Positions 1-64,000 of a stretch of DNA of 64,000 nucleotides are shown here, piece after piece (positions within the stretch are counted from its first letter, which is position 1; each line of letters opens with the position of its first letter). The notes under the pieces are model-generated. The model was not told the DNA's origin. It was given only the letters and a program-made list of their open reading frames with translations, and searched no databases. Source of the stretch: Styela clava (lineage: Eukaryota; Chordata; Ascidiacea; Stolidobranchia; Styelidae). The stretch covers positions 15,934,001-15,998,000 of the forward strand of contig NC_135251.1 in NCBI RefSeq assembly GCF_964204865.1. The letters are read 5' to 3'. The position numbers were made by a program, and so were the translations under genes.

Positions 1-26
1 CAAGGGTTCAAGTCCCTTATCGGGCG
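1..26 (+). tRNA. tRNA-Lys 3' end, cut by the window edge
   Basis: Bases 48-73 of the tRNA: last variable-loop base, T arm AAGGG/CCCTT with loop TTCAAGT, acceptor strand ATCGGGC and discriminator G. The anticodon lies outside the window. The matching intact gene in the next unit is 10138-10210. Confidence 0.75.
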
Positions 27-965
27 CCTCTTTGTTCCGGGAAGGTTCAATTTGTAAAAAAGATCACGCATTAAAGAATATGTCCTTAGTTCCAACGCAG
101 ACCGTAGCCCGGTTACCACAGCCGGTGGGGCGTCTTTGTTCCGGGAAGATTAGATTGTGTATAGCTGGCGTTGGACATAGCAAAATGCACAAACACACTT
201 ATAATTGTATTAGCTGCTAAATCATTGACTTTTATCATCCGTTATATCTTTTGTTTCAATTAATGCAGACCGTAGCCCATTTTGCTCAATTGGTAAAGTG
301 TTGAAATTTTCATCCAACGATCAAGGAGTCAAGTGCGCTATCGGGCGCCTCTTTGTTCCGGAATAGTTCAATTTGTAAAAATAGATCACGCTGAGTAGAT
401 TAACGTTAGATTGTGTATAGCTGGTGTTGGACATAGCACAATGAACAATCACACTTATAATTGTATTAGCTGCTTAATAAACAGATTCCGACGATCCGGT
501 ATATGTTTCGTTTAACGCGGACCGTAGCCCGGTTAGCTCAGTCGGTAGAGTTACCTCAGTCGGTAGAGCGTCTTTGTTCCGGGAAGATTGGATTGTGTAT
601 AGATGGCGTTGGACATAGCAAAATGCACAAACACACTTATAATTGTATTAGCTGCTAAATCGTTGACTTTTATCATCCGTTATGTCTTTTGATTTAATGC
701 AGACCGTAGCCCGGTTAGCTCAATCGGTAGAGTGTTGAAATTTTTATCCAACGATCAAGGAGTCAAGTGCGCTATCGGGCGCCTCTTTGTTCCGGAAAGG
801 TTCAATTTGTAAAAATAGGTCACGCTGAGAAGATTAACGTTAGATTGTGTATATCTGGTGTTGGACATAGCACAATGCACAAACACACTTATTTATACTT
901 GTATTAGCTGCTAAAATCATTCATTTTTATCATTTGTTATGTCTTTTGTTTTAATGCAGACCGTA

Positions 966-1150
966 GCCCGGTTAGCTCAATCGGTAGAGTGTTGAACTTT
1001 TTATCCAACGATCCAACGATCTTCACCCTGAAATATGGCCAATTTATAATTTAATTTATTGCAATTTGTATGTTTGTGCCTATTTTAAGTATGGTTAGAA
1101 ATAAACTACTGATTACTGATTACTGAAGTAGTCAAGTGCGCTATCGGGCG
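966..1150 (+). pseudogene. tRNA-Lys pseudogene interrupted by a 112-bp insertion
   Basis: A copy of the destroyed-T-arm class (compare the uninterrupted 4578-4650) split in its variable loop. The insert, about 1014-1125, is unrelated to the array and ends in short repeats of ATTACTG. Same insertion in the later units at 11149-11333 and 26341-26525. Confidence 0.75.
1014..1125 (+). mobile_element. 112-bp AT-rich insert with (ATTACTG)n end; possible short retroelement fragment
   Basis: Non-array DNA containing CTTCACCCTGAAATATGG, an AT-rich middle and a right end of about two and a half ATTACTG repeats. A terminal microsatellite is typical of the 3' end of many LINEs and SINEs, so a 5'-truncated element is possible. 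I recognise no family. No clear flanking target duplication is seen; CCAACGAT is repeated only at the left edge. Also at about 11197-11308 and 26389-26500. Confidence 0.45.
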
Positions 1151-1479
1151 CCTCTTTGTTCCGGAAAGGTTCAATTTGTAAAAATAAATCACGCTGAGAA
1201 GATTCACGTTAGATTGTGTATAGCTGGTGTTGGACATTGCACAATGCACAAACACACTTATAATTGTATTAGCTGCTTAATAAACAGATTCCGACGATCC
1301 GGTATGTGTTTCGTAACGCGGACCGTAGCCCGGTCAGCTCAGTCGGTAGAGCATCTTTGTTCCGGGAAGATTGGATTGTGTATAGATGGCGTTGGACATA
1401 TCACAATGCAGAAACACACTTATATGTGTATTAGCTGCTAAAACATTGATTTTTACCATGTGTTATATCTTTTGTTTTA

Positions 1480-2700
1480 ATGCAGACCGTAGCCCGGTTA
1501 GCTCAGTCGGTAGAGCGTTGGACTTTAAATCCAAAAAGATTTGATATACTAATCAATGAGGGGAAAGCGGAAAACATGATCGAAATCAAAAGGCTAAAAT
1601 CGCAGATCGAGATAATTCAAGATGAACGAAACAAAAGGGACATACTAATGGCAAAAATGAAAAACCTTGAAGAAGGGGAAAGGCCCACCAAAACCTTTTC
1701 TGAAAAAATCCGGCGCAGATCTAGGCAAACAACAATAGAAGAGCTGGTGACAAATGACCAAAATGTAAAAACAAATCCCGGGGAGATCATATCAATAGTA
1801 GAAAGTTTCTATAAGAACCTATGGGGCAAAGAGAATATAATGCAAGAACAATACCAAAATCGTTATCTAAACTTAATGGGCTCTTCTAAAATTGCAGATG
1901 AGGATAATATCATACTAGAAAGTTATATCTCACAAGAAGAGGTATATAGGGCGATAAAATTTATGGGAAACGATAAATCCCCAGGATTTGATGGTCTATC
2001 CAAAGAATTCTACCTGACCTTCTGGAACTCTATTAAAAAGCAATTTACTCAACTTATGAATAACATATTATATTTCGGCCAAATACCAAAATCTGCTACC
2101 ATAGCGAAAGTTAAATTAGTATACAAGAAGGGAGACAAAACAAATTTAAAAAATTGGAGGCCAATCACAACGCTCAATGCAGACTATAAAATCCTATCAA
2201 GAATCCTTGTTAAACGATTAGAACCAGTACTAAACAAAATCATAAGTCCATCCCAGAAATGCGCACTCAAGCAAAGATGTATGGAAGATGTTCATTATAA
2301 TATAGACGCTATAATTAGACACTGCAAAATGAAAAATATCCCCGGATCACTAATAATAATAGACAATCTTAAAGCTTTTGATAGAGTGAATCATGACTTC
2401 TTATTTAAAATTTTACATCAAATTGGACTTGGAAATAGAATCTCAAAAGCAATTAAAAGCATGTATTACGGAATTAAAAGTCAGGTAGATGTAAACGGTA
2501 GACTCACGCAGGAAATCGATATTAGACAAGGATGCCCGTTAAGTATGCTTCTCTACGCCATCAATATAGAGCCCCTAGCAAGATCGGTACAATTAAATGC
2601 CAATATACATGGTATCCAACTGGGGAGATACGAGCATAAACTCGATCAGTTTGCTGATGATATCACGTTCGCAGTTAGAGATCAATTATCTATTACATAA
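1480..2700 (+). pseudogene. Truncated reverse transcriptase of retrotransposon copy 1
   Basis: Reading frame of 406 codons. The first 18 residues come from the tRNA and its flank, the rest from the element. It keeps the fingers/palm segment with NWRPITTLNADYKILS, motif A (IIIDNLKAFDRV) and the catalytic FADD. Compared with copies 2 and 3 it has a 12-base in-frame deletion just before RQGCPLS, and a G-to-T change that makes TAA at 2698-2700 right after the FADD region. The connection, thumb and zinc-knuckle segments are deleted, so it cannot be an active polymerase. Confidence 0.85.
1492..1534 (+). pseudogene. tRNA-Lys 5' part, split by retrotransposon copy 1
   Basis: Bases 1-43 of a tRNA-Lys copy, ending at TCCAA of the anticodon stem, where the retrotransposon begins. 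The remaining 30 bases lie at 3393-3422, after an 11-bp duplication (TTTAAATCCAA) at 3382-3392. The anticodon loop reads CTTTAAA, giving anticodon TTA rather than TTT. Confidence 0.85.
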
Positions 2701-3381
2701 ATCTAATATAAAAATAAATCACGCTGAGAAGATTCACGTTAGATTGTGTATAGCTGGTGTTGGACATTGCACAATGCACAAACACACTTATGGACGATGA
2801 CATAATTTCAAAAACAATATCTCACTTTACACAATTTTTAAACACAATGGAGAACACTTTTACTAACCTTAATTTTCTCGGAATAGTAAATAACTGGAAG
2901 GAGATCCTAAATGGATATTCAGCTACATAACGCAATCCACCATAAACAAAAGCATATCTGCCCAAGTGGACTCTGCAATTTTATTCATTTTTTATGTCGG
3001 AAATACCATCACATATTAAGCGGACGTGATGAATCGGAAGCTTCACGGTGGATGTCATGCTGTGTGCGTGTTAAGCGTCACGCAGTATGTACGGAAGCCG
3101 GGGGGCGGAAGTTGAGCTATGCTATGCATGGTGCAGACGGAAGCCCTGGGCGAAAGTTATGCTGTGACATACAGTGTATACCGAACCCCGGGGTGGAAGT
3201 TTGTGCTGTGCAATGGCGCGGCAGATACTGAAGCCTCCATAAGTTTATGACTGCTGCTTATGCAGTGGCATGCTTATGAAGCGTTATAACGATATGACAC
3301 GGATATGACGTGGCATTAGACACTGATCTGTGCCTTGCAAAATTCTGATCCGCAAAAAAAAAAAAAAAAAAAAAATAATAA
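1535..3381 (+). mobile_element. L1/Tx1-type retrotransposon, copy 1 (5'-truncated, internally deleted)
   Basis: Inserted after base 43 of a tRNA-Lys copy, flanked by TTTAAATCCAA on both sides (1524-1534 and 3382-3392), with a 22-base poly(A) at 3354-3375 and then TAATAA. It matches 11718-14695, but about 1.18 kb of its 3' coding region is missing. In its place is a piece of array spacer (about 2710-2790). The same spacer occurs intact at 1178-1261. Confidence 0.9.
2791..3353 (+). other. Retained 3' end of retrotransposon copy 1: last codons and 3' UTR
   Basis: Corresponds to 14088-14651 in copy 2: the last roughly 46 codons of the reverse transcriptase frame (ending at 2929), then a GC-richer 3' UTR with four imperfect repeats, then poly(A). 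It is separated from the 5' coding part by inserted array DNA. Confidence 0.8.
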
Positions 3382-3392
3382 TTTAAATCCAA

Positions 3393-3422
3393 CGGTCAAG
3401 GGTTCAAGTCCCTTATCGGGCG
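3393..3422 (+). pseudogene. tRNA-Lys 3' part, downstream of retrotransposon copy 1
   Basis: Bases 44-73 (CGGTC, T arm, acceptor strand, discriminator G), continuing the tRNA begun at 1492. Equivalent pieces at 14707-14736 and 29900-29929 carry one change in the T stem (AAAGG). Confidence 0.82.
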
Positions 3423-4270
3423 CCTCTTTGTTTCGGGAAGGTTCAATTTGTAAAAATGAACACGCCGTAGCCGTAGCCCGGTTACCACAGCCGGTGGAGC
3501 GTCTTTGTTCCGAGAAGATTAGATTGTGTATAGCTGGCGATGGACATAGCACAATGCACAAACACACTTAAAATTGTGTTAGCTGCTAAATCATTGATTT
3601 TTATCATCCGTCATGTCTTTTGTTTGACTGCACACCGTAGCCCGGTTACCACAGCCGGTGGAGCGTCTTTGTTCGGGGAAGATTAGATTGTGTATAGCTG
3701 GTGTTGGACATAGCAAATTGCACAAACACACTTATAATTGTATTAGCTGCTAAATCATTGACTTTTATCATCCGTTATGTCTTTGGTTTTAATGCAGACC
3801 GTATCCCAGTTAGTTCAATCGGTAGAGTGTTGAAATTTTCATCCAACGATCAAGGAGTTAAGTGCGCTATCGGGCGCCTCTTTGTTCCGGAAAGGTTCAA
3901 TTTTTAAAAATGATCACGCATTAAAGACTATGTCCTTAGTTCCAACGCAGACCGTAGCCCGATTACCACAGCCGGGGGAGCGTCTTTGTTCCGAGAAGAT
4001 TATATTGTGTATAGCTGGCGATGGACATAGCACAATGCACAAACACACTTATAATAATATTAGCTGCTAATTCATTGATTTTTATCATCCGTCATGTCTT
4101 TTGTTTGACTGCACACCGTAGCCCGGTTAGCTCAGTCGGTAGAGCGTTAAACTTTTTATCCAACGATCAAGGAGTCAAGTGCGCTAACACAAACACACTT
4201 ATAATTGTATTAGCTGCTAAATCATAGATTTTTATCATCCGTCATGTCTTTTGCTTCAATGCGGACCGTG

Positions 4271-4343
4271 GCCCGGTTAGCTCAGTCGGTAGAGCGTTGG
4301 ACTTTTAATCCAACGGTCAAGGGTTCAAGTCCCTTATCGGGCG
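4271..4343 (+). tRNA. tRNA-Lys: tRNA-Lys(TTT), consensus copy
   Basis: Carries lysine for AAA/AAG codons. The 73-nt cloverleaf is complete: acceptor GCCCGGT/ATCGGGC (one G-U pair), D arm GCTC/GAGC with loop AGTCGGTA, anticodon stem TTGGA/TCCAA with loop CTTTTAA (anticodon TTT at bases 34-36), variable loop CGGTC, T arm AAGGG/CCCTT with loop TTCAAGT, discriminator G. The A box (TAGCTCAGTCGG) and B box (GGTTCAAGTCC) are intact. There is no intron and no encoded CCA, as usual for a nuclear gene. The 3' flank is CCTCTTTG, with only three Ts, so a nearby pol III terminator is weak or absent. Confidence 0.93.
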
Positions 4344-5124
4344 CCTCTTTGTTCCGGGAAGGTTCAATTTGTAAAAAAGATCACGCATTAAATAATACGC
4401 AGACCGTAGCCCGGTTACCACAGCCGGTGGAGCGTCTTTGTTCCGGGAAGATTAGATTGTGTATAAGCTGGCGTTGGACATAGCACAATGCATAAACACA
4501 CTTATTTATACTTGTATTAGCTGCTAAATCATTCATTTTTATCATTTGTTATGTCTTTTGTTTTAATGCAGACCGTAGCCCGGTTAGCTCAATCGGTAGA
4601 GTGTTGAACTTTTTATCCAACGATCAAGTAGTCAAGTGCGCTATCGGGCGCCTCTTTGTTCCGGAAAGGTTCAATTTGTAAAAATAAATCACGCTGAGAA
4701 GATTCACGTTAGATTGTGTATAGCTGGTGTTGGACATTGCACAATGCACAAACACACTTATAATTGTATTAGCTGCCTAATAAACAGATTCCGACGATCC
4801 GGTATGTGTTTCGTTTAACGCGGACCGTAGCCCGGTTAGCTCAATCGGTAGAGCGTCTTTGTTCCGGGAAGATTGGATTGTGTATAGATGGCGTTGGACA
4901 TATCACAATGCAGAAACACACTTATATGTGTATTAGCTGCTAAAACATTGATTTTTACCATGTGTTATATCTTTTGTTCTAATGCAGACCGTAGCCCGGT
5001 TAGCTCAGTCGGTAGAGCGTTGGACTTTTAATAGCACAATGCACAAACACACTTATAATTGTATTAGCTGCAAAATTTTTCATTTTTATCATCCGTTATG
5101 TCTTTTGTTTTAACGCGGACCGTA

Positions 5125-5197
5125 GCCCGTTTAGCTCAGTCGGTAGAGCGTTAGAATTTTAATCCAACGGTCAAGGGTTCAAGTCCCTGATCGGGCG
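5125..5197 (+). tRNA. tRNA-Lys(TTT), degenerate variant with T7 terminator
   Basis: Anticodon TTT is kept, but the acceptor has GCCCGTT (T-T mismatch), the anticodon stem is TTAGA against TCCAA, the loop starts with A, and the T stem ends CCCTG. Followed by CC and seven Ts. Three stem mismatches make a functional tRNA doubtful. Twin: 20315-20387. Confidence 0.6.
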
Positions 5198-5440
5198 CCT
5201 TTTTTTGCGGAAAGGATCTATTTGTAAAAAAGATCACGCAGTAAAGAATATGTCCTTAGTTCCAACACAGAACGTAGTCCGGTCACCACAGCCGGTGGAG
5301 CGTCTTTGTTCCGAGAAGATTAGATTGTGTATAGCTGGCGATGGACGTAGCACAATGCACAAATACACTTATAATTGTATTAGCTGCTAATTCATTGATT
5401 TTTATCATCCGTCATGTCTTTTGTTTGACTGCACACCGTA

Positions 5441-5513
5441 GCCCGGTTAGCTCAGTCGGTAGAGCGTTGGACTTTTAATCCAACGGTCAAGGGTTCAAGT
5501 CCCTTATCGGGCG
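5441..5513 (+). tRNA. tRNA-Lys: tRNA-Lys(TTT), consensus copy
   Basis: Identical over 73 nt to the copy at 4271. The upstream flank is GACTGCACACCGTA; the 3' flank CCTCTTTG lacks a T4 run. Twin in the next unit: 20631-20703. Confidence 0.92.
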
Positions 5514-5757
5514 CCTCTTTGTTCCGGGAAGGTTCAATTTGTAAAAAAGATCACGCATTACAGAATATGTCCATAGTTCCAACGCAGACCGTAGCCCGGT
5601 TACCACAGAATGTGGAGCGTCTTTGTTCCGAAAAGATTAGATTGTGTATAGCTGGCGATGGACGTAGCACAATGCACAAACACACTTATAATTGTATTAG
5701 CTGCTAATTCATTGATTTTTATCATCCGTCATATCTATTGTTTGACTGCACACCGTA

Positions 5758-5830
5758 GCCCGGTTAGCTCAGTCGGTAGAGCGTTGGACTTTTAATCCAA
5801 CGGTCAAGGGTTCAAGTCCCTTATCGGGCG
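5758..5830 (+). tRNA. tRNA-Lys: tRNA-Lys(TTT), consensus copy
   Basis: Exact consensus, 317 bp after the previous full copy. One tRNA 5' fragment (5594) lies between them, which defines the 317-bp dimer. No T4 run directly downstream. Twin: 20948-21020. Confidence 0.92.
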
Positions 5831-6395
5831 CCTCTTTGTTCCGGGAGGGTTCAATTTGTAAAAAAGATCACCCATTAAAGAATATGTCCTTAGTTCCAAC
5901 GCAGACCGTAGCCCGGTTACCACAGCCGGTGGAGCGTCTTTGTTCCGGGAAGATTAGATTGTGTATAGCTGGCGTTGGACATAGCAAAATGCACAAACAC
6001 ACTTATAATTGTATTAGCTGCTAAATCATTGACTTTTATCGTCCGTTATATCTTTTGTTCCAATTAATGCAGACCGTAGCCCATTTAGCTCAATCGGTAG
6101 AGTGTTAAAATTTTCATCCATCGATCAAGGAGTCAAGTGCGCTATCGGGCGCCTCTTTGTTCCGGAATGGTTTAATTTTTAAAAAAGATCACGCATTAAA
6201 GAATATGTCCTTAGTTCCAACGCAGACTGTAGCCCGATTACCACAGCCGGGGGAGCGTCTTTGTTCCGGGAAGATTAGATTGTGTATAGCTGGCGTTGGA
6301 CATATCACAATGCAGAAACACACTTATATGTGTATTAGCTGCTAAAACATTTATTTTTACTATCTGTTATATCTTTTGTTTTAATGCAGACCGTA

Positions 6396-6468
6396 CCCCG
6401 GTTAGCTCAGTCGGTAGAGCGTTGGACTTTTAATCCAACGGTTAAGGGTTCAAGTCCCTTATCGGGCG
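6396..6468 (+). tRNA. tRNA-Lys(TTT) variant, C1 and T48
   Basis: All arms intact except base 1, which is C and cannot pair with C72. The variable loop is CGGTT. Followed by CCTTTTTTT, a strong pol III stop. Twin with the same two changes: 21586-21658. Confidence 0.7.
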
Positions 6469-7589
6469 CCTTTTTTTGCGGGAAGGATCAATTTTTAAAA
6501 AAGATCACACAGTAAAGAATATGTCCTTATTTCCAACGCAGACCGTAGCCCGGTTACCACAGCCGGTGGAGCGTCTTTGTTCCGAGAAGATTAGATTGTG
6601 TATAGCTGGCGATTGACATAGCACAATGCACAAACCCACTTATAATTGTATTAGCTGCTAATTCATTGATTTTTATCATCCGTCATGTCTTTTGTTTGAC
6701 TGCACACCGTAGCCCGGTTAGCTCAGTCGGTAGAGCGTTGGAATTTTAATCCAACGGTTAAGGGTTCAAGTCCCTTTGTTCCGGGAAGGTTCAATTTGTA
6801 AAAAAGATCACGCATTAAAGAATATGTCCTTTGTTCCAACGCAGACCGTAGCCCGGTTCCACAGCCGGTGGAGCGTCTTTGTTCCGGGAAGATTAGATTG
6901 TGTATAGCTGGCGTTGGACATAGCAAAATGCACAAACACACTTATAATTGTTTTAGCTGCTAAATCATTGACTTTTATCATCCGTTATATCTTTTGTTTC
7001 AATTAATGCAGACCGTAGCCCGTTTAGCTCAATCGGTAGAGTGTTGAAATTTTCATCCGACGATCAAGGAGTCAAGTGCGCTATCGGGCGCCTCTTTGTT
7101 CCGGAATGGTTTAATTTTTAAAAAAGATCACGCATTAAAGAATATGTCCTTAGTTCCAAAGCAGACCGTAGCCCGGTTACCACAGCCGGTGGAGCGTCTT
7201 TGTTCCGGGAAGATTAGATTGTGTATAGCTGGCGTTGGACATAGCAAAATGCACAAACACACTTATAATTGTATTAGCTGCTAAATCGTTGACTTTTATC
7301 ATCCGTTATGTCTTTTGATTTAATGCAGACCGTAGCCCGGTTAGCTCAATCGGTAGAATGTTGAAATTTTTATCCAACGATCAAGGAGTCAAGTGCGCTA
7401 TCGGGCGCCTCTTTGTTCCGGAAAGTTTCAATTTGTGAAAATAGATCACGCAGAGAAGATTAACGTTAGATTGTATATAGCTGGTGTTGGACATAGCACA
7501 ATGCACAAACACACTTATAATTGTGTTAGCTGCAAAATTTTTTCTTTTTTTTATCATCCGTTATGTCTTTTGTTTTAACGCGGACCGTA

Positions 7590-7662
7590 GCCCGGTTAGC
7601 TCAGTCGGTAGAGCGTTGGACTTTTAATCCAACGGTCAAGGGTTCAAGTCCCTTATCGGGCG
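7590..7662 (+). tRNA. tRNA-Lys: tRNA-Lys(TTT), consensus copy with T6 terminator
   Basis: Exact consensus followed by CC and six Ts. A perfect tRNA plus a proper pol III terminator makes this one of the best candidates for an expressed gene in the array. Twin: 22780-22852 (seven Ts). Confidence 0.94.
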
Positions 7663-7904
7663 CCTTTTTTGCGGGAAGGATCTATTTGTAAAAAAGATCC
7701 CGCAGTAAAGAATATGTCCTTAGTTCCAACACAGGACGTAGTCCGGTTACCACAGCCGGTGGAGCGTCTTTGTTCCGAGAAGATTAGATTGTGTATAGCT
7801 GGCGATGGACGTAGCACAATGCACAAATACACTTATAATTGTATTAGCTGCTAATTCATTGATTTTTATCATCCGTCATGTCTTTTGTTTGACTGCACAC
7901 CGTA

Positions 7905-7977
7905 GCCCGGTTAGCTCAGTCGGTAGAGCGTTGGACTTTTAATCCAACGGTCAAGGGTTCAAGTCCCTTATCGGGCG
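7905..7977 (+). tRNA. tRNA-Lys: tRNA-Lys(TTT), consensus copy
   Basis: Exact consensus; 3' flank CCTCTTTG without a T4 run. Repeated at 18375, 23096 and 33568 within the same local context. Confidence 0.92.
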
Positions 7978-8221
7978 CCTCTTTGTTCCGGGAAGGTTCA
8001 ATTTGTAAAAAAGATCACGCATTAAAGAATATGTCCATAGTTCCAACGCAGACCGTAGCCCGGTTACCACAGCCGGTGGAGCGTCTTTGTTCAGAGAAGA
8101 TTAGATTGTGTATAGCTGGCGATGGACGTAGCACAATGCACAAACACACTTATAATTGTATTAGCTGCTAATTCATTGATTTTTATCATCCGTCATGTCT
8201 ATTGTTTGACTGCACACCGTA

Positions 8222-8294
8222 GCCCGGTTAGCTCAGTCGGTAGAGCGTTGGACTTTTAATCCAACGGTCAAGGGTTCAAGTCCCTTATCGGGCG
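8222..8294 (+). tRNA. tRNA-Lys: tRNA-Lys(TTT), consensus copy
   Basis: Exact consensus, 317 bp after 7905; no adjacent T4 run. Related copies in equivalent positions: 18692, 23413 and 33885. Confidence 0.92.
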
Positions 8295-8789
8295 CCTCTT
8301 TGTTCCGGGAAGGTTCAATTTGTAAAAAAGATCACGCATTAAAGAATATGTCCTTAGTTCCAACGCAGACCGTAGCCCGGTTACCACAGCCGGTGGAGCG
8401 TCTTTGTTCGGGAAGATTAGATTGTGTATAGCTTGCGTTGGACATAGCAAAATGCACAAACACACTTATAATTGTATTAGCTGCTAAATCATTGATTTTT
8501 ATCGTCCGTTATGTCTTTTGTTTTAATGCAGACCGTGGCCCGGTTAGCTCAAATGGTAGAGTGTTAAACTTTTTATCCAACGATCAAGGAGTCAAGTGCG
8601 CTATCGGGCGCCTCTTTGTTCCGGAAAGTTTCAATTTGTAAAAATAGATCACGCTGAGAAGATTAACGTTAGATTGTATACAGCTGGTGTTGGACATAGC
8701 ACAATGCACAAACACACTTATAATTTTATTAGCTGCAACATTTTTCATTTTTATCATCCGTTATGTCTTTTGTTTTAACGCGGACCGTA

Positions 8790-8862
8790 GCCCGGTTAGC
8801 TCAGTCGGTAGAGCGTTGGACTTTTAATCCAACGATCAAGGGTTCAAGTCCCTGATCGGGCG
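8790..8862 (+). tRNA. tRNA-Lys(TTT) variant with T7 terminator
   Basis: Differs from consensus in the variable loop (CGATC) and T stem (CCCTG, so pair 49-65 is A-G). Anticodon arm and D arm are intact, and seven Ts follow. Probably foldable. Twin: 23982-24054. Confidence 0.72.
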
Positions 8863-9821
8863 CCTTTTTTTGCGGAAAGGATCTATTTGTAAAAAAGATC
8901 ACGCAGTAAAGAATATGTCCTTAGTTCCAACGCAGACGTAGCCCGGTTACCACAGCCGCTGGAGCGTCTTTGTTCCGAGAAGATTAGATTGTGTATAGCT
9001 GGCGATAGACATAGCACAATGCAAAACACACTTATAATTGTGTTAGCTGCTAAATCATTGATTTTTATAATCCGTTATGTCTTTGGTTTTAATGCAGACC
9101 GTAGCCCAGTTAGTTCAATCGGTAGAGTGTTGAAATTTTCATCCAACGATCAAGGAGTCAAGTGCGCTATCGGGCGCCTCTTTGTTCTGGAAAGGTTCAA
9201 TTTTTAAAAAAGATCACGCATTAAAGACTATGTCCTTAGTTCCAACGCAGACCGTAGCCCGATTACCACAGCCGGGGGAGCGTCTTTGTTTCGAGAAGAA
9301 TATATTGTGTATAGCTGGCGATGGACATAGCACAATGCACAAACACACTTATAATAGTATTAGCTGCTAATTCATTGATTTTTATCATCCGTCATGTCTT
9401 TTGTTTGACTGCACACCGTAGCCCGGTTAGCTCAGTCGGTAGAGCGTTAAACTTTTTATCCAACGATCAAGGAGTCAAGTGCGCTAACACAAACACACTT
9501 ATAATTGTATTAGCTGCTAAATCATAGATTTTTATCGTCTGTTATGTCTTTTGTTTTAATGCAGACCGTAGCCCGGTTAGCTCAATCGGTGGAGTGTTAA
9601 ACTTTTTATACAACGATCAAGGAGTCAAGTGCGCTATCGGGCGCCCTTTGTTCCGGAAATGTTCAATTTGTAAAAATAGATCACGCTGAGAAGATTAACG
9701 TTAGATTGTGTATAGCTGGTGTTGGACATAGCACAATGCACAAACACACTTATAATTGTATTAGCTGCAAAATTTTTGATTTTTATCATCCGTTATGTCT
9801 TTTGTTTTAACGCGGACCGTA

Positions 9822-9894
9822 GCCCGGTTAGCTCAGTCGGAAGATCGTTGGACTTTTAATCCAACGGTCAAGGGTTCAAGTCCCTTATCGGGCA
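9822..9894 (+). tRNA. tRNA-Lys(TTT) variant with damaged D arm and discriminator A
   Basis: The D arm reads GCTCAGTCGGAAGATC, breaking the GCTC/GAGC stem, and base 73 is A instead of G. Anticodon and T arms are intact and T7 follows. Likely a pseudogene despite its terminator. Twin: 25014-25086. Confidence 0.6.
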
Positions 9895-10137
9895 CCTTTT
9901 TTTGCGGGAAGGATCTATTTGTAAAAAAGATCCCGCAGTAAAGAATATGTCCTTAGTTCCAACACAGAACGTAGCCCGGTTACCACAGCCGGTGGAGCGT
10001 CTTTGTTCCGAGAAGATTAGGTTGTGTATTGCTGGCGATGGACGTAGCACAATGCACAAATACACCTATAATTGTATTAGCTGCTAATTCATTGATTTTT
10101 ATCATCCGTCATGTCTTTTGTTTGACTGCACACCGTA

Positions 10138-10210
10138 GCCCGGTTAGCTCAGTCGGTAGAGCGTTGGACTTTTAATCCAACGGTCAAGGGTTCAAGTCCC
10201 TTATCGGGCG
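10138..10210 (+). tRNA. tRNA-Lys: tRNA-Lys(TTT), consensus copy
   Basis: Exact consensus; 3' flank CCTCTTTG. Position equivalent to the partial tRNA at the window start and to 25330-25402. Confidence 0.92.
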
Positions 10211-11662
10211 CCTCTTTGTTCCGGAAAGGTTCAATTTGTAAAAAAGATCACGCATTAAAGAATATGTCCTTAGTTCCAACGCAGACCGTAGCCCGGTTAC
10301 CACAGCCGGTGGGGCGTCTTTGTTCCGGGAAGATTAGATTGTGTATAGCTGGCGTTGGACATAGCAAAATGCACAAACACACTTATAATTGTATTAGCTG
10401 CTAAATCATTGACTTTTATCATCCGTTATATCTTTTGTTTCAATTAATGCAGACCGTAGCCCATTTTGCTCAATTGGTAAAGTGTTGAAATTTTCATCCA
10501 ACGATCAAGGAGTCAAGTGCGCTATCGGGCGCCTCTTTGTTCCGGAATAGTTCAATTTGTAAAAATAGATCACGCTGAGTAGATTAACGTTAGATTGTGT
10601 ATAGCTGGTGTTGGACATAGCACAATGAACAATCACACTTATAATTGTATTAGCTGCTTAATAAACAGATTCCGACGATCCGGTATATGTTTCGTTTAAC
10701 GCGGACCGTAGCCCGGTTAGCTCAGTCGGTAGAGTTACCTCAGTCGGTAGAGCGTCTTTGTTCCGGGAAGATTGGATTGTGTATAGATGGCGTTGGACAT
10801 AGCAAAATGCACAAACACACTTATAATTGTATTAGCTGCTAAATCGTTGACTTTTATCATCCGTTATGTCTTTTGATTTAATGCAGACCGTAGCCCGGTT
10901 AGCTCAATCGGTAGAGTGTTGAAATTTTTATCCAACGATCAAGGAGTCAAGTGCGCTATCGGGCGCCTCTTTGTTCCGGAAAGGTTCAATTTGTAAAAAT
11001 AGGTCACGCTGAGAAGATTAACGTTAGATTGTGTATATCTGGTGTTGGACATAGCACAATGCACAAACACACTTATTTATACTTGTATTAGCTGCTAAAT
11101 CATTCATTTTTATCATTTGTTATGTCTTTTGTTTTAATGCAGACCGTAGCCCGGTTAGCTCAATCGGTAGAGTGTTGAACTTTTTATCCAACGATCCAAC
11201 GATCTTCACCCTGAAATATGGCCAATTTATAATTTAATTTATTGCAATTTGTATGTTTGTGCCTATTTTAAGTATGGTTAGAAATAAACTACTGATTACT
11301 GATTACTGAAGTAGTCAAGTGCGCTATCGGGCGCCTCTTTGTTCCGGAAAGGTTCAATTTGTAAAAATAAATCACGCTGAGAAAATTCACGTTAGATTGT
11401 GTATAGCTGGTGTTGGACATTGCACAATGCACAAACACACTTATAATTGTATTAGCTGCTTAATAAACAGATTCCGACGATCCGGTATGTGTTTCGTAAC
11501 GCGGACCGTAGCCCGGTCAGCTCAGTCGGTAGAGCATCTTTGTTCCGGGAAGATTGGATTGTGTATAGATGGCGTTGGACATATCACAATGCAGAAACAC
11601 ACTTATATGTGTATTAGCTGCTAAAACATTGATTTTTACCATGTGTTATATCTTTTGTTTTA

Positions 11663-14227
11663 ATGCAGACCGTAGCCCGGTTAGCTCAGTCGGTAGAGCG
11701 TTGGACTTTAAATCCAAAAAGATTTGATATACTAATCAATGAGGGGAAAGAGGAAAACATGATCGAAATCAAAAGGCTAAAATCGCAGATCGAGATAATT
11801 CAAGATGAACGAAACAAAAGGGACATACTAATGGCAAAAATGAAAAACCTTGAAGAAGGGGAAAGGCCCACCAAAACCTTTTCTGAAAAAATCCGGCGCA
11901 GATCTAGGCAAACAACAATAGAAGAGCTGGTGACAAATGACCAAAATGTAAAAACAAATCCCGGGGAGATCATATCAATAGTAGAAAGTTTCTATAAGAA
12001 CCTATGGGGCAAAGAGAATATAATGCAAGAACAATACCAAAATCGTTATCTAAACTTAATGGGCTCTTCTAAAATTGCAGATGAGGATAATATCATACTA
12101 GAAAGTTATATCTCACAAGAAGAGGTATATAGGGCGATAAAATTTATGGGAAACGATAAATCCCCAGGATTTGATGGTCTATCCAAAGAATTCTACCTGA
12201 CCTTCTGGAACTCTATTAAAAAGCAATTTACTCAACTTATGAATAACATATTATATTTCGGCCAAATACCAAAATCTGCTACCATAGCGAAAGTTAAATT
12301 AGTATACAAGAAGGGAGACAAAACAAATTTAAAAAATTGGAGGCCAATCACAACGCTCAATGCAGACTATAAAATCCTATCAAGAATCCTTGTTAAACGA
12401 TTAGAACCAGTACTAAACAAGATCATAAGTCCATCCCAGAAATGCGCACTCAAGCAAAGATGTATGGAAGATGTTCATTATAATATAGACGCTATAATTA
12501 GACACTGCAAAATGAAAAATATCCCCGGATCACTAATAATAATAGACAATCTTAAAGCTTTTGATAGAGTGAATCATGACTTCTTATTTAAAATTTTACA
12601 TCAAATTGGACTTGGAAATAGAATCTCAAAAGCAATTAAAAGCATGTATTACGGAATTAAAAGTCAGGTAGATGTAAACGGTAGACTCACGCAGGAAATC
12701 GATATAGGGCAAGGAATTAGACAAGGATGCCCGTTAAGTATGCTTCTCTACGCCATCAATATAGAGCCCCTAGCAAGATCGGTACAATTAAATGCCAATA
12801 TACATGGTATCCAACTGGGGAGATACGAGCATAAACTCGATCAGTTTGCTGATGATATCACGTTCGCAGTTAGAGATCAATTATCTATTACAGAAATCTT
12901 TCACGAGCTAGACAATTTCCATTTAGCAACAGGACAAAAAATAAATAAAGATAAGACCGAAGTTCTCTGTATTACAAAAGAATCGCATAATTTAGTGAAC
13001 AATTCGCCACATGGGAACTACATAAAACAAAACACCATAATACTTGGAATACAATTTGGAAATATGGACTTAAACAATATGTGGCAGGTAATCGAAAATA
13101 AGATGATACGAACCCTAAATTACGTTAAGCTGCGAAACCTCACCTGGTATGGTAATCTGATATCAATCAACTCCATGATTATGTCTGTCATAATCTTCCA
13201 TACGAGAGTAAAGAGAATCCCGAAAACGTATATAAAGAAAATCGAGAGTGCGCTGTTTAAGTTCCTCTGGCACCCGCAAAAGATAGAGGCCATTAGCAGA
13301 AAATCGCTACAAAGAATGTGGAACGATGGTGGGATCAATATGATTGATGTTGATGCAAAAATAAAGGCATATGCAGTGGAAAAAATGAGATACATCGTGG
13401 GTAACGAACCCCTAACTCAATTTTGGCAAATAGAGGCATTATACTCTTTGGGATCCAGAGTCAAGCAAATTAACAAGGATAGATACACCAACTCAATGCC
13501 CCACAGCAATACTATTCCAGAGCAATGGGCATACATCCTCGACATCTATAAAGAATTGAATTTCTCGCAATCCACCTGGGAGGTTGCAAGACATAAAGAC
13601 CTGTACATGAAATTGAAGAACAACAGGACAGCCAAAGACAAACAACAGCTGCTGAATGTGAATTGGGAAGAAGCTCACCTATTTAACCATGATTATAAAA
13701 ATAAGTTTACTAACGCGGAACGAATAATCTCGTATCGCATTATAAGAGAGGGGTACATATTCGGCGATCGCTTGAGGGGAATGTCCCTCAGGTATGATAT
13801 TCTCGGAAACTTAAAAATATTAGGCTGCAAATTTTGCAAAGGGCCTGTAGACAATACAGGACATATAATTATAAACTGTAAATCAACGAGGAAATATGCG
13901 GTAAAACTTTTAAAAATTCTTAACAGCGTACTAAGCAACTCCATCAAAATAACTCTAAAGGAAATATTCTACAATAGTTACAGGGGGCATAACCGAATAG
14001 TAGTCACCAAATGTTATGTAATATGGAAAAAGAACTTAATTGGCACCAAAATAAGACTGGATATCCAAAATAAATATTTGTCCCCTATGGACGATGACAT
14101 AATTTCAAAAACAATATCTCACTTTACACAATTTTTAAACACAATGGAGAACACTTTTACTAACCTTAATTTTCTCGGAATAGTAAATAACTGGAAGGAG
14201 ATCCTAAATGGATATTCAGCTACATAA
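11663..14227 (+). CDS. Non-LTR retrotransposon ORF2 fragment: reverse transcriptase with C-terminal zinc knuckle
   Basis: Copies element RNA into DNA at a nicked target. The frame is 854 codons; residues 1-18 come from tRNA and flank, so the element's own part starts near residue 19 (first internal Met is residue 33). Seen in order: SPGFDGLSKEFY near 168; NWRPITTLNADYKILS near 225-240; motif A IIIDNLKAFDRV with catalytic Asp295; motif B GIRQGCPLS at 351-359; FADD at 395-398 (Asp397, Asp398); TGQKINKDKTEVL at 423-435; thumb with FLWHPQK near 534 and NDGGINMID near 554; CCHC knuckle C722-C725-H734-C739. The WRPI, RQGCPLS and IEPLA stretches and this knuckle spacing are typical of the L1/Tx1 group. 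The upstream endonuclease is missing. The frame is open and the catalytic residues are present, but without endonuclease or ORF1 it is probably immobile on its own. The in-frame tRNA leader looks accidental. Confidence 0.9.
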   Translation: MQTVARLAQSVERWTLNPKRFDILINEGKEENMIEIKRLKSQIEIIQDERNKRDILMAKMKNLEEGERPTKTFSEKIRRRSRQTTIEELVTNDQNVKTNPGEIISIVESFYKNLWGKENIMQEQYQNRYLNLMGSSKIADEDNIILESYISQEEVYRAIKFMGNDKSPGFDGLSKEFYLTFWNSIKKQFTQLMNNILYFGQIPKSATIAKVKLVYKKGDKTNLKNWRPITTLNADYKILSRILVKRLEPVLNKIISPSQKCALKQRCMEDVHYNIDAIIRHCKMKNIPGSLIIIDNLKAFDRVNHDFLFKILHQIGLGNRISKAIKSMYYGIKSQVDVNGRLTQEIDIGQGIRQGCPLSMLLYAINIEPLARSVQLNANIHGIQLGRYEHKLDQFADDITFAVRDQLSITEIFHELDNFHLATGQKINKDKTEVLCITKESHNLVNNSPHGNYIKQNTIILGIQFGNMDLNNMWQVIENKMIRTLNYVKLRNLTWYGNLISINSMIMSVIIFHTRVKRIPKTYIKKIESALFKFLWHPQKIEAISRKSLQRMWNDGGINMIDVDAKIKAYAVEKMRYIVGNEPLTQFWQIEALYSLGSRVKQINKDRYTNSMPHSNTIPEQWAYILDIYKELNFSQSTWEVARHKDLYMKLKNNRTAKDKQQLLNVNWEEAHLFNHDYKNKFTNAERIISYRIIREGYIFGDRLRGMSLRYDILGNLKILGCKFCKGPVDNTGHIIINCKSTRKYAVKLLKILNSVLSNSIKITLKEIFYNSYRGHNRIVVTKCYVIWKKNLIGTKIRLDIQNKYLSPMDDDIISKTISHFTQFLNTMENTFTNLNFLGIVNNWKEILNGYSAT
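11675..11717 (+). pseudogene. tRNA-Lys 5' part, split by retrotransposon copy 2
   Basis: Bases 1-43, with loop CTTTAAA (anticodon TTA). The 3' part is at 14707-14736, after the duplicated TTTAAATCCAA at 14696-14706. Confidence 0.85.
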
Positions 14228-14649
14228 CGCAATCCACCATAAACAAAAGCATATCTGCCCAAGTGGACTCTGCAATTTTATTCATTTTTTATGTCGGAAA
14301 TACCATCACATATTAAGCGGACGTGATGAATCGGAAGCTTCACGGTGGATGTCATGCTGTGTGCGTGTTAAGCGTCACGCAGTATGTACGGAAGCCGGGG
14401 GGGCGGAAGTTGAGCTATGCTATGCATGGTGCAGACGGAAGCCCTGGGCGAAAGTTATGCTGTGACATACAGTGTATACCGAACCCCGGGGTGGAAGTTT
14501 GTGCTGTGCAATGGCGCGGCAGATACTGAAGCCTCCATAAGTTTATGACTGCTGCTTATGCAGTGGCATGCTTATGAAGCGTTATACCGATATGACACGG
14601 ATATGACGTGGCATTAGACACTGATCTGTGCCTTGGAAAATTCTGATCC

Positions 14650-14691
<42 letters not shown>

Positions 14692-14695
14692 ATAA
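11718..14695 (+). mobile_element. L1/Tx1-type retrotransposon, copy 2 (5'-truncated)
   Basis: A 2,978-bp element: reverse transcriptase coding region, 3' UTR, 38-base poly(A) at 14652-14689 and TAATAA. Flanked by the 11-bp duplication TTTAAATCCAA (11707-11717 and 14696-14706), bases 33-43 of the host tRNA. ORF1 and the N-terminal endonuclease domain expected for a full L1/Tx1 element are absent, as expected from incomplete reverse transcription at insertion. The flanks are those of copies 1 and 3. Confidence 0.92.
14228..14651 (+). other. Retrotransposon 3' UTR with four imperfect repeats
   Basis: GC-richer than its surroundings. Four related segments begin at about 14332, 14389, 14436 and 14480. 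Three start CGGAAGC and the fourth CGAACCCC; each continues with a GG-AAGT-like stretch and a TGCTGTG or TATGC stretch, with a period of 45-57 bp. No open frame is maintained. It may hold the structure the reverse transcriptase recognises at the RNA 3' end, but that is inference. The same region is in copy 1 (about 2930-3353) and copy 3 (29420-29843). Confidence 0.65.
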
Positions 14696-14706
14696 TTTAA
14701 ATCCAA

Positions 14707-14736
14707 CGGTCAAAGGTTCAAGTCCCTTATCGGGCG
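14707..14736 (+). pseudogene. tRNA-Lys 3' part, downstream of retrotransposon copy 2
   Basis: Bases 44-73 of the split tRNA. The T stem has G51 changed to A (AAAGG). Same change at 29900-29929, absent at 3393-3422. Confidence 0.82.
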
Positions 14737-15584
14737 CCTCTTTGTTTCGGGAAGGTTCAATTTGTAAAAATGAACACGCCGTAGCCGTATCCCGGTTACC
14801 ACAGCCGGTGGAGCGTCTTTGTTCCGAGAAGATTAGATTGTGTATAGCTGGCGATGGACATAGCACAATGCACAAACACACTTATAATTGTGTTAGCTGC
14901 TAAATCATTGATTTTTATCATCCGTCATGTCTTTTGTTTGACTGCACACCGTAGCCCGGTTACCACAGCCGGTGGAGCGTCTTTGTTCGGGGAAGATTAG
15001 ATTGTGTATAGCTGGTGTTGGACATAGAAAATTGCACAAACACACTTATAATTGTATTAGCTGCTAAATCATTGACTTTTATCATCCGTTATGTCTTTGG
15101 TTTTAATGCAGACCGTATCCCAGTTAGTTCAATCGGTAGAGTGTTGAAATTTTCATCCAACGATCAAGGAGTTAAGTGCGCTATCGGGCGCCTCTTTGTT
15201 CCGGAAAGGTTCAATTTTTAAAAATGATCACGCATTAAAGACTATGTCCTTAGTTCCAACGCAGACCGTAGCCCGATTACCACAGCCGGGGGAGCGTCTT
15301 TGTTCCGAGAAGATTATATTGTGTATAGCTGGCGATGGACATAGCACAATGCACAAACACACTTATAATAGTATTAGCTGCTAATTCATTGATTTTTATC
15401 ATCCGTCATGTCTTTTGTTTGACTGCACACCGTAGCCCGGTTAGCTCAGTCGGTAGAGCGTTAAACTTTTTATCCAACGATCAAGGAGTCAAGTGCGCTA
15501 ACACAAACACACTTATAATTGTATTAGCTGCTAAATCATAGATTTTTATCATCCGTCATGTCTTTTGCTTCAATGCGGACCGTG

Positions 15585-15657
15585 GCCCGGTTAGCTCAGT
15601 CGGTAGAGCGTTGGACTTTTAATCCAACGGTCAAGGGTTCAAGTCCCTTATCGGGCG
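15585..15657 (+). tRNA. tRNA-Lys: tRNA-Lys(TTT), consensus copy
   Basis: Exact consensus, preceded by GCGGACCGTG. The local context equals 4271, 19461 and 30778. No T4 run adjacent. Confidence 0.92.
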
Positions 15658-16307
15658 CCTCTTTGTTCCGGGAAGGTTCAATTTGTAAAAAAGATCACGC
15701 ATTAAATAATACGCAGACCGTAGCCCGGTTACCACAGCCGGTGGAGCGTCTTTGTTCCGGGAAGATTAGATTGTGTATAAGCTGGCGTTGGACATAGCAC
15801 AATGCATAAACACACTTATTTATACTTGTATTAGCTGCTAAATCATTCATTTTTATCATTTGTTATGTCTTTTGTTTTAATGCAGACCGTAGCCCGGTTA
15901 GCTCAATCGGTAGAGTGTTGAACTTTTTATCCAACGATCAAGTAGTCAAGTGCGCTATCGGGCGCCTCTTTGTTCCGGAAAGGTTCAATTTGTAAAAATA
16001 AATCACGCTGAGAAGATTCACGTTAGATTGTGTATAGCTGGTGTTGGACATTGCACAATGCACAAACACACTTATAATTGTATTAGCTGCCTAATAAACA
16101 GATTCCGACGATCCGGTATGTGTTTCGTTTAACGCGGACCGTAGCCCGGTTAGCTCAGTCGGTAGAGCGTCTTTGTTCCGGGAAGATTGGATTGTGTATA
16201 GATGGCGTTGGACATATCACAATGCAGAAACACACTTATATGTGTATTAGCTGCTAAAACATTGATTTTTACCATGTGTTATATCTTTTGTTCTAATGCA
16301 GACCGTA

Positions 16308-16380
16308 GCCCGGTTAGCTCAGTCGGTAGAGCGTTGGACTTTTAATCCAACGGTCAAGGGTTCAAGTCCCTTATCGGGCG
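16308..16380 (+). tRNA. tRNA-Lys: tRNA-Lys(TTT), consensus copy
   Basis: Exact consensus. This is the intact form of the copies truncated at 4994 and 20184: upstream DNA matches, but those two break off after CTTTTAAT. Twin: 31501-31573. Confidence 0.92.
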
Positions 16381-16860
16381 CCTCTTTGTTCCGGGAAGGT
16401 TCAATTTGTAAAAATGAACACGCATTAAAGAATACGCAGCCGTAGACCGGTTACCACAGCCGGTGGAGCGTCTTTGTTCCGGGAAGATTAGATTGCGTAT
16501 AGCTGGAGTTGGACATAGCACAATTCACAAACACACTTATAATTGTATTAGCTGCTAAATCATTGATTTTTATCTTCCGTTAAGTCTTTTGTTTTAATGC
16601 AGACCGTAGCCCGGTTAGCTCAATCGGTAGAGTGTTAAACTTTTTATCCAACGATCAAGGAGTCAAGTGCGCTATCGGGCGCCTCTTTGTTCCGGAAAGT
16701 TTCAATTTGTAAAAATAGATCACGCTGAGAAGATTAACGTTAGATTGTATACAGCTGGTGTTGGACATAGCACAATGCACAAACACACTTATAATTGTAT
16801 TAGCTGCTAAATCATTGATTTTTATCATCCGTCATGTCTTTTGTTTTAACGCGGACCGTA

Positions 16861-16933
16861 GCCCGTTTAGCTCAGTCGGTAGAGCGTTAGACTTTTAATC
16901 CAACGGTCAAGGGTTCAAGTCCCTGATCGGGCG
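16861..16933 (+). tRNA. tRNA-Lys(TTT), degenerate variant with T7 terminator
   Basis: GCCCGTT acceptor strand, anticodon stem TTAGA/TCCAA and T stem ending CCCTG. Unlike 5125, the anticodon loop is the normal CTTTTAA. Two or three stem mismatches. Twin: 32054-32126. Confidence 0.6.
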
Positions 16934-18058
16934 CCTTTTTTTGCGGAAAGGATCTATTTGTAAAAAAGATCACGCAGTAAAGAATATGTCCTTAGTTCCA
17001 ACGCAGACGTAGCCCGGTTACCACAGCCGCTGGAGCGTCTTTGTTCCGAGAAGATTAGATTGTGTATAGCTGGCGATGGACATAGCACAATGCACAAACA
17101 CACTTATAATTGTGTTAGCTGCTAAATCATTGATTTTTATCATCCGTCATGTCTTTTGTTCGACTGCACACCGTAGCCCGGTTACTACAGCCGGTGGAGC
17201 GTCTTTGTTCCGGGAAGATTAGACTGTGTATAGCTGGTGTTGGACATAGCAAATTGCACAAACACACTTATAATTGTATTAGCTGCTAAATCATTGACTT
17301 TTATCATCCGTTATGTCTTTGGTTTTAATGCAGACCGTAGCCCAGTTAGTTCAATCAGTAGAGTGTTGAAATTTTCATCCAACGATCAAGGAGTCAAGTG
17401 CGCTATCGGGCGCCTCTTTGTTCCGGAAAGGTTCAATTTTTGAGAAAGATCACGCATTAAAGACTATGTCCTTAGTTCCAACGCAGACCGTAGCCCGATT
17501 ACCACAGCCGGTGGAGCGTCTTTGTTCCGAAAAGATTAGATTGTGTATAGCTGGCGATTGACCTAGCACAATGCACAAACACACTTATAATTGTATTAGC
17601 TGCCAATTCATTGATTTTTATCATCCGTCATGTCTTTTGTTTGACTGCACACCGTAGCCCGGTTAGCTCAGTCGGTAGAGCGTTAAACTTTTTATCCAAC
17701 GATCAAGGAGTCAAGTGCGCTAACACAAACACACTTATAATTGTATTAGCTGCTAAATCATAGATTTTTATCGTCTGTTATGTCTTTTGTTTTAATGCAG
17801 ACCGTAGCCCGGTTAGCTCAATCGGTGGAGTGTTAAACTTTTTATACAACGATCAAGGAGTCAAGTGCGCTATCGGGCGCCTCTTTGTTCCGGAAATGTT
17901 CAATTTGTAAAAATAGATCACGCTGAGAAGATTAACGTTAGATTGTGTATAGCTGGTGTTGGACATAGCACAATGCACAAACACACTCATAATTGTATTA
18001 GCTGCAAAATTTTTGATTTTTATCATCCGTTATGTCTTTTGTTTTAACGCGGACCGTA

Positions 18059-18131
18059 TCCCGGTTAGCTCAGTCGGTAGAGCGTTGGACTTTTGATCCA
18101 ACGGTCAAGGGTTCAAGTCCCTTATCGGGCG
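18059..18131 (+). tRNA. tRNA-Lys(TTT) variant, T1 and G37
   Basis: Base 1 is T, so the first acceptor pair is lost. The anticodon loop is CTTTTGA, with G beside the anticodon. Other arms are intact and T7 follows. Twin: 33252-33324. Confidence 0.68.
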
Positions 18132-18374
18132 CCTTTTTTTGCGGGAAGGATCTATTTGTAAAAAAGATCCCGCAGTAAAGAATATGTCCTTAGTTCCAAC
18201 ACAGGACGTAGTCCGGTTACCACAGCCGGTGGAGCGTCTTTGTTCCGAGAAGATTAGATTGTGTATAGCTGGCGATGGACGTAGCACAATGCACAAATAC
18301 ACTTATAATTGTATTAGCTGCTAATTCATTGATTTTTATCATCCGTCATGTCTTTTGTTTGACTGCACACCGTA

Positions 18375-18447
18375 GCCCGGTTAGCTCAGTCGGTAGAGCG
18401 TTGGACTTTTAATCCAACGGTCAAGGGTTCAAGTCCCTTATCGGGCG
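18375..18447 (+). tRNA. tRNA-Lys: tRNA-Lys(TTT), consensus copy
   Basis: Exact consensus. A duplicate of the 7905 context within the same unit. Its counterpart 33568 has acquired a variable-loop change. Confidence 0.92.
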
Positions 18448-18691
18448 CCTCTTTGTTCCGGGAAGGTTCAATTTGTAAAAAAGATCACGCATTAAAGAAT
18501 ATGTCCATAGTTCCAACGCAGACCGTAGCCCGGTTACCACAGCCGGTGGAGCGTCTTTGTTCAGAGAAGATTAGATTGTGTATAGCTGGCGATGGACGTA
18601 GCACAATGCACAAACACACTTATAATTGTATTAGCTGCTAATTCATTGATTTTTATCATCCGTCATGTCTATTGTTTGACTGCACACCGTA

Positions 18692-18764
18692 GCCCGGTTA
18701 GCTCAGTCGGTAGAGCGTTGGACTTTTAATCCAACGGTCAAGGGTTCAAGTCCCTTATCGGGCG
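18692..18764 (+). tRNA. tRNA-Lys: tRNA-Lys(TTT), consensus copy
   Basis: Exact consensus. It lies just before the boundary between higher-order units A and B (about 18825). Confidence 0.92.
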
Positions 18765-19460
18765 CCTCTTTGTTCCGGGAAGGTTCAATTTGTAAAAAAG
18801 ATCACGCATTAAATAATACGCAGACCGTAGCCCGGTTACCACAGCCGGTGGAGCGTCTTTGTTCGGGGAAGATTAGATTGTGTATAGCTGGTGTTGGACA
18901 TAGCAAATTGCACAAACACACTTATAATTGTATTAGCTGCTAAATCATTGACTTTTATCATCCGTTATGTCTTTGGTTTTAATGCAGACCGTATCCCAGT
19001 TAGTTCAATCGGTAGAGTATTGAAATTTTCATCCAACGATCAAGGAGTTAAGTGCGCTATCGGGCGCCTCTTTGTTCCGGAAAGGTTCAATTTTTAAAAA
19101 TGATCACGCATTAAAGACTATGTCCTTAGTTCCAACGCAGACCGTAGCCCGATTACCACAGCCGGGGGAGCGTCTTTGTTCCGAGAAGATTATATTGTGT
19201 ATAGCTGGCGATGGACATAGCACAATGCACAAACACACTTATAATAATATTAGCTGCTAATTCATTGATTTTTATCATCCGTCATGTCTTTTGTTTGACT
19301 GCACACCGTAGCCCGGTTAGCTCAGTCGGTAGAGCGTTAAACTTTTTATCCAACGATCAAGGAGTCAAGTGCGCTAACACAAACACACTTATAATTGTAT
19401 TAGCTGCTAAATCATAGATTTTTATCATCCGTCATGTCTTTTGCTTCAATGCGGACCGTG

Positions 19461-19533
19461 GCCCGGTTAGCTCAGTCGGTAGAGCGTTGGACTTTTAATC
19501 CAACGGTCAAGGGTTCAAGTCCCTTATCGGGCG
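19461..19533 (+). tRNA. tRNA-Lys: tRNA-Lys(TTT), consensus copy
   Basis: Exact consensus; twin of 4271 at an offset of 15,190. Confidence 0.92.
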
Positions 19534-20314
19534 CCTCTTTGTTCCGGGAAGGTTCAATTTGTAAAAAAGATCACGCATTAAATAATACGCAGACCGTAGC
19601 CCGGTTACCACAGCCGGTGGAGCGTCTTTGTTCCGGGAAGATTAGATTGTGTATAAGCTGGCGTTGGACATAGCACAATGCATAAACACACTTATTTATA
19701 CTTGTATTAGCTGCTAAATCATTCATTTTTATCATTTGTTATGTCTTTTGTTTTAATGCAGACCGTAGCCCGGTTAGCTCAATCGGTAGAGTGTTGAACT
19801 TTTTATCCAACGATCAAGTAGTCAAGTGCGCTATCGGGCGCCTCTTTGTTCCGGAAAGGTTCAATTTGTAAAAATAAATCACGCTGAGAAGATTCACGTT
19901 AGATTGTGTATAGCTGGTGTTGGACATTGCACAATGCACAAACACACTTATAATTGTATTAGCTGCCTAATAAACAGATTCCGACGATCCGGTATGTGTT
20001 TCGTTTAACGCGGACCGTAGCCCGGTTAGCTCAATCGGTAGAGCGTCTTTGTTCCGGGAAGATTGGATTGTGTATAGATGGCGTTGGACATATCACAATG
20101 CAGAAACACACTTATATGTGTATTAGCTGCTAAAACATTGATTTTTACCATGTGTTATATCTTTTGTTCTAATGCAGACCGTAGCCCGGTTAGCTCAGTC
20201 GGTAGAGCGTTGGACTTTTAATAGCACAATGCACAAACACACTTATAATTGTATTAGCTGCAAAATTTTTCATTTTTATCATCCGTTATGTCTTTTGTTT
20301 TAACGCGGACCGTA

Positions 20315-20387
20315 GCCCGTTTAGCTCAGTCGGTAGAGCGTTAGAATTTTAATCCAACGGTCAAGGGTTCAAGTCCCTGATCGGGCG
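20315..20387 (+). tRNA. tRNA-Lys(TTT), degenerate variant with T7 terminator
   Basis: Same changes as 5125 (acceptor T-T mismatch, ATTTTAA loop, CCCTG). Probably non-functional. Confidence 0.6.
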
Positions 20388-20630
20388 CCTTTTTTTGCGG
20401 AAAGGATCTATTTGTAAAAAAGATCACGCAGTAAAGAATATGTCCTTAGTTCCAACACAGAACGTAGTCCGGTCACCACAGCCGGTGGAGCGTCTTTGTT
20501 CCGAGAAGATTAGATTGTGTATAGCTGGCGATGGACGTAGCACAATGCACAAATACACTTATAATTGTATTAGCTGCTAATTCATTGATTTTTATCATCC
20601 GTCATGTCTTTTGTTTGACTGCACACCGTA

Positions 20631-20703
20631 GCCCGGTTAGCTCAGTCGGTAGAGCGTTGGACTTTTAATCCAACGGTCAAGGGTTCAAGTCCCTTATCGG
20701 GCG
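20631..20703 (+). tRNA. tRNA-Lys: tRNA-Lys(TTT), consensus copy
   Basis: Exact consensus. Its 3' flank is CCTCTTCCTTCC, unlike the usual CTTTGTTCC, which leaves even fewer consecutive Ts. Confidence 0.92.
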
Positions 20704-20947
20704 CCTCTTCCTTCCGGGAAGGTTCAATTTGTAAAAAAGATCACGCATTACAGAATATGTCCATAGTTCCAACGCAGACCGTAGCCCGGTTACCACAGAA
20801 TGTGGAGCGTCTTTGTTCCGAAAAGATTAGATTGTGTATAGCTGGCGATGGACGTAGCACAATGCACAAACACACTTATAATTGTATTAGCTGCTAATTC
20901 ATTGATTTTTATCATCCGTCATATCTATTGTTTGACTGCACACCGTA

Positions 20948-21020
20948 GCCCGGTTAGCTCAGTCGGTAGAGCGTTGGACTTTTAATCCAACGGTCAAGGG
21001 TTCAAGTCCCTTATCGGGCG
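20948..21020 (+). tRNA. tRNA-Lys: tRNA-Lys(TTT), consensus copy
   Basis: Exact consensus; twin of 5758. Confidence 0.92.
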
Positions 21021-21585
21021 CCTCTTTGTTCCGGGAAGGTTCAATTTGTAAAAAAGATCACCCATTAAAGAATATGTCCTTAGTTCCAACGCAGACCGTA
21101 GCCCGGTTACCACAGCCGGTGGAGCGTCTTTGTTCCGGGAAGATTAGATTGTGTATAGCTGGCGTTGGACATAGCAAAATGCACAAACACACTTATAATT
21201 GTATTAGCTGCTAAATCATTGACTTTTATCGTCCGTTATATCTTTTGTTCCAATTAATGCAGACCGTAGCCCATTTAGCTCAATCGGTAGAGTGTTAAAA
21301 TTTTCATCCATCGATCAAGGAGTCAAGTGCGCTATCGGGCGCCTCTTTGTTCCGGAATGGTTTAATTTTTAAAAAAGATCACGCATTAAAGAATATGTCC
21401 TTAGTTCCAACGCAGACTGTAGCCCGATTACCACAGCCGGGGGAGCGTCTTTGTTCCGGGAAGATTAGATTGTGTATAGCTGGCGTTGGACATATCACAA
21501 TGCAGAAACACACTTATATGTGTATTAGCTGCTAAAACATTTATTTTTACTATCTGTTATATCTTTTGTTTTAATGCAGACCGTA

Positions 21586-21658
21586 CCCCGGTTAGCTCAG
21601 TCGGTAGAGCGTTGGACTTTTAATCCAACGGTTAAGGGTTCAAGTCCCTTATCGGGCG
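21586..21658 (+). tRNA. tRNA-Lys(TTT) variant, C1 and T48
   Basis: Same changes as 6396 and the same T7 terminator. Confidence 0.7.
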
Positions 21659-22779
21659 CCTTTTTTTGCGGGAAGGATCAATTTTTAAAAAAGATCACAC
21701 AGTAAAGAATATGTCCTTATTTCCAACGCAGACCGTAGCCCGGTTACCACAGCCGGTGGAGCGTCTTTGTTCCGAGAAGATTAGATTGTGTATAGCTGGC
21801 GATTGACATAGCACAATGCACAAACCCACTTATAATTGTATTAGCTGCTAATTCATTGATTTTTATCATCCGTCATGTCTTTTGTTTGACTGCACACCGT
21901 AGCCCGGTTAGCTCAGTCGGTAGAGCGTTGGAATTTTAATCCAACGGTTAAGGGTTCAAGTCCCTTTGTTCCGGGAAGGTTCAATTTGTAAAAAAGATCA
22001 CGCATTAAAGAATATGTCCTTTGTTCCAACGCAGACCGTAGCCCGGTTCCACAGCCGGTGGAGCGTCTTTGTTCCGGGAAGATTAGATTGTGTATAGCTG
22101 GCGTTGGACATAGCAAAATGCACAAACACACTTATAATTGTTTTAGCTGCTAAATCATTGACTTTTATCATCCGTTATATCTTTTGTTTCAATTAATGCA
22201 GACCGTAGCCCGTTTAGCTCAATCGGTAGAGTGTTGAAATTTTCATCCGACGATCAAGGAGTCAAGTGCGCTATCGGGCGCCTCTTTGTTCCGGAATGGT
22301 TTAATTTTTAAAAAAGATCACGCATTAAAGAATATGTCCTTAGTTCCAAAGCAGACCGTAGCCCGGTTACCACAGCCGGTGGAGCGTCTTTGTTCCGGGA
22401 AGATTAGATTGTGTATAGCTGGCGTTGGACATAGCAAAATGCACAAACACACTTATAATTGTATTAGCTGCTAAATCGTTGACTTTTATCATCCGTTATG
22501 TCTTTTGATTTAATGCAGACCGTAGCCCGGTTAGCTCAATCGGTAGAATGTTGAAATTTTTATCCAACGATCAAGGAGTCAAGTGCGCTATCGGGCGCCT
22601 CTTTGTTCCGGAAAGTTTCAATTTGTGAAAATAGATCACGCAGAGAAGATTAACGTTAGATTGTATATAGCTGGTGTTGGACATAGCACAATGCACAAAC
22701 ACACTTATAATTGTGTTAGCTGCAAAATTTTTTCTTTTTTTTATCATCCGTTATGTCTTTTGTTTTAACGCGGACCGTA

Positions 22780-22852
22780 GCCCGGTTAGCTCAGTCGGTA
22801 GAGCGTTGGACTTTTAATCCAACGGTCAAGGGTTCAAGTCCCTTATCGGGCG
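22780..22852 (+). tRNA. tRNA-Lys: tRNA-Lys(TTT), consensus copy with T7 terminator
   Basis: Exact consensus with CC and seven Ts directly after it. A strong candidate for an expressed gene. Confidence 0.94.
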
Positions 22853-23095
22853 CCTTTTTTTGCGGGAAGGATCTATTTGTAAAAAAGATCCCGCAGTAAA
22901 GAATATGTCCTTAGTTCCAACACAGGACGTAGTCCGGTTACCACAGCCGGTGGAGCGTCTTTGTTCCGAGAAGATTAGATTGTGTATAGCTGGCGATGGA
23001 CGTAGCACAATGCACAAATACACTTATAATTGTATTAGCTGCTAATTCATTGATTTTTATCATCCGTCATGTCTTTTGTTTGACTGCACACCGTA

Positions 23096-23168
23096 GCCCG
23101 GTTAGCTCAGTCGGTAGAGCGTTGGACTTTTAATCCAACGGTCAAGGGTTCAAGTCCCTTATCGGGCG
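23096..23168 (+). tRNA. tRNA-Lys: tRNA-Lys(TTT), consensus copy
   Basis: Exact consensus; twin of 7905. Confidence 0.92.
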
Positions 23169-23412
23169 CCTCTTTGTTCCGGGAAGGTTCAATTTGTAAA
23201 AAAGATCACGCATTAAAGAATATGTCCATAGTTCCAACGCAGACCGTAGCCCGGTTACCACAGCCGGTGGAGCGTCTTTGTTCAGAGAAGATTAGATTGT
23301 GTATAGCTGGCGATGGACGTAGCACAATGCACAAACACACTTATAATTGTATTAGCTGCTAATTCATTGATTTTTATCATCCGTCATGTCTATTGTTTGA
23401 CTGCACACCGTA

Positions 23413-23485
23413 GCCCGGTTAGCTCAGTCGGTAGAGCGTTGGACTTTTAATCCAACGGTCAAGGGTTCAAGTCCCTTATCGGGCG
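23413..23485 (+). tRNA. tRNA-Lys: tRNA-Lys(TTT), consensus copy
   Basis: Exact consensus; twin of 8222. Confidence 0.92.
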
Positions 23486-23981
23486 CCTCTTTGTTCCGGG
23501 AAGGTTCAATTTGTAAAAAAGATCACGCATTAAAGAATATGTCCTTAGTTCCAACGCAGACCGTAGCCCGGTTACCACAGCCGGTGGAGCGTCTTTGTTC
23601 CGGGAAGATTAGATTGTGTATAGCTTGCGTTGGACATAGCAAAATGCACAAACACACTTATAATTGTATTAGCTGCTAAATCATTGATTTTTATCGTCCG
23701 TTATGTCTTTTGTTTTAATGCAGACCGTGGCCCGGTTAGCTCAAATGGTAGAGTGTTAAACTTTTTATCCAACGATCAAGGAGTCAAGTGCGCTATCGGG
23801 CGCCTCTTTGTTCCGGAAAGTTTCAATTTGTAAAAATAGATCACGCTGAGAAGATTAACGTTAGATTGTATACAGCTGGTGTTGGACATAGCACAATGCA
23901 CAAACACACTTATAATTTTATTAGCTGCAACATTTTTCATTTTTATCATCCGTTATGTCTTTTGTTTTAACGCGGACCGTA

Positions 23982-24054
23982 GCCCGGTTAGCTCAGTCGG
24001 TAGAGCGTTGGACTTTTAATCCAACGATCAAGGGTTCAAGTCCCTGATCGGGCG
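23982..24054 (+). tRNA. tRNA-Lys(TTT) variant with T7 terminator
   Basis: Variable loop CGATC and T stem ending CCCTG, as in 8790. Confidence 0.72.
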
Positions 24055-25013
24055 CCTTTTTTTGCGGAAAGGATCTATTTGTAAAAAAGATCACGCAGTA
24101 AAGAATATGTCCTTAGTTCCAACGCAGACGTAGCCCGGTTACCACAGCCGCTGGAGCGTCTTTGTTCCGAGAAGATTAGATTGTGTATAGCTGGCGATAG
24201 ACATAGCACAATGCAAAACACACTTATAATTGTGTTAGCTGCTAAATCATTGATTTTTATAATCCGTTATGTCTTTGGTTTTAATGCAGACCGTAGCCCA
24301 GTTAGTTCAATCGGTAGAGTGTTGAAATTTTCATCCAACGATCAAGGAGTCAAGTGCGCTATCGGGCGCCTCTTTGTTCTGGAAAGGTTCAATTTTTAAA
24401 AAAGATCACGCATTAAAGACTATGTCCTTAGTTCCAACGCAGACCGTAGCCCGATTACCACAGCCGGGGGAGCGTCTTTGTTTCGAGAAGAATATATTGT
24501 GTATAGCTGGCGATGGACATAGCACAATGCACAAACACACTTATAATAGTATTAGCTGCTAATTCATTGATTTTTATCATCCGTCATGTCTTTTGTTTGA
24601 CTGCACACCGTAGCCCGGTTAGCTCAGTCGGTAGAGCGTTAAACTTTTTATCCAACGATCAAGGAGTCAAGTGCGCTAACACAAACACACTTATAATTGT
24701 ATTAGCTGCTAAATCATAGATTTTTATCGTCTGTTATGTCTTTTGTTTTAATGCAGACCGTAGCCCGGTTAGCTCAATCGGTGGAGTGTTAAACTTTTTA
24801 TACAACGATCAAGGAGTCAAGTGCGCTATCGGGCGCCCTTTGTTCCGGAAATGTTCAATTTGTAAAAATAGATCACGCTGAGAAGATTAACGTTAGATTG
24901 TGTATAGCTGGTGTTGGACATAGCACAATGCACAAACACACTTATAATTGTATTAGCTGCAAAATTTTTGATTTTTATCATCCGTTATGTCTTTTGTTTT
25001 AACGCGGACCGTA

Positions 25014-25086
25014 GCCCGGTTAGCTCAGTCGGAAGATCGTTGGACTTTTAATCCAACGGTCAAGGGTTCAAGTCCCTTATCGGGCA
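25014..25086 (+). tRNA. tRNA-Lys(TTT) variant with damaged D arm and discriminator A
   Basis: Same D-arm and base-73 changes as 9822. Confidence 0.6.
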
Positions 25087-25329
25087 CCTTTTTTTGCGGG
25101 AAGGATCTATTTGTAAAAAAGATCCCGCAGTAAAGAATATGTCCTTAGTTCCAACACAGAACGTAGCCCGGTTACCACAGCCGGTGGAGCGTCTTTGTTC
25201 CGAGAAGATTAGGTTGTGTATTGCTGGCGATGGACGTAGCACAATGCACAAATACACCTATAATTGTATTAGCTGCTAATTCATTGATTTTTATCATCCG
25301 TCATGTCTTTTGTTTGACTGCACACCGTA

Positions 25330-25402
25330 GCCCGGTTAGCTCAGTCGGTAGAGCGTTGGACTTTTAATCCAACGGTCAAGGGTTCAAGTCCCTTATCGGG
25401 CG
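25330..25402 (+). tRNA. tRNA-Lys: tRNA-Lys(TTT), consensus copy
   Basis: Exact consensus; twin of 10138. Confidence 0.92.
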
Positions 25403-26854
25403 CCTCTTTGTTCCGGAAAGGTTCAATTTGTAAAAAAGATCACGCATTAAAGAATATGTCCTTAGTTCCAACGCAGACCGTAGCCCGGTTACCACAGCCG
25501 GTGGGGCGTCTTTGTTCCGGGAAGATTAGATTGTGTATAGCTGGCGTTGGACATAGCAAAATGCACAAACACACTTATAATTGTATTAGCTGCTAAATCA
25601 TTGACTTTTATCATCCGTTATATCTTTTGTTTCAATTAATGCAGACCGTAGCCCATTTTGCTCAATTGGTAAAGTGTTGAAATTTTCATCCAACGATCAA
25701 GGAGTCAAGTGCGCTATCGGGCGCCTCTTTGTTCCGGAATAGTTCAATTTGTAAAAATAGATCACGCTGAGTAGATTAACGTTAGATTGTGTATAGCTGG
25801 TGTTGGACATAGCACAATGAACAATCACACTTATAATTGTATTAGCTGCTTAATAAACAGATTCCGACGATCCGGTATATGTTTCGTTTAACGCGGACCG
25901 TAGCCCGGTTAGCTCAGTCGGTAGAGTTACCTCAGTCGGTAGAGCGTCTTTGTTCCGGGAAGATTGGATTGTGTATAGATGGCGTTGGACATAGCAAAAT
26001 GCACAAACACACTTATAATTGTATTAGCTGCTAAATCGTTGACTTTTATCATCCGTTATGTCTTTTGATTTAATGCAGACCGTAGCCCGGTTAGCTCAAT
26101 CGGTAGAGTGTTGAAATTTTTATCCAACGATCAAGGAGTCAAGTGCGCTATCGGGCGCCTCTTTGTTCCGGAAAGGTTCAATTTGTAAAAATAGGTCACG
26201 CTGAGAAGATTAACGTTAGATTGTGTATATCTGGTGTTGGACATAGCACAATGCACAAACACACTTATTTATACTTGTATTAGCTGCTAAATCATTCATT
26301 TTTATCATTTGTTATGTCTTTTGTTTTAATGCAGACCGTAGCCCGGTTAGCTCAATCGGTAGAGTGTTGAACTTTTTATCCAACGATCCAACGATCTTCA
26401 CCCTGAAATATGGCCAATTTATAATTTAATTTATTGCAATTTGTATGTTTGTGCCTATTTTAAGTATGGTTAGAAATAAACTACTGATTACTGATTACTG
26501 AAGTAGTCAAGTGCGCTATCGGGCGCCTCTTTGTTCCGGAAAGGTTCAATTTGTAAAAATAAATCACGCTGAGAAAATTCACGTTAGATTGTGTATAGCT
26601 GGTGTTGGACATTGCACAATGCACAAACACACTTATAATTGTATTAGCTGCTTAATAAACAGATTCCGACGATCCGGTATGTGTTTCGTAACGCGGACCG
26701 TAGCCCGGTCAGCTCAGTCGGTAGAGCATCTTTGTTCCGGGAAGATTGGATTGTGTATAGATGGCGTTGGACATATCACAATGCAGAAACACACTTATAT
26801 GTGTATTAGCTGCTAAAACATTGATTTTTACCATGTGTTATATCTTTTGTTTTA

Positions 26855-29419
26855 ATGCAGACCGTAGCCCGGTTAGCTCAGTCGGTAGAGCGTTGGACTT
26901 TAAATCCAAAAAGATTTGATATACTAATCAATGAGGGGAAAGAGGAAAACATGATCGAAATCAAAAGGCTAAAATCGCAGATCGAGATAATTCAAGATGA
27001 ACGAAACAAAAGGGACATACTAATGGCAAAAATGAAAAACCTTGAAGAAGGGGAAAGGCCCACCAAAACCTTTTCTGAAAAAATCCGGCGCAGATCTAGG
27101 CAAACAACAATAGAAGAGCTGGTGACAAATGACCAAAATGTAAAAACAAATCCCGGGGAGATCATATCAATAGTAGAAAGTTTCTATAAGAACCTATGGG
27201 GCAAAGAGAATATAATGCAAGAACAATACCAAAATCGTTATCTAAACTTAATGGGCTCTTCTAAAATTGCAGATGAGGATAATATCATACTAGAAAGTTA
27301 TATCTCACAAGAAGAGGTATATAGGGCGATAAAATTTATGGGAAACGATAAATCCCCAGGATTTGATGGTCTATCCAAAGAATTCTACCTGACCTTCTGG
27401 AACTCTATTAAAAAGCAATTTACTCAACTTATGAATAACATATTATATTTCGGCCAAATACCAAAATCTGCTACCATAGCGAAAGTTAAATTAGTATACA
27501 AGAAGGGAGACAAAACAAATTTAAAAAATTGGAGGCCAATCACAACGCTCAATGCAGACTATAAAATCCTATCAAGAATCCTTGTTAAACGATTAGAACC
27601 AGTACTAAACAAGATCATAAGTCCATCCCAGAAATGCGCACTCAAGCAAAGATGTATGGAAGATGTTCATTATAATATAGACGCTATAATTAGACACTGC
27701 AAAATGAAAAATATCCCCGGATCACTAATAATAATAGACAATCTTAAAGCTTTTGATAGAGTGAATCATGACTTCTTATTTAAAATTTTACATCAAATTG
27801 GACTTGGAAATAGAATCTCAAAAGCAATTAAAAGCATGTATTACGGAATTAAAAGTCAGGTAGATGTAAACGGTAGACTCACGCAGGAAATCGATATAGG
27901 GCAAGGAATTAGACAAGGATGCCCGTTAAGTATGCTTCTCTACGCCATCAATATAGAGCCCCTAGCAAGATCGGTACAATTAAATGCCAATATACATGGT
28001 ATCCAACTGGGGAGATACGAGCATAAACTCGATCAGTTTGCTGATGATATCACGTTCGCAGTTAGAGATCAATTATCTATTACAGAAATCTTTCACGAGC
28101 TAGACAATTTCCATTTAGCAACAGGACAAAAAATAAATAAAGATAAGACCGAAGTTCTCTGTATTACAAAAGAATCGCATAATTTAGTGAACAATTCGCC
28201 ACATGGGAACTACATAAAACAAAACACCATAATACTTGGAATACAATTTGGAAATATGGACTTAAACAATATGTGGCAGGTAATCGAAAATAAGATGATA
28301 CGAACCCTAAATTACGTTAAGCTGCGAAACCTCACCTGGTATGGTAATCTGATATCAATCAACTCCATGATTATGTCTGTCATAATCTTCCATACGAGAG
28401 TAAAGAGAATCCCGAAAACGTATATAAAGAAAATCGAGAGTGCGCTGTTTAAGTTCCTCTGGCACCCGCAAAAGATAGAGGCCATTAGCAGAAAATCGCT
28501 ACAAAGAATGTGGAACGATGGTGGGATCAATATGATTGATGTTGATGCAAAAATAAAGGCATATGCAGTGGAAAAAATGAGATACATCGTGGGTAACGAA
28601 CCCCTAACTCAATTTTGGCAAATAGAGGCATTATACTCTTTGGGATCCAGAGTCAAGCAAATTAACAAGGATAGATACACCAACTCAATGCCCCACAGCA
28701 ATACTATTCCAGAGCAATGGGCATACATCCTCGACATCTATAAAGAATTGAATTTCTCGCAATCCACCTGGGAGGTTGCAAGACATAAAGACCTGTACAT
28801 GAAATTGAAGAACAACAGGACAGCCAAAGACAAACAACAGCTGCTGAATGTGAATTGGGAAGAAGCTCACCTATTTAACCATGATTATAAAAATAAGTTT
28901 ACTAACGCGGAACGAATAATCTCGTATCGCATTATAAGAGAGGGGTACATATTCGGCGATCGCTTGAGGGGAATGTCCCTCAGGTATGATATTCTCGGAA
29001 ACTTAAAAATATTAGGCTGCAAATTTTGCAAAGGGCCTGTAGACAATACAGGACATATAATTATAAACTGTAAATCAACGAGGAAATATGCGGTAAAACT
29101 TTTAAAAATTCTTAACAGCGTACTAAGCAACTCCATCAAAATAACTCTAAAGGAAATATTCTACAATAGTTACAGGGGGCATAACCGAATAGTAGTCACC
29201 AAATGTTATGTAATATGGAAAAAGAACTTAATTGGCACCAAAATAAGACTGGATATCCAAAATAAATATTTGTCCCCTATGGACGATGACATAATTTCAA
29301 AAACAATATCTCACTTTACACAATTTTTAAACACAATGGAGAACACTTTTACTAACCTTAATTTTCTCGGAATAGTAAATAACTGGAAGGAGATCCTAAA
29401 TGGATATTCAGCTACATAA
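26855..29419 (+). CDS. Non-LTR retrotransposon ORF2 fragment: reverse transcriptase with zinc knuckle (copy 3)
   Basis: The 854-codon frame gives the same protein as 11663-14227, including Asp295, FADD at 395-398 and the CCHC knuckle at 722-739. Absence of any amino-acid difference over this length indicates very recent duplication or homogenisation, or possibly an assembly duplication. The first 18 residues are tRNA-derived and the endonuclease domain is missing. Confidence 0.88.
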   Translation: MQTVARLAQSVERWTLNPKRFDILINEGKEENMIEIKRLKSQIEIIQDERNKRDILMAKMKNLEEGERPTKTFSEKIRRRSRQTTIEELVTNDQNVKTNPGEIISIVESFYKNLWGKENIMQEQYQNRYLNLMGSSKIADEDNIILESYISQEEVYRAIKFMGNDKSPGFDGLSKEFYLTFWNSIKKQFTQLMNNILYFGQIPKSATIAKVKLVYKKGDKTNLKNWRPITTLNADYKILSRILVKRLEPVLNKIISPSQKCALKQRCMEDVHYNIDAIIRHCKMKNIPGSLIIIDNLKAFDRVNHDFLFKILHQIGLGNRISKAIKSMYYGIKSQVDVNGRLTQEIDIGQGIRQGCPLSMLLYAINIEPLARSVQLNANIHGIQLGRYEHKLDQFADDITFAVRDQLSITEIFHELDNFHLATGQKINKDKTEVLCITKESHNLVNNSPHGNYIKQNTIILGIQFGNMDLNNMWQVIENKMIRTLNYVKLRNLTWYGNLISINSMIMSVIIFHTRVKRIPKTYIKKIESALFKFLWHPQKIEAISRKSLQRMWNDGGINMIDVDAKIKAYAVEKMRYIVGNEPLTQFWQIEALYSLGSRVKQINKDRYTNSMPHSNTIPEQWAYILDIYKELNFSQSTWEVARHKDLYMKLKNNRTAKDKQQLLNVNWEEAHLFNHDYKNKFTNAERIISYRIIREGYIFGDRLRGMSLRYDILGNLKILGCKFCKGPVDNTGHIIINCKSTRKYAVKLLKILNSVLSNSIKITLKEIFYNSYRGHNRIVVTKCYVIWKKNLIGTKIRLDIQNKYLSPMDDDIISKTISHFTQFLNTMENTFTNLNFLGIVNNWKEILNGYSAT
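26867..26909 (+). pseudogene. tRNA-Lys 5' part, split by retrotransposon copy 3
   Basis: Bases 1-43 with loop CTTTAAA (anticodon TTA). The 3' part is at 29900-29929 after the duplicated TTTAAATCCAA (29889-29899). Confidence 0.85.
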
Positions 29420-29841
29420 CGCAATCCACCATAAACAAAAGCATATCTGCCCAAGTGGACTCTGCAATTTTATTCATTTTTTATGTCGGAAATACCATCA
29501 CATATTAAGCGGACGTGATGAATCGGAAGCTTCACGGTGGATGTCATGCTGTGTGCGTGTTAAGCGTCACGCAGTATGTACGGAAGCCGGGGGGGCGGAA
29601 GTTGAGCTATGCTATGCATGGTGCAGACGGAAGCCCTGGGCGAAAGTTATGCTGTGACATACAGTGTATACCGAACCCCGGGGTGGAAGTTTGTGCTGTG
29701 CAATGGCGCGGCAGATACTGAAGCCTCCATAAGTTTATGACTGCTGCTTATGCAGTGGCATGCTTATGAAGCGTTATACCGATATGACACGGATATGACG
29801 TGGCATTAGACACTGATCTGTGCCTTGGAAAATTCTGATCC

Positions 29842-29884
<43 letters not shown>

Positions 29885-29888
29885 ATAA
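26910..29888 (+). mobile_element. L1/Tx1-type retrotransposon, copy 3 (5'-truncated)
   Basis: Same structure, junction and target duplication as copy 2, with a 39-base poly(A) at 29844-29882. It arrived with the 15.19-kb duplication, not by separate insertion. Confidence 0.92.
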
Positions 29889-29899
29889 TTTAAATCCAA

Positions 29900-29929
29900 C
29901 GGTCAAAGGTTCAAGTCCCTTATCGGGCG
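29900..29929 (+). pseudogene. tRNA-Lys 3' part, downstream of retrotransposon copy 3
   Basis: Bases 44-73, with AAAGG in the T stem as in copy 2. The shared change groups copies 2 and 3 apart from copy 1. Confidence 0.82.
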
Positions 29930-30777
29930 CCTCTTTGTTTCGGGAAGGTTCAATTTGTAAAAATGAACACGCCGTAGCCGTAGCCCGGTTACCACAGCCG
30001 GTGGAGCGTCTTTGTTCCGAGAAGATTAGATTGTGTATAGCTGGCGATGGACATAGCACAATGCACAAACACACTTATAATTGTGTTAGCTGCTAAATCA
30101 TTGATTTTTATCATCCGTCATGTCTTTTGTTTGACTGCACACCGTAGCCCGGTTACCACAGCCGGTGGAGCGTCTTTGTTCGGGGAAGATTAGATTGTGT
30201 ATAGCTGGTGTTGGACATAGAAAATTGCACAAACACACTTATAATTGTATTAGCTGCTAAATCATTGACTTTTATCATCCGTTATGTCTTTGGTTTTAAT
30301 GCAGACCGTATCCCAGTTAGTTCAATCGGTAGAGTGTTGAAATTTTCATCCAACGATCAAGGAGTTAAGTGCGCTATCGGGCGCCTCTTTGTTCCGGAAA
30401 GGTTCAATTTTTAAAAATGATCACGCATTAAAGACTATGTCCTTAGTTCCAACGCAGACCGTAGCCCGATTACCACAGCCGGGGGAGCGTCTTTGTTCCG
30501 AGAAGATTATATTGTGTATAGCTGGCGATGGACATAGCACAATGCACAAACACACTTATAATAGTATTAGCTGCTAATTCATTGATTTTTATCATCCGTC
30601 ATGTCTTTTGTTTGACTGCACACCGTAGCCCGGTTAGCTCAGTCGGTAGAGCGTTAAACTTTTTATCCAACGATCAAGGAGTCAAGTGCGCTAACACAAA
30701 CACACTTATAATTGTATTAGCTGCTAAATCATAGATTTTTATCATCCGTCATGTCTTTTGCTTCAATGCGGACCGTG

Positions 30778-30850
30778 GCCCGGTTAGCTCAGTCGGTAGA
30801 GCGTTGGACTTTTAATCCAACGGTCAAGGGTTCAAGTCCCTTATCGGGCG
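30778..30850 (+). tRNA. tRNA-Lys: tRNA-Lys(TTT), consensus copy
   Basis: Exact consensus; twin of 15585 at an offset of 15,193. Confidence 0.92.
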
Positions 30851-31500
30851 CCTCTTTGTTCCGGGAAGGTTCAATTTGTAAAAAAGATCACGCATTAAAT
30901 AATACGCAGACCGTAGCCCGGTTACCACAGCCGGTGGAGCGTCTTTGTTCCGGGAAGATTAGATTGTGTATAAGCTGGCGTTGGACATAGCACAATGCAT
31001 AAACACACTTATTTATACTTGTATTAGCTGCTAAATCATTCATTTTTATCATTTGTTATGTCTTTTGTTTTAATGCAGACCGTAGCCCGGTTAGCTCAAT
31101 CGGTAGAGTGTTGAACTTTTTATCCAACGATCAAGTAGTCAAGTGCGCTATCGGGCGCCTCTTTGTTCCGGAAAGGTTCAATTTGTAAAAATAAATCACG
31201 CTGAGAAGATTCACGTTAGATTGTGTATAGCTGGTGTTGGACATTGCACAATGCACAAACACACTTATAATTGTATTAGCTGCCTAATAAACAGATTCCG
31301 ACGATCCGGTATGTGTTTCGTTTAACGCGGACCGTAGCCCGGTTAGCTCAGTCGGTAGAGCGTCTTTGTTCCGGGAAGATTGGATTGTGTATAGATGGCG
31401 TTGGACATATCACAATGCAGAAACACACTTATATGTGTATTAGCTGCTAAAACATTGATTTTTACCATGTGTTATATCTTTTGTTCTAATGCAGACCGTA

Positions 31501-31573
31501 GCCCGGTTAGCTCAGTCGGTAGAGCGTTGGACTTTTAATCCAACGGTCAAGGGTTCAAGTCCCTTATCGGGCG
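31501..31573 (+). tRNA. tRNA-Lys: tRNA-Lys(TTT), consensus copy
   Basis: Exact consensus; twin of 16308. Confidence 0.92.
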
Positions 31574-32053
31574 CCTCTTTGTTCCGGGAAGGTTCAATTT
31601 GTAAAAATGAACACGCATTAAAGAATACGCAGCCGTAGACCGGTTACCACAGCCGGTGGAGCGTCTTTGTTCCGGGAAGATTAGATTGCGTATAGCTGGA
31701 GTTGGACATAGCACAATTCACAAACACACTTATAATTGTATTAGCTGCTAAATCATTGATTTTTATCTTCCGTTAAGTCTTTTGTTTTAATGCAGACCGT
31801 AGCCCGGTTAGCTCAATCGGTAGAGTGTTAAACTTTTTATCCAACGATCAAGGAGTCAAGTGCGCTATCGGGCGCCTCTTTGTTCCGGAAAGTTTCAATT
31901 TGTAAAAATAGATCACGCTGAGAAGATTAACGTTAGATTGTATACAGCTGGTGTTGGACATAGCACAATGCACAAACACACTTATAATTGTATTAGCTGC
32001 TAAATCATTGATTTTTATCATCCGTCATGTCTTTTGTTTTAACGCGGACCGTA

Positions 32054-32126
32054 GCCCGTTTAGCTCAGTCGGTAGAGCGTTAGACTTTTAATCCAACGGT
32101 CAAGGGTTCAAGTCCCTGATCGGGCG
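32054..32126 (+). tRNA. tRNA-Lys(TTT), degenerate variant with T7 terminator
   Basis: Same stem mismatches as 16861. Confidence 0.6.
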
Positions 32127-33251
32127 CCTTTTTTTGCGGAAAGGATCTATTTGTAAAAAAGATCACGCAGTAAAGAATATGTCCTTAGTTCCAACGCAGA
32201 CGTAGCCCGGTTACCACAGCCGCTGGAGCGTCTTTGTTCCGAGAAGATTAGATTGTGTATAGCTGGCGATGGACATAGCACAATGCACAAACACACTTAT
32301 AATTGTGTTAGCTGCTAAATCATTGATTTTTATCATCCGTCATGTCTTTTGTTCGACTGCACACCGTAGCCCGGTTACTACAGCCGGTGGAGCGTCTTTG
32401 TTCCGGGAAGATTAGACTGTGTATAGCTGGTGTTGGACATAGCAAATTGCACAAACACACTTATAATTGTATTAGCTGCTAAATCATTGACTTTTATCAT
32501 CCGTTATGTCTTTGGTTTTAATGCAGACCGTAGCCCAGTTAGTTCAATCAGTAGAGTGTTGAAATTTTCATCCAACGATCAAGGAGTCAAGTGCGCTATC
32601 GGGCGCCTCTTTGTTCCGGAAAGGTTCAATTTTTGAGAAAGATCACGCATTAAAGACTATGTCCTTAGTTCCAACGCAGACCGTAGCCCGATTACCACAG
32701 CCGGTGGAGCGTCTTTGTTCCGAAAAGATTAGATTGTGTATAGCTGGCGATTGACCTAGCACAATGCACAAACACACTTATAATTGTATTAGCTGCCAAT
32801 TCATTGATTTTTATCATCCGTCATGTCTTTTGTTTGACTGCACACCGTAGCCCGGTTAGCTCAGTCGGTAGAGCGTTAAACTTTTTATCCAACGATCAAG
32901 GAGTCAAGTGCGCTAACACAAACACACTTATAATTGTATTAGCTGCTAAATCATAGATTTTTATCGTCTGTTATGTCTTTTGTTTTAATGCAGACCGTAG
33001 CCCGGTTAGCTCAATCGGTGGAGTGTTAAACTTTTTATACAACGATCAAGGAGTCAAGTGCGCTATCGGGCGCCTCTTTGTTCCGGAAATGTTCAATTTG
33101 TAAAAATAGATCACGCTGAGAAGATTAACGTTAGATTGTGTATAGCTGGTGTTGGACATAGCACAATGCACAAACACACTCATAATTGTATTAGCTGCAA
33201 AATTTTTGATTTTTATCATCCGTTATGTCTTTTGTTTTAACGCGGACCGTA

Positions 33252-33324
33252 TCCCGGTTAGCTCAGTCGGTAGAGCGTTGGACTTTTGATCCAACGGTCA
33301 AGGGTTCAAGTCCCTTATCGGGCG
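33252..33324 (+). tRNA. tRNA-Lys(TTT) variant, T1 and G37
   Basis: Same changes as 18059, followed by T7. Confidence 0.68.
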
Positions 33325-33567
33325 CCTTTTTTTGCGGGAAGGATCTATTTGTAAAAAAGATCCCGCAGTAAAGAATATGTCCTTAGTTCCAACACAGGAC
33401 GTAGTCCGGTTACCACAGCCGGTGGAGCGTCTTTGTTCCGAGAAGATTAGATTGTGTATAGCTGGCGATGGACGTAGCACAATGCACAAATACACTTATA
33501 ATTGTATTAGCTGCTAATTCATTGATTTTTATCATCCGTCATGTCTTTTGTTTGACTGCACACCGTA

Positions 33568-33640
33568 GCCCGGTTAGCTCAGTCGGTAGAGCGTTGGACT
33601 TTTAATCCAACGGTAAAGGGTTCAAGTCCCTTATCGGGCG
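33568..33640 (+). tRNA. tRNA-Lys: tRNA-Lys(TTT), near-consensus copy (A48)
   Basis: One change from consensus: the variable loop is CGGTA. Base 48 normally forms the Levitt pair with base 15, so the effect could be mild or real. Its twin 18375 is unchanged. Confidence 0.85.
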
Positions 33641-33884
33641 CCTCTTTGTTCCGGGAAGGTTCAATTTGTAAAAAAGATCACGCATTAAAGAATATGTCCA
33701 TAGTTCCAACGCAGACCGTAGCCCGGTTACCACAGCCGGTGGAGCGTCTTTGTTCAGAGAAGATTAGATTGTGTATAGCTGGCGATGGACGTAGCACAAT
33801 GCACAAACACACTTATAATTGTATTAGCTGCTAATTCATTGATTTTTATCATCCGTCATGTCTATTGTTTGACTGCACACCGTA

Positions 33885-33957
33885 GCCCGGTTAGCTCAGT
33901 CGGTAGAGCGTTGGACTTTTAATCCAACGGTCAAGGGTTCAAGTCCCTTATCGGGCG
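33885..33957 (+). tRNA. tRNA-Lys: tRNA-Lys(TTT), consensus copy
   Basis: Exact consensus. Last full copy of higher-order unit B. Confidence 0.92.
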
Positions 33958-34187
33958 CCTCTTTGTTCCGGGAAGGTTCAATTTGTAAAAAAGATCACGC
34001 ATTAAATAATACGCAGACCGTAGCCCGGTTACCACAGCCGGTGGAGCGTCTTTGTTCCGGGAAGATTAGATTGTGTATAAGCTGGCGTTGGACATAGCAC
34101 AATGCATAAACACACTTATAATTGTATTAGCTGCTAAATTATTGATTTTTATCATCCGTTATGTCTTTTGTTTTAACGCGGACCGTA

Positions 34188-34260
34188 GCCCGGTTAGCTC
34201 AGTCGGTAGAGCGTTGGACTTTTAATCCAACGGTCAAGGGTTCAAGTCCCTTATCGGGCG
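34188..34260 (+). tRNA. tRNA-Lys: tRNA-Lys(TTT), consensus copy with T7 terminator
   Basis: Exact consensus with CCTTTTTTT directly after it. Good candidate for expression. Confidence 0.94.
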
Positions 34261-35079
34261 CCTTTTTTTGCGGGAAGGATCTATTTGTAAAAAAGATTAC
34301 GCAGTAAAGAATATGTCCTTAGTTCCAACGCAGACGTAGCCCGGTTACCACAGCCGCTGGAGCGTCTTTGTTCCGAGAAGATTAGAATGTGTATAGCTGG
34401 CGATGGACATAGCACAATGCACAAACACACTTATAATTGTATTAACTGCTAAATCATTGACTTTTATCGTCCGTTATATCTTTTGTTTCAATTAATGCAG
34501 ACCGTAGCCCGTTTAGCTCAATCGGTAGAGTGTTGAAATTTTCATCCAACGATCAAGGAGTCAAGTGCGCTATCGGGCGCCTCTTTGTTCCGGAATGGTT
34601 TAATTTTTGAAAAAGATCACGCATTAAAGAATATGTCCTTAGTTCCAACGCAGACCGTAGCCCGATTACCACAGCCGGGGGAGCGTCTTTGTTCCGGGAA
34701 GATTAGATTGTGTATAGCTGGCGTTGGACATAGCAAAATGCACAAACACACTTATAATTGTATTAGCTTCTAAATCGTTGACTTTTATCATCCGTTATGT
34801 CTTTTGATTTAATGCAGATCGTAGCCCGGTTAGCTCAATCGGTAGAGTGTTGAAATTTTTATCCAACGATCAAGGAGTCAAGTGCGCTATCGGGCGCCTC
34901 TTTGTTCCGCAAAGGTTCAATTTGTAAAAATAGATCACGCTGCGAAGATTAACGTTTGATTGTGTATAGCTGGCGTTGGACATAGCACAATGCACAAACA
35001 CACCTATTTATAATTGTATTAGCTGCTAAATCATTCATTTTTATCATCCGTCATGTCTTTTGTTTGGCTGCACACCGTA

Positions 35080-35152
35080 GCCCGGTTAGCTCAGTCGGTA
35101 GAGCGTTGGACTTTTAATCCAACGTTCAAGGGTTCAAGTCCCTTATCGGGCG
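35080..35152 (+). tRNA. tRNA-Lys: tRNA-Lys(TTT), near-consensus copy (T46)
   Basis: Only the variable loop differs (CGTTC). No T4 run adjacent. Twin with the same change: 37609-37681. Confidence 0.87.
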
Positions 35153-35856
35153 CCTCTTTGTTCCGGGAAGGTTCAATTTGTAAAAAAGATCACGCATTAA
35201 AGAATATGTCCTTAGTTCCAAGGCAGACCGTAGCCCGGTTACCACAGCCGGTGGAGCGTCTTTGTTCCGGGAAGATTTGATTGTGTATAGCTGGCGTTGG
35301 ACATAGCAAAATGCACAAACACACTTATAATTGTATTAGCTGCTAAACACTTATAATTGTATTAGCTGCTAAATCGTTGACTTTTATCATCCGTTATGTC
35401 TTTTGATTTAATGCAGACCGTAGCCCGGTTATCTCAATTGGTAGAGTGTTGAAATTTTTATCCAACGATCAAGGAGTCAAGTGCGCTATCGGGCGCCTCT
35501 TTGTTCCGGAAACGTTCAATTTGTAAAAATAGATCACGCTGAGAAGATTAACGTTAGATTGTGTATAGCTGGTGTTGGACATAGCACAATGCACAAACAC
35601 ACTTATAATTGTATTAGCTGCTTAATAAGCAGATTCCGACGATCCGGTATATGTTTCGTTTAACGCGGACCGTAGCCCGGTTAGCTCAGTTGGTAGAGTT
35701 ACCTCAGTCGGTAGAGCGTCTTTGTTCCGGGAAGATTAGATTGTGTATAGCTGGCGTTGGACATACCAAAATGCACAAACACACTTATAATTGTATTAGC
35801 TTCTAAATCGTTGACTTTTATCATCCGTTATGTCTTTTGATTTAATGCAGATCGTA

Positions 35857-35929
35857 GCCCGGTTAGCTCAGTCGGTAGAGCGTTGGACTTTAAATCCAAC
35901 GGTCAAGGGTTCAAGTTCCTGATCGGGCG
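35857..35929 (+). tRNA. tRNA-Lys-like copy with anticodon TTA and T7 terminator
   Basis: Acceptor, D and anticodon stems are perfect consensus, but the loop is CTTTAAA, so bases 34-36 are TTA, which would read the stop codon UAA. The T stem is weaker (AAGGG against TCCTG, one G-U and one mismatch), and seven Ts follow. It could be an ochre-suppressor-type tRNA or simply a pseudogene. The same loop occurs in the tRNA that received the retrotransposon (1492, 11675, 26867). The duplicated counterpart at 38386 has TTT. Confidence 0.65.
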
Positions 35930-36158
35930 CCTTTTTTTGGGGGAAGGTTCAATTTGTAAAAAAGATCACGCATTAAATAATACGCAGACCGTAGCCCGGT
36001 TACCACAGCCGGTGGAGCGTCTTTGTTCCGGGAAGATTAGATTGTGTATAAGCTGGCGTTGGACATAGCACAATGCATAAACACACTTATAATTGTATTA
36101 GCTGCTAAATTATTGATTTTTATCATCCGTTATGTCTTTTGCTTTAATGCGGACCGTG

Positions 36159-36231
36159 GCCCGGTTAGCTCAGTCGGTAGAGCGTTGGACTTTTAATCCA
36201 ACGGTCAAGGGTTCAAGTCCCTTATCGGGCG
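36159..36231 (+). tRNA. tRNA-Lys: tRNA-Lys(TTT), consensus copy
   Basis: Exact consensus; no adjacent T4 run. Confidence 0.92.
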
Positions 36232-36716
36232 CCTCTTTGTTCCGGGAAGGTTCAATTTGTAAAAAAGATCACGCATTAAATAATACGCAAACCGTAGCCC
36301 GGTTACCACAGCCGGTGGAGCGTCTTCGTTCCGGGAAGATTAGATTGTGTATAAGCTGGCGTTGGACATAGCACAATGCATAAACGCACTTATTTATACT
36401 TGTATTAGCTGCTAAATCATTCATTTTTATCATTTGTTATGTCTTTTGTTTTAATGCAGACCGTAGACGGTTAGATCAATCGGTAGAGTGTTGAACTTTT
36501 TATCCAACGATCAAGTAGTCAAGTGCGCTATCGGGCGCCTCTTTGTTCCGGAAAGTTTCAATTTGTAAAAATAGATCACGCTGAGAAGATTAACGTTAGA
36601 TTGTATACAGCTGGTGTTGGACATAGCACAATGGACAAACACACTCGTAATTGTATTAGCTACAAAATTTTTCATTTTTATCATCCGTTATGTCTTTTGT
36701 TTTAACGCGGACCGTA

Positions 36717-36789
36717 GCCCGGTTAGCTCAGTCGGTAGAGCGTTTGACTTTTAATCCAACGGTCAAGGGTTCAAGTCCCTTATCGGGCG
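36717..36789 (+). tRNA. tRNA-Lys(TTT) variant, anticodon-stem mismatch, T7 terminator
   Basis: G29 is T (TTTGA against TCCAA), opening the middle pair of the anticodon stem. The rest is consensus. Counterpart of the perfect 34188 copy. Confidence 0.75.
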
Positions 36790-37608
36790 CCTTTTTTTGC
36801 GGGAAGGATCTATTTGTAAAAAAGATTACGCAGTAAAGAATATGTCCTTAGTTCCAACGCAGACGTAGCCCGGTTACCACAGCCGCTGGAGCGTCTTTGT
36901 TCCGAGAAGATTAGATTGTGTATAGCTGGCGATGGACATAGCACAATGCACAAACACACTTATAATTGTATTAGCTGCTAAATCATTGACTTTTATCATC
37001 CGTTATATCTTTTGTTTCAATTAATGCAGACCGTAGCCCGTTTAGCTCAATCGGTAGAGTGTTGAAATTTTCATCCAACGATCAAGGAGTCAAGTGCGCT
37101 ATCGGGCGCCTCTTTGTTCCGGAATGGTTTAATTTTTAAAAAAGATCACGCATTAAAGAATATGTCCTTAGTTCCAACGCAGACCGTAGCCCGATTACCA
37201 CAGCCGGGGGAGCGTCTTTGTTCCGGGAAGATTAGATTGTGTATAGCTGGCGTTGGACATAGCAAAATGCACAAACACACTTATAATTGTATTAGCTTCT
37301 AAATCGTTGACTTTTATCATCCGTTATGTCTTTTGATTTAATGCAGATCGTAGCCCGGTTAGCTCAATCGGTAGAGTGTTGAAATTTTTATCCAACGATC
37401 AAGGAGTCAAGTGCGCTATCGGGCGCCTCTTTGTTCCGCAAAGGTTCAATTTGTAAAAATAGATCACGCTGCGAAGATTAACGTTTGATTGTGTATAGCT
37501 GGCGTTGGACATAGCACAATGCACAAACACACCTATTTATAATTGTATTAGCTGCTAAATCATTCATTTTTATCATCCGTCATGTCTTTTGTTTGGCTGC
37601 ACACCGTA

Positions 37609-37681
37609 GCCCGGTTAGCTCAGTCGGTAGAGCGTTGGACTTTTAATCCAACGTTCAAGGGTTCAAGTCCCTTATCGGGCG
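37609..37681 (+). tRNA. tRNA-Lys: tRNA-Lys(TTT), near-consensus copy (T46)
   Basis: Variable loop CGTTC, as in 35080. Confidence 0.87.
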
Positions 37682-38385
37682 CCTCTTTGTTCCGGGAAGG
37701 TTCAATTTGTAAAAAAGATCACGCATTAAAGAATATGTCCTTAGTTCCAAGGCAGACCGTAGCCCGGTTACCACAGCCGGTGGAGCGTCTTTGTTCCGGG
37801 AAGATTTGATTGTGTATAGCTGGCGTTGGACATAGCAAAATGCACAAACACACTTATAATTGTATTAGCTGCTAAACACTTATAATTGTATTAGCTGCTA
37901 AATCGTTGACTTTTATCATCCGTTATGTCTTTTGATTTAATGCAGACCGTAGCCCGGTTATCTCAATTGGTAGAGTGTTGAAATTTTTATCCAACGATCA
38001 AGGAGTCAAGTGCGCTATCGGGCGCCTCTTTGTTCCGGAAACGTTCAATTTGTAAAAATAGATCACGCTGAGAAGATTAACGTTAGATTGTGTATAGCTG
38101 GTGTTGGACATAGCACAATGCACAAACACATTTATAATTGTATTAGCTGCTTAATAAGCAGATTCCGACGATCCGGTATATGTTTCGTTTAACGCGGACC
38201 GTAGCCCGGTTAGCTCAGTTGGTAGAGTTACCTCAGTCGGTAGAGCGTCTTTGTTCCGGGAAGATTAGATTGTGTATAGCTGGCGTTGGACATAGCAAAA
38301 TGCACAAACACACTTATAATTGTATTAGCTTCTAAATCGTTGACTTTTATCATCCATTATGTCTTTTGATTTAATGCAGATCGTA

Positions 38386-38458
38386 GCCCGGTTAGCTCAG
38401 TCGGTAGAGCGTTGGACTTTTAATCCAACGGTCAAGGGTTCAAGTCCCTTATCGGGCG
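38386..38458 (+). tRNA. tRNA-Lys: tRNA-Lys(TTT), consensus copy
   Basis: Exact consensus. It sits at the position equivalent to the TTA-anticodon copy 35857, but downstream DNA differs (CTCTTTGTT instead of T7), so the duplication boundary lies within this tRNA. Confidence 0.92.
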
Positions 38459-38706
38459 CCTCTTTGTTCCGGGAAGGTTCAATTTGTAAAAAAGATCACG
38501 CATTAAAGAATATGTCCTTAGTTCCAACGCAGACCGTAGCCCGGTTACCACAGCCGGTGGAGCGTCTTTGTTCCGGGAAGATCAGATTGTGTATAGCTGG
38601 CGTTGGACATAGCAAAATGCACAAACACACTTATAATTATATTAGCTGCTAAATCATTGACTTTTATCATCCGTTATATCTTTTGTTTCAATTAATGCAG
38701 ACCGTA

Positions 38707-38772
38707 GCCCATTCAGCTCAATCGGTAGAGTGTTGAAACCAACGGTCAAGGGTTCAAGTCCCTCATCGGGCG
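38707..38772 (+). pseudogene. tRNA-Lys pseudogene lacking the anticodon loop
   Basis: 66 nt. Where a tRNA has stem, seven-base loop and stem, this copy reads GTTGAAACCAAC, a clean seven-base loss that removes the anticodon. Its 5' half matches the T-arm-dead class, while the T arm (AAGGG, TTCAAGT, CCCTC) is nearly consensus, so it also looks like a recombinant of the two classes. Confidence 0.75.
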
Positions 38773-39993
38773 CCTCTTTGTTCCGGGAAGGTTCAATTTA
38801 AAAAAAGATCAAGCATTAAATAATACGCAGACCGTAGCCCGGTTACCACAGCCGGTGGAGCGTCTTTGTTCCGGGAAGATTAGATTGTGTATAAGCTGGC
38901 GTTGGACATAGCACAATGCATAAACACACTTATTTATACTTGTATTAGCTGCTAAATCATTCATTTTTATCATTTGTTATGTCTTTTGTTTTAATGCAGA
39001 CCGTAGACGGTTAGATCAATCGGTAGAGTGTTGAACTTTTTATCCAACGATCAAGTAGTCAAGTGCGCTATCGAGCGCCTCTTTGTTCCGGAACGGTTCA
39101 ATTTGTAAAAATAAATCACGCTGAGAAGATTCACGTTAGATTGTGTATAACTGGTGTTGGACATTGCACAATGCACAAACACACTTATAATTGTATTAGC
39201 TGCTTAATAAACAGATTCCGACGATCCGGTATGTGTTTCGTTTAACGTGGACCGTAGCCCGGTTAGCTCAGTCGGTAGAGCGTCTTTGTTCCGGGAAGAT
39301 TAGATTGTGTATAGATGGCGTTGGACATATCACAATGCACAAACACACTTATAATTGTTTTAGCTGCTAAATCATTGACTTTTATCATCCGTTATATCTT
39401 TTGTTACAATTAATGCAGACCGTAGCCCGTTTAGCTCAATCGGTAGAGTGTTGAAATTTTCATCCAACGATCGAGGAGTCAAGTGCGCTATCGGGCGCCT
39501 CTTTGTTCCGGAATGATTTAATTTTTGAAAAAGATCACGCATTAAAGAATATGTCCTTAGTTCCAACGCAGACCGTAGCCCGGTTACCACAGCCGGTGGA
39601 GCGTCTTTGTTCCGGGAAGATTAGATTGTGTATAGCTGGCGTTGGACATAGCAAAATGCACAAACACACTTATAATTGTATTAGCTGCTAAATCGTTGAC
39701 TTTTATCATCCGTTATGTCTTTTGATTTAATGCAGACCGTAGCCCGGTTAGCTCAATCGGTAGAGTGTTGAAATTTTTATCCAACGATCAAGGAGTCAAG
39801 TGCGCTATCGGGCGCCTCTTTGTTCCGGAAAGTTTCAATTTGTAAAAATAGATCACGCAGATAAGATTAACGTTAGATTGTATATAGCTGGTGTTGGACA
39901 TAGCACAATGCACAAACACACTTATAATTGTATTAGCTGCAAAATTTTTCATTTTTATCAACCGTTATGTCTTTTGTTTTAACGCGGACCGTA

Positions 39994-40034
39994 GCCCGGT
40001 TAGCTCAGTCGGTAGAGCGTTGGACTTTTAAAGA

Positions 40035-40077
<43 letters not shown>

Positions 40078-40125
40078 GTTGGACCTTTAATCCAACGGTC
40101 AAGGGTTCAAGTCCCTTATCGGGCG
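39994..40125 (+). pseudogene. tRNA-Lys copy interrupted by a poly(A) insertion
   Basis: 5' part 39994-40031 ends at CTTTTAA. After a 45-bp insert, the tRNA restarts at CGTTGGAC (40077) and runs to 40125, with a T7 terminator after it. The repeated stretch has one difference (T33 to C), so the loop in the right-hand copy is CCTTTAA. Confidence 0.82.
40032..40076 (+). mobile_element. Poly(A)-only insertion with 14-bp target duplication
   Basis: The insert is AGAAT followed by 40 As, flanked by CGTTGGACTTTTAA (40018-40031) and CGTTGGACCTTTAA (40077-40090). A bare poly(A) tail between direct repeats of target DNA is the signature of an extremely 5'-truncated LINE-type insertion. Nothing ties it to the L1/Tx1 element here, whose tail is preceded by ATCCGC. 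Local duplication with A-tract growth is the alternative. Confidence 0.65.
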
Positions 40126-41473
40126 CCTTTTTTTGCGGGAAGGATCTATTTGTAAAAAAGATCACGCAGTAAAGAATATGTCCTTAGTTCCAACGCAAAC
40201 GTAGCCCGGTTACCACAGCCGCTGGAGCGTCTTTGTTCCGAGAAGAATAGATTGTATATAGCTGGCGATGGACATATCACAATGCACAAACACATTTATA
40301 ATTGTATTAGCTGCTAAATCATTGATTTTTATCATCAGTCATGTCTTTTGTTTGACTGCACACCGTAGCCCGGTTACCACAGTCGGTGGAGCGTCTTTGT
40401 TCCAGGAAGATTAGATTGTGTATAGCTGGTGTTGGACATAGCAAATTGCACAAAGACACTTATAATTGTATTAGCTGCTAAATCATTGACTTTTATCATC
40501 CGTTATGTCTTTGGTTTTAATTCAGACCGTAGCCCAGTTAGCTCAATCGGTAGAGTGTTGAAGTTTTCATCCAACGATCAAGGAGTCAAGTGCGCTATCG
40601 GGCGCCCCTTTGTTCCGGAATAGTTCAATTTGTAAAAATAGATCACGCTGAGAAGATTAACGTTAGATTGTGTATAGCTGGTGTTGGACATAGCACAATG
40701 CACAATCACACTTATAATTGTATTAGCTGCTTAATAAACAGATTCCGACGATCCGGTATATGTTTCGTTTAACGCGGACCGTGGCCCGGTTAGCTCAGTC
40801 GGAGAGTTACCTCAGTCGGTAGAGCGTCTTTGTTCCGGGAAGATTGGATTGTGTATAGATGGCGTTGGACATAGCAAATTGCACAAACACACTTATAATT
40901 GTATTAGCTGCTAAATCATTGACTTTTATCATCCGTTATGTCTTTGGTTTTAATGCAGACCGTAGCCCAGTTAGCTCAATCGGTAGAGTGTTGAAATTTT
41001 TATCCAACGATCAAGGAGTCAAGTGCGCTATCGGGCGCCTCTTTGTTCCGGAAAGGTTCAATTTGTAAAAATAGATCACGCTGAGAAGATTAACGTTTGA
41101 TTGTGTATATCTGGCGTTGGACATAGCACAATGCACAAACACATCTATTTATAATTGTATTAGCTGCTAAATCATTCATTTTTATCATCTGTTATGTCTT
41201 TTTGTTTTAATGCGGACCGTAGCACGGTTAGCTTAATCGGTAGAGTGTTGAACTTTTTATCCAACGATCAAGGAGTCAAGTGCGCTATCGGGCGCCTCTT
41301 TGTTCCGGAAAGGTTCAATTTGTAAAAATAGGTCACGCTGAGAAGATCAACGTTAGATTGTGTATAGCTGGTGTTGGACATAGCACAATGCACAAACACA
41401 CTTATAATTGTATTAGCTGCAAAATCATTGATTTTTATCATCCGTTATGTCTTTTGCTTTAATGCGGACCGTG

Positions 41474-41546
41474 GCCCGGTTAGCTCAGTCGGTAGAGCGT
41501 TGGACTTTTATTCCAACGGTCAAGGGTTCAAGTCCCTTATCGGGCG
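41474..41546 (+). tRNA. tRNA-Lys: tRNA-Lys(TTT), near-consensus copy (T38)
   Basis: Anticodon loop CTTTTAT; all stems are consensus. No adjacent T4 run. Confidence 0.82.
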
Positions 41547-42194
41547 CCTCTTTGTTCCGGGAAGGTTCAATTTTAAAAAAGATCAAGCATTAAATAATAC
41601 GCAGACCGTAGCCCGGTTACCACAGCCGGTGGAGCGTCTTTGTTCCGGGAAGATTAGATTGTGTATAAGCTGGCGTTGGACATAGCACAATGCATAAACA
41701 CACTTATTTATACTTGTATTAGCTGCTAAATCATTCATTTTTATCATTTGTTATGTCTTTTGTTTTAATGCAGACCATAGACGGTTAGATCAATCGGTAG
41801 AGTGTTGAACTTTTTATCCAACGATCAAGTAGTCAAGTGCGCTATCGGGCGCCTCTTTGTTCCGGAAAGGTTCAATTTGTAAAAATAAATCACGCTGAGA
41901 AGATTCACGTTAGATTGTGTATAACTGGTGTTGGACATTGCACAATGCACAAACACACTTATATTTGTATTAGCTGCTTAATAAACAGATTCCGACGATC
42001 CGGTATGTGTTTCGTTTAACGCGGACCGTAGCCCGGTTAGCTCAGTCGGTAGAGCGTCTTTGTTCCGGGAAGATTGGATTGTGTATAGATGGCGTTGGAC
42101 ATATCACAATGCAGAAACACACTTATATGTGTATTAGCTGCTAAAACATTGATTTTTACCATGTGTTTTATCTTTTGTTTTAATTCAGACCGTA

Positions 42195-42267
42195 GCCCGG
42201 TTAGCTCAGTCTGTAGAGCGTTGGACTTTTAATCCAACGGTCAAGGGTTCAAGTCCCTTATCGGGCG
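42195..42267 (+). tRNA. tRNA-Lys(TTT) variant, G18 to T
   Basis: D loop reads AGTCTGTA, losing one of the two Gs that contact the T loop. Everything else is consensus. Confidence 0.78.
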
Positions 42268-42749
42268 CCTCTTTGTTTTGGGAAGGTTCAATTTGTAAAA
42301 ATGAACACGCATTAAAGAATACTCAGCCGTAGCCCGTTTACCACAGCCGGTGGAGCGTCTTTGTTCCGGGAAGATTAGATTGCGTATAGCTGGCGTTGGA
42401 CATAGCACAATGCACAAACACACTTATAATTGTATTAGCTGCTAAATCATTGATTTTTATCGTCCGTTATGTCTTTTGTTTTAATGCAGATGGTAGCCCG
42501 GTTAGCTCAATCGGTAGAGTGTTAAACTTTTTATCCAACGATCAAGGAGTCAAGTGCGCTATCGGGCGCCTCTTTGTTCCGGAAAGTTTCAATTTGTAAA
42601 AATAGATCACGCTGAGAAGATTAACGTTAGATTGTATACAGCGCTGGTGTTGGACATAGCACAATGCACAAACACACTTATAATTGTATTAGCTGCAAAA
42701 TTTTTCATTTTTATCATCCGTTATGTCTTTTGTTTTAGCGCGGACCGTA

Positions 42750-42822
42750 GCCCGGTTAGCTCAGTCGGTGTAGCGTTGGACTTTTAATCCAACGGTCAAG
42801 GGTTCAAGTCCCTTATCGGGCG
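42750..42822 (+). tRNA. tRNA-Lys(TTT) variant, D-stem mismatch, T7 terminator
   Basis: D arm ends GGTGTAGC instead of GGTAGAGC, so pair 13-22 is lost. Other arms are consensus. Confidence 0.75.
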
Positions 42823-43052
42823 CCTTTTTTTGCGGGAAGGATCTATTTGTAAAAAAGATTACGCAGTAAAGAATATGTCCTTAGTTCCAACGCAGACGTA
42901 GCCCGGTTACCACAGCCGCTGTAGCGTCTTTGTTCCGAGAAGATTAGGTTGTGTATAGCTGGCGATGGACATAGCACAATGCACAAACACACTTATTGCA
43001 AAATTTTTCATTCTTATCATCCGTTATGTCTTTTGTTTTAACGCGTACCGTA

Positions 43053-43125
43053 GCCCGGTTAGCTCAGTCGGTAGAGCGTTGGACTTTTAATCCAACGGTC
43101 AAGGGTTCAAGTCCCTTATCGGGCG
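43053..43125 (+). tRNA. tRNA-Lys: tRNA-Lys(TTT), consensus copy
   Basis: Exact consensus, preceded by GCGTACCGTA. The flank after it is TCTCTTTG (C74 to T), a likely hybrid of two spacer types. Confidence 0.91.
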
Positions 43126-43761
43126 TCTCTTTGTTTCGGGAAGGTTCAATTTGTAAAAAAGATCACGCATTAAATAATACGCAGACCGTAGCCCGGTTAC
43201 CACAGCCGGTGGAGCGTCTTTGTTCCGGGAAGATTAGATTGTGTATAAGCGGGCGTTGGACATAGCACAATGCATAAACACACTTATTTATACTTGTATT
43301 AGCTGCTAAATCATTTGTTATGTCTTTTGTTTTAATGCAGACCGTAGACGGTTAGATCAATCGGTAGAGTGTTGAACTTTTTATCCAACGATCAAGTAGT
43401 CAAGTGCGCTATCGGGCGCCTCTTTGTTCCGGAAAGGTTCAATTTGTAAAAATAAATCACGCTGAGAAGATTCACGTTAGATTGTGTATAACTGGTGTTG
43501 GACATTGCACAATGCACAAACACACTTATAATTGTATTAGCTGCTTAATAAACAGATTCCGACGATCCGGTATGTGTTTCGTTTAACGCGGACCGTAGCC
43601 CGGTTAGCTCAGTCGGTAGAGCGTCTTTGTTCCGGGAAGATTGGATTGTGTATAGATGGCGTTGGACATATCACAATGCAGAAACACACTTATATGTGTA
43701 TTAGCTGCTAAAACATTGATTTTTACCATGTGTTATATCTTTTGTTTCAATTCAGACCGTA

Positions 43762-43834
43762 GCCCGGTTAGCTCAGTCGGTAGAGCGTTGGACTTTTAAT
43801 CCAACGGTCAAGGGTTCAAGTCCCTTATCGGGCG
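43762..43834 (+). tRNA. tRNA-Lys: tRNA-Lys(TTT), consensus copy
   Basis: Exact consensus; upstream flank ATTCAGACCGTA. Confidence 0.92.
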
Positions 43835-44314
43835 CCTCTTTGTTTCGGGAAGGTTCAATTTGTAAAAATTAACACGCATTAAAGAATACGCAGCCGTAGC
43901 CCGGTTACCACAGCCGGTGGAGCGTCTTTATTCCGGGAAGATTAGATTGCGTATAGCTGGCGTTGGACATAGCACAATGCACAAACACACTTATAATTGT
44001 ATTAGCTGCTAAATCATTGATTTTTATCGTCCGTTATGTCTTTTGTTTTAATGCAGACGGTAGCCCGGTTAGCTCAATCGGTAGAGTGTTAAACTTTTTA
44101 TCCAACGATCAAGGAGTCAAGTGCGCTATCGGGCGCCTCTTTGTTCCGGAAAGTTTCAATTTGTAAAAATAGATCACGCTGAGAAGATTAACGTTAGATT
44201 GTATACAGCTGGTGTTGGACATAGCACAATGCACAAACACACTTATAATTGTATTAGCTGCAAAATTTTTCATTTTTATCATCCGTTATGTCTTTTGTTT
44301 TAGCGCGGACCGTA

Positions 44315-44387
44315 GCCCGGTTAGCTCAGTCGGTATAGCGTTGGACTTTTAATCCAACGGTCAAGGGTTCAAGTCCCTTATCGGGCG
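44315..44387 (+). tRNA. tRNA-Lys(TTT) variant, TATAGC D stem, T7 terminator
   Basis: G22 is T, so pair 13-22 (C-T) is lost; otherwise consensus. The same variant recurs at 46064, 48253, 53295 and 58913, so it is a multiplied lineage. Confidence 0.76.
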
Positions 44388-44617
44388 CCTTTTTTTGCGG
44401 GAAGGATCTATTTGTAAAAAAGATTACGCAGTAAAGAATATGTCCTTAGTTCCAACGCAGACGTAGCCCGGTTACCACAGCCGCTGTAGCGTCTTTGTTC
44501 CGAGAAGATTAGATTGTGTATAGCTGGCGATGGACATAGCACAATGCACAAATACACTTATTGCAAAATTTTTCATTCTTATCATCCGTTATGTCTTTTG
44601 TTTTAACGCGTACCGTA

Positions 44618-44690
44618 GCCCGGTTAGCTCAGTCGGTAGAGCGTTGGACTTTTAATCCAACGGTCAAGGGTTCAAGTCCCTTATCGGGCG
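44618..44690 (+). tRNA. tRNA-Lys: tRNA-Lys(TTT), consensus copy with T7 terminator
   Basis: Exact consensus, GCGTACCGTA upstream and T7 downstream. 303 bp after 44315. Confidence 0.94.
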
Positions 44691-46063
44691 CCTTTTTTTG
44701 CGGGAAGGATCTATTTGTAAAAAAGATCACGCAGTAAAGAATATGTCCTTAGTTCCAACGCAGACGTAGCCCGGTTACCACAGCCGCTGGAGCGTCTTTG
44801 TTCCGAGAAGAATAGATTGTATATAGCTGGCGATGGACATAGCACAATGCACAAACACACTTATAATTGTATTAGCTGCTAAATCATTGATTTTTATCAT
44901 CAGTCATGTCTTTTGTTTGACTGCACACCGTAGCCCGGTTACCACAGCCGGTGGAGCGTCTTTGTTCCGGGAAGATTAGATTGTGTATAGCTGGTGTTGG
45001 ACATAGCAAATTGCACAAAGACACTTATAATTGTATTAGCTGCTAAATCATTGACTTTTATCATCCGTTATGTCTTTGGTTTTAATGCAGACCGTAGCCC
45101 AGTTAGCTCAATCGGTAGAGTGTTGAAGTTTTCATCCAACGATCAAGGAGTCAAGTGCGCTATCGGGCGCCCCTTTGTTCCGGAATAGTTCAATTTGTAA
45201 ACATAAATCACGCTGAGAAGATTAACGTTAGATTGTGTATAGCTGGTGTTGGACATAGCACAATGCACAATCACACTTATAATTGTATTAGCTGCCTAAT
45301 AAACAGATTCCGACGATCCGGTATATGTTTCGTTTAACGCGGACCGTAGCCCGGTTAGCTCAGTCGGTAGAGCGTCTTTGTTCCGGGAAGATTGGATTGT
45401 GTATAGATGGCGTTGGACATATCACAATGCAGAAACACACTTATATGTGTATTAGCTGCTAAAACATTGATTTTTATCATCCGTTATGTCTTTTGTTTTA
45501 ATGCGGACCGTAGCCCGGTTAGCTCAGTCGGTAGAGCGTTAAACTTTTTATCCAACGATCAAGGAGTCAAGTGCGCTATCGGGCGCCTCTTTGTTCCGGA
45601 ATAGTTCAATTTGTAAAAATAGATCATTAAAGAAATACGCAGCCGTAGCCCGGTTACCACAGCCGGTGGAGCGTCTTCATTCCGGGAAGATTAGATTGCG
45701 TATAGCTGGCGTTGGACATAGCACAATGCACAAACACACTTATAATTGTATTAGCTGCTAAATCATTGATTTTTATCGTCCGTTATGTCTTTTGTTTTAA
45801 TGCAGACGGTAGCCCGGTTAGCTCAATCGGTAGAGTGTTAAACTTTTTATCCAACGATCAAGGAGTCAAGTGCGCTATCGGGCGCCTCTTTGTTCCGGAA
45901 AGTTTCAATTTGTAAAAATAGATCACGCTGAGAAGATTAACGTTAGATTGTATACAGCTGGTGTTGGACATAGCACAATGCACAAACACACTTATAATTG
46001 TATTAGCTGCAAAATTTTTCATTTTTATCATCCGTTATGTCTTTTGTTTTAGCGCGGACCGTA

Positions 46064-46136
46064 GCCCGGTTAGCTCAGTCGGTATAGCGTTGGACTTTTA
46101 ATCCAACGGTCAAGGGTTCAAGTCCCTTATCGGGCG
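46064..46136 (+). tRNA. tRNA-Lys(TTT) variant, TATAGC D stem, T7 terminator
   Basis: Same change as 44315, one higher-order unit (1,749 bp) later. Confidence 0.76.
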
Positions 46137-46366
46137 CCTTTTTTTGCGGGAAGGATCTATTTGTAAAAAAGATTACGCAGTAAAGAATATGTCCTTAGTT
46201 CCAACGCAGACGTAGCCCGGTTACCACAGCCGCTGTAGCGTCTTTGTTCCGAGAAGATTAGATTGTGTATAGCTGGCGATGGACATAGCACAATGCACAA
46301 ACACACTTATTGCAAAATTTTTCATTCTTATCATCCGTTATGTCTTTTGTTTTAACGCGTACCGTA

Positions 46367-46439
46367 GCCCGGTTAGCTCAGTCGGTAGAGCGTTGGACTT
46401 TTAATCCAACGGTCAAGGGTTCAAGTCCCTTATCGGGCG
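46367..46439 (+). tRNA. tRNA-Lys: tRNA-Lys(TTT), consensus copy with T7 terminator
   Basis: Exact consensus; equivalent of 44618. Confidence 0.94.
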
Positions 46440-47699
46440 CCTTTTTTTGCGGGAAGGATCTATTTGTAAAAAAGATCACGCAGTAAAGAATATGTCCTTA
46501 GTTCCAACGCAGACGTAGCCCGGTTACCACAGCCGCTGGAGCGTCTTTGTTCCGAGAAGAATAGATTGTATATAGCTGGCGATGGACATAGCACAATGCA
46601 CAAACACACTTATAATTGTATTAGCTGCTAAATCATTGATTTTTATCATCAGTCATGTCTTTTGTTTGACTGCACACCGTAGCCCGGTTACCACAGCCGG
46701 TGGAGCGTCTTTGTTCCGGGAAGATTAGATTGTGTATAGCTGGTGTTGGACATAGCAAATTGCACAAAGACACTTATAATTGTATTAGCTGCTAAATCAT
46801 TGACTTTTATCATCCGTTATGTCTTTGGTTTTAATGCAGACCGTAGCCCAGTTAGCTCAATCGGTAGAGTGTTGAAGTTTTCATCCAACGATCAAGGAGT
46901 CAAGTGCGCTATCGGGCGCCCCTTTGTTCCGGAATAGTTCAATTTGTAAACATAAATCACGCTGAGAAGATTAACGTTAGATTGTGTATAGCTGGTGTTG
47001 GACATAACACAATGCACAATCACACTTATAATTGTATTAGCTGCCTAATAAACAGATTCCGACGATCCGGTATATGTTTCGTTTAACGCGGACCGTAGCC
47101 CGGTTAGCTCAGTCGGTAGAGCGTCTTTGTTCCGGGAAGATTAGATTGTGTATAGATGGCGTTGGACATATCACAATGCAGAAACACACTTATATGTGTA
47201 TTAGCTGCTAAAACATTGATTTTTATCATCCGTTATGTCTTTTGTTTTAATGCGGACCGTAGCCCGGTTAGCTCAGTCGGTAGAGCGTTAAACTTTTTAT
47301 CCAACGATCAAGGAGTCAAGTGCGCTATCGGGCGCCTCTTTGTTCCGGAATAGTTCAATTTGTAAAAATAGATCACGCTGAGAAGATTAACGTTAGATTG
47401 TGTATAGCTGGTGTTGGACATAGCACAATGCACAATCACACTTATTTATAATTGTATTAGCTGCTTAATAAACAGATTCCGATGATCCGGTATATGTTTC
47501 GTTTAACGCGGACCGTGGCCCGGTTAGCTCAGTCGGTAGAGTTACCTCAGTCGGTAGAGCGTCTTTGTTCCGGGAAGATTGGATTGTGTAAAGATGGCGT
47601 TGGACATATCACAATGCAGAAACACACTTATATGTGTATTAGCTGCTAAAACATTGATTTTTACCATGTGTTATATCTTTTGTTTTAATTCAGACCGTA

Positions 47700-47772
47700 G
47701 CCCGGTTAGCTCAGTCGGTAGAGCGTTGGACTTTTAATCCAACGGTCAAGGGTTCAAGTCCCTTATCGGGCG
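47700..47772 (+). tRNA. tRNA-Lys: tRNA-Lys(TTT), consensus copy
   Basis: Exact consensus; 3' flank CCTCTTTG. Confidence 0.92.
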
Positions 47773-48252
47773 CCTCTTTGTTTCGGGAAGGTTCAATTTG
47801 TAAAAATTAACACGCATTAAAGAATACGCAGCCGTAGCCCGGTTACCACAGCCGGTGGAGCGTCTTTGTTCCGGGAAGATTAGATTGCGTATAGCTGGCG
47901 TTGGACATAGCACAATGCACAAACACACTTATAATTGTATTAGCTGCTAAATCATTGATTTTTATCGTCCGTTATGTCTTTTGTTTTAATGCAGACGGTA
48001 GCCCGGTTAGCTCAATCGGTAGAGTGTTAAACTTTTTATCCAACGATCAAGGAGTCAAGTGCGCTATCGGGCGCCTCTTTGTTCCGGAAAGTTTCAATTT
48101 GTAAAAATAGATCACGCTGAGAAGATTAACGTTAGATTGTATACAGCTGGTGTTGGACATAGCACAATGCACAAACACACTTATAATTGTATTAGCTGCA
48201 AAATTTTTCATTTTTATCATCCGTTATGTCTTTTGTTTTAGCGCGGACCGTA

Positions 48253-48325
48253 GCCCGGTTAGCTCAGTCGGTATAGCGTTGGACTTTTAATCCAACGGTC
48301 AAGGGTTCAAGTCCCTTATCGGGCG
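48253..48325 (+). tRNA. tRNA-Lys(TTT) variant, TATAGC D stem, T7 terminator
   Basis: Same D-stem mismatch as 44315. Lies just outside the left palindrome arm. Confidence 0.76.
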
Positions 48326-48555
48326 CCTTTTTTTGCGGGAAGGATCTATTTGTAAAAAAGATTACGCAGTAAAGAATATGTCCTTAGTTCCAACGCAGAC
48401 GTAGCCCGGTTACCACAGCCGCTGTAGCGTCTTTGTTCCGAGAAGATTAGATTGTGTATAGCTGGCGATGGACATAGCACAATGCACAAACACACTTATT
48501 GCAAAATTTTTCATTCTTATCATCCGTTATGTCTTTTGTTTTAACGCGTACCGTA

Positions 48556-48628
48556 GCCCGGTTAGCTCAGTCGGTAGAGCGTTGGACTTTTAATCCAACG
48601 GTCAAGGGTTCAAGTCCCTTATCGGGCG
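48556..48628 (+). tRNA. tRNA-Lys: tRNA-Lys(TTT), consensus copy with T6 terminator
   Basis: Exact consensus. The mirror copy 63653-63725 has seven Ts instead of six. Confidence 0.94.
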
Positions 48629-50128
48629 CCTTTTTTGCGGGAAGGATCTATTTGTAAAAAAGATCACGCAGTAAAGAATATGTCCTTAGTTCCAACGCAG
48701 ACGTAGCCCGGTTACCACAGCCGCTGGAGCGTCTTTGTTTCGAGAAGAATAGATTGTATATAGCTGGCGATGGACATAGCACAATGCACAAACACACTTA
48801 TAATTGTATTAGCTGCTAAATCATTGATTTTTATCATCAGTCATGTCTTTTGTTTGACTGCACACCGTAGCCCGGTTACCACAGCCGGTGGAGCGTCTTT
48901 GTTCCGGGAAGATTAGATTGTGTATAGCTGGTGTTGGACATAGCAAATTGCACAAAGACACTTATAATTGTATTAGCTGCTAAATCATTGACTTTTATCA
49001 TCCGTTATGTCTTTGGTTTTAATGCAGACCGTAGCCCAGTTAGCTCAATCGGTAGAGTGTTGAAGTTTTCATCCAACGATCAAGGAGTCAAGTGCGCTTT
49101 CGGGCGCCCCTTTGTTCCGGAATAGTTCAATTTGTAAACATAAATCACGCTGAGAAGATTAACGTTAGATTGTGTATAGCTGGTGTTGGACATAGCACAA
49201 TGCACAATCACACTTATAATTGTATTAGCTGCTTAATAAACAGATTCCGACGATCCGGTATATGTTTCGTTTAACGCGGACCGTAGCCCGGTTAGCTCAG
49301 TCGGTAGAGTTACCTCAGTCGGTAGAGCGTCTTTGTTCCGGGAAGATTGAATTGTGTATAGATGGCGTTGGACATAGCAAATTGCACAAACACACTTATA
49401 ATTGTATTAGCTGCTAAATCATTGACTTTTATCATCCGTTATGTCTTTGATTTTAATGCAGACCGTAGCCCAGTTAGCTCAATCGGTAGAGTGTTGAAAT
49501 TTTTATCCAACGATCAAGGAGTCAAGTGCGCTATCGGGCGCCTCTTTGTTCCGGAAAGGTTCAATTTGTAAAAATAGATCACGCTGAGAAGATTAACGTT
49601 TGATTGTGTATAGCTGGCGTTGGACATAGCACAATGCACAAACACACCTATTTATAATTGTATTAGCTGCTAAATCATTCATTTTTATCATCTGTTATGT
49701 CTTTTTATTTTAATGCGGACCGTAGCACGGTTAGCTTAATCGGTAGAGTGTTGAACTTTTTATCCAACGATCAAGGAGTCAAGTGCGCTATCGGGCGCAT
49801 CTTTGTTCCGGAAAGGTTCAATTTGTAAAAATAGGTCACGCTGAGAAGATCAACGTTAGATTGTGTATAGCTGGTGTTGGACATAGCACAATGCACAAAC
49901 ACACTTATAATTGTTTTAGCTGCAAAATCATTGATTTTTATCATCCGTTATGTCTTTTGCTTTAATGCGGACCGTGGCCCGGTTACCACAGCCGCTGTAG
50001 CGTCTTTGTTCCGAGAAGATTAGATTGTGTATAGCTGGCGATGGACATAGCACAATGCACAAACACACTTATTGCAAAAATTTTCATTCTTATCATCCGT
50101 TATGTCTTTTGTTTTAACGCGTACCGTA

Positions 50129-50201
50129 GCCCGGTTAGCTCAGTCGGTAGAGCGTTGGACTTTTAATCCAACGGTCAAGGGTTCAAGTCCCTTATCGGGC
50201 G
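50129..50201 (+). tRNA. tRNA-Lys: tRNA-Lys(TTT), consensus copy with T7 terminator
   Basis: Exact consensus; mirror copy 62079-62151. Confidence 0.94.
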
Positions 50202-51550
50202 CCTTTTTTTGCGGGAAAGATCTATTTGTAAAAAAGATCACGCAGTAAAGAATATGTCCTTAGTTCCAACGCAGACGTAGCCCGGTTACCACAGCCGCTG
50301 GAGCGTCTTTGTTCCGAGAAGAATAGATTGTATATAGCTGGCGATGGACATAGCACAATGCACAAACACACTTATAATTGTATTAGCTGCTAAATCATTG
50401 ATTTTTATCATCAGTCATGTCTTTTGTTTGACTGCACACCGTAGCCCGGTTACCACAGCCGGTGGAGCGTCTTTGTTCCGGGAAGATTAGATTGTGTATA
50501 GCTGGTGTTGGACATAGCAAATTGCACAAAGACACTTATAATTGTATTAGCTGCTAAATCATTGACTTTTATCATCCGTTATGTCTTTGGTTTTAATGCA
50601 GACCGTAGCCCAGTTAGCTCAATCGGTAGAGTGTTGAAGTTTTCATCCAACGATCAAGGAGTCAAGTGCGCTATCGGGCGCCCCTTTGTTCCGGAATAGT
50701 TCAATTTGTAAACATAAATCACGCTGAGAAGATTAACGTTAGATTGTGTATAGCTGGTGTTGGACATAGCACAATGCACAATCACACTTATAATTGTATT
50801 AGCTGCTTAATAAACAGATTCCGACGATCCGGTATATGTTTCGTTTAACGCGGACCGTAGCCCGGTTAGCTCAGTCGGTAGAGTTACCTCAGTCGGTAGA
50901 GCGTCTTTGTTCCGGGAAGATTGAATTGTGTATAGATGGCGTTGGACATAGCAAATTGCACAAACACACTTATAATTGTATTAGCTGCTAAATCATTGAC
51001 TTTTATCATCCGTTATGTCTTTGGTTTTAATGCAGACCGTAGCCCAGTTAGCTCAATCGGTAGAGTGTTGAAATTTTTATCCAACGATCAAGGAGTCAAG
51101 TGCGCTATCGGGCGCCTCTTTGTTCCGGAAAGGTTCAATTTGTAAAAATAGATCACGCTGAGAAGATTAACGTTTGATTGTGTATAGCTGGCGTTGGACA
51201 TAGCACAATGCACAAACACACCTATTTATAATTGTATTAGCTGCTAAATCATTCATTTTTATCATCTGTTATGTCTTTTTATTTTAATGCGGACCGTAGC
51301 ACGGTTAGCTTAATCGGTAGAGTGTTGAACTTTTTATCCAACGATCAAGGAGTCAAGTGCGCTATCGGGCGCATCTTTGTTCCGGAAAGGTTCAATTTGT
51401 AAAAATAGGTCACGCTGAGAAGATCAACGTTAGATTGTGTATAGCTGGTGTTGGACATAGCACAATGCACAAACACACTTATAATTGTTTTAGCTGCAAA
51501 ATCATTGATTTTTATCATCCGTTATGTCTTTTGCTTTAATGCGGACCGTG

Positions 51551-51623
51551 GCCCGGTTAGCTCAGTCGGTAGAGCGTTGGACTTTTAATCCAACGGTCAA
51601 GGGTTCAAGTCCCTTATCGGGCG
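51551..51623 (+). tRNA. tRNA-Lys: tRNA-Lys(TTT), consensus copy
   Basis: Exact consensus; no adjacent T4 run; mirror copy 60657-60729. Confidence 0.92.
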
Positions 51624-52271
51624 CCTCTTTGTTCCGGGAAGGTTCAATTTTAAAAAAGATCAAGCATTAAATAATACGCAGACCGTAGCCCGGTTACCAC
51701 AGCCGGTGGAGCGTCTTTGTTCCGGGAAGATTAGATTGTGTATAAGCTGGCGTTGGACATAGCACAATGCATAAACACACTTATTTATACTTGTATTAGC
51801 TGCTAAATCATTCATTTTTATCATTTGTTATGTCTTTTGTTTTAATGCAGACCGTAGACGGTTAGATCAATCGGTAGAGTGTTGAACTTTTTATCCAACG
51901 ATCAAGTAGTCAAGTGCGCTATCGGGCGCCTCTTTGTTCCGGAAAGGTTCAATTTGTAAAAATAAATCACGCTGAGAAGATTCACGTTAGATTGTGTATA
52001 ACTGGTGTTGGACATTGCACAATGCACAAACACACTTATAGTTGCATTAGCTGCTTAACAAACAGATTCCGACGATCCGGTATGTGTTTCGTTTAACGCG
52101 GACCGTAGCCCGGTTAGCTCAGTCGGTAGAGCGTCTTTGTTCCGGGAAGATTGGATTGTGTATAGATGGCGTTGGACATATCACAATGCAGAAACACACT
52201 TATATGTGTATTAGATGCTAAAACATTGATTTTTACCATGTGTTATATCTTTTGTTTTAATTCAGACCGTA

Positions 52272-52344
52272 GCCCGGTTAGCTCAGTCGGTAGAGCGTTG
52301 GACTTTTAATCCAACGGTCAAGGGTTCAAGTCCCTTATCGGGCG
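52272..52344 (+). tRNA. tRNA-Lys: tRNA-Lys(TTT), consensus copy
   Basis: Exact consensus; mirror copy 59936-60008. Confidence 0.92.
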
Positions 52345-52993
52345 CCTCTTTGTTCCGGGAAGGTTCAATTTGTAAAAAAGATCACGCATTAATTAATACG
52401 CAGACCGTAGCCCGGTTACCACAGCCGGTGGAGCGTCTTTGTTCCGGGAAGATTAGATTGTGTATAAGCGGGCGTTGGACATAGCACAATGCATAAACAC
52501 ACTTATTTATACTTGTATTAGCTGCTAAATCATTCATTTTTATCATTTGTTATGTCTTTTGTTTTAATGCAGACCGTAGACGGTTAGATCAATCGGTAGA
52601 GTGTTGAACTTTTTATCCAACGATCAAGTAGTCAAGTGCGTTATCGGGCGCCTCTTTGTTCCGGAAAGGTTCAATTTGTAAAAATAAATCACGCTGAGAA
52701 GATTCACGTTAGATTGTGTATAACTGGTGTTGGACATTGCACAATGCACAAACACACTTATAATTGTATTAGCTGCTTAATAAACAGATTCCGACGATCC
52801 GGTATGTGTTTCGTTTAACGCGGACCGTGGCCCGGTTAGCTCAGTCGGTAGAGCGTCTTTGTTCCGGGAAGATTGGATTGTGTATAGATGGCGTTGGACA
52901 TATCACAATGCAGAAACACACTTATATGTGTCTTAGCTGCTAAAACATTGATTTTTACCATCCGTTATGTCTTTTGCTTTAATGCGGACCGTG

Positions 52994-53066
52994 GCCCGGT
53001 TAGCCCAGTCGGTAGAGCGTTGGACTTTTAATCCAACGGTCAAGGGTTCAAGTCCCTTATCGGGCG
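52994..53066 (+). tRNA. tRNA-Lys(TTT) variant, C12 in D stem
   Basis: D arm GCCC against GAGC (C-A mismatch); A box weakened. Otherwise consensus. Mirror copy 59214-59286 has the same change. Confidence 0.76.
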
Positions 53067-53294
53067 CCTCTTTGTTCCGGGAAGGTTCAATTTTAAAAAA
53101 GATCAAGCATTAAATAATACGCAGACCGTAGCCCGGTTACCACAGCCGGTGGAGCGTCTTTGTTCTGGGAAGATTAGATTGTATACAGCTGGTGTTGGAC
53201 ATAGCACAATGCACAAACACACTTATAATTGTATTAGCTGCAAAATTTTTCATTTTTATCATCCGTTATGTCTTTTGTTTTAACGCGGACCGTA

Positions 53295-53367
53295 GCCCGG
53301 TTAGCTCAGTCGGTATAGCGTTGGACTTTTAATCCAACGGTCAAGGGTTCAAGTCCCTTATCGGGCG
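53295..53367 (+). tRNA. tRNA-Lys(TTT) variant, TATAGC D stem, T7 terminator
   Basis: G22 to T as in 44315. In the right arm the corresponding copy (58913) is followed by a further 303-bp unit that is missing here. Confidence 0.76.
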
Positions 53368-54716
53368 CCTTTTTTTGCGGGAAGGATCTATGTGTAAAAA
53401 AGATCACGCAGTAAAGAATATGTCTTTAGTTCCAACGCAGACGTAGCCCGGTTACCACAGCCGCTGGAGCGTCTTTGTTCCGAGAAGAATAGATTGTATA
53501 TAGCTGGCGATGGACATAGCACAATGCACAAACACACTTATAATTGTATTAGCTGCTAAATCATTGATTTTTATCATCAGTCATGTCTTTTGTTTGACTG
53601 TACACCGTAGCCCGGTTACCACAGCCGGTGGAGCGTCTTTGTTCCGGGAAGATTAGATTGTGTATAGCTGGTGTTGGACCTAGCAAATTGCACAAAGACA
53701 CTTATAATTGTATTAGCTGCTAAATCATTGACTTTTATCATCCGTTATGTCTTTGGTTTTAATGCAGACCGTAGCCCAGTTAGCTCAATCGGTAGAGTGT
53801 TGAAGTTTTCATCCAACGATCAAGGAGTCAAGTGCGCTATCGGGCGCCCCTTTGTTCCGGAATAGTTCAATTTGTAAACATAAATCACGCTGAGAAGATT
53901 AACGTTAGATTGTGTATAGCTGGTGTTGGACATAGCACAATGCACAATCACACTTATAATTGTATTAGCTGCTTAATAAACAGATTCCGACGATCCGGTA
54001 TATGTTTCGTTTAACGCGGACCGTAGCCCGGTTAGCTCAGTCGGTAGAGTTACCTCAGTCGGTAGAGCGTCTTTGTTCCGGGAAGATTGAATTGTGTATA
54101 GATGGCGTTGGACATAGCAAATTGCACAAACACACTTATAATTGTATTAGCTGCTAAATCATTGACTTTTATCATCCGTTATGTCTTTGGTTTTAATGCA
54201 GACCGTAGCCCAGTTAGCTCAATCGGTAGAGTGTTGAAATTTTTATCCAACGATCAAGGAGTCAAGTGCGCTATCGGGCGCCTCTTTGTTCCGGAAAGGT
54301 TCAATTTGTAAAAATAGATCACGCTGAGAAGATTAACGTTTGATTGTGTATAGCTGGCGTTGGACATAGCACAATGCACAAACGCACCTATTTATAATTG
54401 TATTAGCTGCTAAATCATTCATTTTTATCATCTGTTATGTCTTTTTATTTTAATGCGGACCGTAGCACGGTTAGCTTAATCGGTAGAGTGTTGAACTTTT
54501 TATCCAACGATCAAGGAGTCAAGTGCGCTATCGGGCGCATCTTTGTTCCGGAAAGGTTCAATTTGTAAAAATAGGTCACGCTGAGAAGATCAACGTTAGA
54601 TTGTGTATAGCTGGTGTTGGACATAGCACAATGCACAAACACACTTATAATTGTATTAGCTGCAAAATCATTGATTTTTATCATCCGTTATGTGTTTTGC
54701 TTTAATGCGGACCGTG

Positions 54717-54789
54717 GCCCGGTTAGCTCAGTCGGTAGAGCGTTGGACTTTTAATCCAACGGTCAAGGGTTCAAGTCCCTTATCGGGCG
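54717..54789 (+). tRNA. tRNA-Lys: tRNA-Lys(TTT), consensus copy
   Basis: Exact consensus. The upstream spacer has TGTGTTTTGC instead of TGTCTTTTGC, shared only with the mirror copy 57188-57260. Confidence 0.92.
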
Positions 54790-55437
54790 CCTCTTTGTTC
54801 CGGGAAGGTTCAATTTTAAAAAAGATCAAGCATTAAATAATACGCAGACCGTAGCCCGGTTACCACAGCCGGTGGAGCGTCTTTGTTCCGGGAAGATTAG
54901 ATTGTGTATAAGCTGGCGTTGGACATAGCACAATGCATAAACACACTTATTTATACTTGTATTAGCTGCTAAATCATTCATTTTTATCATTTGTTATGTC
55001 TTTTGTTTTAATGCAGACCGTAGACGGTTAGATCAATCGGTAGAGTGTTGAACTTTTTATCCAACGATCAAGTAGTCAAGTGCGCTATCGGGCGCCTCTT
55101 TGTTCCGGAAAGGTTCAATTTGTAAAAATAAATCACGCTGAGAAGATTCACGTTAGATTGTGTATAACTGGTGTTGGACATTGCACAATGCACAAACCCA
55201 CTTATAATTGCATTAGCTGCTTAATAAACAGATTCCGACGATCCGGTATGTGTTTCGTTTAACGCGGACCGTGGCCCGGTTAGCTCAGTCGATAGAGCGT
55301 CTTTGTTCCGGGAAGATTGGATTGTGTATAGATGGCGTTGGACATATCACAATGCAGAAACACACTTATATGTGTATTAGCTGCTAAAACATTGATTTTT
55401 ACCATGTGTTATATCTTTTGTTTCAATTCACACCGTA

Positions 55438-55510
55438 GCCCGGTTAGCTCAGTCGGTAGAGCGTTGGACTTTTAATCCGACGGTCAAGGATTCAAGTCCC
55501 TTATCGGGCG
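55438..55510 (+). tRNA. tRNA-Lys(TTT) variant with T-arm change
   Basis: TCCGA in the anticodon stem (wobble pair) and G53 to A in the T arm (AAGGA, breaking the conserved 53-61 pair and the B box). The mirror copy 56467 shares the first change but not the second. Confidence 0.68.
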
Positions 55511-55793
55511 CCTCTTTGTTTCGGGAAGGTTCAATTTGTAAAAATTAACACGCATTAAAGAATACGCAGCCGTAGCCCGGTTACCACAGCCGGTGGAGCG
55601 TCTTTGTTCCGGGAAGATTAGATTGCGTATAACTGGCGTTGGACATAGCACAATGCACAAACACACTTATAATTGTATTAGCTGCTAAATCATCGATTTT
55701 TATCGTCCTTTATGTCTTTTGTTTTAATGCAGACGGTAGCCCGGTTAGCTCAATCGGTAGAGTGTTAAACTTTTTATCCAACGATCAAGGAGT

Positions 55794-56183
55794 TCTTCTC
55801 GGAACAAAGACGCTCCAGCGGCTGTGGTAACCGGGCTACGTCTGCGTTGGAACTAAGGACATATTCTTTACTGCGTGATCTTTTTTACAAATAGATTCTT
55901 CCCGCAAAAAAGGCGCCCGATAAGGGACTTGAACCCTTGACCGTTGGATTAAAAGTCCAACGCTCTACCGACTGAGCTAACCGGGCTACGGTACGCGTTA
56001 AAACAAAAGACATAACGGATGATAAGAATGAAAATTTTTGCAGCTAATACAATTATAAGTGTGTTTGTGCATTGTGCTATGTCCAACACCAGCTGTATAC
56101 AATCTAACGTTAATCTTCTCAGCGTGATCTATTTTTACAAATTGAAATTTTCCGGAACAAAGAGGCGCCCGATAGCGCACTTG
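55794..56183. other. Asymmetric centre (390 bp) of the palindrome
   Basis: At 55793/55794 the + strand switches from ATCAAGGAG inside a tRNA pseudogene to TTCTTCTCGGAAC, which is spacer in reverse orientation. The two sources share at most a base or two at the join. The 390 bp have no partner on the left side and contain one tRNA 5' fragment and one intact - strand tRNA. This is the layout of an inverted duplication with a short unpaired loop. Confidence 0.88.
55914..55986 (-). tRNA. tRNA-Lys: tRNA-Lys(TTT), consensus copy with T6 terminator, reverse strand
   Basis: Exact consensus on the - strand, with six Ts after it (read as As on +). It lies in the unpaired centre of the palindrome and so has no mirror copy. 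Confidence 0.94.
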
Positions 56184-56466
56184 ACTCCTTGATCGTTGGA
56201 TAAAAAGTTTAACACTCTACCGATTGAGCTAACCGGGCTACCGTCTGCATTAAAACAAAAGACATAAAGGACGATAAAAATCAATGATTTAGCAGCTAAT
56301 ACAATTATAAGTGTGTTTGTGCATTGTGCTATGTCCAACGCCAGTTATACGCAATCTAATCTTCCCGGAACAAAGACGCTCCACCGGCTGTGGTAACCGG
56401 GCTACGGCTGCGTATTCTTTAATGCGTGTTAATTTTTACAAATTGAACCTTCCCGAAACAAAGAGG

Positions 56467-56539
56467 CGCCCGATAAGGGACTTGAACCCTTGACCGTCGG
56501 ATTAAAAGTCCAACGCTCTACCGACTGAGCTAACCGGGC
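56467..56539 (-). tRNA. tRNA-Lys: tRNA-Lys(TTT), near-consensus copy, reverse strand
   Basis: Only change: anticodon stem TCCGA (T-G wobble at pair 28-42). The T arm is intact, unlike the mirror copy 55438. Confidence 0.85.
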
Positions 56540-57187
56540 TACGGTGTGAATTGAAACAAAAGATATAACACATGGTAAAAATCAATGTTTTAGCAGCTAA
56601 TACACATATAAGTGTGTTTCTGCATTGTGATATGTCCAACGCCATCTATACACAATCCAATCTTCCCGGAACAAAGACGCTCTATCGACTGAGCTAACCG
56701 GGCCACGGTCCGCGTTAAACGAAACACATACCGGATCGTCGGAATCTGTTTATTAAGCAGCTAATGCAATTATAAGTGGGTTTGTGCATTGTGCAATGTC
56801 CAACACCAGTTATACACAATCTAACGTGAATCTTCTCAGCGTGATTTATTTTTACAAATTGAACTTTTCCGGAACAAAGAGGCGCCCGATAGCGCACTTG
56901 ACTACTTGATCGTTGGATAAAAAGTTCAACACTCTACCGATTGATCTAACCGTCTACGGTCTGCATTAAAACAAAAGACATAACAAATGATAAAAATGAA
57001 TGATTTAGCAGCTAATACAAGTATAAATAAGTGTGTTTATGCATTGTGCTATGTCCAACGCCAGCTTATACACAATCTAATCTTCCCGGAACAAAGACGC
57101 TCCACCGGCTGTGGTAACCGGGCTACGGTCTGCGTATTATTTAATGCTTGATCTTTTTTAAAATTGAACCTTCCCGGAACAAAGAGG

Positions 57188-57260
57188 CGCCCGATAAGGG
57201 ACTTGAACCCTTGACCGTTGGATTAAAAGTCCAACGCTCTACCGACTGAGCTAACCGGGC
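57188..57260 (-). tRNA. tRNA-Lys: tRNA-Lys(TTT), consensus copy, reverse strand
   Basis: Exact consensus; mirror of 54717. No T4 run adjacent. Confidence 0.92.
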
Positions 57261-58609
57261 CACGGTCCGCGTTAAAGCAAAACACATAACGGATGATAAA
57301 AATCAATGATTTTGCAGCTAATACAATTATAAGTGTGTTTGTGCATTGTGCTATGTCCAACACCAGCTATACACAATCTAACGTTGATCTTCTCAGCGTG
57401 ACCTATTTTTACAAATTGAACCTTTCCGGAACAAAGATGCGCCCGATAGCGCACTTGACTCCTTGATCGTTGGATAAAAAGTTCAACACTCTACCGATTA
57501 AGCTAACCGTGCTACGGTCCGCATTAAAATAAAAAGACATAACAGATGATAAAAATGAATGATTTAGCAGCTAATACAATTATAAATAGGTGCGTTTGTG
57601 CATTGTGCTATGTCCAACGCCAGCTATACACAATCAAACGTTAATCTTCTCAGCGTGATCTATTTTTACAAATTGAACCTTTCCGGAACAAAGAGGCGCC
57701 CGATAGCGCACTTGACTCCTTGATCGTTGGATAAAAATTTCAACACTCTACCGATTGAGCTAACTGGGCTACGGTCTGCATTAAAACCAAAGACATAACG
57801 GATGATAAAAGTCAATGATTTAGCAGCTAATACAATTATAAGTGTGTTTGTGCAATTTGCTATGTCCAACGCCATCTATACACAATTCAATCTTCCCGGA
57901 ACAAAGACGCTCTACCGACTGAGGTAACTCTACCGACTGAGCTAACCGGGCTACGGTCCGCGTTAAACGAAACATATACCGGATCGTCGGAATCTGTTTA
58001 TTAAGCAGCTAATACAATTATAAGTGTGATTGTGCATTGTGCTATGTCCAACACCAGCTATACACAATCTAACGTTAATCTTCTCAGCGTGATTTATGTT
58101 TACAAATTGAACTATTCCGGAACAAAGGGGCGCCCGATAGCGCACTTGACTCCTTGATCGTTGGATGAAAACTTCAACACTCTACCGATTGAGCTAAATG
58201 GGCTACGGTCTGCATTAAAACCAAAGACATAACGGATGATAAAAGTCAATGATTTAGCAGCTAATACAATTATAAGTGTCTTTGTGCAATTTGCTATGTC
58301 CAACACCAGCTATACACAATCTAATCTTCCCGGAACAAAGACGCTCCACCGGCTGTGGTAACCGGGCTACGGTGTGCAGTCAAACAAAAGACATGACTGA
58401 TGATAAAAATCAATGATTTAGCAGCTAATACAATTATAAGTGTGTTTGTGCATTGTGCTATGTCCATCGCCAGCTATATACAATCTATTCTTCTCGGAAC
58501 AAAGACGCTCCAGCGGCTGTGGTAACCGGGCTACGTCTGCGTTGGAACTAAAGACATATTCTTTACTGCGTGATCTTTTTTACAAATAGATCCTTCCCGC
58601 AAAAAAAGG

Positions 58610-58682
58610 CGCCCGACAAGGGACTTGAACCCTTGACCGTTGGATTAAAAGTCCAACGCTCTACCGACTGAGCTAACCGGGC
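58610..58682 (-). tRNA. tRNA-Lys: tRNA-Lys(TTT), near-consensus copy with T7 terminator, reverse strand
   Basis: A66 is G (acceptor end T-G wobble); otherwise consensus. It belongs to the 303-bp unit absent from the left arm. Confidence 0.87.
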
Positions 58683-58912
58683 TACGGTACGCGTTAAAAC
58701 AAAAGACATAACGGATGATAAGAATGAAAATTTTTGCAATAAGTGTGTTTGTGCATTGTGCTATGTCCATCGCCAGCTATACACAATCTAATCTTCTCGG
58801 AACAAAGACGCTACAGCGGCTGTGGTAACCGGGCTACGTCTGCGTTGGAACTAGGGACATATTCTTTACTGCGTAATCTTTTTTACACATAGATCCTTCC
58901 CGCAAAAAAAGG

Positions 58913-58985
58913 CGCCCGATAAGGGACTTGAACCCTTGACCGTTGGATTAAAAGTCCAACGCTATACCGACTGAGCTAACCGGGC
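58913..58985 (-). tRNA. tRNA-Lys(TTT) variant, TATAGC D stem, T7 terminator, reverse strand
   Basis: G22 to T; mirror of 53295. Confidence 0.76.
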
Positions 58986-59213
58986 TACGGTCCGCGTTAA
59001 AACAAAAGACATAACGGATGATAAAAATGAAAAATTTTGCAGCTAATACAATTATAAGTGTGTTTGTGCATTGTGCTATGTCCAACACCAGCTGTATACA
59101 ATCTAATCTTCCCAGAACAAAGACGCTCCACCGGCTGTGGTAACCGGGCTACGGTCTGCGTATTATTTAATGCTTGATCTTTTTTAAAATTGAACCTTCC
59201 CGGAACAAAGAGG

Positions 59214-59286
59214 CGCCCGATAAGGGACTTGAACCCTTGACCGTTGGATTAAAAGTCCAACGCTCTACCGACTGGGCTAACCGGGC
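59214..59286 (-). tRNA. tRNA-Lys(TTT) variant, C12 in D stem, reverse strand
   Basis: Mirror of 52994, with the same D-stem mismatch. Confidence 0.76.
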
Positions 59287-59935
59287 CACGGTCCGCATTA
59301 AAGCAAAAGACATAACGGATGGTAAAAATCAATGTTTTAGCAGCTAAGACACATATAAGTGTGTTTCTGCATTGTGATATGTCCAACGCCATCTATACAC
59401 AATCCAATCTTCCCGGAACAAAGACGCTCTACCGACTGAGCTAACCGGGCCACGGTCCGCGTTAAACGAAACACATACCGGATCGTCGGAATCTGTTTAT
59501 TAAGCAGCTAATACAATTATAAGTGTGTTTGTGCATTGTGCAATGTCCAACACCAGTTATACACAATCTAACGTGAATCTTCTCAGCGTGATTTATTTTT
59601 ACAAATTGAACCTTTCCGGAACAAAGAGGCGCCCGATAACGCACTTGACTACTTGATCGTTGGATAAAAAGTTCAACACTCTACCGATTGATCTAACCGT
59701 CTACGGTCTGCATTAAAACAAAAGACATAACAAATGATAAAAATGAATGATTTAGCAGCTAATACAAGTATAAATAAGTGTGTTTATGCATTGTGCTATG
59801 TCCAACGCCCGCTTATACACAATCTAATCTTCCCGGAACAAAGACGCTCCACCGGCTGTGGTAACCGGGCTACGGTCTGCGTATTAATTAATGCGTGATC
59901 TTTTTTACAAATTGAACCTTCCCGGAACAAAGAGG

Positions 59936-60008
59936 CGCCCGATAAGGGACTTGAACCCTTGACCGTTGGATTAAAAGTCCAACGCTCTACCGACTGAGCT
60001 AACCGGGC
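59936..60008 (-). tRNA. tRNA-Lys: tRNA-Lys(TTT), consensus copy, reverse strand
   Basis: Exact consensus; mirror of 52272. Confidence 0.92.
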
Positions 60009-60656
60009 TACGGTCTGAATTAAAACAAAAGATATAACACATGGTAAAAATCAATGTTTTAGCAGCTAATACACATATAAGTGTGTTTCTGCATTGTGAT
60101 ATGTCCAACGCCATCTATACACAATCCAATCTTCCCGGAACAAAGACGCTCTACCGACTGAGCTAACCGGGCTACGGTCCGCGTTAAACGAAACACATAC
60201 CGGATCGTCGGAATCTGTTTATTAAGCAGCTAATGCAACTATAAGTGTGTTTGTGCATTGTGCAATGTCCAACACCAGTTATACACAATCTAACGTGAAT
60301 CTTCTCAGCGTGATTTATTTTTACAAATTGAACCTTTCCGGAACAAAGAGGCGCCCGATAGCGCACTTGACTACTTGATCGTTGGATAAAAAGTTCAACA
60401 CTCTACCGATTGATCTAACCGTCTACGGTCTGCATTAAAACAAAAGACATAACAAATGATAAAAATGAATGATTTAGCAGCTAATACAAGTATAAATAAG
60501 TGTGTTTATTCATTGTGCTATGTCCAACGCCAGCTTATACACAATCTAATCTTCCCGGAACAAAGACGCTCCACCGGCTGTGGTAACCGGGCTACGGTCT
60601 GCGTATTATTTAATGCTTGAACTTTTTTAAAATTGAACCTTCCCGGAACAAAGAGG

Positions 60657-60729
60657 CGCCCGATAAGGGACTTGAACCCTTGACCGTTGGATTAAAAGTC
60701 CAACGCTCTACCGACTGAGCTAACCGGGC
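60657..60729 (-). tRNA. tRNA-Lys: tRNA-Lys(TTT), consensus copy, reverse strand
   Basis: Exact consensus; mirror of 51551. Confidence 0.92.
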
Positions 60730-62078
60730 CACGGTCCGCATTAAAGCAAAAGACATAACGGATGATAAAAATCAATGATTTTGCAGCTAAAACAATTATA
60801 AGTGTGTTTGTGCATTGTGCTATGTCCAACACCAGCTATACACAATCTAACGTTGATCTTCTCAGCGTGACCTATTTTTACAAATTGAACCTTTCCGGAA
60901 CAAAGATGCGCCCGATAGCGCACTTGACTCCTTGATCGTTGGATAAAAAGTTCAACACTCTACCGATTAAGCTAACCGTGCTACGGTCCGCATTAAAATA
61001 AAAAGACATAACAGATGATAAAAATGAATGATTTAGCAGCTAATACAATTATAAATAGGTGTGTTTGTGCATTGTGCTATGTCCAACGCCAGCTATACAC
61101 AATCAAACGTTAATCTTCTCAGCGTGATCTATTTTTACAAATTGAACCTTTCCGGAACAAAGAGGCGCCCGATAGCGCACTTGACTCCTTGATCGTTGGA
61201 TAAAAATTTCAACACTCTACCGATTGAGCTAACTGGGCTACGGTCTGCATTAAAACCAAAGACATAACGGATGATAAAAGTCAATGATTTAGCAGCTAAT
61301 ACAATTATAAGTGTGTTTGTGCAATTTGCTATGTCCAACGCCATCTATACACAATTCAATCTTCCCGGAACAAAGACGCTCTACCGACTGAGGTAACTCT
61401 ACCGACTGAGCTAACCGGGCTACGGTCCGCGTTAAACGAAACATATACCGGATCGTCGGAATCTGTTTATTAAGCAGCTAATACAATTATAAGTGTGATT
61501 GTGCATTGTGCTATGTCCAACACCAGCTATACACAATCTAACGTTAATCTTCTCAGCGTGATTTATGTTTACAAATTGAACTATTCCGGAACAAAGGGGC
61601 GCCCGATAGCGCACTTGACTCCTTGATCGTTGGATGAAAACTTCAACACTCTACCGATTGAGCTAACTGGGCTACGGTCTGCATTAAAACCAAAGACATA
61701 ACGGATGATAAAAGTCAATGATTTAGCAGCTAATACAATTATAAGTGTCTTTGTGCAATTTGCTATGTCCAACACCAGCTATACACAATCTAATCTTCCC
61801 GGAACAAAGACGCTCCACCGGCTGTGGTAACCGGGCTACGGTGTGCAGTCAAACAAAAGACATGACTGATGATAAAAATCAATGATTTAGCAGCTAATAC
61901 AATTATAAGTGTGTTTGTGCATTGTGCTATGTCCATCGCCAGCTATATACAATCTATTCTTCTCGGAACAAAGACGCTCCAGCGGCTGTGGTAACCGGGC
62001 TACGTCTGCGTTGGAACTAAGGACATATTCTTTACTGCGTGATCTTTTTTACAAATAGATCTTTCCCGCAAAAAAAGG

Positions 62079-62151
62079 CGCCCGATAAGGGACTTGAACC
62101 CTTGACCGTTGGATTAAAAGTCCAACGCTCTACCGACTGAGCTAACCGGGC
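62079..62151 (-). tRNA. tRNA-Lys: tRNA-Lys(TTT), consensus copy with T7 terminator, reverse strand
   Basis: Exact consensus; mirror of 50129. Confidence 0.94.
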
Positions 62152-63652
62152 TACGGTACGCGTTAAAACAAAAGACATAACGGATGATAAGAATGAAAAT
62201 TTTTGCAATAAGTGTGTTTGTGCATTGTGCTATGTCCATCGCCAGCTATACACAATCTAATCTTCTCGGAACAAAGACGCTACAGCGGCTGTGGTAACCG
62301 GGCCACGGTCCGCATTAAAGCAAAAGACATAACGGATGATAAAAATCAATGATTTTGCAGCTAAAACAATTATAAGTGTGTTTGTGCATTGTGCTATGTC
62401 CAACACCAGCTATACACAATCTAACGTTGATCTTCTCAGCGTGACCTATTTTTACAAATTGAACCTTTCCGGAACAAAGATGCGCCCGATAGCGCACTTG
62501 ACTCCTTGATCGTTGGATAAAAAGTTCAACACTTTACCGATTAAGCTAACCGTGCTACGGTCCGCATTAAAATAAAAAGACATAACAGATGATAAAAATG
62601 AATGATTTAGCAGCTAATACAATTATAAATAGGTGTGTTTGTGCATTGTGCTATGTCCAACGCCAGCTATACACAATCAAACGTTAATCTTCTCAGCGTG
62701 ATCTATTTTTACAAATTGAACCTTTCCGGAACAAAGAGGCGCCCGATAGCGCACTTGACTCCTTGATCGTTGGATAAAAATTTCAACACTCTACCGATTG
62801 AGCTAACTGGGCTACGGTCTGCATTAAAACCAAAGACATAACGGATGATAAAAGTCAATGATTTAGCAGCTAATACAATTATAAGTGTGTTTGTGCAATT
62901 TGCTATGTCCAACGCCATCTATACACAATTCAATCTTCCCGGAACAAAGACGCTCTACCGACTGAGGTAACTCTACCGACTGAGCTAACCGGGCTACGGT
63001 CCGCGTTAAACGAAACATATACCGGATCGTCGGAATCTGTTTATTAAGCAGCTAATACAATTATAAGTGTGATTGTGCATTGTGCTATGTCCAACACCAG
63101 CTATACACAATCTAACGTTAATCTTCTCAGCGTGATTTATGTTTACAAATTGAACTATTCCGGAACAAAGGGGCGCCCGATAGCGCACTTGACTCCTTGA
63201 TCGTTGGATGAAAACTTCAACACTCTACCGATTGAGCTAACTGGGCTACGGTCTGCATTAAAACCAAAGACATAACGGATGATAAAAGTCAATGATTTAG
63301 CAGCTAATACAATTATAAGTGTCTTTGTGCAATTTGCTATGTCCAACACCAGCTATACACAATTTAATCTTCCCGGAACAAAGACGCTCCACCGGCTGTG
63401 GTAACCGGGCTACGGTGTGCAGTCAAACAAAAGACATGACTGATGATAAAAATCAATGATTTAGCAGCTAATACAATTATAAGTGTGTTTGTGCATTGTG
63501 CTATGTCCATCGCCAGCTATATACAATCTATTCTTCTCGGAACAAAGACGCTCCAGCGGCTGTGGTAACCGGGCTACGTCTGCGTTGGAACTAAGGACAT
63601 ATTCTTTACTGCGTGATCTTTTTTACAAATAGATCTTTCCCGCAAAAAAAGG

Positions 63653-63725
63653 CGCCCGATAAGGGACTTGAACCCTTGACCGTTGGATTAAAAGTCCAAC
63701 GCTCTACCGACTGAGCTAACCGGGC
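63653..63725 (-). tRNA. tRNA-Lys: tRNA-Lys(TTT), consensus copy with T7 terminator, reverse strand
   Basis: Exact consensus; mirror of 48556, with one extra T in the terminator. Confidence 0.94.
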
Positions 63726-64000
63726 TACGGTACGCGTTAAAACAAAAGACATAACGGATGATAAGAATGAAAATTTTTGCAATAAGTGTGTTTGTGCATT
63801 GTGCTATGTCCATCGCCAGCTATACACAATCTAATCTTCTCGGAACAAAGACGCTACAGCGGCTGTGGTAACCGGGCCACGGTCCGCATTAAAGCAAAAG
63901 ACATAACGGATGATAAAAATCAATGATTTTGCAGCTAAAACAATTATAAGTGTGTTTGTGCATTGTGCTATGTCCAACACCAGCTATACACAATCTAACG

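Follow-up and report, generated by a model that had tools for sequence, protein, structure and literature searches.

How should a 64-kb stretch of Styela clava DNA (hereafter the window) be understood when it carries copy upon copy of a single tRNA gene, tRNA-Lys(TTT), together with many broken ones: as an amplified gene, as a tRNA-derived satellite, or as both? Our main reading, to which we give a probability of about 0.72, has two parts: a satellite-like array within which a subset of intact copies is selected, and a young LINE of the L1 type with an APE-like endonuclease that would integrate in tRNA anticodon arms, one insertion having been multiplied by duplication of the array.

The tRNA-Lys(TTT) array

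ARAGORN detects 72 tRNAs across the window, of which 62 lie on the plus and 10 on the minus strand; 71 have the Lys(TTT) anticodon and one has TTA, and both cloverleaf and anticodon are intact in 71 of these 72 calls. With Rfam, 81 tRNAs reach the gathering score, the top score of 74.6 bits being common to 40; 40 tRNA copies in the window are letter-identical. The initial annotation had counted about 69 full-length copies, about 80 with a dead T arm and about 130 5' fragments, figures close to our classification of 324 tRNA-start monomers: the T arm is good in 71 and dead in 80, a further 139 are 5' fragments, and 34 belong to no class. The satellite-like higher-order structure that it described was also recovered, in the form of a long repeat unit present in two overlapping copies and of a switch in orientation at the right end of the window (Table 1).

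The window is about half of an array of about 124 kb that passes both of its edges (first to last monomer start, C2:15882305 to C2:16005935) on a contig of 31 Mb; the sequence examined beyond the array ends (80 kb and 60 kb) contained no tRNA monomers. Over the array pieces ARAGORN finds at least 147 tRNAs (72 in the window, plus 69 and 6), a lower bound because genes cut at piece ends escape detection. That misassembly has inflated the copy number seems to us very improbable: units of 15 kb at 99.5% identity and inversions are indeed difficult to assemble, but monomer-free sequence flanks the array on both sides on this one contig, and the LINE copies within it are not uniform, since a deletion sets them apart and their poly(A) lengths vary. 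A Lys(TTT) pattern is matched exactly at no fewer than 14 further places in the genome (on C3, C13, C16 and C18), so that the array is not the sole source of tRNA-Lys(TTT). Exact tRNA patterns gave 0 matches in the other viral-contig and genome-contig collections, and the related loci are therefore all from the window's own genome.

In the intact copies, heterozygosity over nt 25-50 of the tRNA is 0.026, about four-fold below that of the flanks (0.127 and 0.096), and a minor allele of at least 5% occurs at none of the 26 sites (permutation P 1e-4), variation being measured after collapsing identical 243-mers. The contrast is much smaller in the copies with a dead T arm (0.065 versus 0.070 and 0.166 in the flanks); these are also less variable than the pooled flanks (P 0.015), so that other causes may explain part of the conservation. 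A run of six or seven T lies 2 nt downstream of 31 of the 71 intact window copies, whereas for 32 of the 71 not even a T4 occurs within 180 nt. Judged from such patterns in the DNA, part of the array copies look conserved like working genes.

One could argue that the array is instead a dead tRNA-derived satellite, whose intact copies appear conserved through recent homogenisation. The higher-order copies are many and near-identical, the T run at 2 nt is absent in 40 of the 71 intact copies, and further Lys(TTT) genes are present elsewhere in the genome. However, homogenisation should act on the flanks alike, and these are about four times more variable even with identical 243-mers collapsed; we consider a dead satellite unlikely. 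Among the three options that the initial annotation left side by side, gene amplification and satellite together fit best: the satellite side because of the 15-kb units, the inversion and the many broken monomers, and the gene side because of the low heterozygosity at nt 25-50 in intact copies and the T run downstream of a part of them. Such an array would evolve via unequal exchange, giving rise to higher-order units, inversion and broken monomers, and selection would keep a subset of its tRNA copies intact.

A LINE in the anticodon loop

The window had been described as tRNA and relics throughout, and the LINE was overlooked; it is not purely so, since 7,804 bp are occupied by three copies of one LINE insertion. 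The coding part and 3' UTR are letter-identical in copies 2 and 3, and copy 2 has an open frame of 854 aa, upstream read-in included. The three copies are one anticodon-loop insertion, multiplied by array duplication.

Table 1. Positions of the features in the window, and clean direct repeats of the LINE family inside tRNA genes
Feature	Position	Strand	Details
LINE copy 1, 5'-truncated, with internal deletion	1535..3381	+	host tRNA from 1492, anticodon loop; TTTAAATCCAA at 1524-1534 and 3382-3392
LINE copy 2, 5'-truncated, reverse transcriptase	11718..14695	+	TTTAAATCCAA at 11707-11717 and 14696-14706
LINE copy 3	26910..29888	+	TTTAAATCCAA at 26899-26909 and 29889-29899
Poly(A)-only insertion in tRNA-Lys(TTT) anticodon loop	40032..40076	+	repeats CGTTGGACTTTTAA at 40018-40031 and CGTTGGACCTTTAA at 40077-40090; family not assignable
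Portion of tandem tRNA-Lys(TTT) array	1..64000	+ to ~55793, then -	ARAGORN, Rfam, monomer classes
tRNA copy with TTA anticodon	35857..35929	+	holds TTTAAATCCAA as in the LINE target; ARAGORN
15,190-bp higher-order unit, two overlapping copies	3630..34572	+	3630-19376 versus 18820-34572, 99.53% identity
Inverted part of array	55793..64000	-	turns back ~2.9 kb outside the window
Direct repeat in tRNA gene	Lys-TTT		TTTAAATCCAA
Direct repeat in tRNA gene	Lys-CTT		GCGTTGG
Direct repeat in tRNA gene	Ser-GCT		TAATCC
Direct repeat in tRNA gene	Cys-GCA		TCGACTGC

The reverse transcriptase matches RVT_1 (5.9e-29) and resembles human L1 ORF2p (up to 9.9e-52), similarity to R2 being weaker. The endonuclease was read from a copy on C9, because the window copies are 5'-truncated; its N-terminal domain is APE-like (Exo_endo_phos PF03372, 25.6 bits, cut-off 24.5), and PF14529 gives 25.6 bits, below its cut-off of 27.4. 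A zf-CCHC match in ORF1 (18.8 bits) likewise stays below the cut-off of 20.8. The family has a poly(A) tail and a short target-site duplication, resolvable at part of the sites. On its sequence, we take it to be a young APE-type family of the L1 group.

Insertion sites across the genome

A pattern made from the LINE 3' end occurs at 17 places in the genome (reversed control, 0), which coincide with the 17 scoring 99-100% in another search, and at 13 of them the LINE end adjoins the 3' half of a tRNA (Lys, Ser, Val or Cys) that is split within its anticodon arm. A specificity for tRNA-Lys(TTT) was rejected, further copies lying in Ser, Val, Cys and Lys(CTT) genes. Nine sites in this single genome could be judged (C18 was left out): seven lie in the anticodon arm, with two misses. 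All seven are in sense orientation relative to the tRNA, as are four insertions of relatives or unassigned tails, and short direct repeats are present at four of the seven. The cuts span nt 24 to 36 of the tRNAs, and no common sequence motif was seen by eye at these positions. The chance of seven out of nine falling in the anticodon arm is 2e-22 if 10,000 tRNA genes are assumed, and 6e-11 if insertion is confined to tRNA clusters, with the density taken from five cluster loci. The remaining material is less tidy: one event on C13, in three copies with the TSD TAAAGAATA, lies in the spacer next to tRNA genes; the insertion at C13:18.573 is rearranged; that on C5 has a tRNA half on its 3' side only; that on C4 lies between different tRNA-Val genes; and the C10-Trp insertion has lost its 3' end.

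It might be objected that the LINE has no tRNA specificity, and that insertions survive in redundant tRNA clusters and are cleared by selection elsewhere. Every resolved site does lie in a multicopy region, and one family member is in a spacer; the anticodon arm is nevertheless only about 2% of the cluster DNA, and it holds seven of the nine sites, all in sense. Moreover, relatives with 3' UTRs 79-90% similar are mostly outside tRNA genes (a clear tRNA in 2 of the 23 flanks read), and we hold this objection to be very unlikely to be right. Integration guided to the anticodon arm, which we prefer, would proceed by target-primed reverse transcription, in sense orientation, array duplications then multiplying the insertion within the array; the guide would be no sequence motif but either the Pol III machinery or DNA that lies exposed between boxes A and B.

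As to the relatives on C4, C6 and C8, snRNA 3' ends were considered as their flanks and rejected, Rfam giving only weak, chance-level matches. The repeat units at the C4 and C6 relatives carry ATTAAGGTAAG, which points to a spliced-leader-like target there; a repeat of this kind is a more likely target of these two than an snRNA.

tRNA halves in the LINE leaders

Two LINE copies, L051 and L053, start with stacked 5' tRNA halves of other genes. Both leaders contain 40/40 nt of tRNA-Ser(GCT), which pass into the LINE at the Ser-LINE junction also present in the L049 insertion; a Lys segment (nt 15-33, 19/19, or nt 14-33, 19/20) precedes them. This suggests that the LINE RNA may begin within the interrupted tRNA gene, and a jump could in that case take with it the 5' half of the tRNA gene in which the element had been residing. 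Alternatively, the reverse transcriptase may have jumped onto cleaved tRNA halves as templates. The leader ends do lie near the anticodon, and template jumping is known in R2 and R1 elements, but the Ser half of both leaders ends in TAATCC (nt 41), beyond the anticodon and exactly at the genomic junction of L049, and we find template jumping rather doubtful.

If transcription from the interrupted gene is retained, a joint reading can be proposed, tentatively and at somewhat less than even odds: a LINE lineage parasitic on tRNA genes would enter the anticodon arm between the Pol III boxes, be transcribed from the interrupted gene from near the mature 5' end and take the 5' tRNA half along, its leader being a record of past hosts, and sister families would use a splice-donor-like site of spliced-leader-like repeats.

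Comparison with known systems

Dewa, a target-specific LINE of zebrafish, belongs to the Tx1 group. Like our element, it is of the non-LTR type and is directed to a cluster of tRNA genes, but it inserts in the tRNA-Leu spacer (PMC3706591), whereas the LINE studied here enters the anticodon arm of several isoacceptors; a tRNA-Leu spacer is named at none of the nine resolved sites. NeSL-1_TV (tRNA-Pro), LIN15_SM (tRNA-Arg) and LIN25_SM (tRNA-Glu) are also LINEs with a specificity for tRNA genes; they are placed among NeSL-related elements of the restriction-like endonuclease group, with one isoacceptor each (PMC4640811), in contrast to the APE-like domain and several isoacceptors of the present family. 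TRE5, TRE3, NLTR-A and NLTR-B of social amoebae share with it the L1 clade, the APE type and guidance to tRNA genes; their insertions lie outside the tRNA, at 2-64 bp on its upstream side or at 40-150 bp on its downstream side (PMC5911963), whereas our family is inside the gene at seven of nine sites. The Dada elements also enter several tRNA genes, either around the anticodon or close to box A (PMC8869645), but they are DNA transposons, and those close to the anticodon have the orientation opposite to that of the tRNA; our LINE has a reverse transcriptase, a poly(A) tail and sense orientation. For the array, the nearest likeness is with the tandem tRNA units of Entamoeba, described as having up to five tRNA genes and STR spacers (PMC2652664); the present array has one isoacceptor, systematic relics and a LINE.

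In the open-licence literature, as far as its text was available, we recognised no prior report in which several tRNA genes carry a LINE within the anticodon arm. An APE-type LINE that occupies this position in several isoacceptors and carries tRNA halves appears to add a new form to the tRNA-specific LINEs already known, and the LINE is more novel than the array itself.

Implications

The array offers an assembled case of a tRNA gene becoming a satellite while a subset of its copies remains constrained, and one in which the LINE copies were multiplied through array duplication and not by retrotransposition. The presence of one APE-type family in several tRNA genes without evident common sequence bears on how LINEs locate Pol III genes. 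If the joint reading is true, the LINE and its sister families would represent a radiation across small-RNA genes, and a leader made of host tRNA halves would make the donor history of a LINE readable from its sequence.

Genomic distribution of the LINE family

The window carries a young L1-type LINE family with an APE-like endonuclease and a poly(A) tail, and this family was searched for in the whole genome (376.6 Mb, 379 contigs, here C2, C4 and so on; the window lies on C2). Searching with the protein gave 54 matches, of which 13 have 97-100% identity and 41 have 54-60%, and the 3'-end pattern of the family was found at 17 places (none with the reversed control), the same 17 that score 99-100% among the 41 places of a 3' UTR search. 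The flanks were inspected at all 17 ends (Table), and a cut in the anticodon arm of a tRNA adjoins 13 of them. Counted by site, C18 being left out, such cuts account for 7 of the 9 resolved sites, namely C2, C4, C5, two on C9, the Cys site on C10 and C10:6871353; at the last, the 3' end of the element is lost and its 5' end joins the 5' half of what we take to be a tRNA-Trp. The chance of 7 out of 9 is 2e-22 if 10,000 tRNA genes are assumed, and still 6e-11 for insertion within tRNA clusters, with a density taken from five cluster loci.

In seven tabulated cases, among them the Lys-TTT insertions of unassigned or related elements and the Ile one, the tRNA sequence on the 3' side starts at nt 24, 25, 25, 27, 32, 32 and 36; for the LINE of the window we count nt 33. 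The C5 insertion has a tRNA half on its 3' side only, and the C4 insertion lies between sequences of two different tRNA-Val genes, one on each side. Every one of the 11 insertions in tRNA genes shares the orientation of its tRNA: seven belong to the family, two are the unassigned or related elements in the array, and the other two are the Ile and the Pro-like one.

Insertions of the LINE family and of related or unassigned elements (plain numbers are window positions; L016 is a stretch fetched from the same genome)
Feature	Position	Target	Remarks
LINE copy	1535-3381	tRNA anticodon loop	flanks TTTAAATCCAA
LINE copy	11718-14695	tRNA anticodon loop	flanks TTTAAATCCAA
LINE copy	26910-29888	tRNA anticodon loop	flanks TTTAAATCCAA
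Poly(A)-only insertion	40032-40076	Lys(TTT) anticodon loop	repeats of form CGTTGGACTTTTAA
Element with ORF1-like frame	L016:6923	Lys(TTT) anticodon loop	repeats of form CGTTGGACTTTTAA
5 ends	C2 array	Lys-TTT	one event
4 ends	C10	Cys-GCA	one event, amplified in tRNA-Cys cluster
2 ends	C9	Lys-CTT, Ser-GCT	
1 end	C4	Val	
1 end	C5	Val	
3 ends	C13	spacer beside tRNA genes	one event, TSD TAAAGAATA
1 end	C13:18.573		rearranged, without poly(A)

The control set was made up of 24 relatives whose 3' UTRs are 79-90% similar; flanks were inspected for 23. Two of these 23 are clearly in tRNA genes: one in Ile(AAT), with the repeat GCGTCGTGC and the tRNA 5' half on the opposite side, the other in a gene that is presumably Pro-like. 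The relative at C16:4273784 ends in a T-arm-like stretch, and in the rest of the 23 inspected flanks a tRNA was not recognisable. The C4 and C6 relatives are inserted in repeats of ~290 bp, at ATTAAG-GTAAG or close to it. These repeats may be spliced-leader genes; the Ciona leader ATTCTATTTGAATAAG has a similar end (PMC7986045). Sister LINE families occur at this splice-donor-like site, in spliced-leader-like repeats, in two fetched stretches, L090 (C4 near 23.456 Mb) and L091 (C6 near 19.583 Mb). Among other fetched stretches, L038, L042 and L067 have a 3' flank in common, and L045 and L082 share another.

A second tRNA cluster, at C10:6868-6884 kb (L083-L087), consists of tRNA-Cys(GCA) genes 445-475 bp apart and holds four copies of one LINE insertion. 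Small contigs (C154, C191, C296 and others) carry about one tRNA per 45 kb, a spacing that perhaps reflects a long repeated unit. On C9, a frame matching Cellulose_synt is followed after ~2 kb by a GH6 match in the same strand; to our knowledge, the fusion of the two marks tunicates among animals, which makes a tunicate the probable host.

tRNA halves in the leaders, and known systems

In two fetched stretches, L051 (C4) and L053 (C13), the LINE copy opens with a piece of Lys (nt 15-33 or 14-33), after which come a Ser half (40 nt identical to tRNA-Ser(GCT)) and then the LINE. Their Ser-LINE junction is shared with a genomic insertion (L049). There, 561 bp that run up to the end of the tRNA half have a 94% match in a stretch adjoined by an intact Ser gene. 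Deeper in the leader, the match of one piece to tRNA-Lys is limited to 13-14 nt. The simplest reading of these sequences is that the leaders arose by serial 5' transduction: the LINE RNA would begin in the interrupted tRNA gene, and 5' tRNA halves would be carried along serially.

Some known LINEs are specialised on tRNA genes or on the DNA around them (PMC3706591, PMC5911963 and PMC4640811), and some DNA transposons insert at anticodons (PMC8869645). In the open-licence literature we found no report of a LINE of the APE type that sits within the anticodon arm in several isoacceptors.

The tRNA-Lys(TTT) array

ARAGORN finds 72 tRNAs in the window (C2:15934001-15998000), of which 71 are Lys(TTT) and the other is a TTA variant; Rfam gives 81 tRNA matches. 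The 324 monomers with a tRNA start comprise 71 intact copies (good T arm), 80 with a dead T arm, 139 5' fragments and 34 without class, close to the counts of the initial annotation (~69, ~80 and ~130). By monomer starts the array spans ~124 kb (C2:15882305-16005935), near the middle of a 31.34-Mb contig, a position that might be centromeric; the fetched pieces contain 147 tRNAs (ARAGORN), and neither the 80 kb fetched beyond the left edge stretch nor the 60 kb fetched beyond the right one showed any further monomer. Reading frames that look bHLH-like (basic helix-loop-helix) by eye flank it on both sides (L010, L017).

In the + strand part of the window, the next monomer most often follows a fragment at 164 bp (87 cases), a dead copy at 252 bp (36 cases) and an intact one at 137-153 bp. 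Parts of a 252-bp unit align with the 164-bp and 152-bp units (one example each), as would be expected if an originally longer unit had suffered internal deletions. The higher-order unit is 15,190 bp and repeats at 99.53% identity; orientation flips after ~55793 and flips back ~2.9 kb past the window. One dead tRNA copy contains an insert of ~110 bp (~1020-1131, more copies near 11203 and 26395) that recurs by eye along with this unit, and a similar sequence is seen by eye in reverse orientation in L016 (~7983-8070).

The three LINE blocks of the window are one insertion copied (7,804 bp in total), and two more copies lie further left in the array; their protein has an RVT_1 domain and matches human L1 ORF2p. 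The ORF1-like frame of the L016 element (164 aa, without ORF2) is 76% alike, over 72 bp, to ORF1 of this family.

Is the array made of genes or a satellite? Variation was compared between tRNA nt 25-50, which have no role in classification, and the flanks, after identical 243-mers had been reduced to one each, which left 102 of 137 intact and 87 of 145 dead copies. In intact copies heterozygosity is 0.026 at nt 25-50 versus 0.127 in the upstream and 0.096 in the downstream flank, with 0 of 26 sites having a minor allele of >=5% (P 1e-4 against random flank columns); in dead copies, where nt 25-50 likewise fall below the pooled flanks, the values are 0.065, 0.070 and 0.166 (P 0.015). Constraint is thus far stronger in intact than in dead copies. 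Among the 71 intact window copies, a T6-7 run lies 2 nt past the tRNA in 31, and the next 180 nt contain no T4 in 32; in the fetched array minus its last 4-kb piece, T4 or longer occurs within 12 nt in 57 of 138 copies. Exact pattern matches also occur elsewhere in the genome, at least 14 of them, so the array is not the sole source of tRNA-Lys(TTT).

The near-intact copy with a TTA anticodon (35857-35929) carries the TTTAAATCCAA stretch too, so that such a target of the LINE exists within the array; this tRNA, if made, would decode UAA stop codons.
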